In this document: positions 1 to 64,000 of the stretch, in pieces
Position numbering within the stretch: the stretch's first letter is position 1
Layout of the letters: each line of letters begins with the position of its first letter
Assembly (NCBI RefSeq): GCF_003073045.1
Contig: NC_037599.1
Coordinates: forward strand, 5,654,247 to 5,718,246
DNA: 64,000 nt
Source: Pomacea canaliculata
Lineage: Eukaryota; Mollusca; Gastropoda; Architaenioglossa; Ampullariidae
Direction: 5' to 3'
Program-made: the position numbers and the translations under genes
The notes under the pieces: generated by a model
Database searches by the model: none
What the model was told of the DNA's origin: nothing
What the model saw: only the letters and a program-made list of their open reading frames with translations

Positions 1-2317
1 TGTCAAAAAGCACCCTAGGCCCCAATTTACTTCCCCAGGACAAACAAAACTGTTACTGTAGTCGAAATTATCGCAAAAAAAAAACACAAAAAAAAAAAGC
101 AAAACCGTTGCGGTCTTGTAATGTCTAGCAGGGTTTTTTTTCAGGCTATCCCTGGTAACCGAATGCACGGATAATCGAGATTCTACTCTATATATATATA
201 TGGGCGGTATGAAGGTATTGTCCTTTTACATGCTAAATGCATGTAGTTTTTCTTTAAAATCGAGTACATTCAAAATGTTCAAACACTCAACAGCCATCTA
301 TTTTTCAAAATATTTCACATACACAATCATTAGGTTCGTCTTTCAGCAGACTGAAGACTGTTTCAAACACGACATGATCTTAACTGAGACCAGTACCCTA
401 GACACAGACACGTGACTCCAGTGCTTACATCCCTCAAGCACCAGTGAAGAGGCTGTACCCCGCCTGTACCCGGTTTGTACCCGTCTGTAGCGATATGTCA
501 TGGCGGCAAAGGGTTTGTCGCTGACTGCGCGGTCTGAGTCCCTGAACCCAGTGCAGGCTGCACGTCCGGGTACGTGTCACGTGACCCATGCACAGCACGC
601 GACGTGCGCTTGACAATCGTTGAGTCAAAATGACTAGTGGATGGTCAATGACTAAAATCTGGTTCAGTTGGTGTTGAGGTATCTTTGTTTTGGATAGATT
701 TCGATAAAAGGAGATTTTGTGAAAATATTTGTGCTTCTTTACATTTGAAAGATTCAGCAGGATGTTACCATGTTACGAAGCTATGGTGGTGCCAGGTAAC
801 CCAGCTATGCATGGCTAGCAGGTGTTTGAGGTCAATGCAGCGCCAAGCTACTTCGATCATTTCAGCCACTGGAATTATTTATTTCTTCATAGTAGAGAAT
901 ATTGTGCTTCGTGAGTAGACTACACACAGGTAGCTATTCTCTTTTCTTTTTTTTTCCCTCTCTCTCTCTCTCTTTCTGTCTCACGGAGATCACCGGTATT
1001 TTCTTTTGTTTAAACCGTGTTTGTCAGTGAGTTAGCAGAGACAATGTCTTGAGAAGATGAAATTCAATTTTGTTGTGAAGCCTCAGAACTTTTTTCGACT
1101 ACAAAAGTGTTAAAACAGTAGATCGCACATAAAACTATGTTTATTTTTCTGGTTGCTATTTCTAGCATCTTTCTGACGGTTATCATATGACTAAATATTT
1201 ACATGTAAAATTTTAGCGTGTTCTGGGTCCATACATTTATTTGACAAGACACTTCAGTATATGTTCACTAAAGACTGGGTACAAGCAAGAAGGTCCAGGA
1301 GAGGTAGCCACACTGACAGCAACATTCAATGATCAGCACTTTACAGTTTTAGCTGGATTTTGCGATAAATAGGAATAATTGTTAAAAAAACGTAAAATGA
1401 GATTGGAGGGCAGTGGTGTCAATTAATGGCTGCTTTTTAAAGTTTCTTAAATGAATTAAGACCTAGATTTTCTCCCTCAAATAAATTATGAAACAATAAT
1501 TAAGACTAAAATTGCAGCCTAGAACAACAATATTCAAAACAGTGTGTGGTAAATGCGTTTGTGCAAAAAGTCCTACTTTCATAACAACAGAAACATTGTG
1601 TGCCACTGGTGACGGATAACCCTGTCAGATATCTCAACTCATTTCAAATTTCAAATACACTTTTTTAAATGGTGTGTGTGTGTTTAAAATATCTTCTTCG
1701 AGGACTAGAGCTCCTAATCAAACATCCAAAACAACACACGTACCGTTGGTTGCAGATAGTCCTCGTTCTTTAACCCCTTGTGTGCCAGGTGCACGCTTCA
1801 CCGATGGCTTTTCTGACTTCAAGTGTCTGTAAACAAAAATATGGTTGCCTACCGATGGTAAGTGTTACTTGTATTCTTCTTCTTATTTTAGTTTGAGCCT
1901 ATGTCACAGTCTTTGTGCTTTTGTCGCAAGTTCCAAATATTCAACTGGCGATATTTGCTGAGGCCTGTGGTCCAACAACATGACCATGTATCTAGGCGAG
2001 CTGCACACACAACCCCATAATAAACACACAAGGAAGACACTAGAGTTGTAAACTGTGGACACTGGCAAACATGAACAAGGTTATCTAATACAAAGATATA
2101 CAGCTATCTAATACAAATGGAGAGAGATGGAGAATCGACTGTCTTCAGATTTGGAAAGATAGAGTATATCTTTTTTACACCTTGGGTTTCACAATGTGAA
2201 AGATGTTATGCGGTTGTATTCAAAATCAAATTAATAGGACGAGCAATTTCGTTGTCTGTTTAATAATTTATTGCCGATCTTATATTTCTTTAAATCCCTT
2301 AATTACAGGTCTGGGGT
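1..2317. other. No recognised gene upstream of copy A
   Basis: AT-rich sequence with short homopolymers, a CT-rich run near 955-975 and a TA run near 190-200. No open frame resembles a known protein. The first 200 bases end in a GGATAA..TTCTACT motif that faintly recalls pogo/Tigger element ends. A 5' UTR exon and promoter of copy A should lie somewhere here but could not be placed. Confidence 0.6.
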
Positions 2318-2377
2318 ACACACTCACAAATAAGACTTCATCTCTAAACAACTTTCATTGTTGTGCAGACTCCAGCA

Positions 2378-5300
2378 ATGATAACGAAGCGGAAGTTGTT
2401 TGTCGCCGCGATTGTTATCACTATGGTCGTTATCGTGGTCATGACGACCTGCACGATCGAATGGATCCCCAAGAAATTGTGGCCCACAGGTGACATGTCA
2501 ACAGATCCATTCACACTTGTTCTTGCTTCAGGAAATATTGAAATAAGTCTTTCTGAACTCATGGAAAGGTACAGAAATTTATTAAAGTTTAGTAATATTA
2601 CTCCTAGGATATAGCCTGTCAGGGTTTTTAATATGAATATAACATATTTATTGCAATTGCTCCATGACTGTAAACCTATCATGATTGACACTTTTACATT
2701 GAATTATTATGCGTGAAGTTTTATTATTCATAGATGAACACGGAATTAAATTAGGCATTAATTGAATGTTTACTGTACATAACCATCATTCAATCAGTCA
2801 TTCTGTGACTAGTTCCAACTGATAAACGGGTATGTTAGTTCGCTGTAGCTGGTCATCAGGAGGAGCAGCTGGATGAAGACATCAGGTGACAAGGCTCGGC
2901 ATGTAGATAAACAGTCTTAAGATGTGGTGAACAGGTTCTGTATGCATGGAACAACCAGTCTTTCTTTCATATGAGCTGCTATTATGTAATAACCATACCA
3001 ATACGATCTGAATGGCCAGTTCTTTGACCAACCAACACCCGTGAAAAATAATACTGAAGGCTTGTGAGGTTCTGTAAATTCTTTTGACCCTCTGCTTGGA
3101 TTGGTGCAGGTGATGCTTAACGCAAGCTGTGTACGTGACAATATGTTACAAATAATCAGGATTTTCCAAACAGGAACAAGCTGTAAATTAAAGACAATGG
3201 TTTTATTGTTACACAGTTATTTTCCTGATATTCTCTTGTAAAGGGATACAACAGTCAAAAGCTAATAATTCACTATAGTGTCTTGTACAAACAGATTTCT
3301 GTTGCTCCAAGTGTGACCTGACCTGTATTTCACAAGCAATCCTCGCTTTACCAGTCTTCCCTATTTGCTTAAAGATAGTAGGGACAAATATCTCTCGCTA
3401 ACATTGCAAAAAGTATTTCGAGATATAGAAGGAGTACAAAGCAATGTGAAATGTGTTACCGAACTGACTAGAGATAATGAAACAGTTGGGTGTTTCCAGC
3501 AGACATACAGATAAAGCCAACAGCTATCAGTCCGCTTTTTATGTTCCCAAAGGTTTGAACCCTTCCTCAACCCTTCACATGTCCTTCTTGTCCATTGGCA
3601 TGTGTGCTTGCACTCAGTGCACCTGTCTTAAGCTTGCAAGCACGAGCATGAAGCCTTCTCTTGCATGCATGTCTCAAGCAGACACAAACATCAGGTTATA
3701 AACATTACTGGGCTTGACAGAGCGAGAAAGAGAGAGAGAGAGGAAAAAGATGGTTTCACAATTGCAATGCGTTTTGTGTAGAATTCCGAAAGGAAGCTGC
3801 TTTTATTTTCAGGGAGATCATTTGTTTAATGATGATAGTTCTTCTATTTGCGTTGAGAGATTCACAGACCGTTTGTTCACTGGTGTGACTTATGTTTACT
3901 GTTGTTTACTGCAGGTGTCTTCAACAAGGGGAGACAACATTAAGCGAAGGGTTACACCGGGCACGACATTGTCTCAAGGAAGCTGCAGGCGAGATAACTG
4001 TGATAAAACTCGGGCGACTACTCAATTACAGTGATCCAGGTGTAAATAAAGATCGTGATAACGAATTTGCCTCGTTAGTTGTCAGAATTAAACAGACTTC
4101 TAGTTAAATTTGACAGCAAATCACTGATCACATGATGCAAAAATTCAAATTACAAGCACACGTAGTTCGTCTCAGTGAATATTATTCTTTCCTCATCTAT
4201 CATCTGTAATATCTTTCCGTTTCCTCTTATGATGCTTCTGTTCTCATCTCTAGAAAAAAAAAGCTTAGCAGTCGAAATCTTTTATGTTGACAACAGAAGT
4301 TACTGGATGCAACGATAGCAAGTTCGCGTCTGCTAATAATAATTCACTATTCACACAGTTGTCACTTGTTAGAATGTCATCATAACTTTACATGTGACTG
4401 TCATACAGGTGAGAATCAAACCAAGGCCCTGTACCCTCTGAGTACGGAGCGAGAGACTGCGAGGCGGAGAGTAGAATCAACGGCGAGAGAGGTCTTCTAC
4501 TTCATCACTGCCAAGATGGACGCACTCAGAAGTGGATACTTTTCCGTTAATGAGAGCACAGAGCCGTTTATAGACAGCACGAAGAGAGAACTTGAAGACT
4601 ACAAACTGTAAGTATTAGTCTACCGAACGTTTGTCTTAAAATAGATTCTATGAGACTTGTATGCAGTGCAAGCTGCGTGGTTTTCATTTATGTTTTGAGA
4701 AGAATGAATAAATGGTTTCGGTGATCTGTGTCAAGGGCGCTATCCAGTGACCTTCACCGGCTGCGTCACGTGGACAAAGACGAGGAATGGCGAGACAGTG
4801 AGTCCAGACGACTTGGTGAACTTGTGCAGCGACGCCTCCACGATCTGCAGGTGAGAAACTTGTACTCTCGTCAGGTAGAAGTCCTACACAGTTGTACATA
4901 ACAACTTATGAATACGCTTTTATATTAGCCCATTCTATAGGTATAAAAATGTAATATTCTGTTCAAGTGGTTATGAACATTTTAATGAAAATATAAGAAT
5001 TTTATTATCCTTTTAAAGCAATATAATAAATATTTTAACTGAAACAACAACAACAAAAATCAAGAGATACAACAATTCAAACAAAACTAAAATCCTAAGA
5101 ATAACCAAATTGATATTAAAAATACTGTAATTTGTTGCATGCTTTTGTTTATTTTAATCTTGATTTGTTTCTTTTGAAGAAAGCATTTAGAGAGCAAGTA
5201 TTATAGTCAATTGTAAGCGGATAGCGGAGTGGGTAGAGCGCTGTTCTCCGATCGTAAAGGCTCCAGGTTCAATACCCGTGCGAACTTTCCTCAATCGATG

Positions 5301-8300
5301 GAGCTGGCGAGAGAATGAGTATCAGACTCTTAAAAACTGTTGGGGACTCTAAAACAGTGAGAAAGATGAGATGGACACCGCCCGCAGGTAAAGCTGGCCC
5401 CCAGACAAGTCAGGTCTCTAACAACTCACTCCACAACGACCTAACACAGGGTCAATGGACCACCTTTACCTATATATATCATAAGTATAAATCGTTATAG
5501 ATAACAAAACACATAGATAAATAAAATTAAATGAAAGATTAGTGTGTCATATTTTACAAATTTTTTTTTTACTTGTTTACTTGTGGGATTAATTTTTTTC
5601 TTAGTCAAGCTAGGACATATAAACACTTGCCCGCGCACGAACAGAGTTAGAAACACTTGACAGTTGATATCTTTACTCTAAATGCCTTCGTCATGTTGAC
5701 ATGGGGGACAGGCATTGCTCTCATCACGCCTTCCTTTCCTTTTATGGAGAGCTCCCTCCTTATCACTGGGGTACATACCAGCCTGGACGCCAGCTGAATG
5801 CCGATTGGCTGGCAGCGCTGGTCAGAAGTACTGATTGGCTCGCAAGTTTGTGTCGGTCCAGTGGGGACGAAGGGGGCCAAGGGGAGAATGCGGGGTCGCA
5901 CCCAACCTTCTGCTCGGTGGATCCCAGTAGCACAATGAAAGGTGTCCTCAGATACACCAGGGTTACATTGTTACAACACTCGCTGTCACCACTGTAGAGA
6001 CAGGCCCTCGGTTCAGATCTCGTCTTGAGACATTTTACATGTGACACCTGGACTATGTGCCATTTTGTGTAGTTGGCTTTTGCTTGCTCTCAAAATGCTT
6101 TATTAAAAGAATCAAACAAAAAGATGTAAAATAACCGAATTATAATATCTTAAATATATTTTATTGAAACTGTTATCTTAGCTTGAGTTGTCATTTTTCT
6201 CTTGATTTTTTTCTGTTTCCTTCTAAAGAAATTTTTTTGAAATATTGCTTAAGAAAGAAACTAGAAAAGACACATTTTCATTAACTGTTTTCATACCACT
6301 TCAGTCACTAAACGGTTCACGTGCTATCACTTCCCCGAAGAACTTAACGACATGTGACATCAAGTACAACACTAAATGTTGTCTCCCATGTCAAGTCCAC
6401 TTAACACCTCTCATTACGTCCCCTTGTCTGATAGAAGTGGTCTGACTTGTCGACAAGCCTAACTATACCTTAAGTGTGACATGAGATCTGTTAAAATTTA
6501 CATGTGCATTAAAGTTGGTGCAGCAGTAGTGAATCATGAGAGGTGAGTGTGTGGGATAGGGAATGCATTCCTGCTTCATGTGAGAAAGTCATTCTTAAGT
6601 TTTTTATTACAGTTTATAAAATGTGAAGATTCCACATGACAGTGGTGGACATCATAGCATATATATATATATATGTTTCGTTCAAAAGAAGCCTGCTTGT
6701 TTTTTAATGTTTTTTATTATTATATGGTTCAAAAATCTTTGCTCGGTAAAATAGATTTTAGTCACGTCTGAAGTATAAAACAACAAACAATTTTTTCATT
6801 GACCAGTTGAAAATTCATGAAATTTCTCAGAACCCACAGAACTGCAGCGAAGCGAAACTTGTCGTCTGCAACTTGGGGAGACCCTACGGCTTCGGCAGCA
6901 TGTTGCACGAGGCGACGATGTGTCTGTTGACGGCCTACGCCACACACCGGACACTTGTTCTCACAACCAACGGCTGGAGATTCACCCCGAGCACCTGGGA
7001 CACCTTCATGATGCCGCTGTCTACCTGTACAGCTAATGACACCAGAGACAGTGAGTGATGATGGAACACAGGTGATACAGAGGCAGGTGTGTGGCGACAA
7101 GCAGCCCCTCAGTCCCCGTAGAACTGGTGGAGAAAGCCCACGGTCTGCGGTTAGTGTCGGCAACACCGCGGTTGTCAGGTGATGATAAGAGTATATCAGA
7201 AAGCTTCACATCCAGACCAGTGTGCAGCCGGTCTGTACGAATACGAGTATTGTGAAGTAGTAAGCTAAGCTTTGTGCTTGTTCTGTAGCATCAAATCTGT
7301 TATTATTAGAGTCTCTTGTAGCAAGTGATACCCGAGCAACGTGTCGTGCCGCCTGCCGCCTGCCGCCTGCCGCCTGCCGCCTGCCGCTTCTATTATTATA
7401 CTTCTACAGATGTTTAATGTGATGGTCACATGAAATATTTGCGGTTAGGGCAAAGGTTTTAGCCTTTGGAGGGGACCAGCATGGAGCTCATGCATGTGCT
7501 TTATGTGAGACTAAGCATAAAAATCTGTTTGCTTTTTTTTTTACATTATTATTATTTCTATTATTAATAATAAACAAAATCACGTGATGAAGTACTGTTT
7601 TTTTTTTACCCCCAGTGGACCCTAAGAATCAAACAGCTTCTGCTCGCGTCGTTCAACTGCAAAGTCTGATAGGAGAGTGGAACCACTCACCGTCCAACTT
7701 TCGTCCTCGCGCCATCCCAGCAGACCTGGCCAGGAGGTTAAAGACCTTCCACGGTGACCCCCCGACCTGGTGGGTCGGTCAGCTGGTCAGCTTCCTCCTG
7801 CGTCCTCAGCCTCACTTGCAGCCGACCATCCAGACACAAGGCGAGAAAATGGGATTTCAACGTCCTATTGTGGGGTGAGTAAAGTCGTATGTATACAGTT
7901 GAAGCTGTGGAACTTTTTTCTGACGAAGTTTCATCCGCGATCTCCTCATCGTCATCTGTGGAGGCTCGTCGAGCGTTTGTGTGTATGTGTGCGTGTACGT
8001 CGTGCGTATGCAAGGTAAGTGTATGTTCGTCCTATTACACCACGCCACCGTTTCCTATCAAGTAATGATGATTTAAAAGTATGGAGAAATCACCAAGAAA
8101 ATCAAAAGTTTATTTGTTTGTTTGTTTTTTCTTATCTGAGTTCTTATATTGCTTACAGCCTTCAGGTGAGGCGGTCAGACAAGGTGAATGTCGAGGCGGC
8201 GTTACACAGTCTGGAGGAGTACATGAAGCACGTGGAGGAATATTATGACCTCAGACAGCAGCACGAGGACATCAAAGAACGCCGACTGTTTCTAGCCACT

Positions 8301-9112
8301 GATGACCCGTCAGTGTTTACTGAACTAAACAAAAAGTAAGTGTCGTGTGCCTTGACTGAGGGGAGCACATGTATAAACCAGCTTACCTCGCTTGAAATAG
8401 GCCTGACTAAACGTGACTTTGCTTCCAATCCTTTCACCTGCTCCTCCATAAATATCCATCAGTGACTCTGTCTGCCGTTTCTATCAGGTACCCGCAATAT
8501 AACATTAGCCGGGTGGAAGGCAGCGCGACAGCAGCGTCCGTAAACTCCCGTTACAACAAAGATGGACTGAGTGCAGTACTAGTGGACCTGTACTTCCTGT
8601 CCATGTGTGACTTTGTAGTTTGCACCTTCACTTCAAATGTAAGTGGTCATTGCACGCGTGAGAACATGTGTTTCTCCTCCTCTTTCTATGTGTGTGGGTT
8701 TTTTTTTTTTCTCTCTCTCTCTCTGAGTTACCCCTTACAAACATTTGTTCACTCTCACACATCACAGATCTGTCGGGCGGTGTACGAGCTGCTACAGACC
8801 AGACATGGCGACGCCTCCATGAAGGTGTATTCTCTGGACTCCTCAGTCTATTATCTCACATACTACGACATCCACTACCTGCGAGCTGTTTACAACCACG
8901 AAGCACGGTTCGTCGGAGAACTCTCTATTCAAGTTGGGGATCTCATCCATGTTGAGAACTACCTTTTCGGCAATAGGGATCGTTCATTATCTGGTAACTT
9001 AAGAAACGGCTCCACCTTTGGCATCAACAAACGGACAGGAAAACGAGGTCTGTTCCCCTCCTACAAGGCCGTGGAAGAAATCGTAGAAGAAAACATGGGG
9101 GAATACGACTAG
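2378..9112 (+). CDS. FUT8-like: FUT8-like alpha-1,6-fucosyltransferase, copy A (nine coding exons, intact)
   Basis: Predicted Golgi enzyme that transfers fucose from GDP-fucose to the innermost GlcNAc of N-glycans. Coding exons: 2378-2568, 3915-4039, 4409-4607, 4736-4850, 6831-7050, 7616-7874, 8159-8335, 8488-8638, 8768-9112. All introns are GT/AG, phases agree, and the total is 1782 nt (593 aa; human FUT8 is 575). Residues 7-27 form one hydrophobic signal anchor after a KRK basic patch. Residues 65-210 are a helical stem. The GT23 domain spans about 211-500: NPQNCS at 211, VRRSDK at 373-378 (human R365/R366), E382 (human E373), ATDDPS at 416-421 and D462 (human D453). An SH3-like domain follows at about 515-585 (GLFPSY motif). 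ATG 2378 lies 9 bp inside an exon whose acceptor ends at 2368, so at least one 5' UTR exon should lie upstream. The family call is strong. Acceptor specificity is inferred from the family only. Confidence 0.9.
5212..5500 (+). mobile_element. tRNA-derived SINE in intron 4 of copy A
   Basis: Pol III box A TAGCGGAGTGG at 5222-5232 and box B-like GGTTCAATACC at 5266-5276, 34 bp apart, followed by a non-tRNA body. The arrangement fits a tRNA-headed SINE; the ends are approximate. An equivalent insertion sits in copy B, so it predates the A/B duplication. Confidence 0.6.
5930..6070 (+). mobile_element. Second tRNA-like SINE fragment in intron 4 of copy A
   Basis: The stretch GTCACCACTGTAGAGAC followed by GGTTCAGATCTCGTCTT resembles the 42.9-kb SINE read on its own strand (GTCACCACTACAGTGAG, then GGTTCGAATCTCGTCTC). 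Box A is degraded. A matching copy lies at about 16955-17060 in copy B. Confidence 0.4.
7348..7388 (+). repeat. Minisatellite of 7-bp unit CTGCCGC in intron 5 of copy A
   Basis: Five to six perfect tandem CTGCCGC units, GC-rich in an AT-rich intron. Confidence 0.85.
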
Positions 9113-9545
9113 AATAAGATGACACAACAACTGAAGTGATGCTGAGAATGTAAAGTGCAAATATGTGTTGTTATGTACACATTTTGTGACCAATAACAAT
9201 ATATTCTGTCCGGTTATTTTATGAATGATTCCACATTCATCAACAAATACAGAAAAATGAAGTTCTACAAGGCCTTTGATTAAATCAGACGTGTAGATGA
9301 CTGGGGTGTAAAGTGAGTGCAAGGAGAGTGATAGCTGGATTATCTCCCTTACATCGTGTATGGTGGAGGTGGTACATCGTCGCTAGTGGCCTTTAAAGCT
9401 TACATTGCTCCATGCAGCAGTATTATTCTATCACGCAGTTGTTTGCTGTTCTTTGTGTCTGTAAATCTGTTGCTTGAGATAGTTTGGTACTGTTCTGTCA
9501 TGTAATTATTTATTTCCTGGTGTATTTAATGAATTGAGTTCAGAC

Positions 9546-9551
9546 AATAAA
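9546..9551 (+). terminator. Poly(A) signal of copy A
   Basis: AATAAA lies 434 bp after the copy A stop codon. The close similarity between copies A and B ends within a few bases of this hexamer, so it probably marks the end of the 3' UTR. Confidence 0.65.
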
Positions 9552-10320
9552 ATAACATTTACCTGTATGTCTTCCGAATTTTGGGGTTTTTTTTTTTTTC
9601 CAGAAACCATCAAATGTCTATGAAGAACGTTGTCAGTGTTATGACAGGCGACATCAACAATTCCTTGAGTAATGAGTGAAAAGTTGAACTGACTGCTAAC
9701 CTATCAGGCAAAGCAGCCTGCGCCTTAATTGTTACATACTCTTACATACTTGAATCTCAGTAAAGAAGAACTTGAAATTTTATCTTTAGCTCCTTATTTA
9801 AAGTGAAATGTGTGTACAATTGTCAGTCTCATTAATCCACGTAGGAGGCTTTATGTAAAATTTGATACTAATTTTCTACATCAGATTTTATAATAATTTT
9901 ATAATAATCACTAAAACATACAGTACTTACTGTAGTTTATATCATTACTACATTTCTTATAATATTTTAAAGAACATTGTGTATCTGTAAGCTCATATGC
10001 CCTCTTTTTAAATATAGTTTGTATTGGCAATTACTCCATTAATTATTATGTATTGCATTTAATAAAACAAAAGATAATTCTTTAATTGTTATTTAATTAT
10101 ATTTTATTTGGAGCATTTCATTTAGTTATTGGCTTCACTAGTTATTTTTATACCTGTTTTTTTTTTTTTACAATTTAACATTCACAACTGATTCGTGAAA
10201 AATAAAAGTTTTTTTCTGTAGGGAAGAGAGTCAGTGCCAAAATGTCACATTTCTTGTCTCCGTGTTCTTGTCACCCACACGCCCACCACCATGCTCCAAT
10301 AACTAAATAAAATTCGCTGT

Positions 10321-10399
10321 CAATACCTAATTTCGTAACATGATGACGTCAATACCTAATTTCGTAACATAATGACGTCAATACTTAATTTCGTAACAG
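10321..10399 (+). repeat. 29-bp tandem repeat containing TGACGTCA sites
   Basis: About 2.7 units begin at 10321, 10350 and 10379, each starting CAATACYTAATTTCGTAACA. The unit junctions form TGACGTCA at 10344-10351 and 10373-10380, the consensus cAMP response element. It lies 0.8 kb after the copy A poly(A) signal. Regulatory use is not shown. Confidence 0.75.
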
Positions 10400-12803
10400 T
10401 GCTAGAAGAAAATCACTTGAAAGTAACAAAGACTTGGTCAGCGCGGCACGCACGCCATCACACCACTACAAAGGTAAGTAGCGCCACCTTGTCATAAAAA
10501 TATCATAAAAACTTCCCTTCTTAGGACCACGTGAATCTAAAAATCAGGTAAGAGGCATCCGAGGCAGCTTGACCGACTGTAAATCCAAACTGAATAAATA
10601 AATTGGAAGAAACTGCCGAATGATTTATTAACTGGCTGTTTGGTGGGAAACTGCCGCCACCTAGAAGTGATTTCGCACTGAGGGGATATGGTTTAGAACA
10701 AAATACATTTTAATCGCTATCATGCAATAAATTTGAAATCTTTGATTTAAACAATGTAACTTGTAACCAGTGGTGGACACACACCATAATAACTTTCCCT
10801 TTGATATCACTTTTGAAATTTTGAATTTGAATTTTGAAAACATAGGCTATGTCAGTCAAATCTTAAAGTCTTGTTGTAAAAATGATTCGTCTTAATAAAA
10901 TGATTGATAACTTGTCATTTCATGAACAAAGTAAGATAAATATTTTGGTCAAATCACATTATTATTATTATATTTTTGGCAACCCATATTAAAGGCTATA
11001 TGGAACAGAAGCTTAAGAGTGAGAGTTGGAGCAAATGTTATTTCTTCAGATGACTTTCAGAAGACGAAGTTCAATTGTTATTCTATTGTGTCCGATATGT
11101 ATTTTCGCCCATGATGTCTCAGGCATGTTACCCCATACAATGAAGAACAGTATTGCTCAAGTACTGTCATGAGAAAACGCAGGTAAAAGGCAATTATCAC
11201 AATGTATACACAAGTGTTTGAAGGTGAGAAGGGCGGTAACAGAACTTGTATTATGAGAAATATGATCACTACCCTCAGTCCGTGTATACTGGTGTTGGTG
11301 TGCATGTCAAATGTATTTAAATCATATTGTTTTTATTGAAGAGTGAAGATAGTGTGCGTGTGTGTGTTCGGAGTAACATGTCAATATATATTGAGAAATG
11401 TAACCACAGTGAGTTGCTGGATGCGGCACAAACCTGAGAGAAAACATTCTTTCAAGGACTATCATTAATCATACGATGGCAGTCAGTCAATTATTATGTA
11501 CTCACTGCCACACAAAAGCGTTGGACAGGTAAGAAACGATCAGGTGGGTGAGGTGAGGCCGCCTGTAGAGCTGACAGTCTGTACAGTTGCAGAGTGTAAC
11601 TGCTGGCCATCTGAAGTGCAATGATAAGAGCACAACTGTTTCTCTTTGCTAAAGTTTAATATCAGGTGTTAAAGTGTTACAACATTCTGCGTTTTACTTC
11701 AAAAAACGATATCTTGAGATGGTGCGCGTGACTTTGGTCGTCCCTGTGGCACACAACATGCCTACAACGGCTTTCATACCCGTTATGAGAAACATGTCCT
11801 GTCACACGGATGCTGAGCGATGAGGGAGATGGAGGATGGTGTGCCCGAGCCCGCAGCTGTAATGAGAGACACGGCTGTCGTCGGTGTAGTTCTTCTTCTT
11901 TTCCTCCTTTCTTACAAATGCATGAGGGAAGTTTACAAAAGCAATACACAGAGGTGTGGGGTTTCAGGTCTGTATTGTGTTATTCCCAGGTCTTGTGGAG
12001 TTGTGGGGTGGACTGAAAAGGTAGTAAAATCAGGAGCGAGATGTCGTTAGCTCTGTCATCTGTTCTCACACCGGACACGACTGGCGACCATTACTTTTAG
12101 CGCGATGTTCTTCTAGAAAACTGTTCGTGTATATAAGTAGACATAGCTGGCTTTATTTGTAAATAGGGTGACATGCATGCTAATCTGAATGAGGGTCTTT
12201 TGTTAAGATATCGCATCATCCAATCAGCATTTAGCAGCTTTCTTAGTGCTGTGAGCAAACCGGAAATGGGGTTCGACCGGATGTTCATGGCTTATAACAT
12301 TATTTTACTGTGGGCTTCCTCTACCAACTATTAGATGTCAGCTTTATTGTCAAGGGGTTTTCCTATTTACTCCCGCTGCATAATCTTTTCTCTTTTCAAC
12401 TTCTTTTGATAAACCTTTTTCTTAATTGGCTCATCATCTTTGCCACTAATTGTGTTGATGACAGTTTGTTCCTTCACTATAAGAATGACCAGTGTGACAT
12501 GGACTGCTCAAGTAATGATTGACTCGACCATAGGTGAGTCGCACCATCTTTGGGGTAGCTTTACCTGGGTGTGCTCAATGACTAGGTGACCCTTCAACTC
12601 GCCATCCTTTAGAAGGCCTGTGCCTTGCCTCCAGCCTACCCACTGAAGAAGGTGAATGGCACAATCTCTTTCTTAGCGATAACATTCTTTAAATAGCGAT
12701 GTCACACCTACACTTTTACACTAAGTAATCAGTTTAAATAATTTCGTACTCTTGCAAGAAAGAAAAAGAAGTCTGCTCCCGTGATATCATTTGCTGCTGT
12801 TTC

Positions 12804-12961
<158 letters not shown>

Positions 12962-15900
12962 TGTAGACCCCATGATTACTCTCACAAAGGATCATGCTCT
13001 CAGTTCTTAAGACGAGAAAAAGCCAAGGATAGCATACGATGGACGGAAGGATAAACAGCCATGCAGACAATCAATAAAATCACACAATTCACACTCACAC
13101 ACAAACACACAGAATAACTAACACAGCGGTCAACCTAGTAACTAAGTAGCCAATGTTATTCGGGTACAAACTCACAAATAAAACTTCTCTCTAAACAACT
13201 TTCATTGTTGTGCAGACTCCAGCAATGATAACGAAGCGGAAGTTGTTTGTCGCCGCGATTGTTATCACTATGGTCGTTATCGTGGTCATGACGACCTGCA
13301 CGATCGACTGGATCCCCAATAAATTGTGGCCCACATGTGACATGTCAACAGATCCATTTACACTTGTTCTTGCTTCAGGAAATATTGAAATAAATGTTTC
13401 TGAACTCATGGAAAGGTACAGAAATTGATTAAAATTTAGTAATATTATTCCCAGGATATAGCCTGTCAGGGTTTTTAATATGAGTATAACATATTTATTG
13501 TAACTGCTCCATGACTGTAAACCTATCATGAATTGACACTTTTATATTGAATTTATTATGCATGAAGTTTTATTATTCGGTAGATGAACACGGAATTAAA
13601 AATTAAGTGCATTAATTGAAATGCATACTCTAACATACCATTATTCAATCAGTCATTCTTTGACTAGTTCCAACTGATAAGCGGGTATGTTAGTTCGCTG
13701 GCACTGGTCATCAGGAGGAGCAGCTGGATGAAGACATCAGGTGACAAGGCTCGGCATGTAGATAAACAGTCTTAAGATGTGGTGAACAGGTTCTGTATGC
13801 ATGGAACAACCAGTCATCTTCCTCGTGTTTGTCAGCCAGGTTTTTCTCTGTCCATCTTAGTGGCGATCACCTGTCAGGTACACTGAAGGATGGTCTTAGT
13901 GTTGCGTCACTTCCGTTAGGCGAGAAGGGTTTGCTGGTGTCCATGAGGAGGGTGGCCCTGCTTCGTACCATGTCGTGGTTGTTTCGCTCTAAGTGCCTCT
14001 GAGGTTCTGTAAATTCTTTTGAAGTTCTGATTCAATTGGTGCATTGATGCCTAACACAAGCTGTGTACTTGGTGATTTGTGCAAAATAATCAGGATTTTC
14101 CAACCAGGACAAGCTGTAAATTAAAGGCAATGGTTTAATGGTTAGACAGTTATGTTCCTGATATTCTCTTGTAAAGTGATACAACAGTCAAAAGTTAATA
14201 ATACAGAATAGTGTCTTGTACAAACAGATTTCAATGGCTCCAAGTGCGACCTGACCTGTGTTTTACAAGCAAGACTCGCTTTACCAGTTTTCCCTGTTTG
14301 CAAATATCTCACACTAACATTGAAAAAAATATTTCGAGATATAGAAGGAATAAAAAACAATGTGAACTGTGTAACCTAACTGAATAGAGATAAAGAAATA
14401 GTTCTTCTAGTCCATTGGCACGTGTGCTTGCACTCAGTGCACCTGTCTTAAGCTTGCATGCATGTCTCAAGTAGACAAACATCAGGTTATAAACATCACT
14501 GGCTTGATAGAGGAGCTGGCAAGTTAGACTGAATGCACAGTGTATATGTTCAAGTTATTAAGCTAAACACGAAGTAAAAATTTTTTTTTTCTAACTTTTT
14601 TCAAACCTCAGATCACTAAAGCGATCGAAGCAGGGACCTCATAAAGTTCGTTCTTGGCTTAGTTTATCATGGCAAAATATAATACGAGAGATGAAAGGTT
14701 AATCAGGTGTATCAGTGTATTTTTGAGTGTGAGTGAGGTTGTGTGGATGTGCGAGAGACAGAGAGAGAGAGAGGTATGAGAGAAAAAACACGATTTCCAG
14801 AGAAAGGAGGCTGCTTTTATTTTCAGGGAGATCATTTGTTTAATGATGATAGTTCTTATATTTGCGTTGAGAGATTCACAGACCGTTTGTTCACTGGTGT
14901 GACTTATGTTTACTGTTGTTTACTGCAGGTGTCTTCAACAAGGGAGACAACATTAAGCGAAGGGTTAACACGGCACGACATGTCTCAAGGAAGCTGCAGG
15001 CGAGGATAACTGTGATAAAAACTCGGGCGACTACTCAATTACAGTGATCCAGTGTAAAAAAGATCGTGATAACGAATTTGCCTCGTTAGTTCTCAGAATT
15101 AAACAGACTTCTAGTTAAATTTGACAGCAAATCACTGATCACGTGATGCAAAAATTCAAATTACAAATGTAGTTCGTCTCAGTGAATATTATTCTTTCCT
15201 CATCTATCATCTGTAATGTCTTTTCTTTTCCTCTTACGATGCTTCTGTTCTCATCTCTCGAAAAAAAAAAGCTTAGCAGTCGAAATCTTTTATGTTGACA
15301 ACAGAAGTTACTGGATGCAATGATAGCAAGTTCGCGTCTGTTAATGATTCACTGTTCACACAGTTGTCACTTGTTAGAATGCCATCTTAACTTCACATGT
15401 GACTGTCATACAGGTGAGACTCAAACCAAGGCCCTGTACCCTCTGAGTATGGAGCGAGAGACTGCGAGACGGAGAGTAGAATCAACGGCGAGAGAGGTCT
15501 TCTACTTCATCACTGCCAAGATGGACGCACTCAGAAGTGGAAACTTTTCCGTTAATGAGAGTACAGAGCCGTTCATAGACAGCACGAAGAGAGAACTTGA
15601 AGACTACAAACTGTAAGTACATATATTAGTCTACCGAACGTTTGTCTTAAAATAGATTCTATAAGACTTGTATGCAGTGCAAGCTGCGTGGTTTTCATTT
15701 ATCTTTTGAGCGGTAAATGAATAAATGGTTTCTGTGTTTTTTTCTGTGTCAAGGGCGCTATCCAGTGACCTTCACCGGCTGCGTCACGTGGACAAAGACG
15801 AGGAATGGCGAGACAGCGAGTCCAGACGACTTGGAGAACTCGTGCAGCGACGTCTCCAACAGCTGCAGGTGAGAAACTTGTACTCTCGTCAGGTAGGAGT

Positions 15901-16234
15901 CCTACACAGTTGTACATAACAACTTATGAATACGCTTTTATATTAGCCCATTCTATAGGTATAAAAATGTAATATTCTGTTCAAGTGGTTATGAACATTT
16001 TAATGAAAATATAAGACTTTTATTATCCTTTTAAAGCAATATAATAAATATTTTAACTGAAACAAAAAGAAGAAAAAAAATCAAGAGATACAACAATTCA
16101 AACAAAACTAAATTCCTCAGAATAACGATACTGATATTTAAAATATTGTAATTGGTTTTATTATTTTGTTTATTTTAATCTTGATTTGTTTCTTTGAAGA
16201 AAGCATTTAGAGAGCAAGTATTATAGTCAATTGT

Positions 16235-16500
16235 AAGCGGATACCCGAGTGGGTAGAGCGCTGTTGTCCGAACGTAAAGGCTTCAGGTTCAACACCCGTG
16301 CGAACTTTCCTCAATCGATGGAGCTGGCGAGAGAATGAGTATCAGACTCTTAAAAACTGTTGGGGACTCTAAAACAGTGAGAAAGAGGGGATGGGCACCG
16401 CCCGCAGGTAAAGCTGGCCCCCAGACAAGTCAGGTCTCTAACAACTCACTCCACAACGACCTAACACAGGTCAATGGACCACCTTTACCTTATATATCAT
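16235..16500 (+). mobile_element. tRNA-derived SINE in intron 4 of copy B
   Basis: Duplicate of the 5212-5500 element. Box A here reads TACCCGAGTGG and box B GGTTCAACACC, so the promoter boxes are drifting. Confidence 0.6.
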
Positions 16501-16954
16501 AAGTATAAATCGTTATAGATAACAAAACACATAGATAAATAAAATTAAATGAAAGATTAGTGTGTCATATTTTACAAATTTTTTTTTACTTGTTTACTTG
16601 TTAGATTAAATTTTTTTCTTAGTCAAGTTAGGACATATAAACACTTGCCCGCGCACGAACAGAGTTAGAAACACTTGTCAGTTGTTATCTTTACTCTAAA
16701 TGCCTTCGTCATGTGACATGGGGGACAGGCATTGCTCTCATCACGCCTTCCTTTCCTTTAAGGAGAGCTCCCTCCTTATCACTGGGGTACATACCGGCGT
16801 GGACGCCAGCTGAATGCCGATTGGCTGGCAGCGCTGGTCAGAAGCACTGATTGGCTCGCAAGTGTGTGTGGGTCCGAAGGGGGCCAAATGGAGAATGCGG
16901 GGGTCGCACACCAACCTTCCGCTCGGTTGATCCCAGTAGCACAATGAAAGGTGT

Positions 16955-17060
16955 CCTCAGATACACCAGGGTTACATAGTTACAACACTCGCTTGTCACC
17001 ACTGTAGACACAGGCCCTCGGTTCAGATCTCGTCTTCAGACATTTTATATGTGACACCTG
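16955..17060 (+). mobile_element. Second tRNA-like SINE fragment in intron 4 of copy B
   Basis: Duplicate of the element at 5930-6070, with the same degraded box B context. Confidence 0.4.
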
Positions 17061-18404
17061 GACTATGCTACCATTTTGTGTAGTTGGCTTTTACTTGCTC
17101 TCAAAATGCTTTATTTAAAAGAAGCAAATAAAAAGATGTAAAATAAAAGAATTACAATATCTTGAAATACTTTATTGAGAATTTTATCTTAGTTTGAGTT
17201 GTTATGTTTCTCTTGATTTGTTTTGTTTGTTTGTTTGTTGTTTTTTATGTTTGTGTGTTTGTTTGTTTGTTTGTTTTTTTTTTTTTTTGTTGTTTGTTTT
17301 TTGTTTCCTTCTAATAAAATTGTGTTGGTATATTGCTCAAGAAAGAAACTAGAAAAGACATATTTTCATTGTTTTCATACCACTTCAGTCACTATACTGC
17401 TCACGAGCCCGCACTCCTGTTCTTTCCCGAAAAACTTAACGACATGTGACATAAAGTGCAACAATCATTGTTGTGTCCCATGTCAAGTCCACTGAACATC
17501 TCATTACGTCCCCTTGTCTGATAGAAGTGGTCTGACTTGTCGACAAGCCTAACTATCTATGCCTTAAGTGTGACATGACATCTGTTAAAATTTACATGTG
17601 CATTAAAGTTGGTGCAGCAGTAGTGAATCATGAGAGGTGAGTGTGTGGGATAGGGAATGCATTCCTGCTTCATGTGAGAAAGTCATTCTTAAGTTTTTTA
17701 TTACAGTTTATAAAATGTGAAGTTTCCACATGACGGTGGTGGACATCATAGCATATATATATATACATGTATGTCTTCGTTCAAAAGAAGCCTGCTTGTT
17801 TTTTAATGGCTTTTTTATTATTATATGGTTCAAAAATCTTTGCTCGGTAAAATAGATATTAGTCACGTCTGAAGTATAAAACAACGAACAATTTTTTCAT
17901 TGACCAGTTGAAAATTTATGCAATCTCTCAGAACCCACAGAACTGCAGCGAAGCGAAACTTGTCGTCTGCAACTTGGGGAGACACATTCGGCTTCGGCAG
18001 CATGTTGCACGAGGCGACGATGTGTCTGTTGACGGCCTACGCCACACACCGGACACTTGTTCTCACAACCAACGGCTGGAGATTCACCCCGAGCACCTGG
18101 GACACCTTCATGATGCCGCTGTCTACCTGTACAGCCAATGACACTACAGACAGTGAGTGATGATGGAACACAGGTGATACACAGGCTGGTGTGTAACGAC
18201 AAGCGGCGCTCAGTCCCCACAGAACTGGAGGAGAAAACCCACGGTCTGCGGTTAGTGTCGGTAGCACGCCGGTTGTCAGGTGATGATAAGAGTTCATCAA
18301 AAAGTTTCCAGACCAGTGCACAGACGGTCTGTACGAATATGGCTATTGTAAAGTAGTAAGTTTCTGCTTATTGCTTAGCATCAAGTCTTTTATTATTATG
18401 CGTG

Positions 18405-18458
18405 TCGCCTGCCGCCTGCAGCCTGCCGCCTGCCGCTTGCCGCCTGCCGCTTGCCGCT
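18405..18458 (+). repeat. Minisatellite of 7-bp unit CTGCCGC in intron 5 of copy B
   Basis: Same array as at 7348 but longer (about seven units) and with variant units CTGCAGC and TTGCCGC, showing change since the duplication. Confidence 0.85.
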
Positions 18459-19439
18459 CCGCATTACAAAAGTCGCTGTTGCCTGCGCGCAGTTTGCATT
18501 TTTGTAGCGTGAATTGACTTTTGTTTGTCCCAGTGATGTCATTTCGGGAAATATATATATATGTATAAATAATTTATAGAGGGGAGGCGGGAAGGAGTTC
18601 TACTACTGTACTACTATTAATAAACAAAATCACGTGATGAAATACTGTTTTTACCACCAGTGGACCCTAAAAATCAGACAGCTTCTGCTCGTGTCGTTGA
18701 ACTCAAAAGTCTGATAGGAGACTGGAACAATTCATCTGCCAACTTTCGTCCTCGCGCCATCCCAGCAGACCTGGCCAAGAGGTTAAAGACCTTCCACGGT
18801 GACCCCCCGACCTGGTGGGTCGGTCAGCTGGTCAGCTTCCTCCTGCGTCCTCAGCCTCACTTGCAGCAGACCATCCAGACACAAGGCGAGAAAATGGGAT
18901 TTCATCGTCCTATAGTGGGGTGAGTAAAGTCGTACAGTAGACAGTTGAAGCTGTGGAACTTTTTTTCTGACGAAGTTTCATCCGCGGTATCATCATCGTC
19001 ATCTGAAAGGTGCTCGTCGAGCGTTTGTGTGTGTGATACATCGTGCGTATGCAAGGTAAGTATACGTTCGCTCTATTACACCACGCCACCGTTTCATATC
19101 AAGTAGTGATGATTTAAAAGTGTGGAGAAATCAAAAAAAAAAAAAATCAAAAGTTTATCTGGTTTTTTTTTCTTAAGTGAGTTCTTATGTTGTTTGACAG
19201 CCTTCATGTGAGACGGACAGACAAGGTGAATGACCAGGCGGCGTTACACAGTGTGGAGGAGTACATGAAGCACGTGGAGCAGTATTACGACCTCAGACAG
19301 CAGCACGAGGACATCAAAGAACGCCGACTGTTTCTAGCAACTGATGAGCCGTCAGTGTTTACTGAACTTCAGAAAAAGTAAGTGTTCTGTGCCTCGACGG
19401 AGGGGAGCACATGTATAAACCAGGTTATCTCGCTTGACT

Positions 19440-20190
19440 GTTGAAAGTACAGGTTCCTGGTGTCCTCTGAGTGTGGATACAATGTATCTTCTTTCATCGT
19501 TGGTTCTCTGTTCTTTGTATTAGATCATCAGCCACCAGGAGTTTGGGAGTCGCTTCGCTTTCAGCTTCAGGTTTGTTAGAACAAGATGATGGTGGCTACC
19601 TATGTCAGGGCCTGGGTGCGTCCTTGTTGATGCTGGACTTGAAGCATCACAGTAGCAGGATATAGTCGATTAGGTTATCAACCGATCCATCTGGTGAGTG
19701 CCACGTGGCCGTCCTTGATTTCTTGTGTGGTGCTGGCTAAGGTGAGTCTCTGGTTCTGAGAAAATATTTGGTGTTTGATGTCCCTCTGGTTGGTTTCACC
19801 AAGGTAAAATTTACCCTCAGTTCGTGTCCATTGTTGGTAGGCGTCTGGGCAGACCTTGGCGTTCAAGTCACCAAGTACAGCGAGGATGTCTTTTCTGGAA
19901 ACTGCCTTCACAATCTTATCTTGTTGTTGGTAAAACTCCTTCACTTCGATGTCTCCATGCGTGGAAGTTAGAGAGTTAGAGGTTGAAAAATGGTGACATT
20001 GTGGGGCTTAGTTGACACACGTTTGGAGATCAGGCTACTGGATACGGGTAAACAGCTGATGAGTCAGCTTGATTTCTGCTTTGGTTTCTGATAACTTGAT
20101 AAGTAATTTAAATTTTTCAAATTATATAATGACTTCTGTAATATATGTACGCATACGCAAATAAAATTCCTTATATAGCATATTTTATAT
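19440..20190 (-). mobile_element. Insertion with LINE endonuclease fragment in intron 7 of copy B
   Basis: Copy A intron 7 is 152 bp; copy B has about 750 extra bases. On the minus strand, about 20030 to 19480, short open frames read like the APE-type endonuclease of a non-LTR retrotransposon: PHNVTIFQ, THGDIEV, EFYQQQDKIVK, RKDILAVLGDLNAKV (the GDLNAKV motif holds the Asp/Asn of the active site) and, in another frame, DIGSHHHLVLTNLKLK (the DxGSDH block). Frames change several times and there is no reverse transcriptase, so it is a dead 5' fragment. The part from 20050 to 20190 is unidentified. Confidence 0.7.
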
Positions 20191-21338
20191 TGAAAAAAAT
20201 GCCTCACTAAATGTGACTTTGCTTCCAATCTTTTCACCTGCTCCTCCATAAATATCCGTCAATGACGCTGTCTGCCGTTTCTATCAGGTACCCGCAATAT
20301 AACATTAGCCGGGTGGAAGGCAGCGCGACAGCAGCGTCTGTAAATTCCCGTTACACCAAAGATGGACTGAGTGCAGTACTAGTGGACCTGCACTTCCTGT
20401 CCATGTGTGACTTTGTCGTCTGCACCTTCACTTCAAATGTAAGTGGTCATTGCACGCGTGAGAACATGTGTTTCTCTTCCTCTTTCTATGTGTGTGGGGT
20501 TTTTTTTTTTTTCTCTCTCTCTCTGAGTTACCACTTACAAACACTTTTTCACTCTCACACATCCCAGATCTGTCTGGCGGTGTACGAGCTGCTACAGACC
20601 AGACATGGCGACGCCTCCATGAAGGTGTATTCTCTGGACTCCTCAGTCTATTGTCTCACATACTACGACATCCACTACCTGCGAGCTGTTTTCAACCACG
20701 AAGCACGGTTCGTCGGAGAACTCTCTCTTTCAAGTTGGGGATCTCGTCCATGTTGAGTCCTACCTTTTCGGCAATAGGGATCGTTCATTATCTGGTAACT
20801 TAAGAAACGGCTCCACCTTTGGCATCAACAAACGGACAGGAAAACGAGGTCTGTTCCCCTCCTACAAGGCCGTGGATGAAATCGTAGAAGAAAACATGGG
20901 GGCATACGACTAGAATAAGATGACACAACAACTGAAGTGATGCTGAGAATGTAAAGTGCGAATATGTGTTGTTATGTACACATTTTGTGACCAATAACAA
21001 TATATTCTGTCCGGTTATTTTATGAAACATTCATCAACAAATACGAAAAATGAAGTTCTACAAGGCCTTTGATTAAATCAGACGTGTAGATGACTGGGGT
21101 GTAAAGGGAGTGCAAGGAGAGTGATAGCTGGGTTACCTCCCTTACATCGTGTATGGTGGAGGTGGCACATCGTCGCTAGTGGCCTTTAAAGCTCACATTG
21201 CTCCATGCAGCAGTATTATTCTATCACGCAGTTGTTTGCTGTTCTTTGTGTCTGTAAATCTGTGGCTTGAGATAGTTTGGTACTGTTCTGCCATGTCATG
21301 ATTTATTTCCTGGTGTATTTAATGAATTGAGTTCAGAC

Positions 21339-21344
21339 AATAAA
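21339..21344 (+). terminator. Poly(A) signal of copy B
   Basis: AATAAA in the same context as in copy A (GTTCAGACAATAAAA). A/B similarity stops immediately after it. Confidence 0.6.
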
Positions 21345-21345
21345 A

Positions 21346-22810
21346 TTCCAGTTTTGTTCTCGTTGCGAATCTTTGATTTTACATTTGTTGTTATAAATGT
21401 AGCAATTTTAGATTTGTTTACTGCAATATACACAGAAGAGAGGAATAATTTGTAAAAACACACACACACACACACACACATGGAGGGAGAGGGAAAATCT
21501 GAAAAAAACATGGATTTGCTGAAATATGAGTACATGTGTCAAAGATCAAGAGAAAAGTTATAAGCAATATGTTGAAATTAAGTAAATATTACACTACACT
21601 GTATTTATGCAGTTTAAATATTTAAGTGCCACTGTGGGACCTGAGCTGTGAGGATTTGTTGGTGTTGTATATTTACGTTTTTCGAAAATTGTTGTATTTT
21701 TTTTTTAAAATTGAAAGCAAAATCAACACCCACGTTAATCAGGGGTGGGGGTGACCCGAACACATTTTTGAGATATTAACTTTTTTTTTTTTTACTTGAA
21801 TTGCACTTTTGTGTGTTTATTTTTTCCTCTCATCATGAAGCAAAATTTTGCGTTGACTAAGAAGACTTGAGTGTCTCGGGCAAATATTAAATACTCTAAA
21901 TATTTAATCACTAACACCCCTTCCATTCGCTGTAAACGTATTTAACATAAACTAACATAGATTAACAGATACATATGTGTTTTCTATCAGTGTCCAGTAG
22001 ATTAGATATTACAGCTCGTTTAAGTTCGTTACCTCTAAAACGTTTCATTTTCCTGAAAATGTATGATTTTGTAATAGTTGAAGACTCAAAAACATTTGAG
22101 AAAAATAGAATAAGCAATTTTATTAAGCATAACACTGAGTGTTAAAGACTGTTACACCTTCATTTGATGAACAGAAATTTCATTTTAATATCATGGGTCG
22201 CTTCTCGTAGTATAATACATGCATTTCCATAAAAGCAGTCGGACAGCATTGTTTTGGTGGCTGGGTAGACCTAAAGCTTGTGACTAAGTAAAGGTTGGGT
22301 CCTGTGTAAGGTAAGCTCGCTTTTAGCGGCCCTCGTGCTACCTGACCCAGAAGCACCGCAGACCCGCCGCAAATCATCAGAAGGTGTTTTCATAAAGATG
22401 ATCAACGATTGGCTGGACAGAACGTCCTACCACCGCAGACAGCGTGATCACGTGTGTAGACTTCCTTACTACAACAGTCTGACCTACTTGTGGCAGGACC
22501 GACTTCTTCAAGTCTTCTTACAGGTGGCAGTGAGATTCATCGAGTGATGATAAAGGTTCTTCATTATTATGTCAACACACAGGCAACAGAAAGTCAAGAA
22601 GGACACAATACATGTTGCGGCCAAGGTGTAGAAAAATGTGAGATGTGACACACGGGAGTAAATACCTGGGCTGTGCGGCTCCACCATTTGTTTCGTGAAA
22701 AGGTGAGAATAGTTTACTGTATACTCTGACTGTAACTTTACTCGTAACGCCTGACAGAACTTGAGAGAGTTAGTTTGCCGAGTCGCTTGTCAGTTTATTG
22801 TTAGATAAAA
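21346..22810. other. Spacer between copies B and C
   Basis: AT-rich with a short CA run (21459-21480). No recognised gene or element. Confidence 0.5.
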
Positions 22811-22814
22811 CACT

Positions 22815-23130
22815 CTTAATTCTGTTTAGCTGACTGTAGTAAAAGTGAATGTGATCAACTACTCTTGCAGCGATGGCGGCCTGAAATGCTAGCCACACAG
22901 TCGCTTTGTTTGTAGTATTCAGGTTCAGCGTTGTATCAGTCAGTTCATGAGATCATACGGTTTGTTTTCACAGTTAAAAGTTTATTTTTACTCGAAACGG
23001 GTGGCATCTGAATCAGGTCGCCGTCGAATACATACAAACAAATTCAACGAAAAACCAGCAAATACGGAAACCAATATAACCACCAGAACCTAGCCATGTA
23101 CTCAGCTATTCTACAAACAGTAACTCACTC
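22815..23130 (+). repeat. Shared upstream module before copy C
   Basis: Contains GTGAATGTGATCAAC, a GATGGCGGCCTGA stretch and an ACCAGCAAA/AACCAGC tail that correspond in order to 33468-33782 upstream of D and more weakly to 42358-42625. It sits 70 bp before the copy C ATG exon, so it could hold promoter and 5' UTR sequence; a mobile repeat is the alternative. Confidence 0.5.
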
Positions 23131-23199
23131 GGTCAGCCATGACATGGCAAACACAAACCAAACTTCAGCTTTCTTTTACTTTCTGTGTAGACGACAGCG

Positions 23200-26100
23200 A
23201 TGCTAGAGAGGAAAGCGTTTGTTGCCTTGACCCTCATCAGTATCATCATCATCTGTGTGGTCATCATCACTAACCCCAGCTTCAGACAACCTGCATTCGA
23301 GCGGTCAGTCAATGGATTTCGACTTTGGTCAACTCCAAGAAACCTGGAGAGCAATATTGCTGAAATTATTGAAAGGTAAAAACATTCTGGTTTTTAAGTT
23401 CAACTTTGCTAGCTCTTCATCCAGGAGGTTGTCATTAATAAACATATTTTATATTCATTGTGTAAGCTATTATTATATAGACACTTTCTGATGATATTAT
23501 TTTTCTCAGATGAGACTAAATCCTAATGAACATTTATTGGTAATTGAAAATACAGGAGTAGGTGAACAGTGACACGGAAAAAAAATTGTTTTCTTATCAC
23601 TTGCTGGCGGCGAATTCCTGCTTAGATGGTTGCGGCCATAGTGTGTATCTCGGCAGGTGTGAAATCAAGGTGTGCTTGAACCAGGTCAGGCCTTAGTCGG
23701 TGTAATCCTTACATCTTGTGACATTTAGTGTCACCTTAGACAGGAAAAACTGGTCTGAACACACCTACTACCGGCGCAAACTTAAAGCCTTTTATTTTGT
23801 GTGCACGCCCATCTAAAAGTCCGCAATAATATGCTCAGAAATAGGTTTGCTTAAAAAAGTAGTCCACTGAAATATATTTTATTAGTAAGAGTTTGCTGCA
23901 CTTATCACGGACAGGTGTGTATTGTAAGCGAAAACTGTGTGATGCGAGAGTCTGTGAGTCACAAATGATGAAAAGTGAGCCACCTTTATTTAGTGTGTGG
24001 AGGTAGGACAATAATTTCTAGGGTTTCGAAGTGTGTTAGTGACTGTCTTTATTTTTTCTTCTCTAGAGTAGTTGCTTATTAGAGTAGACAAGCCTGCGGG
24101 GCACAGGTGAAGCTAGCCTTTGTGTAGGAACAAAAGAATGTACAAATTTCTGGTTGAGTGCGAGTGTGACAAGGCGTGACATCTTTGACAGAATGGGGTC
24201 TGTCATGGTGGCCTAGTGTTCATGGTTTGTTTCTCTCTCGTCTTTCTGTTTGTGTGTATGTGGGCGTGTATACTTTCGTTCCACAGTAAGGACCTAAGGA
24301 CGTAGCTTCGTTCTCTACCGGTGTCCTTCTATCCTCCAAGTTTTTTCATCTTTTATGCCTTTCTCTTCACTGTGGTGTTTCCCTCTTTTAGTATCTACTT
24401 GTAATAACTACAAACTATATAATAACTACAGATTTAGGGGTACCCACATATTTGGGGTCTAAATACCGTTTAAGAAGTTCAAAAATATGGGTCCACGACT
24501 TACCCTCGCTTTGTAACTATAGTGAAAAAGCCTTAACAGGGGCTGCACTCACCAATTTTATTATACAGCGCATAGATAAATCAGACAATGCTGAGCAGAA
24601 AGGATGGAAAAATAAACAGAAGGAAGAGCAATTTACAATTGAATAAAGAATTGACAGAAAAGAAGGGAGGGAGGGAGGAAAAACGACCGACTTGAAGAGA
24701 TTTGACAAGAGCAGGGTTAGAGGAAAGGAAGGTTGGAGAAAGGATTCAACCGTTGCTATGTGTGGTGTGAAGCATTATCTCGTGATACTTAGACTGACTA
24801 TTTACTGTTGAGAGTTTATGGTCTAGATTGTTTGGTTGAGAGTTTGTAGCATTTGGTTTCTGTTTAGAGTACTGCGTTTATGGGTTAAAGTACATGTGGT
24901 TTATGGTCGCTGTTTACAGATGTCTGCAACAAAAAGAGATTATTTCGAGCAAAGGGTTACACGAGACACGACAATGTGTGAAGAAAGCAGCTAGCGAGAT
25001 AAGTCAACTGAAAATTGAGCAGCTACTCGCTCAGACTGATCCAGGTACCAGCAAATAGATATTTTGTATATTTTACTTTCAGAAATGTGTGTGTGTGTGT
25101 GTTAATGATGTGATGTGCTAATCATCCACATTTCACCTGCACATTTTTTGTTGTTTATAGCTAGTGTTTTAAACTCTCCACGCCTCCCCGACTCTAGCTC
25201 CCACCAGAAACCTGCCCATGTCAAAGTTCAAGACTTGGCGACTGGTATTGAGTAGATACTGTCGACCAGAGATGCTGAGTAGTCAGTCACCAACCTGCTG
25301 GTAGCTAGTATTTCACTGTAGAAATTCACACATCATTTATTTAACTGGAACTGTTTTAATGTCACACTAATTCCGTATATCATTGCCCTACAGACTGTAA
25401 TCAAAGAAAGTCCCAGCATCCTCTAAGTGTCGAGCGAGAGACTGCGAGGCGGAGAGTAGAATCAACGGCGAGAGAGGTCTTCTACTTCATCACTGCCAAG
25501 ATGGACTCACTCAGCCATGGACACTTCGCGGCCAACCAGTCTACCAAGCAGTTTATAAACGACACAAAGACAGAAATGGAGGAATACAAACGGTATCTCT
25601 AAGTTTAAAGCTTTAAAGTGCACATCAGTCTAACTGTGGTCGTGAAGCATGTGACAGAGTTTAACAAAGACACACAGCAACATATCTGTACCATGGAAGG
25701 AGTGACTTTTTGGTAATTGGAGAATATTGTCGCATTTCAGAACAAAACTACAGTAACTGTCACATTCAGCAAAGACTGATAGAACTGATGTGTGCTTGCG
25801 TTCACAGGACGTGTGTATGTGTGTGTATGTGTGTATGTGTGGTTTCTTCTGTGTCATCTTTTTTAAATTTCGTCAGATTGATTGCTCAAATTTGTATTTC
25901 TCCCCCTTGTGACACATTCTGAGAGCACAGTACTACAAAACACTTTGAAGTTTACGAGTATAACTGCCACTGTTGGACAAGAAAATAATTGTTTGTACCC
26001 AAGTTGTACACGGATCCTACACGAAGATGCCATTACAGGACCTCAACAGTTTTTGCAGAATATATCGTATATAGTACAGTCAGGAGAAAAGACTCATTGT

Positions 26101-29100
26101 TTGCACACGAGAGACGACTACGGACACAGATGTAAATATACAGGCACGATGGTCTGCCTTAATATCTACCACGAATTGAGCAGTTGTCTTCTCAATGTCG
26201 GATCATTTTCAAAAATATGAATTCGGTTCTGTGTATTCAGCAAGGGTACACTGCGCTTCCATTGCGGTTGTGTCTTGAAGATTTGGTCTTTTCTGTGCAC
26301 CTTGTGTCACCAAGGCTCTTTGCTCAGCCACGCGTGACCTGGCACACACATAAATATTTGAATAGGTTTGGGAACCCATCTTTGTTCAATTTCTCGCGAT
26401 GGATTTCTCCTTTTCATTTCGTGTTTGAGATAATAACAAAGTTATATGAAAGGAGTGTTTCGAGCGTGGTAATTTCACCATTCGAGAAGGTCTTTGAAAC
26501 CGTACATTTCAAAACAATTTTTCACTAGAAAAAAAAGACTTCCTTTTGCGACGAGTACAGATTAATCTTGTCGCAGGCCCAGGCCGCCAAGACTTTTTTT
26601 TTTTTTTTAAGGGCGTCACTCACTTTACCTCTGTTAGCAACATGAACACAGGTCTAAAGACAGATGGAAGCTTTATTCAACTCCACGTAAGCAATGTTGG
26701 TGTGAGGTGTGTAGGAATAAAATTACACGAGTGCTGGCAATGTTAAAAAACCAAGTGCACGCCCACGCTGCAAACTGAGGACAGGTTAGAATGGAAGGTG
26801 TGTCCCTCCTGTGTTCTCTCCTGACTACTTTTCATTGCGCAGACCTGCTGATGTGGTGAGCTTGTCGTACCCAAACAAAAGCTGTGAGACCAACGTGAAG
26901 ACGTGGACCAGCGGATGCATCCGCACTGACCGACCGACACAATAACAGGCAAATCTCGCGGCTCGAGCTCACTGGATCATGTTAGTTGGCATGTGCTTAC
27001 TTACAAGTTAGGCTTATTTGTGTGATACCTGCCCCTGATGTTTGTCAATAGTCTTTGCGAGAGTTTATTTGATGCTGACCTCTATGTCAAGGACTTTGTC
27101 CAATGACCTTCACCTGTTGCGTCACGTGGACGGGGACGAAGAGTTGCGGGTCGACGAGTCCAGAAGACTGGGAGAGCTCGTGCAGCGACGTCTGCATGCG
27201 CTGCAGGTGAGAAACACAATGGAGATAATGAGATTTACAGTTTGCCTGTTGGTTACTTCGCTGAAAACACACCGACATGCGGAACAATGGCAGTCTTGTT
27301 CTAGTCAAGTCAAAAATCCTTTGAGAGTCGAGCTGATTACCCAAACAGTATGCGAACAGTCAATTCTTTATGATATGCCATACAGAAAATAAAAGGACAA
27401 TATAAAATTTGCAGAACCCTCAGAACTGCAGCAAAGCGAAGCTTGTCGTCTGCAACTTGGGAGACCACACGGCTTCACCAGCATGTTGCACGAGGCGACG
27501 ATGTGTCTGTTGACGGCCTACGCCACACACCGGACACTTGTTCTCACAACCAACGGCTGGAGATTCGCTCCGAGCACCTGGGACACCTTCATGATGCCGC
27601 TGTCTACCTGTACAGCTAATGACACAAAGGACAGTGAGTGACGGAGTGACCCCACAAAGGTCATGTAGAGGTACGTGTCTATGTAGCGACAAGCGGCGGT
27701 CAGTCTCAAATAAATGGTGAAAGTACTTCCAGTGACCTTCTGGTCTCTTTACTTTACTTACCGTCTAAGAGGGTAGATACCTATTCAACAGTTGAAAAGC
27801 TAGGGGCCAAAAGCTGCGCCACGCAGAAGTCGAACTGGTCACCTTGTGGGCCATTAGTATCGGACGTGCGCTGGCTGTCTATAACAGCTAGCAATCAGTC
27901 AAATATTTGACCTGAGTATCGTCCACAGTGCTCTAACCACTCGGTTAAATCCTTCCTCATATCTTCTGTCACTTGAATATGGTTGATAGGGCGAGAATTT
28001 AGCTTTGAGACTTGTTTTGGAAGGATACCAGTTGTCAAGTGGTGACATATCCAGTTTTCAAAGCCTGGCCAACATGAGATTTATTGCTGTTATCTACTTT
28101 TACAGCAAGCAATGCTCACCCCACAGCCCACCGACTGCCGCTGCGGCTTCTACCTCGCAACTATCGCTGCCGCCTGCGTCGCTACATGGACACTTAATCC
28201 ACACTTAACATTCCTTTAATTCATCCTGAAAGGCCCTCCTTTCTTTCCTTTTCTTCCTTATTCCGATGTCTGTAAGCTCAATTTTATACATACATAATGC
28301 CTATATATAAGTATATGCGCCGATTAAATACATAATTTTTATATACATGAACTGGTTAATAATTTCCTCGAGAAATTGATATAGGTGTGGACCTATCATC
28401 TATACTTATATATACGTGTATATAGACTTGTACATTATGATTGTGTATGATCGTCATGGAGGCAAAAGTAAGTGGAATACCGTGTAATTATTTTTCAGGA
28501 AAACTCGACTCTGGGCACTGATCATCTGTTCTCTATTGTTTGTATTGCGATCTTGCTCCCTTCATGATCTTAGCAAACACCCTGGTGAGCAAATATTAGT
28601 ATACGGCGCACAGAGATAAATCTCACGCACATATTTCAAACATGTCAAAGAAGGTCAGTGTATGTTCGTACACAGATATTCACAGAACACCAAAGCTCTC
28701 TCAAAAGAGAGACAACTCCACAACGTGACCTGCAAACGTTGATGTGTGGTGTTGCGGCGCCTGTTGCTGTCGCAACCAGAGCATCGCTAGAGGACTGTAC
28801 AAGTGTACAACGATGTTAGCTGCTCCCACAAACACTATCCATTTCTTTGTCAGTATCGATAATAAAACTTCTTAATGAGCACACCTGTTAAGACTCGTAT
28901 TAAGAACATACTTTGTATGTTATCAGCTCTTTTAGATCACTTACCTTCATTATCTTGATTACACACAATGCCACTGGTCATTGGTCAGAATTTCTTTATT
29001 TTTTTAAATTTTCCGTATAAAATCATAGGGTCGAGTTTAATATCTAAAACTAGTCCTTCTCAATACACAGACTACGAACTTAACAATGAAAACGTTCTGT

Positions 29101-31003
29101 TTACATTCCTATCCACATTCTGTCATTAAATCAAACGACTCTTCCCACTCTCCACCCACCCCACGATTCTGACAGTTTAATTGAAAAACTGAATCACTGC
29201 TTTTGTCACAACAGTGGATCCCAGAAATCAGACCTCATCAGCTCGTGTCGTTCGGCTGAGTAGTCTGATAAGAAGCTGGAACAATTCCCCAGCCAAGTTT
29301 CGACCTCTCGCCATCCCAGCAGACCTGGCCAAGAGGTTAAAGACCTTCCACGGTGACCCCCCGACCTGGTGGGTCGGTCAGCTGGTCAGCTTCCTCCTGC
29401 GTCCTCAGCCTCACTTGCAGCAGACCATCCAGACACAAGGCGAGAAAATGGGATTTAAACGTCCTATTGTGGGGTGAGTGAAATAAATGTTATAGATTAT
29501 GTCGTGGATATCACACACACACAATCACACACACATCACATGCATTATTGCCGACAACCACGTCTCTGCGTTTTTTTTTTCATTTAGAAAAGAGTTGCAA
29601 GACGACAATTGAATGATTCCCATGCTGACATCTAGACAAATAATATTCTGTACAAACTGACACCAACAACATTCAGACTTATTTACATGTCCGTCTTCTA
29701 TATCCAAAGCTGAGTTTGTTGATTTTTTCCACACAAATAAGCATTAACACGAGAATAAAGGGACTGTAATCGCCGCGTTATCTCCCCTTAACCTGCTCTT
29801 ACTCGTCGTGCAGCATCCAGGTGAGGCGGACAGACAAGGTGAACGCTGAGGGTAGGTACTACAGTCTGGAGGAGTACATGAAGCACGTGGAGGAGTATTA
29901 CGACCTGAGACAACAGCACGAGGACATCAAGAACGCCGACTGTTTGTGGCCACCGATGACCCGTCGGTCTTCTCGGAACTTCAGAAAAAGTGAGTTTTGT
30001 GTGGTGAGTAAACAGGGGCGGAAAATTCGACATTTACTTAAAAACTTTTAGTCAATTGATTTTCGCATAATTTTAGCCGTAATTCTGTCAAACAAGTATG
30101 CACGTACATAAGATTATTAACTTAGTGGTTTACTTTGGCAAAGGTACTACTTCCCCAAATTTGGGTGCGAAAGGCAACCTCTTAACTTTACAGTCATCAG
30201 ATCCTTTCCTTCTTTAATTCTTTCATCTTTCCATCCGCCCCTAATATTGAGTGCTGTTTGTGTCAGATACCCGAGGTACAACATCACCAGGGTGGAGGGC
30301 AACCCAGAATTGTCGTCCGTCAAATCCGCTACACGAGAGATGGACTGAGTGCAGTACTAGTGGACCTGCACTTCCTGTCCATGTGTGACTTTGTCGTCTG
30401 CACCTACACTTCCAATGTAAGAGAACCTCGCACTGTTTGTGTGTGTTAACTTCATCAACTATCTTAGTGGTAATGATCATCAGATTGATGAAAATATAAC
30501 TTCCATTGCATATCATACACATTGTCTACCATCTGGTATCATTAGTGACAGTCGTTGTCAGGTTGTTACCATCATTGTCACTACTAATCTTACATTTTCT
30601 GGACACAGCCATCGCCCTCATCAATGTGCGGACTGTAATATACTTTGTGTACCTCCAGATGGGTCGAGCCATCTACGAGCTGATGCAAGCCAAACAGGTG
30701 GACGCCTCCTCCAGCTTGTATTCTCTAGATTCCTCGGTGTACTATGTGACTTATTTTGACATCCATTACCAGCGAGCTATCAAGAAACACCAACCGAGGT
30801 CAGCAGCAGAAATCTCGCTTGAGGTGGGCGACCTCATCCACATTGAGAGATACATTTACCGAAGTAAGAACCAGTCGTTTGTCGGGAACTTGAGGAACGG
30901 CTCTAGTTGTGGTGTCAACCAGCGGACTGGCAGACGAGGACTTTTCCCGTCCTACAAGGTTGTCGATGAAATCGTAGAAGAAAGCATGGGGATGAACAAC
31001 TAG
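23200..31003 (+). pseudogene. FUT8-like: FUT8-like fucosyltransferase copy C, complete exon set with three one-base deletions
   Basis: Exons: 23200-23375, 24920-25044, 25394-25592, 27092-27206, 27415-27633, 29215-29473, 29814-29989, 30267-30416, 30659-31003. Exon 1 encodes a new signal anchor (ATLISIIIICVV-like, about residues 7-24). Exons 1-4, 6 and 9 are open and in phase. Exons 5, 7 and 8 are each one base short: GGGG read as GGG near 27461, AAAG as AAG near 29929, and CCC as CC near 30327. All splice sites are canonical and no substitution stop is seen. The copy therefore looks like either a very young pseudogene or a functional gene carrying homopolymer errors. Exon 9 begins Met-Gly-Arg where the other copies have Cys, removing the partner of a human disulfide (C472). 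SH3 end (GLFPSY) is kept. Poly(A) signal not clear; ATTAAA at 31235 is possible. Confidence 0.6.
27770..27965 (-). mobile_element. Degraded tRNA-like SINE in intron 5 of copy C
   Basis: Minus strand shows a box A-like TAACCGAGTGG with GTTAGAGC after it, and a weaker box B-like CAGTTCGACTT about 90 bp on. Spacing is longer than usual, so part may be inserted or the call may be wrong. Confidence 0.35.
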
Positions 31004-31009
31004 GTTATA

Positions 31010-33467
31010 GACATTGTAATGCCCTATAGTTCAAATCTGCATTTCTCTGTTTTAGAATATAAGAATGAGAGATTATTAAATGTAAATTTAACGAGTGACT
31101 GTCTCTGGGGTATGGAAGCACACTAACTATATTCTTAACTAAACAGTAAAAAGTACCTTCAAGTTTGCAGGATTAAATGTTATTATTCCTAGTTGTGTTT
31201 GTTTGTTTAAGTTCATGATTCTCTGTTGTTTAACATTAAATAATTACTTCTATCTCTGAACTCTTGCTTTCCACCCATGTTTACTTCTGTCACTAAATCA
31301 GTTCATGGTATGGCCTCCTATGCTCTGTGTTTTTATGAATGTTTCGTTAGTGTCGATAGTCGACTGAACCATGCCAGACTGAATCACTAATTCAGACACA
31401 CGAATGCCTTCTCATACTTGGCAATAAGCTATTTTGTAACTTAATTAATGTTTTTATTGTTTTCCTTTTTAACGTTTCGTGGATGCCACGATGACTCTAT
31501 GGTATGCATGTGTATGTCTAAGTAAAATAAGACGATATCGTGCACACGGCACCAGGACAGGTCTTCACTGCTTGAAATCAGTGCTCAAAATAACTCTTCT
31601 CCTTTGTTTGACTACAAAGTCTCCATGGTAACCATGTCTCGTGCTGGGCACATGGTCAGACACTGAAATAGAATTTTCTCAAAAATAATATTAGAAGTGA
31701 TAAGCTTACATACATCATTATAAACTTATTGTTGATTATTGTCAACACCTTAGTCTCTCCCAAGCGCACACCTCACACCTCTCCCCTTCTGTCCTTTCCA
31801 ATTATGTCGCCGTGTCACGAACTTGTTGTGACTAAGCCTCGACCGACCGAGGACGTAGTCCGTTATCGGTAAGAATATTGCTTAGTATTATTTTTAAATG
31901 AATTTTTTTTTTCGCTTTTTGGCACCCCTTAGTAAAGGTTATTGACCCCAAAACACAGAAGCCTCGCCTGGAAAATGTTTAATTCATTGTCACACAAGGG
32001 TGTCAACAGGTGGTCCGGTAGGTAAGCCGTAGTCTGTACATTCAGCTGTGCATACCTTGTTGTGCAACTTTTTCCACCTAGTTGTGGATATTATTGTTGA
32101 AATTTACAGTTAGGTTCATATCGCCTATATTTACCGATATTTGCAACAACAACAAAAAAAAAAAAAAAAAAAACGCAAGCCATTCAGGTCGGTGTTTAAA
32201 TAGCCGGTGACCCGTGATATGGGTGACATGACCCCTTGAGCCCTGTGCCAGATCTCTGAGGGGGATTCAATCTCTAAATGAGGTCGTGACACTGATATCC
32301 ACGCTCAGTTGAATAACACGTGATGTCTGTCTCGTCGTGCATGGATTGCTGGTAGAACTAGATGGCCTTGCCTCTAACAAATAAGCTTCATGGCTGACAG
32401 TGAAATTGTCTCACTCTCTGTCTCAAGCACATCTTGTTGAACTGGAGATGGATTTGTAGGTTGTCTACAGTCACAGACGACTTCAAGCCTTCTTTCCGGT
32501 TTAACACTGCCTTCATCCTTAAGAGGCAAGTGGCCAAGCAGACGAGAAGAGACCGAGCCAACATCTGTCGGCGTCCTGGTCAGTGATTCATTAAGCCTTT
32601 CATCTGAATATGAATATACAAACCTGACACTCGCTCCATACCCGGATGTGTAAATCTTGTGGACTTGAATTTCCTGTGACTGTCGTTCGAACCCAGACCT
32701 CAGCTGAACGCAGTTTCTTAGACGAGTTTGTATGTTTGCTATGTTTATCTTACTGGTTGGATGGTGGATATATCTGTGTGTGTGTGTGTTAGTGAGCGCG
32801 CTCGTTACATATAGCTAGTTGGCTTGTTATATCACCTGCCTTAGAATCATCAAAGCTCACCTTATGTAAAGTTTACACTGTGCAAGCGGAGCAACTCATT
32901 GTGTTGTACCAAGTTGCGTCATGACATTCACCGTTGCACACTCAGTCGTCTGTTGCAGCCAGAACGAGGCTAAAAATGAGATCACGCAACATCGCCTGAC
33001 AATCATCAAACAGTCGTTGCCGTGAAAGCTTATCGACTGCTGGTCGTAAACACTTTTCACAAGGTGTGCATTCAGGTGTTCAGGTTTCCTACACATAACG
33101 GTCTCGACGTAACGGTAACGTTTATTACCGAGGTAATAATTTTAATTACACGTTACCGTGGACACCGCACTAACATATTGAGCTGTGACCGCTCGTGTGA
33201 CAGAAACAGAATAATCTCTACATTCTACAGTCAACACACGTTACACACGACATCAACGAGCCAACAGCGACACCAGGAATGTCACACGTGATTTCCGTTA
33301 CACACAGACAACAACCGGAAGTCTACGGTTCGATCCTTGTTGTAAGTTGTCACAGACTTCTCTGTATTTTTATATTTCCTGTGACTATTTTAAAAAAGCT
33401 GGCGTGAAGTGAGCAGATTACTTCTCTGTTTATGTATGTGAACAAAAATGTTCTTAATCCACACAGC
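31010..33467. other. Spacer after copy C
   Basis: No recognised gene. Poly-A run at about 32153-32173, a TG run near 32778-32788. A box B-like GGTTCGAACGA on the minus strand near 32684 lacks a partner box A. Confidence 0.5.
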
Positions 33468-33782
33468 CAGCTGTTAGTTAAGTCCCGTTTATCAATAATG
33501 TGATCAATACCGTTGCAATGATGGCTGCCCTGACCGTTGACTTCACAATCTCTTTACTTTGTACTATTGATTGTTAGACTTACCACACATGGTCGGTTGA
33601 TAGACTGATAAGGTAGTTATTTAATCAGTTCATATTTTTCAGATTGTTTTCTGGAAACGGGGTTAATACATCAGTCGTGTCGCGCCTGAAACACACACCG
33701 AACAACCAGTAAACAACAAATTCCAAACATCCACAACCAGCCATCTACCTGTAACCATTAAAACAGTCGGTCAACAAAAAGT
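33468..33782 (+). repeat. Shared upstream module 2.1 kb before copy D
   Basis: Matches 42358-42625 clearly (TGTGATCAA, GCTGCCCTGAC, GTTGACTTCACAATCT, TTAATCAGTT, GTGTCGCGC in the same order) and 22815-23130 more loosely. Its position ahead of D suggests promoter or 5' UTR content. Confidence 0.55.
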
Positions 33783-35896
33783 TAAAGTATGTACCAAACT
33801 ATACAAAATTATCTAGAAAGACTTTAGAACAAATGTTCTTTTCTTAAAGGAAGCATTTTTAAAGTTTTGTCTAGAAAGATATTGAGCAAATAATCAGAGA
33901 GAAAAAATAAATACACATTTCCACACAGCAGTACAAGTGTTTCAAGAGACCACACTCCGTGTATTCAAAAATGTACTTCACTGTAGAGAACTCAGTCTCC
34001 TCAAAACACACATTATCACACGGTAAGTCTAAGATATTTGTTGTTTTCTGACTTAGCTTCAAGGTGTAATGCACCCTGCACACCAGTGGGGTGTTGTTAC
34101 AAACAATCAGTTGGTCATGTCCCGTTCTCTCTATCTTTTCAAACTGTGCAGCGGTTGTGTTGCCGCAGTGGTTAAACTTTTGACACTGTCTCTAGAAAAA
34201 AAAAAAAAGCTGGAATGAATAGACACTACAAAGGCATTGAAAGTCTCAGGAAAGTCGTTTTCTATATCTCACCTGTCACAGAGAACTGCTTCACCTGGAA
34301 GTCAAAGGTGGTCAATGCAATCAAAGAAGCCGAGACTAGGTTCAAGAAAAGGCCAAATGACTCCTCGTGAAAAGTTGAAAGCATTTTTTTCTCATAAATC
34401 TGAACATGAGGGGCTGTGAAATTTGTCCGTCCGGCTAGATTGATTGTCAGCTTTTAACCAAAGTGTAATAAATGTTCCTGGACTTGCACCATATGTATGA
34501 CATGTACGTGCAGGATAACAAACATACAAAAGTTCTAAAGGTCCTGTCGCTAGCAACAACCTGGGTGCTACAGTCTCCTGTTTACTTTGAGGTGGGCAGT
34601 GTACCCAGCTGTTTATTAGAGTGTACTGGTAACCTGAACTCATTGTTCAGTCGAGCTTTTTTCCTCCTTCCTGAAGTTTCTATGCGAAACACAAAATAAA
34701 TAAGCTTCCGCTTCCTTCTCCTAAACGTTAAATAAATTTTTAAGAATTTTAAAACTTTAAAAAGTTTTTGAAAACTTACCAGTACAAACTAGTTTAAAGA
34801 AGTTGAAGTAAATATGTCCATGAATCATCAGTTTCAAGTCATAAGCACAAAGAAACTGTCCCGTGGATGCCACGTCAGCCTCCTGTTGCTGAGGATCCCT
34901 AGTGCTCCGAGTTACAGATTTTAATTGTATGGATTGAAGGAGATGGAGCTCTACTGGAGGAAGAAAAACAGCCTCCCAGGACCATTCCGGGATCAATGTG
35001 TTTCGGTTCCACACCCAGCATCACGTGGGCTAGGAGCTCAGTGACGTCACCGCGGATTACCTCCCCTGTGACCCCGAGAACCTCCTGACCTACACGGCCA
35101 GTGTGTACGGCCGTCGTGTGTGTGTGTGTTCGTGTTCTTGGATTATAGTTGGCAGGACTTGTGGAGTGTGAACGACACTAGGAGGGACGAGAAACTGTGA
35201 GTAACAACTCAGTGATTGATATAGCATTGGGTCACCCGGGTCACATTGCTACTTCCGGTTCTGTAGCGAGCCCGCGAGACGAAGGGAGTCCAATGTGTAG
35301 CTCGCCCCCAAGCGCCTTGCTCGCTACACGTGGGTATTTCCGGGCATTGATAAGCTCGATAATACAACTGGAGCAATTGCTGATGAACAGGAGAGAGTGC
35401 GAGCAACCCCATGAGGAATGAGGAAGGAATAGAAAGAGAACTGTGTGAGAAGTGTGATTTTCATACACTAAGGTAACACTACGTGAGACTGATCGGGGAA
35501 GGCCCCGGAGATGAACATTGTGTGTATCTCTAGCTGTGTGTCGCCTATAGAATATTATGTTGAGGCGAGTTATTATTTATGCACATGTGTTTTTGCAATC
35601 TGTAAAGTCCTGAGCCACTCCACAACTTGATAACATTGTTTGTGCATCCTCCGGAAATCTTTTTGTTGTGTTTTGAAAAAATGCGTATTTGTCTGGTGCG
35701 ATTGTTTTCTAGAGCCACCCGAGTGTGACAAGCAGTGATCAGTTTTGTGATAGCCACCTACCGCTTGAACATTTGTGTGGATTGTTCTCTGCAGGCTATT
35801 TTTCGTCATTCGACAACAAAGTAAACAGGCAGTCAACCAGTGGCCTCACAGTTAAAGCAAACAACAAACTTCAACCACGTGACCCTTTCTGTGCAG
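33783..35896. other. Region between upstream module and copy D coding start
   Basis: No recognised protein. A CpG-bearing stretch around 35020-35340 has a TGACGTCA at 35042-35049 and a strong donor-like ACT/GTGAGTAA at 35197. It could be the promoter and first non-coding exon of copy D, with an intron of 700 bp to the acceptor ending at 35896. Confidence 0.3.
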
Positions 35897-35905
35897 GCCA
35901 CAACG

Positions 35906-38900
35906 ATGATAAGGAGGCGGAAAGTCTGTGTGGTGTTGACACTTATCAACGTGGTTGTCATCTTCCTGGTCATCGTCACTCACAGCTTCAACAGGTCCGT
36001 GGTGGAAATACAGTCCGGGCTCCAATGGACAACAGATGGAAGTCCGTCTTTACCCAATGTAGTGACCATCCAGATCAACATTTCTGAACTTATAAACAGG
36101 TACGGACTTTGCACTCACTCTCTCCTCTGTTGCCTCTTCAGCTGTAAACAAGTGGCACTTGGGAAGTGCTCTCTGTGTGAGATGTTTGGTTGAAATGCTA
36201 CCACATGGGATTTCATTATTGTCCTCAGGGTTAGCTGTTTGCACGATAGTTCAGGGGGAATAATTTCCGAGGTGGTAAAGACATTATTATAAAGATTGTA
36301 GCACAGATTGTTAAACACAACAGAGTCAATAATAGTCGCTCCTAAACGTTTTTGCACCGGATGCGACAATGAAAAAAAAAACCATCGATAAGGCTTCCAG
36401 GTGTGCTTCTTCCGGAAAAGTCATTGAAGCACCTTAAAGGATTTATTTTTCAAGCTTTTTTCCTTTCATGAAAGGTATTGATATGTAATTAAAGATAAAA
36501 TTAATGGTTTAGTGTTAGAGCGCAGGGTGTTCTTGTGGTCTTTGGGTTGTGTACTTGTAATTTTTCTGTATATTTAATTCATTGGTTGTTGACACTGAAA
36601 GGTTATAAATCTCTGTGTGTGTGTGTGTGTGCTACTACACGCCTTGATAACTATGATAACTAAGCTTTCTAAATCGACTTTATTATCATGCTGCTTGTGT
36701 TTCCTTTGTAATCCTCACATCCTTCGTCATCGGTGATGATTCTCACCTTCTGATCAGACTTATCAGGTGTAAAAACAACTTGACGGGGTAGATAAGGAAC
36801 AAAGAAGTCTCAGCTGTAAACAACTATGACTAGTTGATATCGGGTATTTGCTTTGTCACAACTAACTAATTGTTATATTATTCACACATACAGACGATTA
36901 ATAGGTTCCTCGGTCAAAAACAAATAGAACAGCCGGGCATACCCGACACCCAGCTGACATTGTTTACAGTCTAATGGTTGTCTGACTTGCTTACACCTCA
37001 TTTGCCGCTAGGGGCGCTGCTGGACACTAAATGTCGCCACAGACCCCATTCATAAAATTGCCTATTAACACCTGTAGTCCCGGTGTGATGAAGCTGCAGG
37101 GAGTAGGACTGGGATAGCTTGACCGAGGGGACAGGGGACACTGTTTTCTGGCCCTCTACACCTCACTTCCACCCTCTCTCGATGAGTTTAATTAGCTTTT
37201 GTTGTTTATTGCAGGTGCCTTCAAGAAGGAGAGATATTTCAAAACAACAATTTATCCTTCATACAGCAATGTGTCAAGAGAGCACCAAGTGCAATAACTC
37301 TGCCGAGGCTTGAGCAGCTGGGGACTCACACTAATCCAGGTACAAACAAACAAAACAACAAACAAACAAACAAACAAACAAACAAACAAACAAACACTTT
37401 TGTTAGTAGTTGGACCTCCTGAAGGTAGGGCACTACTCACATCGTCTTACATAGTCGTAGTGACATAGGATTAAACCAGGCTTTCTTCCACTCCATGTTA
37501 TTCACAGATCACGTGGTTATTTTAAATTTTATTTTAGCCACACACTTGCTGATGCTTGCAACATTTCTCAATGGGCAAATGGAATTGTCTTAATTAATGG
37601 AGTTTGAAACACTTCGAATAAATAAGACTAAAAAGTTAATATCTTAACTGGAGAGGACGAACGTTTGACAGTTGTGATTGTCCAGGATGCCCTACTAACA
37701 GAATACAAATGTGGTACAGGTGAGAATCAAACCAAGGCCCTGTACCCTCTGAGTACGGAGCGAGAGACTGCGAGACGGAGAGTAGAATCAACGGCGAGAG
37801 AGGTCTTCTACTTCATCACTGCCAAGATGGACACACTCAGCCACGGAAACTTCTCCTTGAACGAGTTTACGAAGCAGTTTATAAACAACACGAGGACAGA
37901 ACTTGAAGACTACAAAAGGTAAATATATATATAGATTATAATCTCTAAAAAAACTATTTAAAAAAATTCATTATTTCAAACATTTTTATTTACTTTATAG
38001 CCATAATTTTTTTATGTAGCAAATAGAAATAAGACCTTCTAGTCAACGGACAGAATGAAAGCTCGATCTGCTGGAAAATGTTCTGGAAGACTACGAGGAG
38101 GTTACTGTAGCAAAAACCACTTTAAATCCGGGTCACCAAGTACGTTCTGCAAGTTTTTCCTACATAACACGTGAACAGATTTTTAGGTGAAAGTTACTGT
38201 TTTATTAATTGAAGTGAAAAGAAAAGTTTGCGTCTGCCATATCAAAATGTTATGCGAGTGTACCTTGAAGTTTTGCTCTGTGTCCAGGTCGTTGTCCAAT
38301 GATCTTCACCAGCTGAGTCACGTGGACGAGGACGACGAGTGGCGGGTCAGTGAGTCCAAACAACTCGGGGACCTCGTGCAGCGCCGTCTGCTCGTTCTAC
38401 AGGTGAGAGACGTGTGCATGTCCCGCACTGCCTCTCATCAGCTCACTAAACGATCACAAACTAATGTTAAATAATGGTTCTTGTGTATTAATCTGTTTGT
38501 CACGCTCTCTCTGTATGAGATCCTTAAGCTTCATTAATTTAGTTGAATAAAAATAAAGATGAAGACTCCTTTTGCAGAACCCACAGAACTGCAGCAAAGC
38601 GAAAATTGTCGTCTGCAACTTGGGGAGACCCTACGGCTTCGGCAGCATGTTGCACGAGGCGACGATGTGTCTGTTGACGGCCTACGCCACACACCGGACA
38701 CTTGTTCTCACAACCAACGGCTGGAGATTCACCCCGAGCACCTGGGACACCTTCATGATGCCGCTGTCTACCTGTACAACTAATGACACTAGAGACAGTG
38801 AGTGACCAGTCCTATGGACATCTCTGTGTGGCGGCAAGCAGCGTCAGTACCTAAACAAGGGTGGTGATGAACAGCCGTTAGCTAGCTGATTAACTGATTG

Positions 38901-40951
38901 CTACACCATAACCAAAAGCCAATGTTTACAATCGACATCCAAAAATTTTATATAATAGACACACATTATATTTGACAGAAACATTTTGGACATGTCTGTG
39001 TCTTCTTGACTTTCTCGTATACCATCTGTTTATTATCATTCATATATCAAATATATACATACAGACCTATATACACACAAAACAAAGGGAAAATTATTTG
39101 TGTGCATGTGAAATGAATATTTGTCGTTATGTGCATTGGTATAACTATGTGTCTGACTCAATATATTTTATAAAGAAAAGTTCCTGACTTACTATTGGCT
39201 GTGTGTTCACAACAGTGGACCCTAAGAATCAGACAGCTTCAGCTCGCGTCGTTCAACTGAAAAGTCTGATAGGAGAATGGAACAGTTCACCTGCCAAGTT
39301 TCGTCCTCGCGCCATCCCAGCAGACCTGGCCAAGAGGTTAAAGGCCTTCCACGGTGACCCCCCGGCCTGGTGGGTCGGTCAGCTGGTCAGCTTCCTCCTG
39401 CGTCCTCAGCCTCACTTGCAGCAGACCATCCAGACACAAGGCGTGAAAATGGGATTTCAACGTCCTATTGTGGGGTGAGACACACACACACCTTACTGGG
39501 CAAGCGGTTTGGTTGACTAGTTTGTTTCTTCGCATGTTTACATCATTGTTAGAGACGAAAAAAACTTTACTTCGTCAAAAACTGTATTTACGGCATTCAC
39601 ACTATGTTGAAAAATGGATTTATTGAAATGTTGCCCTCAGTTATGTGTCAGCAATTCTCGTCACTCGCCTAACATTTGTGCTCAGCGATTTATGGTCCTG
39701 ATAACGAGTTGGGACTGCACTGGCCTCAAGCGAGCTTGTAGGGAGGAGGTAACTCGGTAAAAAAAAAATCACAGTTCACTGCTTTGCCTCCCTTATGATT
39801 TGATTTCATTCATCTTACAGCATTCAAGTGAGGCGGACAGACAAGGTGAATGATGAAGCGGTGTACCACAGTCTGGAGGAGTACATGAAGCACGTGGAGG
39901 AGTATTACGACCTGAGACAGCAGCACGAGGACATCAAAGAACGCCGACTGTTTGTGGCCACCGATGACCCATCAGTGTTTCCGGAACTTCAAAAAAAGTG
40001 AATGTTTAATGTCATGGATACAGTCAGTACAGTACAACATGATAAATAATAATTTTATGGCTATGTCTGGCTTCCTGGCATCATACAAAGCTTAACCCGA
40101 AAAGTATGTGAGGTCTCTAAGACCTTACTCTCTAACGACCTCAAAAAGTTTCGGGAGAACTTTACATTTACTCATGCATGCATCTTTAGAAGTGAGTCAT
40201 ATATATATATACTAAAAGTCTAATAAGTAAGGAAGATTTATGAGCAGAGCCAAATCGTAGTGTACATGTAAAATTAGGATCTGCAGCTTCATCATCTGTT
40301 TGTCACTCAGTCGAGGACATAGATATATCGTCAATGAAACTGTTTGTACCAGGTACCCGGGGTATAACATCAGCGGTGTGGAGGGCAGTGCAGACTCAGC
40401 TTCTGTCAAATCCCGCTACACGAGAGATGGACTGAGTGCAGTACTAGTGGACCTGCACTTCCTGTCCATGTGTGACTTCGTCGTCTGCACCTACACTTCA
40501 AATGTAAGGGTGCCTCTCACTGTGTGTGTGTGTGTCTGTGTGTGTGTGTGTGATTACCACCATTAAAAACATTTCATGCAATATTTGTGTGTCACAGGTC
40601 TGTCGGGCCGTGTACGAACTGATGCAGACGAGACATGGCGACGCCTCCAACAAGGTGTATTCTCTGGACTCCTCGGTGTATTTTTTAACAGACGGCGACA
40701 TCCACTACAAACGAGCCGTTGTCAACCACCAAGCGACATCCAATGAAGAAATCTCCCTTCAAGTTGGAGACCTCGTACAAGTTCAAACCTACGTTTTCCG
40801 TAGCAATGACCGACAATTCGTTGGTAACCTGAGGAACGGCTCCAGTGTCGGCATCAACACACGGACTGGAAAACGAGGTCTTTTCCCCTCCTACAAGGTG
40901 GTGGATGAAATTGTAGAAGAAAACATGGGGCTAGACAAGCATAGTGTATAA
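35906..40951 (+). CDS. FUT8-like: FUT8-like alpha-1,6-fucosyltransferase, copy D (nine coding exons, intact)
   Basis: Exons: 35906-36099, 37215-37339, 37720-37918, 38288-38402, 38578-38797, 39216-39474, 39821-39997, 40353-40503, 40598-40951. They total 1794 nt (597 aa) with consistent phases and no internal stop. Order of parts: MIRRRK start, signal anchor about residues 7-26, stem to about 211, GT23 domain with NPQNCSKAK, VRRTDK (R375/R376), E383, ATDDPS and VDLHFLS (D463), then SH3 with GLFPSY near the C-terminus. Compared with A it has a different exon 1 and 2 and three extra C-terminal residues (ends HSV). Cysteines 475 and 482 match human C465/C472. ATG lies 9 bp inside its exon (acceptor ends 35896), so a 5' UTR exon is expected upstream. 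Golgi core-fucosyltransferase role is inferred from the family. Confidence 0.9.
37344..37395 (+). repeat. (CAAA)n microsatellite in intron 2 of copy D
   Basis: About 12 CAAA units starting a few bases after the exon 2 donor. Confidence 0.9.
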
Positions 40952-41078
40952 TTTAGACAGAGCTGTACATGTTACTAAATATTTGTTGTGTCGCTAATAC
41001 CACAAGGATTTCGGTTTTAAATACATATTATTCCAGTTGATACTTTGTGTGTTTTGGATGTTTGTGATGTATTTGTTT

Positions 41079-41084
41079 AATAAA
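41079..41084 (+). terminator. Poly(A) signal of copy D
   Basis: AATAAA 128 bp after the copy D stop, the first such hexamer downstream. Confidence 0.55.
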
Positions 41085-41384
41085 ATGAGATATTTAAATC
41101 AGCAGCTACAGGAAAATACACATTGACTGTCACATATCGCAGTCTACAGGTTGTTTCATGGCAATCATCAAAGTCTGTACACTCTCAAACCTGCCATAGT
41201 CTGTCATCATTGGGAACAGGCACAAGTCTTCCCTGACAATGAATCATGACTACTTATCGCTTGCGTGGCCATAAAAAAGCGGATATAAGCACAAAGTAAG
41301 AATGAAATACAACCTGTTAATGAAGCCATGAAACTCCGGACTTGCCTCATATTGCGTTTTCACTGACTCTGCAAAACGCAATAA

Positions 41385-41475
41385 TAATAACCAATAATAA
41401 CCAATAATTATTATTTTTGTAGCACTTATTCCCACCATCAAAGACGGACTCAAAGCGCTTTATTAAAAAGGAAAA
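41385..41475. repeat. Dispersed repeat with microsatellite head
   Basis: ATAATAACC units run into TTTTTGTAGCACTTATTCCC and then CTCAAAGCGCTTTATTA. This is the general form of the AGCGC-containing repeats common in molluscs and other marine invertebrates. Boundaries uncertain. Confidence 0.35.
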
Positions 41476-41540
41476 CACACAAACATAATAACAAGGGAGA
41501 CTGGCTCAAAACCAGTTGACTGAGGTTCCTGGAGATACCT

Positions 41541-41696
41541 GATGTCAGTCACTACAGATGGTGTGTACTCCACACAAAGCTTGCTGTGACAGCTTGACAT
41601 TGTGAAGCAGCTGGAGGAAGATAATCAGAGTTTGAAGTCGACACTGTCCATTCATACATCTCAAATTAAAGTCATGGCAAGATGGCTCAGACGTGA
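41541..41696 (+). repeat. Dispersed repeat, partner at 49564-49726
   Basis: Shares GATGTCAGTCA, TTGTGACAGC or TGCTGTGACAGC, TTGTGAAGCA, TTTGAAGTCGACACTG and GCAAGATGGC in the same order with intron 3 of copy E. Confidence 0.6.
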
Positions 41697-42357
41697 AGAA
41701 ACAAGAGCATAAGAAGAAGCTATCACCGGATACTGAAGCCGAGAATAAAAGGTCTCCTTGATAACAATAATAAATTTAAAAAAAAACTAAAAATACTAAC
41801 ATAAAAGATTTTTTTTTAAAAACACACTTTCACATAAAATGAACTGAAAGGAGTAAAATCACTTTTTCCCTTAGGTCTCGGGAATTTCTTTAATACCTAT
41901 AACTTACAATTTAAAACTGAAGGCACTCTCTAAACGTTTAAAATCTGATCATCTACAGCCATAAAGACAAACTTTCTTTGACCAAAAAACAAAAAAACTG
42001 ACGATGCACTTTTGAAACTTCCGATGCAGTTTCATTTCGTGACGTCACATCCTGCATCTCTCTTTTCTTCCTGCTCCACTCGTCTTTGCAACTATCAGTC
42101 AGTCTTAACCATGATGAAGTACAGTAACACCTCCCGAACTAATCGGGTTTCATTTTCAGTTCATCAACCGTGCGACACTCAGATTCCCACAGAGACAGTC
42201 GCCAGTTACACAGCAGGCAACCAGCAGTCAGCCAGACAGCCGGCCATTCGACAACAACACACAAGCTGGCGTGCAATAAAAACAACTTTAGTCAAGGTTT
42301 CCCTTGTTTTGATAACTATGATGTGCTCCTCACATTCATTTTCTTCAAAATTATCTT

Positions 42358-42625
42358 TTGGTGTAGCTGTAGTTAAGTAAAATTTAATAGAGAATGTGAT
42401 CAAAACCGTTTCAACGATCGCTGCCCTGACTGTTGACTTCACAATCTTTTAATTGGTCTATTCAACTTTAATCACATGGTAACCTGATGGGATGGTAAGC
42501 AATTTCTTAATCAGTTAATATTTATTTACATTTTCTTTCGTACAATGGATGGTACATTAATGGTGTCGCGCTTGAGGACACAAAGACCTCGGTGTTACAA
42601 TAGATGCTTTGTCATCAACATGAAG
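42358..42625 (+). repeat. Orphan copy of the upstream module between D and E
   Basis: Same ordered motifs as 33468-33782, but no gene follows on the plus strand. It could be the remnant of a lost gene copy or a mobile repeat. Confidence 0.55.
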
Positions 42626-42819
42626 AGAATGGGTATTAACGGAAATTCACTGATTGTTATACTACACAGACACAACAAAGCACATCAATTAAAACAACAA
42701 ACGATTCAAACTCTTTCCCACAAGAAATGTTTATTTTGGTAATCTTCTCAAAGAGATTTACTTCTCAAAGAGATTTAAATACGAATGACCTGCAGATTGG
42801 TGTTTTTCGCCAAACTAAG

Positions 42820-43010
42820 GCTTTACCACAGCAAAGCAGGTGGCCCTGTAAAGTGAAAGTCTGCCAGAGACGAGATTCGAACCCAGATCAGCTAATCCTC
42901 ACTGTAGTGGTGACTTGCGCTAACCGTTGCACCACAGGACTGTCCTGGCTACCAAGTGAAGTGTTCAAGATTCAAGACTTTTTTATTGTCATCCTTTAAG
43001 GGTATTGAGA
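42820..43010 (-). mobile_element. tRNA-derived SINE between copies D and E
   Basis: On the minus strand, box A TGGTGCAACGG (42934-42924) precedes box B GGTTCGAATCT (42883-42873), close to the consensus GGTTCGANTCC. The flank near 42970 (TTCAAGACTTTTTTATTGTC) may belong to another repeat. Confidence 0.6.
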
Positions 43011-43734
43011 TATTAAAAGTGTACAGATACATATTTACACACATTCTTACCTTATTAAATAATATCTCCCATTCACATACACACACTTGCTGGTTGGCTT
43101 ATGACCTCTAATCTAAAAAGAACAACAAAGAAACAATAACAAATTCTTTGTATCATTCACTGGTTCTTTCCTTCTTCAAGCCTTTTCGTGTATAAACACA
43201 CTCTTGTTCTCTCACTCCTCTTGCTACATAAACATACACAGTCACTCACAAACATACACAACACAGAAAACACACACACACATGCTCGAAAGCCAAGATC
43301 TGAATACTTATGTAAAAGTTTGAGTGAGTGGTTGTGTGTCAGCTGACTCAGCTGACATTTGCATGCAGTCTATGCTCTCTGCTCTGACTATTGTGAACCA
43401 AACAAGTTCATGAACCTAGTGACCAATCACTGCCGGATGATCTGGTATACAGTTCCAACCATCCCTGATGTACCGAATCCACCAGCACCGCTAACTTTAA
43501 AGCAACAACAACCGAGCGAAATGATGTTTCAGCAAACGAAACAAGTGAAAGAAAAGAAAAAGGAATAAAACTTGATCAAAAAGGTAATTATTACAAGTAA
43601 TAAAATTACCGATTAGCTAGCAACGTCATCAATTACTTTTAGCACTTCACTGCAATCCTTAAAAAATTTGCAAATAACGTTGGAAAACTCTTTGGAGACG
43701 CAGTGGACACACGCTGATTTTGTCAGCAGCATGT

Positions 43735-43882
43735 CACCACGAACTTGTATCACTGGACTTGTGGCTGACCATTTTTTCCAATTAGCAACTAAAACGAGGC
43801 AGGTGTGTATAAAGCTTCCGGTTTAGTCAAATTCTTTGCATAAGGTGCGGACACAAGAGAAGCCAAAAGCGGCTTCGCAAGC
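43735..43882 (+). repeat. Dispersed repeat, partner at 54098-54247
   Basis: Ordered shared blocks: CACGAACTTGTAT, ACCATTTTTTCC, ACGAGGCA, AAGCTTCYGGTTTA, CATTCTTTG or AATTCTTTG, CTTCGCAAG. Family unknown. Confidence 0.55.
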
Positions 43883-45080
43883 TTGACTTCCGAAGCAGCG
43901 CTTTTCCGAGCCCGCTAGCGGGCTGCTTGATAAGCCGGCTTTGAGGGGGCCGCTGGTCACACACACGAACGCTGTTACGAAGCACTGTGCGACAGTCGCG
44001 TCCCTTGTTCACTACAATGTTCGGTAGCGTCCCTTGTTCACTACAGTGTCGGACACATTGGATGTTATCGTGCTATGGCTGGCTATTAAAATAAAGAAAA
44101 AAAAAGAAAGGAGAGACAAAGAAGTTAATTAATTCGGTCAAATGAACGGTCTGGTCCTCGCTGAGGTTCGCCAGAGGCCCTGTTGCTTTCACAGCCATGT
44201 GGAAACGCGTGGAAAAGTAGAACAGGTTCTAAAGCGCGAAGCAGTCCACCTATACACATCCGTTTTTTTTTTTTCACCGTGTTCCTCTGAGTCACCCACT
44301 TCAGCTGCGGAACAGAAGCATCGTCTTCAACAAGTTCTTAAAGTGAAAGTAAACATCTTTCAGCAGAAATGTCGAGGATTGCATCTATAGTTTTTTGTTT
44401 TCATTAGTACTATTTTTAGTAACAGTTGAGGAGTTTAGAATTTCTTTTTTTTTTCGTTGTCCCCATGTTTTTCTGCGATATCATTAACAACCTGGTAACA
44501 GGGGCAAAGACCTTAAGTTCTGATTTTCCCATGTATTTGTTGATGCCGATTGTGGCATCGTTCCTCAAATTAATTCTAATTCTCACTTAAAAACACAGTT
44601 GGTCAGATTATAATAGTACATTTAAAATAGCAGCGCTACAGTTGTTGTGTAACCCTAATCTAATCGTATGCCCCCATGTTTTCCTCTACGATTTCATCCA
44701 CCGCCTTGTAGGAGGGGAACAGACCTCGTTTACCAGTCCGTCTGTTAATGCCAAATGTGGAGCCGTTTCTCAAGTTACCGGCTAACACTCGAGACTTATC
44801 GTAGAAAAGATAAGACTCAATGTCGATGAAATCTCCAACTTGAATAGAGAGTTCTCCGACGAACCTGGCTTCGTGGTTGTAAACAGCTCGCAGGTAGTGG
44901 ATGTCGTAGTATGTGAGATAATAGACTGAGGAGTCCAGAGAATACACCTTCATGGAGGCGTCGCCATGTCTGGTCTGTATCAGCTCGTACACCGCCCGAC
45001 AGATCTGTGATGTGTGAAAATGAAAAAGTGTTTTTAAGTGATCACACACACACACACAAACATGCACACATACAAACACA

Positions 45081-45082
<2 letters not shown>

Positions 45083-45128
<46 letters not shown>
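45083..45128. repeat. (CA)n microsatellite in intron 8 of copy E
   Basis: About 23 CA units. The same intron in copy D also holds a TG run, and in A and B a CT run, so this intron is simple-repeat rich in all copies. Confidence 0.95.
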
Positions 45129-45131
<3 letters not shown>

Positions 45132-47879
45132 CACAGCTCACTTTCGCACAGTGAAGCCTTACATTGGAAGAGTAGGTGCAGACGACAAAGTCACACATGG
45201 ACAGGAAGTGCAGGTCCACGATTACTGTGCTCAGTCCATCTTTGCTAAAGCGGGATTTCATGGATGCTGTGTTTGCGCTGCCTTCCACCCAGCTAATATT
45301 GTAGTGCGGGTACCTGGTACATACCATACATAGCTTTATCGGTGGATGAAAACATGTATGGATTATTAAGATGAAAGGACTTGAACAATTTACAATCACA
45401 GTCTAATGGTGCTTTCTCCAATTGGAACAAGATACACATGTGTGGTAGTGCTGATACTAACCTAAGGTTATAATTTTACATGAAACTAATTATTTACAAT
45501 CTTTCTAATAATCAGCTGCGCTTGTGACTGCAATTCAAGTACAAAAAAGCATCTATACGTGTACATAAATAAAGAATATAATTATGGCGAAAATCACCTC
45601 TTTAAAAAAGTGTATAATTCTCTGCCCCTGGTTTATCCACCACACAAAACTCACTTTTTCGGAAATTCTGTGGTGACCGACGGGTCATCGGTGGCCACAA
45701 ACACTCGGCGTTCTTTGATGTCCTCGTGCTGCTGTCGCAGGTCGTAATACTCCTCCACGTGCTTCATGTACTCCTCCAGACTGTGGTACACCGCTTCATT
45801 GTTGATCTTGTCTGTCCGTCTTATTTGAATTCTGTACGAGGTATACAAATAGAAACAAAATGTGAATACGTCTGTTGTTTATATAAGCGGATGGGATTCG
45901 TTAGCTTTAGCCACCCTCTTGTCTTCAGGCAAGTCTTTAAAAATGAGGGATCAAACGCCGTCTGGAAGAATATTCCACAGCTCTAACTTTCTAAGACTTT
46001 ACTCACCCCACTATAGGACGTTTAAACTTCATTTTATCGCCTTGTGTCTCGATGGTCTGCTGAAAGTGAGGCTGAGGGTGCAGGAGGAAGCTGACCAGCT
46101 GACCGACCCACCAGGCCGGGGGGTCACCGTGGAAGGTCTTTAACCTCTTGGCCAGGTCTGCTGGGATGGCGCGAGGACGAAACTTGGCCGGTGAGTGGTT
46201 CCACTCTCCTATCAAGGTTTTCAGCTCAACGACGCGATCAGAAGCTGTTTGATTCTTAGGGTCCACTGGTGAAAAAAACACACTAAACACTTCACTCACG
46301 TGTTTTTTATCTTCTCATTTCCCTCTGTCACAACAGCTATCTTCGCACACTTGTTTAAGAAATCATATTTCTCTAATGCCATTATCATCACCTGACAACT
46401 GTAGTATTGTTTTTACTAACCTAGGACCCTAGCTTTCCTCCACCATTGCTGTTTATGTTTGGGACTGACCACCTCTTGTCGCTAAACCGAAACGTGCATC
46501 TGCATGACCTGTGAGTTAATTATCACTTACTGTCTCTGGTGTCATTAGTTGTACAAGTAGACAGCGGCATCAGGAAGGTGTCCCAGGTGCTCGGGGCGAA
46601 TCCCCAGCCGTCAACAGACACATCGTCGCCTCGTGCAACATGCTGCCGAAGCCGTAGGGTCTTCCCAAGTTGCAGACGACAAGTTTCGCTTTGCTGCAGT
46701 CCTGTGGGTTCTGCAGATTGTATTTTTACTATCATTTTAGACCAAATAAATTAAACGACTTACACAATCATCGTATCCTTTGAAAGCCTCGTTTGTAGCC
46801 CGCATCTAACCTTTCACCCAGCTTTGCAACCCAATCTCACACCCCTTTACCACCTCTAGTACACAGGTTGGCACAACATGAAGAAAACATTCAACAGCTT
46901 TTCAAAATCTCTTCCTTTCCTCAACTTCAGCTACGTACAATTAGTAGGCAAAAGATAAAATTAAACAATTTTATTATTTGCAACAAAAACTATAAGGTTA
47001 AACAGTTTAATTTATTTACAGCATAAGTTGTTGTTCAGCAATGTATAACAAGCAATCAAAATATTTACATAAAATTTACAGACATTAATTATTTACATCA
47101 TTAAAGTTATTTTTCAATAATTCTTTGCAACATAAAACTAAACAATTTATTTACATAGAAGATAAAATTTTATTTTTAAAAGTAAGACAAAAAAGATCAA
47201 CCCATGAGTAGTGGAATTCCTGTGTGAAAAAAGAAGACCTTCCTCTCTCTCTTGCAGGCTGGGGTAGAGCACGAGAGATATGGATTTTCAGAGCTTTTTT
47301 TTTTATCTTGTGCTCTCTCAGCTGCGACTGGTCGTTGTGGATTTTATCGAAATTTAATAGGAAGATTTAACTTCGAATGAAATTTAATAATTTTGATTAT
47401 ATAAATATCTCTTTTACTGCATAACCCGAACTGAGCAGAGGCAATAATCTATTGGGTTAAAGATCAGAATTTACTCGATCGACAGACTGTAAGTACATCT
47501 ACTCCTAATCAACATTAAGAGTTCTGTCCCTTCCCCTGACAGTCTGAGGGTATCAGCTCTCCTTGATATTGTTTATGCTTTGTGGTCGTGCTTTGATTTG
47601 GATAAAATGTTGGACCATCATGTTTACATGTGCTTCTGCTACGTTTCTTCCTCTTCTGGTTTGCAACAGGACGATATATATATAATGTTATTTTAAAGTG
47701 CGAACTGTTTAGATCTGTCGGCTGGATTCCATTCCGCCCGCTTCACTCGCTTCGGCAGCCACCTTGAGCTGCACTGAATAAACTGAAGTGATGATCACCC
47801 TCTGGCAGTTTTATACAATAACATTTTTTCATATTCTAAAGATTACTTAATATCTTCCCAGTGGTCTCCTGATGTAACT

Positions 47880-48415
47880 CACCTTATTGTCTGTAATCGT
47901 TACGGTAGATCTACAGTTATCGCCCTTTACTGTCGGAACGCAGCGAGTCCTGGCATTGTTCTTCCTTCTACATCTTTGTTACTGTTTTGTTTTACAACTT
48001 TGTCACTGTTTTATGATTTTGTTCAGCTTAATAGGTTCACCTTTGGATGAGGTAATGTGCTTTATAAATTCCCACTTCTTCATCTTCTTCTTCTTATTAT
48101 TATTATTAACAACAACATTAACAACAGCAACAACCTTTTCCATAGTGCTAGTCCTTTTTCACATCCCTGCTTTTCCAATATCATGTTACTGTCCGTTCTT
48201 GTTCTTGTTATTTGGTTCCTCTTTGTGTTTTCTGTATTTTATTTTAGTCGTTTAGTATGACTGTATATTCTTTGATAACTTATATGTTATTTTTTTGTTT
48301 TCCTGTCCCTCGTATGCTGTTCATGTTTCGTTCTTGATCATGAGCGCGAAAAGCATGCTCCTTAGGAGTATGTGCTTTACAAATTTTGGCATTTTATTAT
48401 TTTTATTATTATTAA
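47880..48415 (+). mobile_element. Two probable retroelement 3' tails
   Basis: GGTAATGTGCTTTATAAATT followed by TTATTATTATT (to 48110) and GAGTATGTGCTTTACAAATT followed by TTATTATTTTTATTATT (to 48415). This is the usual form of a non-LTR or SINE 3' end with an ATT tail. No coding domain seen. Located in intron 4 of copy E. Confidence 0.3.
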
Positions 48416-48790
48416 TGGGCAACAATCATGGTCATTGCAGTCTACGTTGTGTTATCATTGATTCTCTGTGAGTAGGTTGGTGCATTTTAGTTAGTTTTTC
48501 AATGTGTACTACTGTTAATAAAATATAAACATATTTCAAATGCGTATTTGTCGAAGATAAACTTCTGTTAACGTTTTTTTGTTTAATAGATGGTACATTT
48601 CTAGCATTGCATTTTTATTTTATAGTTACAACTGACTGTTGATAATGACATTTTTAGCATTAAATGATATAATATAATTTTTGATATATATTTATCGATG
48701 TAAACACTTATTAAATTCTCATTTAGTTGCATGAAAAATTTATTCTTTCTTTACTTATACTCGCACTCATTTGTTTTAGACCCTCAATTC
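48415..48790 (+). repeat. Dispersed repeat, partner at 60478-60715
   Basis: Begins GGGCAACAATCATGGTCATTG; the 60.5-kb copy has GGACAACAATCACGGTCATTG. Both continue through GATAATGACATTTT / CATAATGACATTTT, TTTATYGATGTAAA, TTTAGYTGCATG and ATTCGCACT-like blocks. The copy here carries extra sequence in its middle. Confidence 0.6.
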
Positions 48791-49563
48791 TATTTTAGTT
48801 GTGTGGATCATTTACATCAATGGTGTCCTCGCACTGTCACTTGTTCGTAACATTATTATAAAAATCTTGTATTCCAAGTTATTATTTATTAACATTGCAT
48901 GTACTTGTGCATTCGAAATGAAGAATTAAAGTAGATATCATGTCAGATTTCACTTTCAAACTATATATTTAGAGTAACAAGCAGTTTCTCGGATATAGTT
49001 ATTTTTTTCTAGGAGGGTAAGTATTTTCATAACCATATAGACTATGACTGACACATTTATCAAGCTTGTAGAATATTACATTCAGAGTGAAGCATAATCG
49101 CACACATATACAAATGCAAGGACTGACAAGGGGCAAGAGAGCGACAAAGACATCTACCTGTTAAGACCACAGGTAGATGTTTCTCACCTGCAAATCATGG
49201 AGACGTCGCTGCACGAGCTCCCCAAGTCGCCTGGACTCGTTGTCTCGCCATTCCTCGTCGTCGTCCACGTGACGCAGCCGGTGAAGGTCACTGGACAGCG
49301 CCCTTCAACGACAACGATATTTTTCCCTTATGATCACTACGACTTCATTGAGGATGGGCGTGGGATATACAAAGTAACAACAGGATTCAGAGGCAATGTA
49401 GTGGTAAGTGTGAAAAACAAATCAAATTAGTTTTATACAGTCGACCAGGAGATGTGAGTGGTTATTTAATTTAACGGGCAGCATTACAGCCGAGTAGGTC
49501 GTATATATGACTGCACTGACCAGTGATGATAAAAGGATGACAATGGAAGAATAGACACACTGG

Positions 49564-49726
49564 CCTGATGTCAGTCATGTCAGACTGGCTTGTATTGCAC
49601 GAAAACCTTGTTGTGACAGCTCGACATCAAAACTTTGTGAAGCATCAGAAGGGAGGTAATCAGTTTGAAGTCGACACTGCCATGTGTAGATTTTAAATCT
49701 AAGTAATGCAAGATGGCGAAGATGTG
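49564..49726 (+). repeat. Dispersed repeat in intron 3 of copy E, partner at 41541-41696
   Basis: Direct-orientation partner of the 41.5-kb repeat. It ends about 18 bp from the exon 3 boundary of copy E. Confidence 0.6.
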
Positions 49727-51465
49727 TCTTAGACTAACACCTACTGTTTATATTCTTCAAGTTCTCTCTGTGTGTTGCTTATAAACTGTGTCGTGTTTCC
49801 ATCAACCTTAAAATATCCACTCTTGAGTGCGTCCATCTTGGCAGTGATGAAGTAGAAGACCTCTCTCGCCGTTGATTCTACTCTCCGTCTCGCAGTCTCT
49901 CGCTCCATACTCAGAGGGTACAGGGCCTTGGTTTGATTGAAGTCTGTGTGACAGTCACGTGTGAAGTTAGTATGACATCCTGGACAGCCAGCACTATCAC
50001 AAAGTGGTGTTAATACCAACAGACCAAAGTTTTTGTCAGGAGAGGCACTGATAATCAGTGTAAGAAGGAAACAACAGGGGAAGGAAAAACATTCCACGAA
50101 GACTAGCTACAAGTCAAACGACCATTAATACTAACAGACGAAAGTTTGTATAATAAAAAATGCAGTTTGATAAGTTAAGAGGTGTTGGACTGTGGATGTA
50201 TTAAAACATCACGTGATTTGCTGTCGAATTCAAGTAGTAGTAGCTTCCTTGTTCCTAACACGAACACGAAATGACAGGTATGCTACTTTCATTGTTGTCA
50301 CAAACTTTATACCTGGATCACTGTGAGTGAGTAGTCGCTCGAGTTTCATCAGAGTTATGTCCCCTGCGGCTTCCTTGAGACATTGCCGTGCCTTGTGTAA
50401 CCCTTCGCTCAATGTTGTCTCCCTTTGTTGAAGACATCTTCAGGAAACAGAGATCACACCAGTAAACAAGAGATCAGTAATGTGGTGAATATTTGGATTT
50501 ATTGTTAATTTTTCTCGGCTTTGAAGGGGAAATTCAGACATTTAGACATAGAACTGTGCGGTTAGTTTAGCCTAGGAATTTGAGTTCAAGGACTGTATTT
50601 TGATGAAATGGTATTTTGTCATTTCCCAAATGAAGCCAAGCTTGATAACAATCTCCTAAGGTGTGGGACTTGTGGGATTGACAGCACGCGCATGCAAGAG
50701 AACTCTGTCTTTGTACATGCAAGTCTGACAGTTTGCAGAGAATGCGAATAGTGTTGGCCAGTCAACAAGCACGTGTGTGACCAAACATCATCCACATGAC
50801 TGCTTTCTCTACATGCCAGCTGGTTACACTAAACTTCCTTTTGAAAACTTTTGAAGTTAACTCACGACATGAACAATCCTTACGGTAAATTTACAAACAG
50901 ATTACAGAGGCTTACAGTCATTAAGCCAGTAAATAGATACTCTATTATTGCATGCAAAAGTTTAAACTTCCATAACTTGCAAATAATATTAATACATTTG
51001 AATAATGTCTTGAAAATAAATGTTACTCAAAGCGCTCCAGAATAACAGTAAACAGCATAAAAATATAGCATATTATACACGGTGCCTAACTTATATAAGA
51101 ATATAAATAAAAATCAGTTGTTGGAAAACAGCGAAATAAACAATGCGCAATCAACAATTAAAAAAGTGGGAAACAGAAGAAAATCAGACTAACAAAAAGG
51201 ACAACATTTAAATCTTCGCTGTCACCTTATCAGCCAGTTCAAGTATGATATAAAACTCTCAATCTCTTTACCTTTCCATGAGTTCAGAAAGCTTGATGTC
51301 GATGTTCTCTGGAGTACGAAGAGGCTGAAATCGAGTTGTTAGCATTTCGCATGTGGACCACAGATTATTCAGGATCCAACTGAAACTGGGATGAGTTACT
51401 AGAAGGAGGATGACAACCGAACTAATAACGGTTACAGCAACAAACAGCCTCCTCTCTCTTGCCAT

Positions 51466-51735
51466 CGCTGGTGTCAGCACAACAAATGAAAAAAGAGTTG
51501 CTGTCCAGGAATATTGCCAGATTTATTTTATTTCTGTTTAGCTCGAAGGTTGATTCAGAAATATGTCTGGAAAAGATTAGCAAACATAAAAATCTCGTCG
51601 TTATCCACATTTTTGACTACAACTTCATAAAAATTCACAATCTAAAGACAAAAGCAGATGAACTTACTTTTTACAAACTTAAGGATACGGTCACGACGAC
51701 AAAAAATCCTTCAAGAATGCGCTGCTCCATCTCTT

Positions 51736-51768
<33 letters not shown>

Positions 51769-54097
51769 TTTTTGTATATTTTCTTAGATTTTCATCTTTG
51801 TTGTAATGGTTTTTGCTTCCATGTTTCGCACGGAACTTAATCTTTAAGCTCTTAAACTGAAGAAAAGAAAGAACTTGGTACGTGTTGACGGGAGTAAGAA
51901 AACAAAACAGTGCCCTGCAATTTCCATGTTACACCAATATACCAAAGTACCAACGTGGAAGGGCTCGGTTAGCGAACGCCTCCGATAGCGAACATTTCGG
52001 ATAACGAATAAAAACTTCGTTAAGAATTTGCACCGGGTAGCGAACAAAACTTGGGATAACGAACAGCCATGTCACCCACACGTGACCGACCAACATGTCA
52101 GACCAAGCATCATTCGAGACACAGTTACGATGAGTCGTTCGTTATTGTGTGAGCCTGTAACTTTCAAATATTAGCGAGTCAACAGGGGCTGGCAACCAAC
52201 TGTGGTCGTTAACCGAGGTTTCACTGTAAGACACTCTGGCCAACCTCAGCGTACATACCGGTCTGATGGTCCCCCCCACCCCCACCCCTTAAATACACGG
52301 CCTCTAATAACAGTGTCAGGACGAAAGCTGATACAAGAGTCACAGATGGATGAGTTTGAGCCAGAAAGAAAATCAAGGTGAAGTTGAATAGTTTTGCTAG
52401 TTAATACACAAAATGTGCGATTTACACATGCCGGCACTGTCGTCGAAACAATATTTTAGAACAGGAATAACAGTCAAAGTGAAATGACATAATAGTTTGT
52501 ACTTTTCTGGAACACTATATTCGTTTTTTTTTTCCATTGCTGTAGCAATATTGGATCACATCCGCCATTAATTTGTACAACCGACTGAAGCCACGCAAGT
52601 GGATTAAAAGTGTTGTGTGCTAACATAAATAAATCAGTAAACTACTCACTAGACTGTGTCAGCTCTGTTACAGACATTCATGGCAAAGCAATTAAAGCCA
52701 TTTTCATAAGAGAGAGAGAGAGCAGAAACTATGCGCACCTCACATGAAACAATGAATCAGCAGTTCACTGGGTGCTGCTTGCCTCCTGTAGAACTCTCTT
52801 GTCGAGCAAATGGCTTCCTCTGATATTCTGTAGTTTATTACCAGCTTATCCCAACTCGATGCGTTAGTGTGGGGTTCGTAACCCCGTCTGGTGTGAGAGC
52901 GTTGATAATAAATGCCACAGCCTGGTCGTGTCCAATGTCTCCCTCTGGTAACGCTCGTCCTTAATAAATGTCACCTGAATTCACACTCTGGGTGGGTCTG
53001 TGCTGTAGATTATTCCAATCGACCAATCGCTGATAACCTTGCAGAAGAATGCCTTCTCAGTGGTTGTCAGGTGAGGCTTTTGTTTTTGAGCTATCCAACA
53101 TTTTTCTTACAAGGTTACCATGACTACTGTGTAGAGTTATATGGATGAAGGACAGGCACCAACTGTTTTTTGAGTAGTTTTAGCTCATCTTCCGGTGTTA
53201 TCATTCAGAATGATGTATTTGATACTCAACGCTAGTGCCAGGGGTACGGATAAGTAGAGAGGTAGGGAAGCTTTTATGCCATCAAGGTGTTCATTTGTAA
53301 GGTCCTGACAGGCTACGCTGACTGATCCCGGGGTATCTAGGTCAGCTCAACAGGCGCAGTCCAGCGGAACGGCGGGTGCAGACCCGGTTACAGTACACCT
53401 AAGTATAGGTGACCTATTTTAAGACCATCATGCCTTCACGTGACATTCAAATGAGAGGATGAAGCTAAGTAAAGCTAAGGCGATCATCCAAAACCTACTC
53501 GGTGCTAACTAATGCAAGGCTGGAGCAATAATCATGATAGCAGTAAGATATGCTACTTATATACTGTATTTTATTGTCTTTTGTATTTGAAGTGTAAGTA
53601 CTCTATACAATGGTTTCTTTCTTTAATTTCAACTCGGTTTGCGTGAATACGGGTATTGGTCGATTCGATCATCGGGCAACTCGACCAAGTTCTTCAGGTG
53701 ATTCGACACAGGTATACACGACTTTGGCAGTAGTTCTGATTCTTAGATATTAAAGCAGCTACTCTGCATCCAACCGAGGTTGTTGCTGCAATTTTATTTT
53801 TAAATTAGAACCATTAGTCTATCCCTCTTCTTTGTTATTGCGTGAAGCCAAGTAAAGCGAATGCGAGCATCGACCCGGCCTGCCAGAGGCGGGAAGGTCT
53901 TGCGTCTGTTGGGAAGTGGGGCAAACGTGCGGGAGACGTGTCAGGGCATGGTCTCTGGGCGGTGACAATGACCTGTATGTCGTAGCTTTTTCTCCCACAG
54001 CCTGTTGTCGCGCTCGACATCCACGCCCGTCATGTCGCACCCCTTCCCGTTCTATTTCCTCCCCTGTGTAGGTGAGGCAAGTCAAGGAACAGGGTCA
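51466..54097. other. Region 5' of copy E
   Basis: Should contain the promoter and 5' UTR exon of copy E, but none could be placed. Holds a poly-T tract (51739-51773), the MITE at 51950-52226 and otherwise unremarkable sequence. Confidence 0.45.
51950..52226. mobile_element. pogo/Tigger-like MITE
   Basis: Right end reads inward CAGTGAAACCTCGGTTAACG, the typical pogo/Tigger terminus. The left end contains GGGCTCGGTTAGCGAAC. Both are flanked by TA (51948-51949 and 52227-52228), the expected target duplication. Inside are several ATAACGAA/TAGCGAAC repeats seen near Tigger ends. At 277 bp it has no transposase. Confidence 0.55.
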
Positions 54098-54247
54098 GAC
54101 CACGAACTTGTATTACCGGACTGCTGCCAGACTATTTTTTTTCTCCCCAAGTTAACTGCGAAAACGAGGCATGAGAAGACAAAGCTTCTGGTTTATTCAC
54201 ATTCTTTGTTTAGGCTCACCGAGACTAGCAGCGGATCACTTCGCAAG
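54098..54247 (+). repeat. Dispersed repeat, partner at 43735-43882
   Basis: Same ordered blocks as its partner 10 kb away. It overlaps a 179-codon open frame that is therefore probably not a gene. Confidence 0.55.
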
Positions 54248-54949
54248 AAAAAGAAGCAACAACATGCATTTCATTTAGCTTTTGTTTTTTTTTGTTGGTT
54301 TTTTTTTTTTAAACTGAAGATGTGGGATTTTATCTCGAAAGGTCTTCTCCATCTTTTTTATTTTATACTGCTGAGTTTTGTCGATGTGTCCATAGACGGT
54401 TACACTGAAACCAGCGTTTGTGATGCTGTAGCGAGACAAATGTTCCAACCTAGAATCTCGTTCCAAGCGAGGTGTGAATCTTGTTGTAAGGACAGAACCG
54501 AACTGTCAGCGAGAGTCAATGGTCTGTGCACACTACAAAATTAAATTTAACAGTTGAGAAACACCGGAAACTTTTAGGTTCAAAATATTACAGCCTGCAA
54601 AGAGATGTGGATAGTGCACTATTTTCTTTTGATATCACTGCGCGAGTGAGTGTTGAATCGTCTGCTAAAGAGCAACTACAAGTAACTACAGGTCAAATTT
54701 GAAATAAAAATAACATGAAAAAGCTTCACACATACAACTCAAGATTTATTTTTGGTTTTGATAAATAAAATTAAAAAAAAAAAATGTCTGCTAAATAATT
54801 CAGCAACACTAGAAGACCCAGCGTCTGTATTCCTCACAGGAACAGACGCGGCAGCTAACATGGCCGCCACTCTTGCCTATTTGTGTTGATAGTCAGCAGG
54901 ACCTATACAGGACGACCAGTCCAGTCTTTGTTAAGCAAGTTCAACCGAC

Positions 54950-55171
54950 CTTCACACCCGACCGACCTCCAAAAACATCCCCGCACCTCCACCCTGTCAC
55001 TACTTGACCTCCTCGTGCTCTCCTTCGGTGACGGGGTCGTCGTCCGGTCTGTAATTACCCCCCAGCACGCACACCGCCAGCCTGTACCTGTCCTGTGTGC
55101 GTGTGCTAGGTGTGTATGCGTGCCATCTCCCATACTTCCATACACATATACAATGTTCCATGCTACTATAC
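54950..55171 (+). repeat. Dispersed repeat, inverted partner at 57450-57622
   Basis: Shares, in order, AAAACATCCCC, CACCTCCA, CCTGTC, CTCTCCTT, GTAATTACC, TGTCCTGTGTGCGTGTG, GTGCCATCT and TACTATAC with the reverse complement of 57450-57622. Family unknown. Confidence 0.6.
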
Positions 55172-56904
55172 TAGTGCCACTGTAATGCCACCTTTTCCAA
55201 AATATATTCCACATATAGATATTACATATTGCATTACAAAAGTGCACAATGATTCAAACAAATAATATTCTGTAGCCATAAGTAGGTCTGTAGTAACAGT
55301 TTGGACTGCAGCAACAACTAAAAAAAATAAAAAAAACCCAGTAAAACCGTCAAACCTTACCAGTTTCTTTATCATGTGAAGGCAGTTTACTGCAACACAT
55401 TTCCCCCTGTAATCTTTGCCTTCCCTTTGTAATCTTTTTCTGGCTTCACAGCCCAGTTGCTGGCACTCTCTGGACCACAACTGGATCTGAAAGCCAGCAT
55501 TGGGGTTTTCTGATGACATGCATGTTGACACACACACAGAGGAGCACTTGAATGAACAAAGTAGAGCTCAGGACTCAGATGTGTGATAAGCATGTGGAAT
55601 AAGACACCCCTACATCGATACTTTAGAAACATCAGTTCCACTCTAGTGCCATGTACTTTGCCTGACTGTTTCAAAACTCGAAATGAATAGCTCACTAACA
55701 GCATAAGAACAGTCACATAAGATGACTTGTGTATTAGCTACAGAAGTATAGCATTGGTTTTAAAATACAATCATAGGCATGCACGAACAGAATCTCTGCA
55801 ATCTTTGAGGATAAGTCTACAAAGCATATCAAACATACATTTCTTTTCTCACTACAGCAAGCATTAAATGCTGTTGTTCGTTTTCCTTCCATAATGTGAA
55901 GAGACAAAAATGTTTCTGTCTTAGGATTTTGTACCCATGGTTATCACTCAAAACTTAGAAAGGTATCCATGATTTATAATTTTAATTGTATGTGTCTCTA
56001 GTTCTCTCACATACATTCAGATTCAACTTTGAGTATTTGAGCTTCAAACATTTTTTCTTGCTGCACTTTCTAAACGGAGACAATAAACTAAAAATATATG
56101 TATATCTATGTATATTTACATTGTTCTTAATTTTCTTTTGTTTTGGAGGGCTTGGTAGTTGGCTGGTTATGTTTCAGGGTAGTCAACAGCTAATTTTACT
56201 TGACTTCGATATGTTTTTGGGTTGGTTTTTTTAAACTTGAGCCCTGTTATTTCTCTTTTAACTGCTAAATTTCAACCATTTTCTTCGAACTGCTGACACT
56301 GAACAGAAGACCTTGTGGCCGGGTGGATTAAAACAGGTCGGCGATGCTGGAATGCGCCGCGGTCTGCACCTTGAAACTGCGAAACTGTGCCTTGATACCA
56401 CGTGACCATTTGGTTGAACACGGGTGTGCCGGGTGGATGATCATGGATTGGTCGGAAAGACTACAATGGCGCACAGTCTCGCCCCACTTGCTGTATTCAG
56501 GTGTTTCAACTCCATTGGAGCTTCCAGTTTGCTGTGACATCGTTTATCGACGTTGTCAGGCACAGGTGGTCGTCTGCTTCTCTCAAACAGCTTCATCAAA
56601 CAGTGATGAAGGCTTGGAGAGTTACCTGCTAACAAAAGCTCTTCACTGTACAGAGAATAATGAAGGGTACAACAGCGTGCAGAGACATGTGTAGAGAACA
56701 TCCAGCCTACAAACCAATGTGAGATCCGGCGACAGCGAGGAAATTACCTGCAGACGACTGTTGGATCATTGTTTTTCATGAAAGGTGCGAATATTTTTGT
56801 TGTGGATTATGAGTGTGGCTTTAATTGCATATTTACAACTGTCTTTAAAAGGTAGAACTGACACAGTGTAGTGAGTAGTTAACTTTTTAAATTTATTTAA
56901 CAAA

Positions 56905-57310
56905 AACACTCGTAATCCAACTATGTAGTTTCAAGTGGCTGTAGTTAAGTAGAAATTAATGGTGAAGTGATAACCCACCCACCCCTGACAAGGGTAGTTG
57001 TCTAAACTATTGGCTACCCAGTCTTTTTACACACACACACTACTGACACTTCATCTGATGTGACATCTGATCTGGACGGCAGGTGACACAAACCAGGTTG
57101 GGTTAGTTCTGTGTAAAATATGCTGGTGTATAGATGGGGGTGATAAGGTCTGTTTGTCTTGTTAAATTTTATTTTTGCTCCAGCCTCAGGCTGCACCTCA
57201 GTCAGAGTACACATAGACATGTCGGGAAATACAACCAACAACCAGCAAACAAGAAAACCAAAACATTGACAAGAATTAGGAGCGAATTTGACTACCAGCT
57301 ATTTTACAGC
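56905..57310 (+). repeat. Weak relic of the FUT8 upstream module
   Basis: GGCTGTAGTTAAGTA at about 56937 matches the start of the 42.36-kb module (AGCTGTAGTTAAGTA). A later AACCAGCAAACAAGAAAACC and CCAGCTATTTTACAGCCAGTAAC resemble the tail of the copy C module. The middle does not align well. Confidence 0.3.
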
Positions 57311-57449
57311 CAGTAACAGGTGCTTAACATGTGCAGCCAGGTGTGAAAACACGCTAAGTAGAACAAAAGCTCTCTCATTTCACAATCACAATCACTTGCC
57401 TAAATAAATGATAGGAATAAAAAGAAAGAAGGGACTTGAGCTATTGTTG

Positions 57450-57622
57450 TATAGTAGTATGGAGCATTGTATGTAGTAGTAGGGAAGATGGCACGATACA
57501 CACGCACACAGGACAGGCGGTGGGAGGTAATTACTGACCAAAGGAGAGCGGGAGGGGTCGACTAGGGACAGGATGGAGGTGTGGGGATGTTTTCGAGAGA
57601 TGTGGGGTGTGCAGGTCGGGTA
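57450..57622 (-). repeat. Dispersed repeat, inverted partner of 54950-55171
   Basis: Reverse-complement match to the 55-kb copy, about 2.3 kb apart. Together they could form a long hairpin if transcribed. Confidence 0.6.
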
Positions 57623-60477
57623 AAGAGGACAGGAGCCCCAAACCGTCAGGAGACAGGGCAAAGGTGAGAGCTAAGCTTCATCGAGAGCTTGAGTGTGTGG
57701 TGTGGAGGTTTCGCTTTAGGTAAGGCGATATTTACTGTGGGCGGTTTTTTTTTTTTCATCTGAACGAGGGAAGGTAGGTGCACACTGTGCTGACTTTTCC
57801 CCTAATTCTCTGGCCCCGAGGCAGGGTGGAGATCACAGGCAATAAACCGAGCAATAACATTCCTTTCTCACCCGAGTGCTTGCTGTTGGCGTTGAGAAAG
57901 CTGAAGTGAAACGGTTTGCAACTGAACATAATGTCAGGGTTAGGACCGACAATTAATGTACTCTCCATAAAACAGACAGAAAAATAAGGAAGATAAAGTT
58001 GAACAGCGGAAATGACACAAACATAAAGACAACTGAATTTTAAAACTTTAGTTTTATATTTTTTGTCTCTCTGTCTTTATCTCTCTTTATCTTTCTTTAC
58101 TCATAAGGGATGATAATATTCAATATTTTCAGTTTATTCCCCTGGTGACTGACATAAAATACATCTGTGTTTGGGTGCAATGTTCGTATCTTTACAAATC
58201 GGACACAATTCACACCTGTAATACAATGAGATAATAATTTACCATCCATGTTAGCATTTTCAAAACTGAAATTGTTCTAACCACGGTACAGCTCCACAGG
58301 ACAAGTGTATTGTCTCTATAGAGATGTCTAAAACCACTCGTATGTTAAAACGGATTTTTATCTTGCTTACTTTACATATTTGTTATTCTGTGATATCAAT
58401 TGTAGGATCAGTAGCAGAGTTAATTTTTGTGGTTCCATTGTCATACTGGTGATTTTGCTTTGCACTCAAAACTTGGGGGGAATGCAAACATAGACAGTCT
58501 ATGTAAACACGGACTACAAGCCCAATATTGATATCCCGTTTGTGAAGAGAGAAAGATAAGAGATATAGAGAAACACAAAAACAGGCAAAGGACAGGCAAA
58601 GGTCCCACAGTGAACAAAACATGGCGGGATGCTTTGCATGATTAAGCTTCTGACTGCAAAACATCAGTTCAGCCGCCGCCCCAGTCTGAACAGTAAACAT
58701 TCGTGTCGGGTAAACAAGCGTTGTAGTCGGTAGCTCTACACATTCTATAAAAATATCAAGCATTTAAATTCACTGTCGGTGGTAAACTGCTTGACCATAG
58801 TGCTGGCAACAACTGTGATCCAAGTGAAGTTGCCTAGACTGAAGGTGTATGTTAAATGTCAAATTCTCCTTTGTCAAAAAATAAACTTGTCCCCAGTTTG
58901 CACATTTTTACAATGCAATAAAGTTTTTATTGAAAAAACAGGAATTTACTAGCTGTGACTCCCTATAACTCTCATCCAGGCTTAGGGCATATGGAGGCCA
59001 TTGTACAATTAATTTTATGTCCATGCGCTGCAGCTGTTCAGTCTACATTCTTGTCAGATGAAAAAGCTGTGGATGTTTTTCCATCCACTTACCTCTTATG
59101 CTAGCAATATTGTTACAACTCCCTTCACAAAAAAACTGGGGAATCGGGAAGCTAGCAAATAATTATCTGTACACACTTTTTGGATTTTTTAACATAATAG
59201 TATTTTATCTTAAATTAGTCTCAAACCGGTGTTTTTATTACAAATATTACCTCAGGAATGGAGTTGTTTCTCTTGAATTAAAAGGAACAAACTGATACAA
59301 AAGGCCAATGACACGTCCATGGTAATTATTTTGGACAGTAGGAACCGGCTAGTGTAGCAAACACAATAAGACTTTTCAATGTCATGTCAAAACAAATTAT
59401 CAAAGTAATTTATTAGGTGAACAAAAAGTAGAAAAGGTAATTTCAGATGGAAACCTCATGGACATCACACTTTCCTTATCTTCCCTGGAAGGACTTACTT
59501 TTTTCCAGTATCTCTACTTGCCCTGTGACACTCGCCCTCCTCCAACTGCTAAGACAGTTTGAATGTGTGACATCCGTTGTGGGTAGTTGATCAGATACAC
59601 AAAGGTATATGACTTTTGAATGTAGGAGCATTTCTATCCATGCATGTGTATGTAGCATGTGTGCAAGCACTTTGTCAATGCCATGAATTCTTGCACCAGG
59701 AGGAGATATGGAGTACTAGTTAGTTTATTCCTTGTTGCTCCTTTGAGAAGTATAAGGCCGCATGTGGTACCAAGTATTCATTATTATTAGCAGTAGTGGT
59801 GATGGTAGTGGCTGTAGCAGTAGTTTACTTTCATTGTACAAACACAGAGAGCTGTGAATTACAACAAAAAAATTTATTATTATATTCTTGTCTTCTTTGG
59901 GAACCGTCTAATTATAGACACATCATTTGAAGCTTGAACTTCTGCTGTAGCTCTTGGCATCTTTCGTTTTACAACTTCAACCAAAGGGATAAACCATAGT
60001 CAGGTTACCGCTTCTTAAAGGGTAACCAGAGCGAAGCATTTTCTCTTTATGATCGGAATAAGTTCATTAAAAAATAATTTCGAAAATATGATTACATAAT
60101 TATGCTTCCTTATTAAGATATAAGCCTTCAAACATCGACATTCTCACCTGCCAATAATCAAGCAGAAGAAAATAAGAAAATTACTGTCATACACTGGAGA
60201 GCTTCATTGCCTGTAAGAGGTATTTGTAACAGTGAGTGTTTCTCAGTTCAGCGAATCTCTGCGTGTCTTCCAGGCGAAAGAAGAAACATTGTTCAGGTGT
60301 TCAAAAGCGATTTTTGTTCAGAAAATGAAACTGCTGATTTTTAATACACCTCTACAGATGTGAACTTTATTTTGAAGTCGACCATGATCAAGCCTAAATT
60401 TTGACTGAAGTTAAAAATATATTAATTTACAAACCAAATCCACTCGATAACGTTCATCTCCTCTAAATCAAACGGTA
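57623..60477. other. No recognised gene
   Basis: AT-rich DNA with short poly-T and poly-A runs. Read on both strands without finding a known domain or element. Confidence 0.5.
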
Positions 60478-60715
60478 ACGGACAACAATCACGGTCATTG
60501 CAGTATATTATCGATTTGTTATTACTATGTGGGTCGATTTGAGTTTTCCTGTGATTGTTCATAATGACATTTTACCATGAAAAATATAACAAAATTATAA
60601 AAATTTGATACTTATTTATTGATGTAAAACTTATTTCTTCCTCGTTTAGCTGCATGCAAAATTTACTATTTATCTATTCTTATTCGCACTTGTTCGCGTT
60701 TAAGTTCCTCATACA
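60478..60715 (+). repeat. Dispersed repeat, partner at 48415-48790
   Basis: Shorter partner of the same unnamed family, same orientation. Confidence 0.6.
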
Positions 60716-62116
60716 TTTCTCACCCACCATTTAAATGAGTACAAAATAACTCCATCTGAGTGTCGAAGAGAACATTCAGCAAGAACATATTTTGTCCTGC
60801 TCTTTTTTTTCTGTTATCAACGATTGCATCTTTACTCTTCGATTTCAGCTCATGCTCTATTTAGAAATATTACCCTTTCGTGAGTACCATCCTTTTTTTA
60901 GTTATCCAGGTGTAGTGAAGAGAAAAAGTAGTATAATATTTCTCATGCCTCTTACTCATAAAATACCAGTGAAGTATTTTTTTCTCTGAAACTTGATCCT
61001 CTGGTTTTCACCGATTTTCGCTCAGCACTCGGGTTAGCCTTTAACTACAGGGGGAAAAAACCTCTTGTTGTTACTGAGTTTTAGAGGGAAATATTGAAGT
61101 ATTATACTTGGTGAGGTCGAGTTTCAAAGTAACAGTGAGTTATTCCCAGGGTTAAAGGGGTGGGGAATAAGGAAAACGGCGGGGTGGCGCTAAGGAGACG
61201 TCAGCAGCGATCTGACGTTCTTGTCACTCTTTACAAACTTGTGGAGTGGCTGCTAGGCACACACTGTTTACAGAGCACTTGTAGGGCGGGTGAAGAAAGA
61301 GAGGGAAGGGAAGCGTCGGACAGACGTGAGGCCCAATCTGTGAGCAGAGGCACATCCAGGGAAGGTCACCCTAACACCTAATGCTTGCTTTTTCTTCTTG
61401 TGATGCATTTTTTGAAAATGATTAATTTTCATTTTTTTTAAAGATTTGTTGCTGAAGAGACAAAAAATGTGGATTTACCCTACTTCTCCTTCATTTAATT
61501 GACCATACTTACATACAAAATAAAAGAATGTGTGATTCGACTGTTCTGGACGAGCGAGCGGGCAATTAATCACATTTTATCAGTTTGACGCTTGAAAGTG
61601 CCTATCACTATTTTTATTTTAAAAAGTTCTTTGGAGAAAACAGAATTACTGATACTGTTGTATACTTGATGACAGAGAGACGGAGGAAAAAATGCCTTGT
61701 GGCTATAGCTGCTTGAAATGTGTTCATGTAGCATTCTTGTTTATTTTTATTCTTAATTTATTTTAATGTTCCTTCCTCCCCTGCAAACAGTGGGTATAGG
61801 CCATAGTGTGCTATGGTTGACTGTGGTAACCGTGTACTTGCCTTCTGTGTTTACACCTTGTGCTTGGTCACAATGAATGGTAATGACACTCATCCCTCCG
61901 ACGCCTAGAGCCCAGACAGAAATAAGTGTTTGTGAAGCCAGATTAACAGCATCATAAAAATGTAAGTGTATCTCTCTTACACCCGACTCTGTGGGACAAA
62001 AGCATGGATTTTTTTTCAAGCCTTTAAAGCTGTTTGTTACGGAGTTAGTGAGCGGTTAACCAGCTTTATATCCCTCGGAGCCAGCTTCCTGCTTTATCTT
62101 CTCCAACCCTGTAGGG
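60716..62116. other. No recognised gene
   Basis: One 73-codon frame (61160-61381, +) is Arg/Glu-rich but unlike any protein I know. Nothing else stands out. Confidence 0.5.
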
Positions 62117-63893
62117 CAGGGGTGTCAAACTCAATTACCCAGCGGGCCAAATCTCACATCACACACAAGGTGGCGGGCAAAGTTATATTATGTCCGAAAA
62201 CTTTTTATTGAACACTAAAAAAGATGAACTTTTGTATAATTTTGTGTAAACAAAAATCATACAAACCAAGGCTTTGCAGTTTCTTTTAATTTTGATTTTG
62301 TCAAAGACGTTTGACATCTTTTCTTGACACCAAGTTTGTTTATGTTTTATGAGTAATTTCTGTGTGGTGGAGATTGTCAGATGGACTGCAAGTGTACATC
62401 AGTAAGACGACTCCTGTGTGATGTTTTGTTGACTTCATCACAGAGAAAAGTTGCTCACACAAATATGTGCTGCAAACATGCTCAAGATTCGAGCCGCATG
62501 TAAGACGAAGTGGGCATCGTTTGTGGGAGGGAATGAGTGAACTGTTGCAGCCCCACACAGTCGTACTTTGCCTTCAGTCACTCATTACACTTTCTTTAGC
62601 ATTCTGTTTCTGCATTCAGGCTTTTCAACTTGTCCTGATGTTTAGTCTCGTAATGCCGTCTAAGATTATATTTGTGGGTCACAGCTATTGTTCTCCACAA
62701 AGTAACACTGTTTATCGCTGATATTAAGTAAACATGTAGTCAGCCCTCCCATTGGCTTTGAAAGACTGTTTTCCAAAATCAACTTTTCTCTTGGCCATTT
62801 TAACGGCTAACTTTAAATTTGAAATTTGATTGCTATGAAATTACAAATATCCTTCAATACACAGTGTAATGGTTCTCGATCTTTATTAAGTAAATAACAT
62901 TAAATAAAAGTCTTTAGAAAAGTACAACACGTGCTTACTCTGATCATTGCCTTTGTTCCCCGACAGATGGCGGCACCAGTACATAGGACTAGCGTTAAGT
63001 TCGCACACTACACACAGCTTTCAATTAATTCTAATAAACAATCGCGTGCTTGCTCTGCTCATACTATTTGCTATACATGTGATGTTTATTGCATCAGTTA
63101 TATGTATGGTAAAAGAAGATATAATTAGGCAAAAAAACACAAATCATCAATACACAAGCAGCAATTATTTCTACACCGTGGCTTGCTGTTTATATCGACA
63201 CTTGATATTATCTTCTGGCAGCAGTCATTGTACTCTTGACGACGCAGGAACTGGACAGTTAGTATTTCCACAGTTGGCACTTATCATCCACAGTCCACGT
63301 GTATAAATTCACAGCTACACGATTCATGCACTGATGCACAGTTCGCACATATAATTTCCAGATGTAGATATATAAAAAAGTCCTTGGGAGAGCTATAACT
63401 CCCACCAACTTGATCTCCACAAGTTTGCTTCTCACAACTTCTCATCGAGACGACTTCCGCTCGCCACCCGCAGAGTCAGAAGTGGACTAGTTTTCTACTA
63501 GTCTGAGTCTGAGCTGCCCTATCATAACACGTGGGTTTCCAATAGTCACCCTTTGATCGGACCGATTCAGGGAAGTTAACAGGGACTAAAAAATCTTCGA
63601 CCGCGCCCGTTTCAGGGCAGGTGGTCCGTGTCAAGGTCAGATTTATGGCCCCGCCTTGACCCTCCCTTCAGGTCATCAACGGGCGTGGTAACTTGAACCA
63701 GTGCACTGTTGGTGTCTGTACAAACTTCACCAACAGTAAACCATCCCATCGCTTGCTGTTCTCACGGGAACTTTTGTTGTTTCCTCTCTACTTGTAGCCG
63801 GCTTTAAACAATGATTTACTAAAATTCATTCGCGCCAGGGTAAAATTTTCCTGGCGGGCCGGATGTGGCCCGCGGCCGTTGTTTTGACCCCTG
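62117..63893. mobile_element. hAT (Charlie-like) DNA transposon, internally deleted
   Basis: Left end CAGGGGTGTCAAACTCAA and right end (reverse complement) CAGGGGTCAAAAC. Flanking octamers CTGTAGGG (62109-62116) and CTGTGAGG (63894-63901) are an imperfect 8-bp target duplication, as hAT makes. Both ends also carry the GGGCC..GGCCC tracts usual in this group. Minus-strand codons near 62480-62340 read CSTYLCEQLFSVMKS, the hAT dimerisation motif, after which a frame change and a stop break the SHRSRLTDVHL segment. The rest of the transposase is absent. Confidence 0.75.
62340..62558 (-). pseudogene. Relic of hAT transposase C-terminus
   Basis: The frame contains TYLCEQLFSVMK, typical of the hAT C-terminal dimerisation region of GTF2IRD2/ZBED-type transposases. 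Shortly after MKS the reading frame shifts by one, and the next frame gives HRSRLTDVHLQS, the following family motif, then a stop. Only this C-terminal end survives. Confidence 0.7.
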
Positions 63894-64000
63894 CTGTGAG
63901 GGAGTTCAAGTACCCGTTGCCACTGCTGGTGGACTGGGCAAGTTTGCGCGGTACACGGGTATCGAAGCAGTGTGCCTGTCAGTCTGGAAGCTAGATGGTC

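Follow-up and report, generated by a model that had tools for sequence, protein, structure and literature searches.

An array of 11 FUT8-like loci beside two canonical FUT8 genes in Pomacea canaliculata and its possibly altered acceptor use

Our analysis of a 64,000-nucleotide stretch of Pomacea canaliculata DNA (the window) and of the genome that contains it suggests that the FUT8-like fucosyltransferase, usually a single-copy enzyme, has been amplified here, perhaps acquiring a new target. A whole-genome search (440 Mb, 24 contigs) revealed 11 FUT8-like copies on contig C10, where they span about 148 kb. The initial annotation had also called for a search for a canonical FUT8, and two such genes, C8A and C8B, were found on contig C8, which means that fut8 is not a single-copy locus in this genome. 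Judging from the sequences, we consider it rather probable that the array on C10 encodes Golgi fucosyltransferases, most likely with an altered acceptor use. The array, a member of the GT23 family, would have expanded to 11 loci through tandem and segmental duplication, with the window holding its left part. The expansion that was initially proposed, and which may be lineage-specific, is supported by the 11 loci and by the phylogenetic tree, in which the C10 copies formed a single clade (100/100, stem 0.82) separate from human FUT8 and from the two canonical genes. The annotated number of five copies is correct for the window, whose end alone made it too low for the array.

The five copies of the window comprise four on the + strand and one on the - strand, and all nine coding exons (E1 to E9) were located in each of them. 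The ends previously assigned to the cluster, 2378 and 51465, are the ATG codons of c1 and c5. As was also annotated, two copies, c1 and c4, are open from ATG to stop as assembled. The first of these, c1 (2378-9112, + strand; exons 2378-2568, 3915-4039, 4409-4607, 4736-4850, 6831-7050, 7616-7874, 8159-8335, 8488-8638 and 8768-9112), encodes 593 aa. Its closest relative, c2 (13225-20913, + strand; exons 13225-13415, 14929-15051, 15414-15612, 15754-15868, 17932-18152, 18661-18919, 19201-19377, 20288-20438 and 20568-20913), has a frame that is broken in E2, E5 and E9 as assembled. One-base frameshifts were found in E5, E7 and E8 of the assembled c3 (23200-31003, + strand; exons 23200-23375, 24920-25044, 25394-25592, 27092-27206, 27415-27633, 29215-29473, 29814-29989, 30267-30416 and 30659-31003). 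The intact c4 (35906-40951, + strand; exons 35906-36099, 37215-37339, 37720-37918, 38288-38402, 38578-38797, 39216-39474, 39821-39997, 40353-40503 and 40598-40951) encodes 597 aa. The inverted copy c5 (44660-51465, - strand; exons from 5' to 3' 51272-51465, 50313-50437, 49745-49943, 49188-49302, 46531-46710, 46007-46265, 45655-45831, 45163-45313 and 44660-45004) carries a 40-base deletion between ACGGC direct repeats in E5 (46531-46710). The modelled introns are of the GT..AG type in all five copies; the lengths of E3 (199), E4 (115) and E6 (259) are equal across them, and the remaining exons vary by small indels. The Pfam domain FUT8_N_cat (PF19745) was matched with 429 bits by c1 and 450 bits by c4 (cut-off 27.6), as expected of the GT23/FUT8 family, and c1 as the query matched human FUT8 chains at 3.4e-110. 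The N-termini of c1 and c4, judged by eye, have a short tail followed by a hydrophobic stretch; the C10 proteins have the appearance of type II membrane glycosyltransferases. Of the 56 stop-to-stop ORFs of the window, 10 lying outside the FUT8 exons were compared with Pfam and had no match above the cut-off, and neither Rfam (at gathering scores) nor ARAGORN gave a hit within the window.

The array includes inversions as well as block duplications of about 83-96% identity that extend into the intergenic DNA. A duplication of c1 and c2 confined to the gene itself was considered and rejected: the sequence upstream of c1 (C10:5650498-5651251) matches the one downstream of it (5663799-5664562), so that the duplicated unit is a regular tandem one of about 13 kb. 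It is highly improbable that the array is an artefact, i.e., haplotypes left unmerged or tandem copies falsely created in the assembly of a heterozygous genome. The P. canaliculata assembly was described as built from PacBio reads with smartdenovo and Pilon at 1-2% heterozygosity (PMC6129957), and patches of frameshifts suggest an imperfect consensus in the array; yet there are 11 loci with inversions in 184 kb without N, the five close pairs that were compared whole differ by 3.1-5.1% substitutions, and dS between copy types reaches 1.14. Collapsed haplotypes, which had been named as the finding that would overturn the cluster, were rejected on the same grounds, as there are more than two copies and their divergence is above the published heterozygosity.

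As assembled, only four of the 11 copies (c1, c4, c8 and c11) are open over nine exons, and the other seven are broken or shortened, including c7, in which E1 contains a stop and E5-E9 are missing. Some of the frameshifts look like long-read errors, and a failure of polishing would account for them. In the five close pairs, one-base indels cluster in c2 E2 and c6 E5. They did not occur mainly in exons nearer a paralogue (Mann-Whitney P 0.84; 90 exons, 28 of them with a one-base indel, a number inflated by low gap costs). E2, E4 and E6-E9 (1,166 bases) show no one-base indel between c6 and c11, where 10.5 were expected from the introns. Calls of 'pseudogene' in such arrays may be polishing errors.

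The nine-exon plan noted in the initial annotation turned out to be that of fut8 genes generally and no peculiarity of the cluster. The E4-E9 boundaries are common to the C10 copies and C8A/C8B, in keeping with the GT23/FUT8 family, and E4, E5, E7 and E8 have 38, 73, 59 and 50 codons compared with 38, 78, 58 and 50 in the counterparts described for chordate fut8 (PMC4204859). The C8 genes, which lie about 426 kb apart, are 52-54% identical to human FUT8 and 45-51% identical to the C10 proteins. In contrast to the C10 copies on their separate contig, C8A and C8B look canonical: both keep K216, G217, C218, C222, D295, H363, E373, Q470, D495, Y498, H535 and W536, among them the acceptor contacts that were checked, as well as Y250 and D453, which with H363 are guanosine contacts.

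The residues of the C10 proteins were compared with those of human FUT8 and of C8A/C8B of the same genome, for the ten copies that have the relevant exons; c7, with E1-E4 only, was left out of the residue table and of the tree, and exons 1 and 2 of c6 and c11 were left out of the projection. These copies share the FUT8_N_cat domain and 37-41% identity over 434-449 aligned residues with human FUT8, the GT23 core alpha1,6-fucosyltransferase. Of the catalytic and pyrophosphate-site residues expected in the GT23/FUT8 family, R365, R366, D368, K369, D409, D453 and S469 are kept in all ten, and the catalytic base E373 in nine, with Q in c2; Y382 is likewise kept in all ten. D410 is replaced by E and A436 by S in three copies each. 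Unlike human FUT8, all ten copies have N470, S495 and L535 in place of the acceptor contacts Q470, D495 and H535, which sets them apart from FUT8 orthologues; they also have W536R. A further difference from FUT8 orthologues is the loss of cysteines 218 and 222 in all ten, S being found at 222; both cysteines, which presumably pair with each other, are kept in C8A/C8B. R216 also occurs in 10/10, where C8A/C8B have K. A 12-residue insertion stands just ahead of position 535, in the SH3 loop, in every one of the ten and in neither C8 gene, and the GGQNAHN loop is remodelled. At the guanosine contacts, Y250 is replaced by F and H363 by Q, each in 9/10. What these residues do in human FUT8, including the guanosine side-chain contacts Y250/H363/D453 and the acceptor contacts Q470/D495/H535, is described in PMC7033129; in the human enzyme, the exosite (the beta10-beta11 loop and SH3) reads the alpha1,3-arm GlcNAc of the N-glycan. 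In c1, this loop and the SH3-like region are encoded by E9 (8768-9112, + strand), which carries D495S, H535L, W536R and the insertion; E9 of c4 (40598-40951, + strand) shows the same exosite changes plus Y498F. The Pfam SH3 model was matched by c4 below the cut-offs and not by c1, the C-terminal region aligning with the 12-residue insertion, and an AlphaFold model of exon 9 was unusable (pLDDT 33.5).

Purifying selection acts between the copy types. Among the ten longer copies, dN/dS was determined for 12 of the 45 pairs, and in the seven of these that were cross-type, omega was 0.09-0.23 in E7-8 and 0.21-0.37 in E9. Values above 1 were obtained in four close-pair segments, all with dS under 0.04. 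In the cross-type pairs, dS was 0.06-0.23 in E5-6 versus 0.26-1.14 in E9. The longest codon-identical run among the five window copies, 40 consecutive sites in E6 (c1: 7616-7874, + strand), exceeds the maximum of 36 in 100,000 shuffles; for ten copies, the longest run was 30 versus at most 27 in 20,000 shuffles. The runs of 28 in E5 and 20 in E3, each taken alone, are not above the longest shuffled run of 36; E5 of c1 (6831-7050, + strand) contains a segment that is near-identical among all copies in which it is present. A pairwise conversion test gave no signal in 3/10 pairs (P 0.08-0.49) and a weak one for c1/c2 (0.02). Parts of exons 3, 5 and 6 are homogenised among the paralogues, and we infer that gene conversion between copies preserves this similarity as the exons for the stem and SH3 drift apart. 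That the exon cores are instead alike because codon usage or RNA signals are constrained is very unlikely. The homogenised exons do hold conserved catalytic-domain sequence, but C8A/C8B, which have the same exons, rank the opposite way in codon-identical sites (E9 71/84, E5 31/47) to the C10 copies (E9 20/54, E5 42/49), two sequences being set against ten so that only the ranking is comparable.

With the catalytic and pyrophosphate-binding residues kept, most C10 copies should still transfer fucose, and with the exosite changed alike in all copies possessing it, the acceptor would most likely be another one or be chosen less strictly. This lends indirect support to the altered acceptor use initially suggested; the donor site, however, is not wholly kept, and the changes at Y250 and H363 count against this reading. 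More tentatively, the C10 genes may constitute a new snail subfamily of GT23 that acts on a non-FUT8 acceptor, other than the GlcNAc-terminated N-glycan core, in an array diversified under gene conversion. It is less likely that they are redundant core fucosyltransferases that, with a relaxed exosite, catalyse the usual alpha1,6 transfer to the chitobiose core of N-glycans and serve gene dosage or particular tissues or stages; paucimannosidic N-glycans without the alpha1,3-arm GlcNAc would be an example of their acceptors. The near-universal retention of the catalytic residues would suit such enzymes, as would the alpha1,6 core fucose on snail hemolymph N-glycans that are described as paucimannosidic or hybrid (PMC8699351), but two canonical FUT8 genes are already present, and an identical exosite replacement in 10/10 copies with an E9 omega of 0.21-0.37 looks like a new state that is kept rather than mere relaxation.

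Quite unlikely, in turn, is a decaying array whose copies, for the most part or altogether, are pseudogenes or lack catalytic activity, their resemblance being due to gene conversion alone. The four open frames, the cross-type omega of 0.09-0.37 in E7-E9 and, outside local patches, fewer one-base indels in the exons of broken copies than their introns predict all speak against it, despite the lesions or truncation in 7/11 copies, the clean 40-base deletion of c5, the state of c7, E373Q in c2 and the two changed guanosine contacts. Since seven copies are broken and c2 lacks E373, some members of an array with altered acceptor use may nevertheless be decaying.

GT23/FUT8 is described as single-copy in animals, with one gene per genome in most of the metazoa surveyed (PMC4204859), and the initial annotation stated the same for vertebrates and most model invertebrates; its multiplication is not without precedent. 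The closest one is the alpha6-FucT family of Schistosoma mansoni, FucTH to FucTM, with six genes, five of which are arrayed on one scaffold (PMC3655985). Both families show FUT8-like multiplication, an array, a conserved multi-exon plan and a monophyletic clade, while the S. mansoni family is that of a flatworm, has six genes and is likened here by its published description, not by sequence. If the C10 enzymes do act on a non-FUT8 acceptor, they would be the first GT23 enzymes of differing specificity in animals, to judge from the literature surveyed. The copies are naturally occurring variants that retain the catalytic residues but have a replaced acceptor exosite, which makes the role of the exosite in FUT8 acceptor choice directly testable. 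In a 2021 review, the mollusc alpha1,6-fucosyltransferase is still given as unknown (PMC8699351); C8A and C8B are two clear candidates for the canonical enzyme. More than one GT23 protein (four are listed) has also been described in a gastropod.

Exon-by-exon alignment of the window, in which self-comparison revealed five sets of related blocks, gave nine coding exons (E1-E9) and introns that are GT..AG as modelled in all five FUT8-like copies. Two of them, c1 (window positions 2378-9112, + strand, 593 residues) and c4 (35906-40951, +, 597 residues), have an open frame. The frame of c2 (13225-20913, +) is broken in E2, E5 and E9, that of c3 (23200-31003, +) in E5, E7 and E8, and E5 of c5 (44660-51465, -) lacks 40 bases, the deletion lying between two ACGGC repeats. 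This alignment bears out the initial annotation on where the copies lie, on their strands, on how many exons they have and on how many of them are intact, and all five members of its proposed cluster are present in the window. The total was understated, as contig C10, on which the window spans 5654247-5718246, carries 11 loci, of which these are the first five. The others are c6 (C10:5721808-5727844, +), c7 (C10:5731781-5734554, -; E1-E4 only), c8 (C10:5744646 to about 5750029, +; open frame, 591 aa), c9 (C10:5760727-5771052, +), c10 (C10:5774534-5783447, -) and c11 (C10:5794159-5804534, +; open frame, 587 aa). As assembled, four of the 11 (c1, c4, c8 and c11) are intact, and the sequence is free of N throughout C10:5634247-5818246. 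Self-comparison showed that c1 and c2 lie in a tandem repeat whose unit measures about 13 kb and that block duplications, about 83-96% identical with the intergenic DNA included, occur among the c4-c5-c6, c7-c8 and c9-c10-c11 sections of the array.

A profile search with Pfam PF19745 of all 440,159,624 bases in 24 contigs gave at least 56 exon matches (match counts are lower bounds), every one on C8 or C10. Contig C8 holds two canonical FUT8 genes, C8A (about 18009449-18015262, +) and C8B (about 18441539-18447919, -), which are 75% identical, oppositely oriented and about 426 kb apart, and whose E4-E9 boundaries are the same as those of the C10 copies. From E3 onward, identity to human FUT8 is 52% for C8A, 54% for C8B and 37-41% for the C10 copies. 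In a GT23 tree of these genes and human FUT8, with c7 left out, the C10 copies formed one clade (support 100/100, stem 0.82) with the subgroups c1+c2, c5+c10, c6+c11 and c4+c8+c9, the forks at c3 and at the c4 group being open; human FUT8 is a long branch, and therefore the branching order of C8 relative to human was not used. The earlier interpretation is partly supported and enlarged: the expansion stands, as 11 C10 loci beside two canonical genes. According to a review, the mollusc alpha1,6-fucosyltransferase is unknown (PMC8699351); C8A and C8B are candidates for the core enzyme. Most genomes behind 96 metazoan FUT8-related sequences have a single fut8, whereas zebrafish, Xenopus and Saccoglossus each have two (PMC4204859), and four GT23 proteins were tabulated for the giant African snail (PMC10295696). 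The closest precedent found for the C10 array is Schistosoma mansoni, with six alpha6-FucTs, five sharing one scaffold, for which the authors deemed neofunctionalisation possible (PMC3655985). Neither the P. canaliculata genome paper (PMC6129957) nor a 2026 apple-snail genome paper (PMC13336756) has the string 'fucos' in its main text, and no published report of this array was found among titles and abstract openings on FUT8 or GT23 in molluscs, FUT8 tandem duplication and Pomacea fucosyltransferases, a scope that takes in few subscription journals.

Judged by its sequence, this is an array of GT23 genes in which the acceptor exosite has been rebuilt. Residues were aligned to the human FUT8 chain (numbering set by HVRRTDK = 363) and counted over ten C10 copies, c7 being without these exons and broken copies being read with X at gapped codons. 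Both C8 genes retain K216, G217, C218, C222, Y250, D295, H363, E373, Q470, D495, Y498, H535 and W536. All ten C10 copies have R216, S222, N470, S495, L535 and R536, and a 12-residue insertion directly before 535 that neither C8 gene has; the GGQNAHN loop of human FUT8, C8A and C8B is replaced in them. In the ternary complex of the human enzyme, the second GlcNAc is contacted by Q470, a core mannose by D495, and the alpha1,3-arm GlcNAc by both D495 and H535; the beta10-beta11 loop and SH3 together make up this exosite (PMC7033129). All ten copies retain R365, R366, D368, K369, Y382, D409, D453 and S469, and nine retain E373 (Q in c2); in human FUT8, replacing R365, K369 or E373 with alanine abolishes activity, and guanosine is bound by Y250, H363 and D453 (PMC7033129). 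Nine copies read F at position 250 (Y in c8) and nine read Q at 363 (c2 keeps H); D410 is replaced by E in c2, c6 and c11, and A436 by S in c3, c6 and c11. These changes count against simply reading the donor site as kept. Set against the human complex, the copies keep the catalytic and pyrophosphate residues, differ in part of the guanosine contacts and have a rebuilt acceptor reader. The C10 enzymes may therefore use an acceptor that differs from that of FUT8.

Divergence among the copies is uneven along the gene, third-position identity varying from about 0.4 to 1.0. In the five window copies, 307 codons are residue-identical and 210 of these are also codon-identical, forming runs of 40 codons in E6, 28 in E5 and 20 in E3. 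The longest run in 100,000 shuffles was 36 (median longest run 12), which the E6 run alone exceeds; the E5 run equals the 99.9th percentile. Over ten C10 copies the longest run was 30 (E5), and 20,000 shuffles gave at most 27. Pairwise identical tracts were significant in six of the ten window pairs (P <=0.0055) and in c1/c2 (P 0.02), but not in c1/c3, c2/c4 or c3/c5. Identical codons number 42/49 in E5 and 20/54 in E9 for the C10 copies and 31/47 and 71/84 for the control pair C8A/C8B, a comparison of ten sequences with two that is valid for exon ranking only. dN/dS was estimated for 12 of the 45 pairs among ten copies; in the seven that join different sequence types, dS was 0.06-0.23 in E5-6 and 0.26-1.14 in E9, and omega 0.09-0.23 in E7-8 and 0.21-0.37 in E9. 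Omega exceeded 1 in four close-pair segments (c1/c2 E9, 2.5; c4/c8 E2, 2.3, and E5-6, 1.1; c4/c9 E5-6, 1.5), all with dS <0.04. Gene conversion is the ordinary explanation of the codon-identical segments, and mis-mapped short reads could, during polishing, have erased the few differences that were left between copies.

Two coding patches, at window 14929-15051 and C10:5724987-5725197, are rich in one-base indels with few or no substitutions. Exon 2 of c2, at the former, differs from c1 by six one-base indels and no substitution in 120 aligned bases (0.93 expected). Between c6 and c11, four one-base indels fall in E3 (P 0.1) and ten in E5 (P 3e-5), and none in the 1,166 bases of E2, E4 and E6-E9 (10.5 expected). 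These patches are probably uncorrected long-read consensus errors: the published P. canaliculata assembly combined PacBio reads with short-read base correction by Pilon (PMC6129957), a step that could break down between near-identical paralogues. A first test of one-base indels against paralogue identity revealed no link, and c4/c8, c9/c4 and c10/c5 have no indel-rich patch, so a polishing failure is inferred for c2 and c6 only. Three other lesions look real: the loss of 40 bases in c5, of half of c7 and of 4 bases in E1 of c10. Gene models and pseudogene calls at both patches need caution.

Several minor features accompany the genes. The conserved cysteine 212 is Y in c8 (C10:5747298-5747517), though this copy is otherwise open, and in c9 (5768563-5768781), and a GC donor is apparently used at exon 8 of C8A. 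The window has a GC content of 40.7%, and a (TAT)n repeat with about 52 units (12805-12961) lies between c1 and c2. Intron 7 of c2 holds an insert of about 720-760 bases (19437-20206) that is missing in c1 and overlaps an ORF (19678-20007, -) with no Pfam match above the cut-off. An AG acceptor-like site stands 9 bases 5' of the ATG in c1-c4 (ATGs at 2378, 13225, 23200 and 35906), a possible sign that an untranslated first exon lies further upstream; c5 is less clear.
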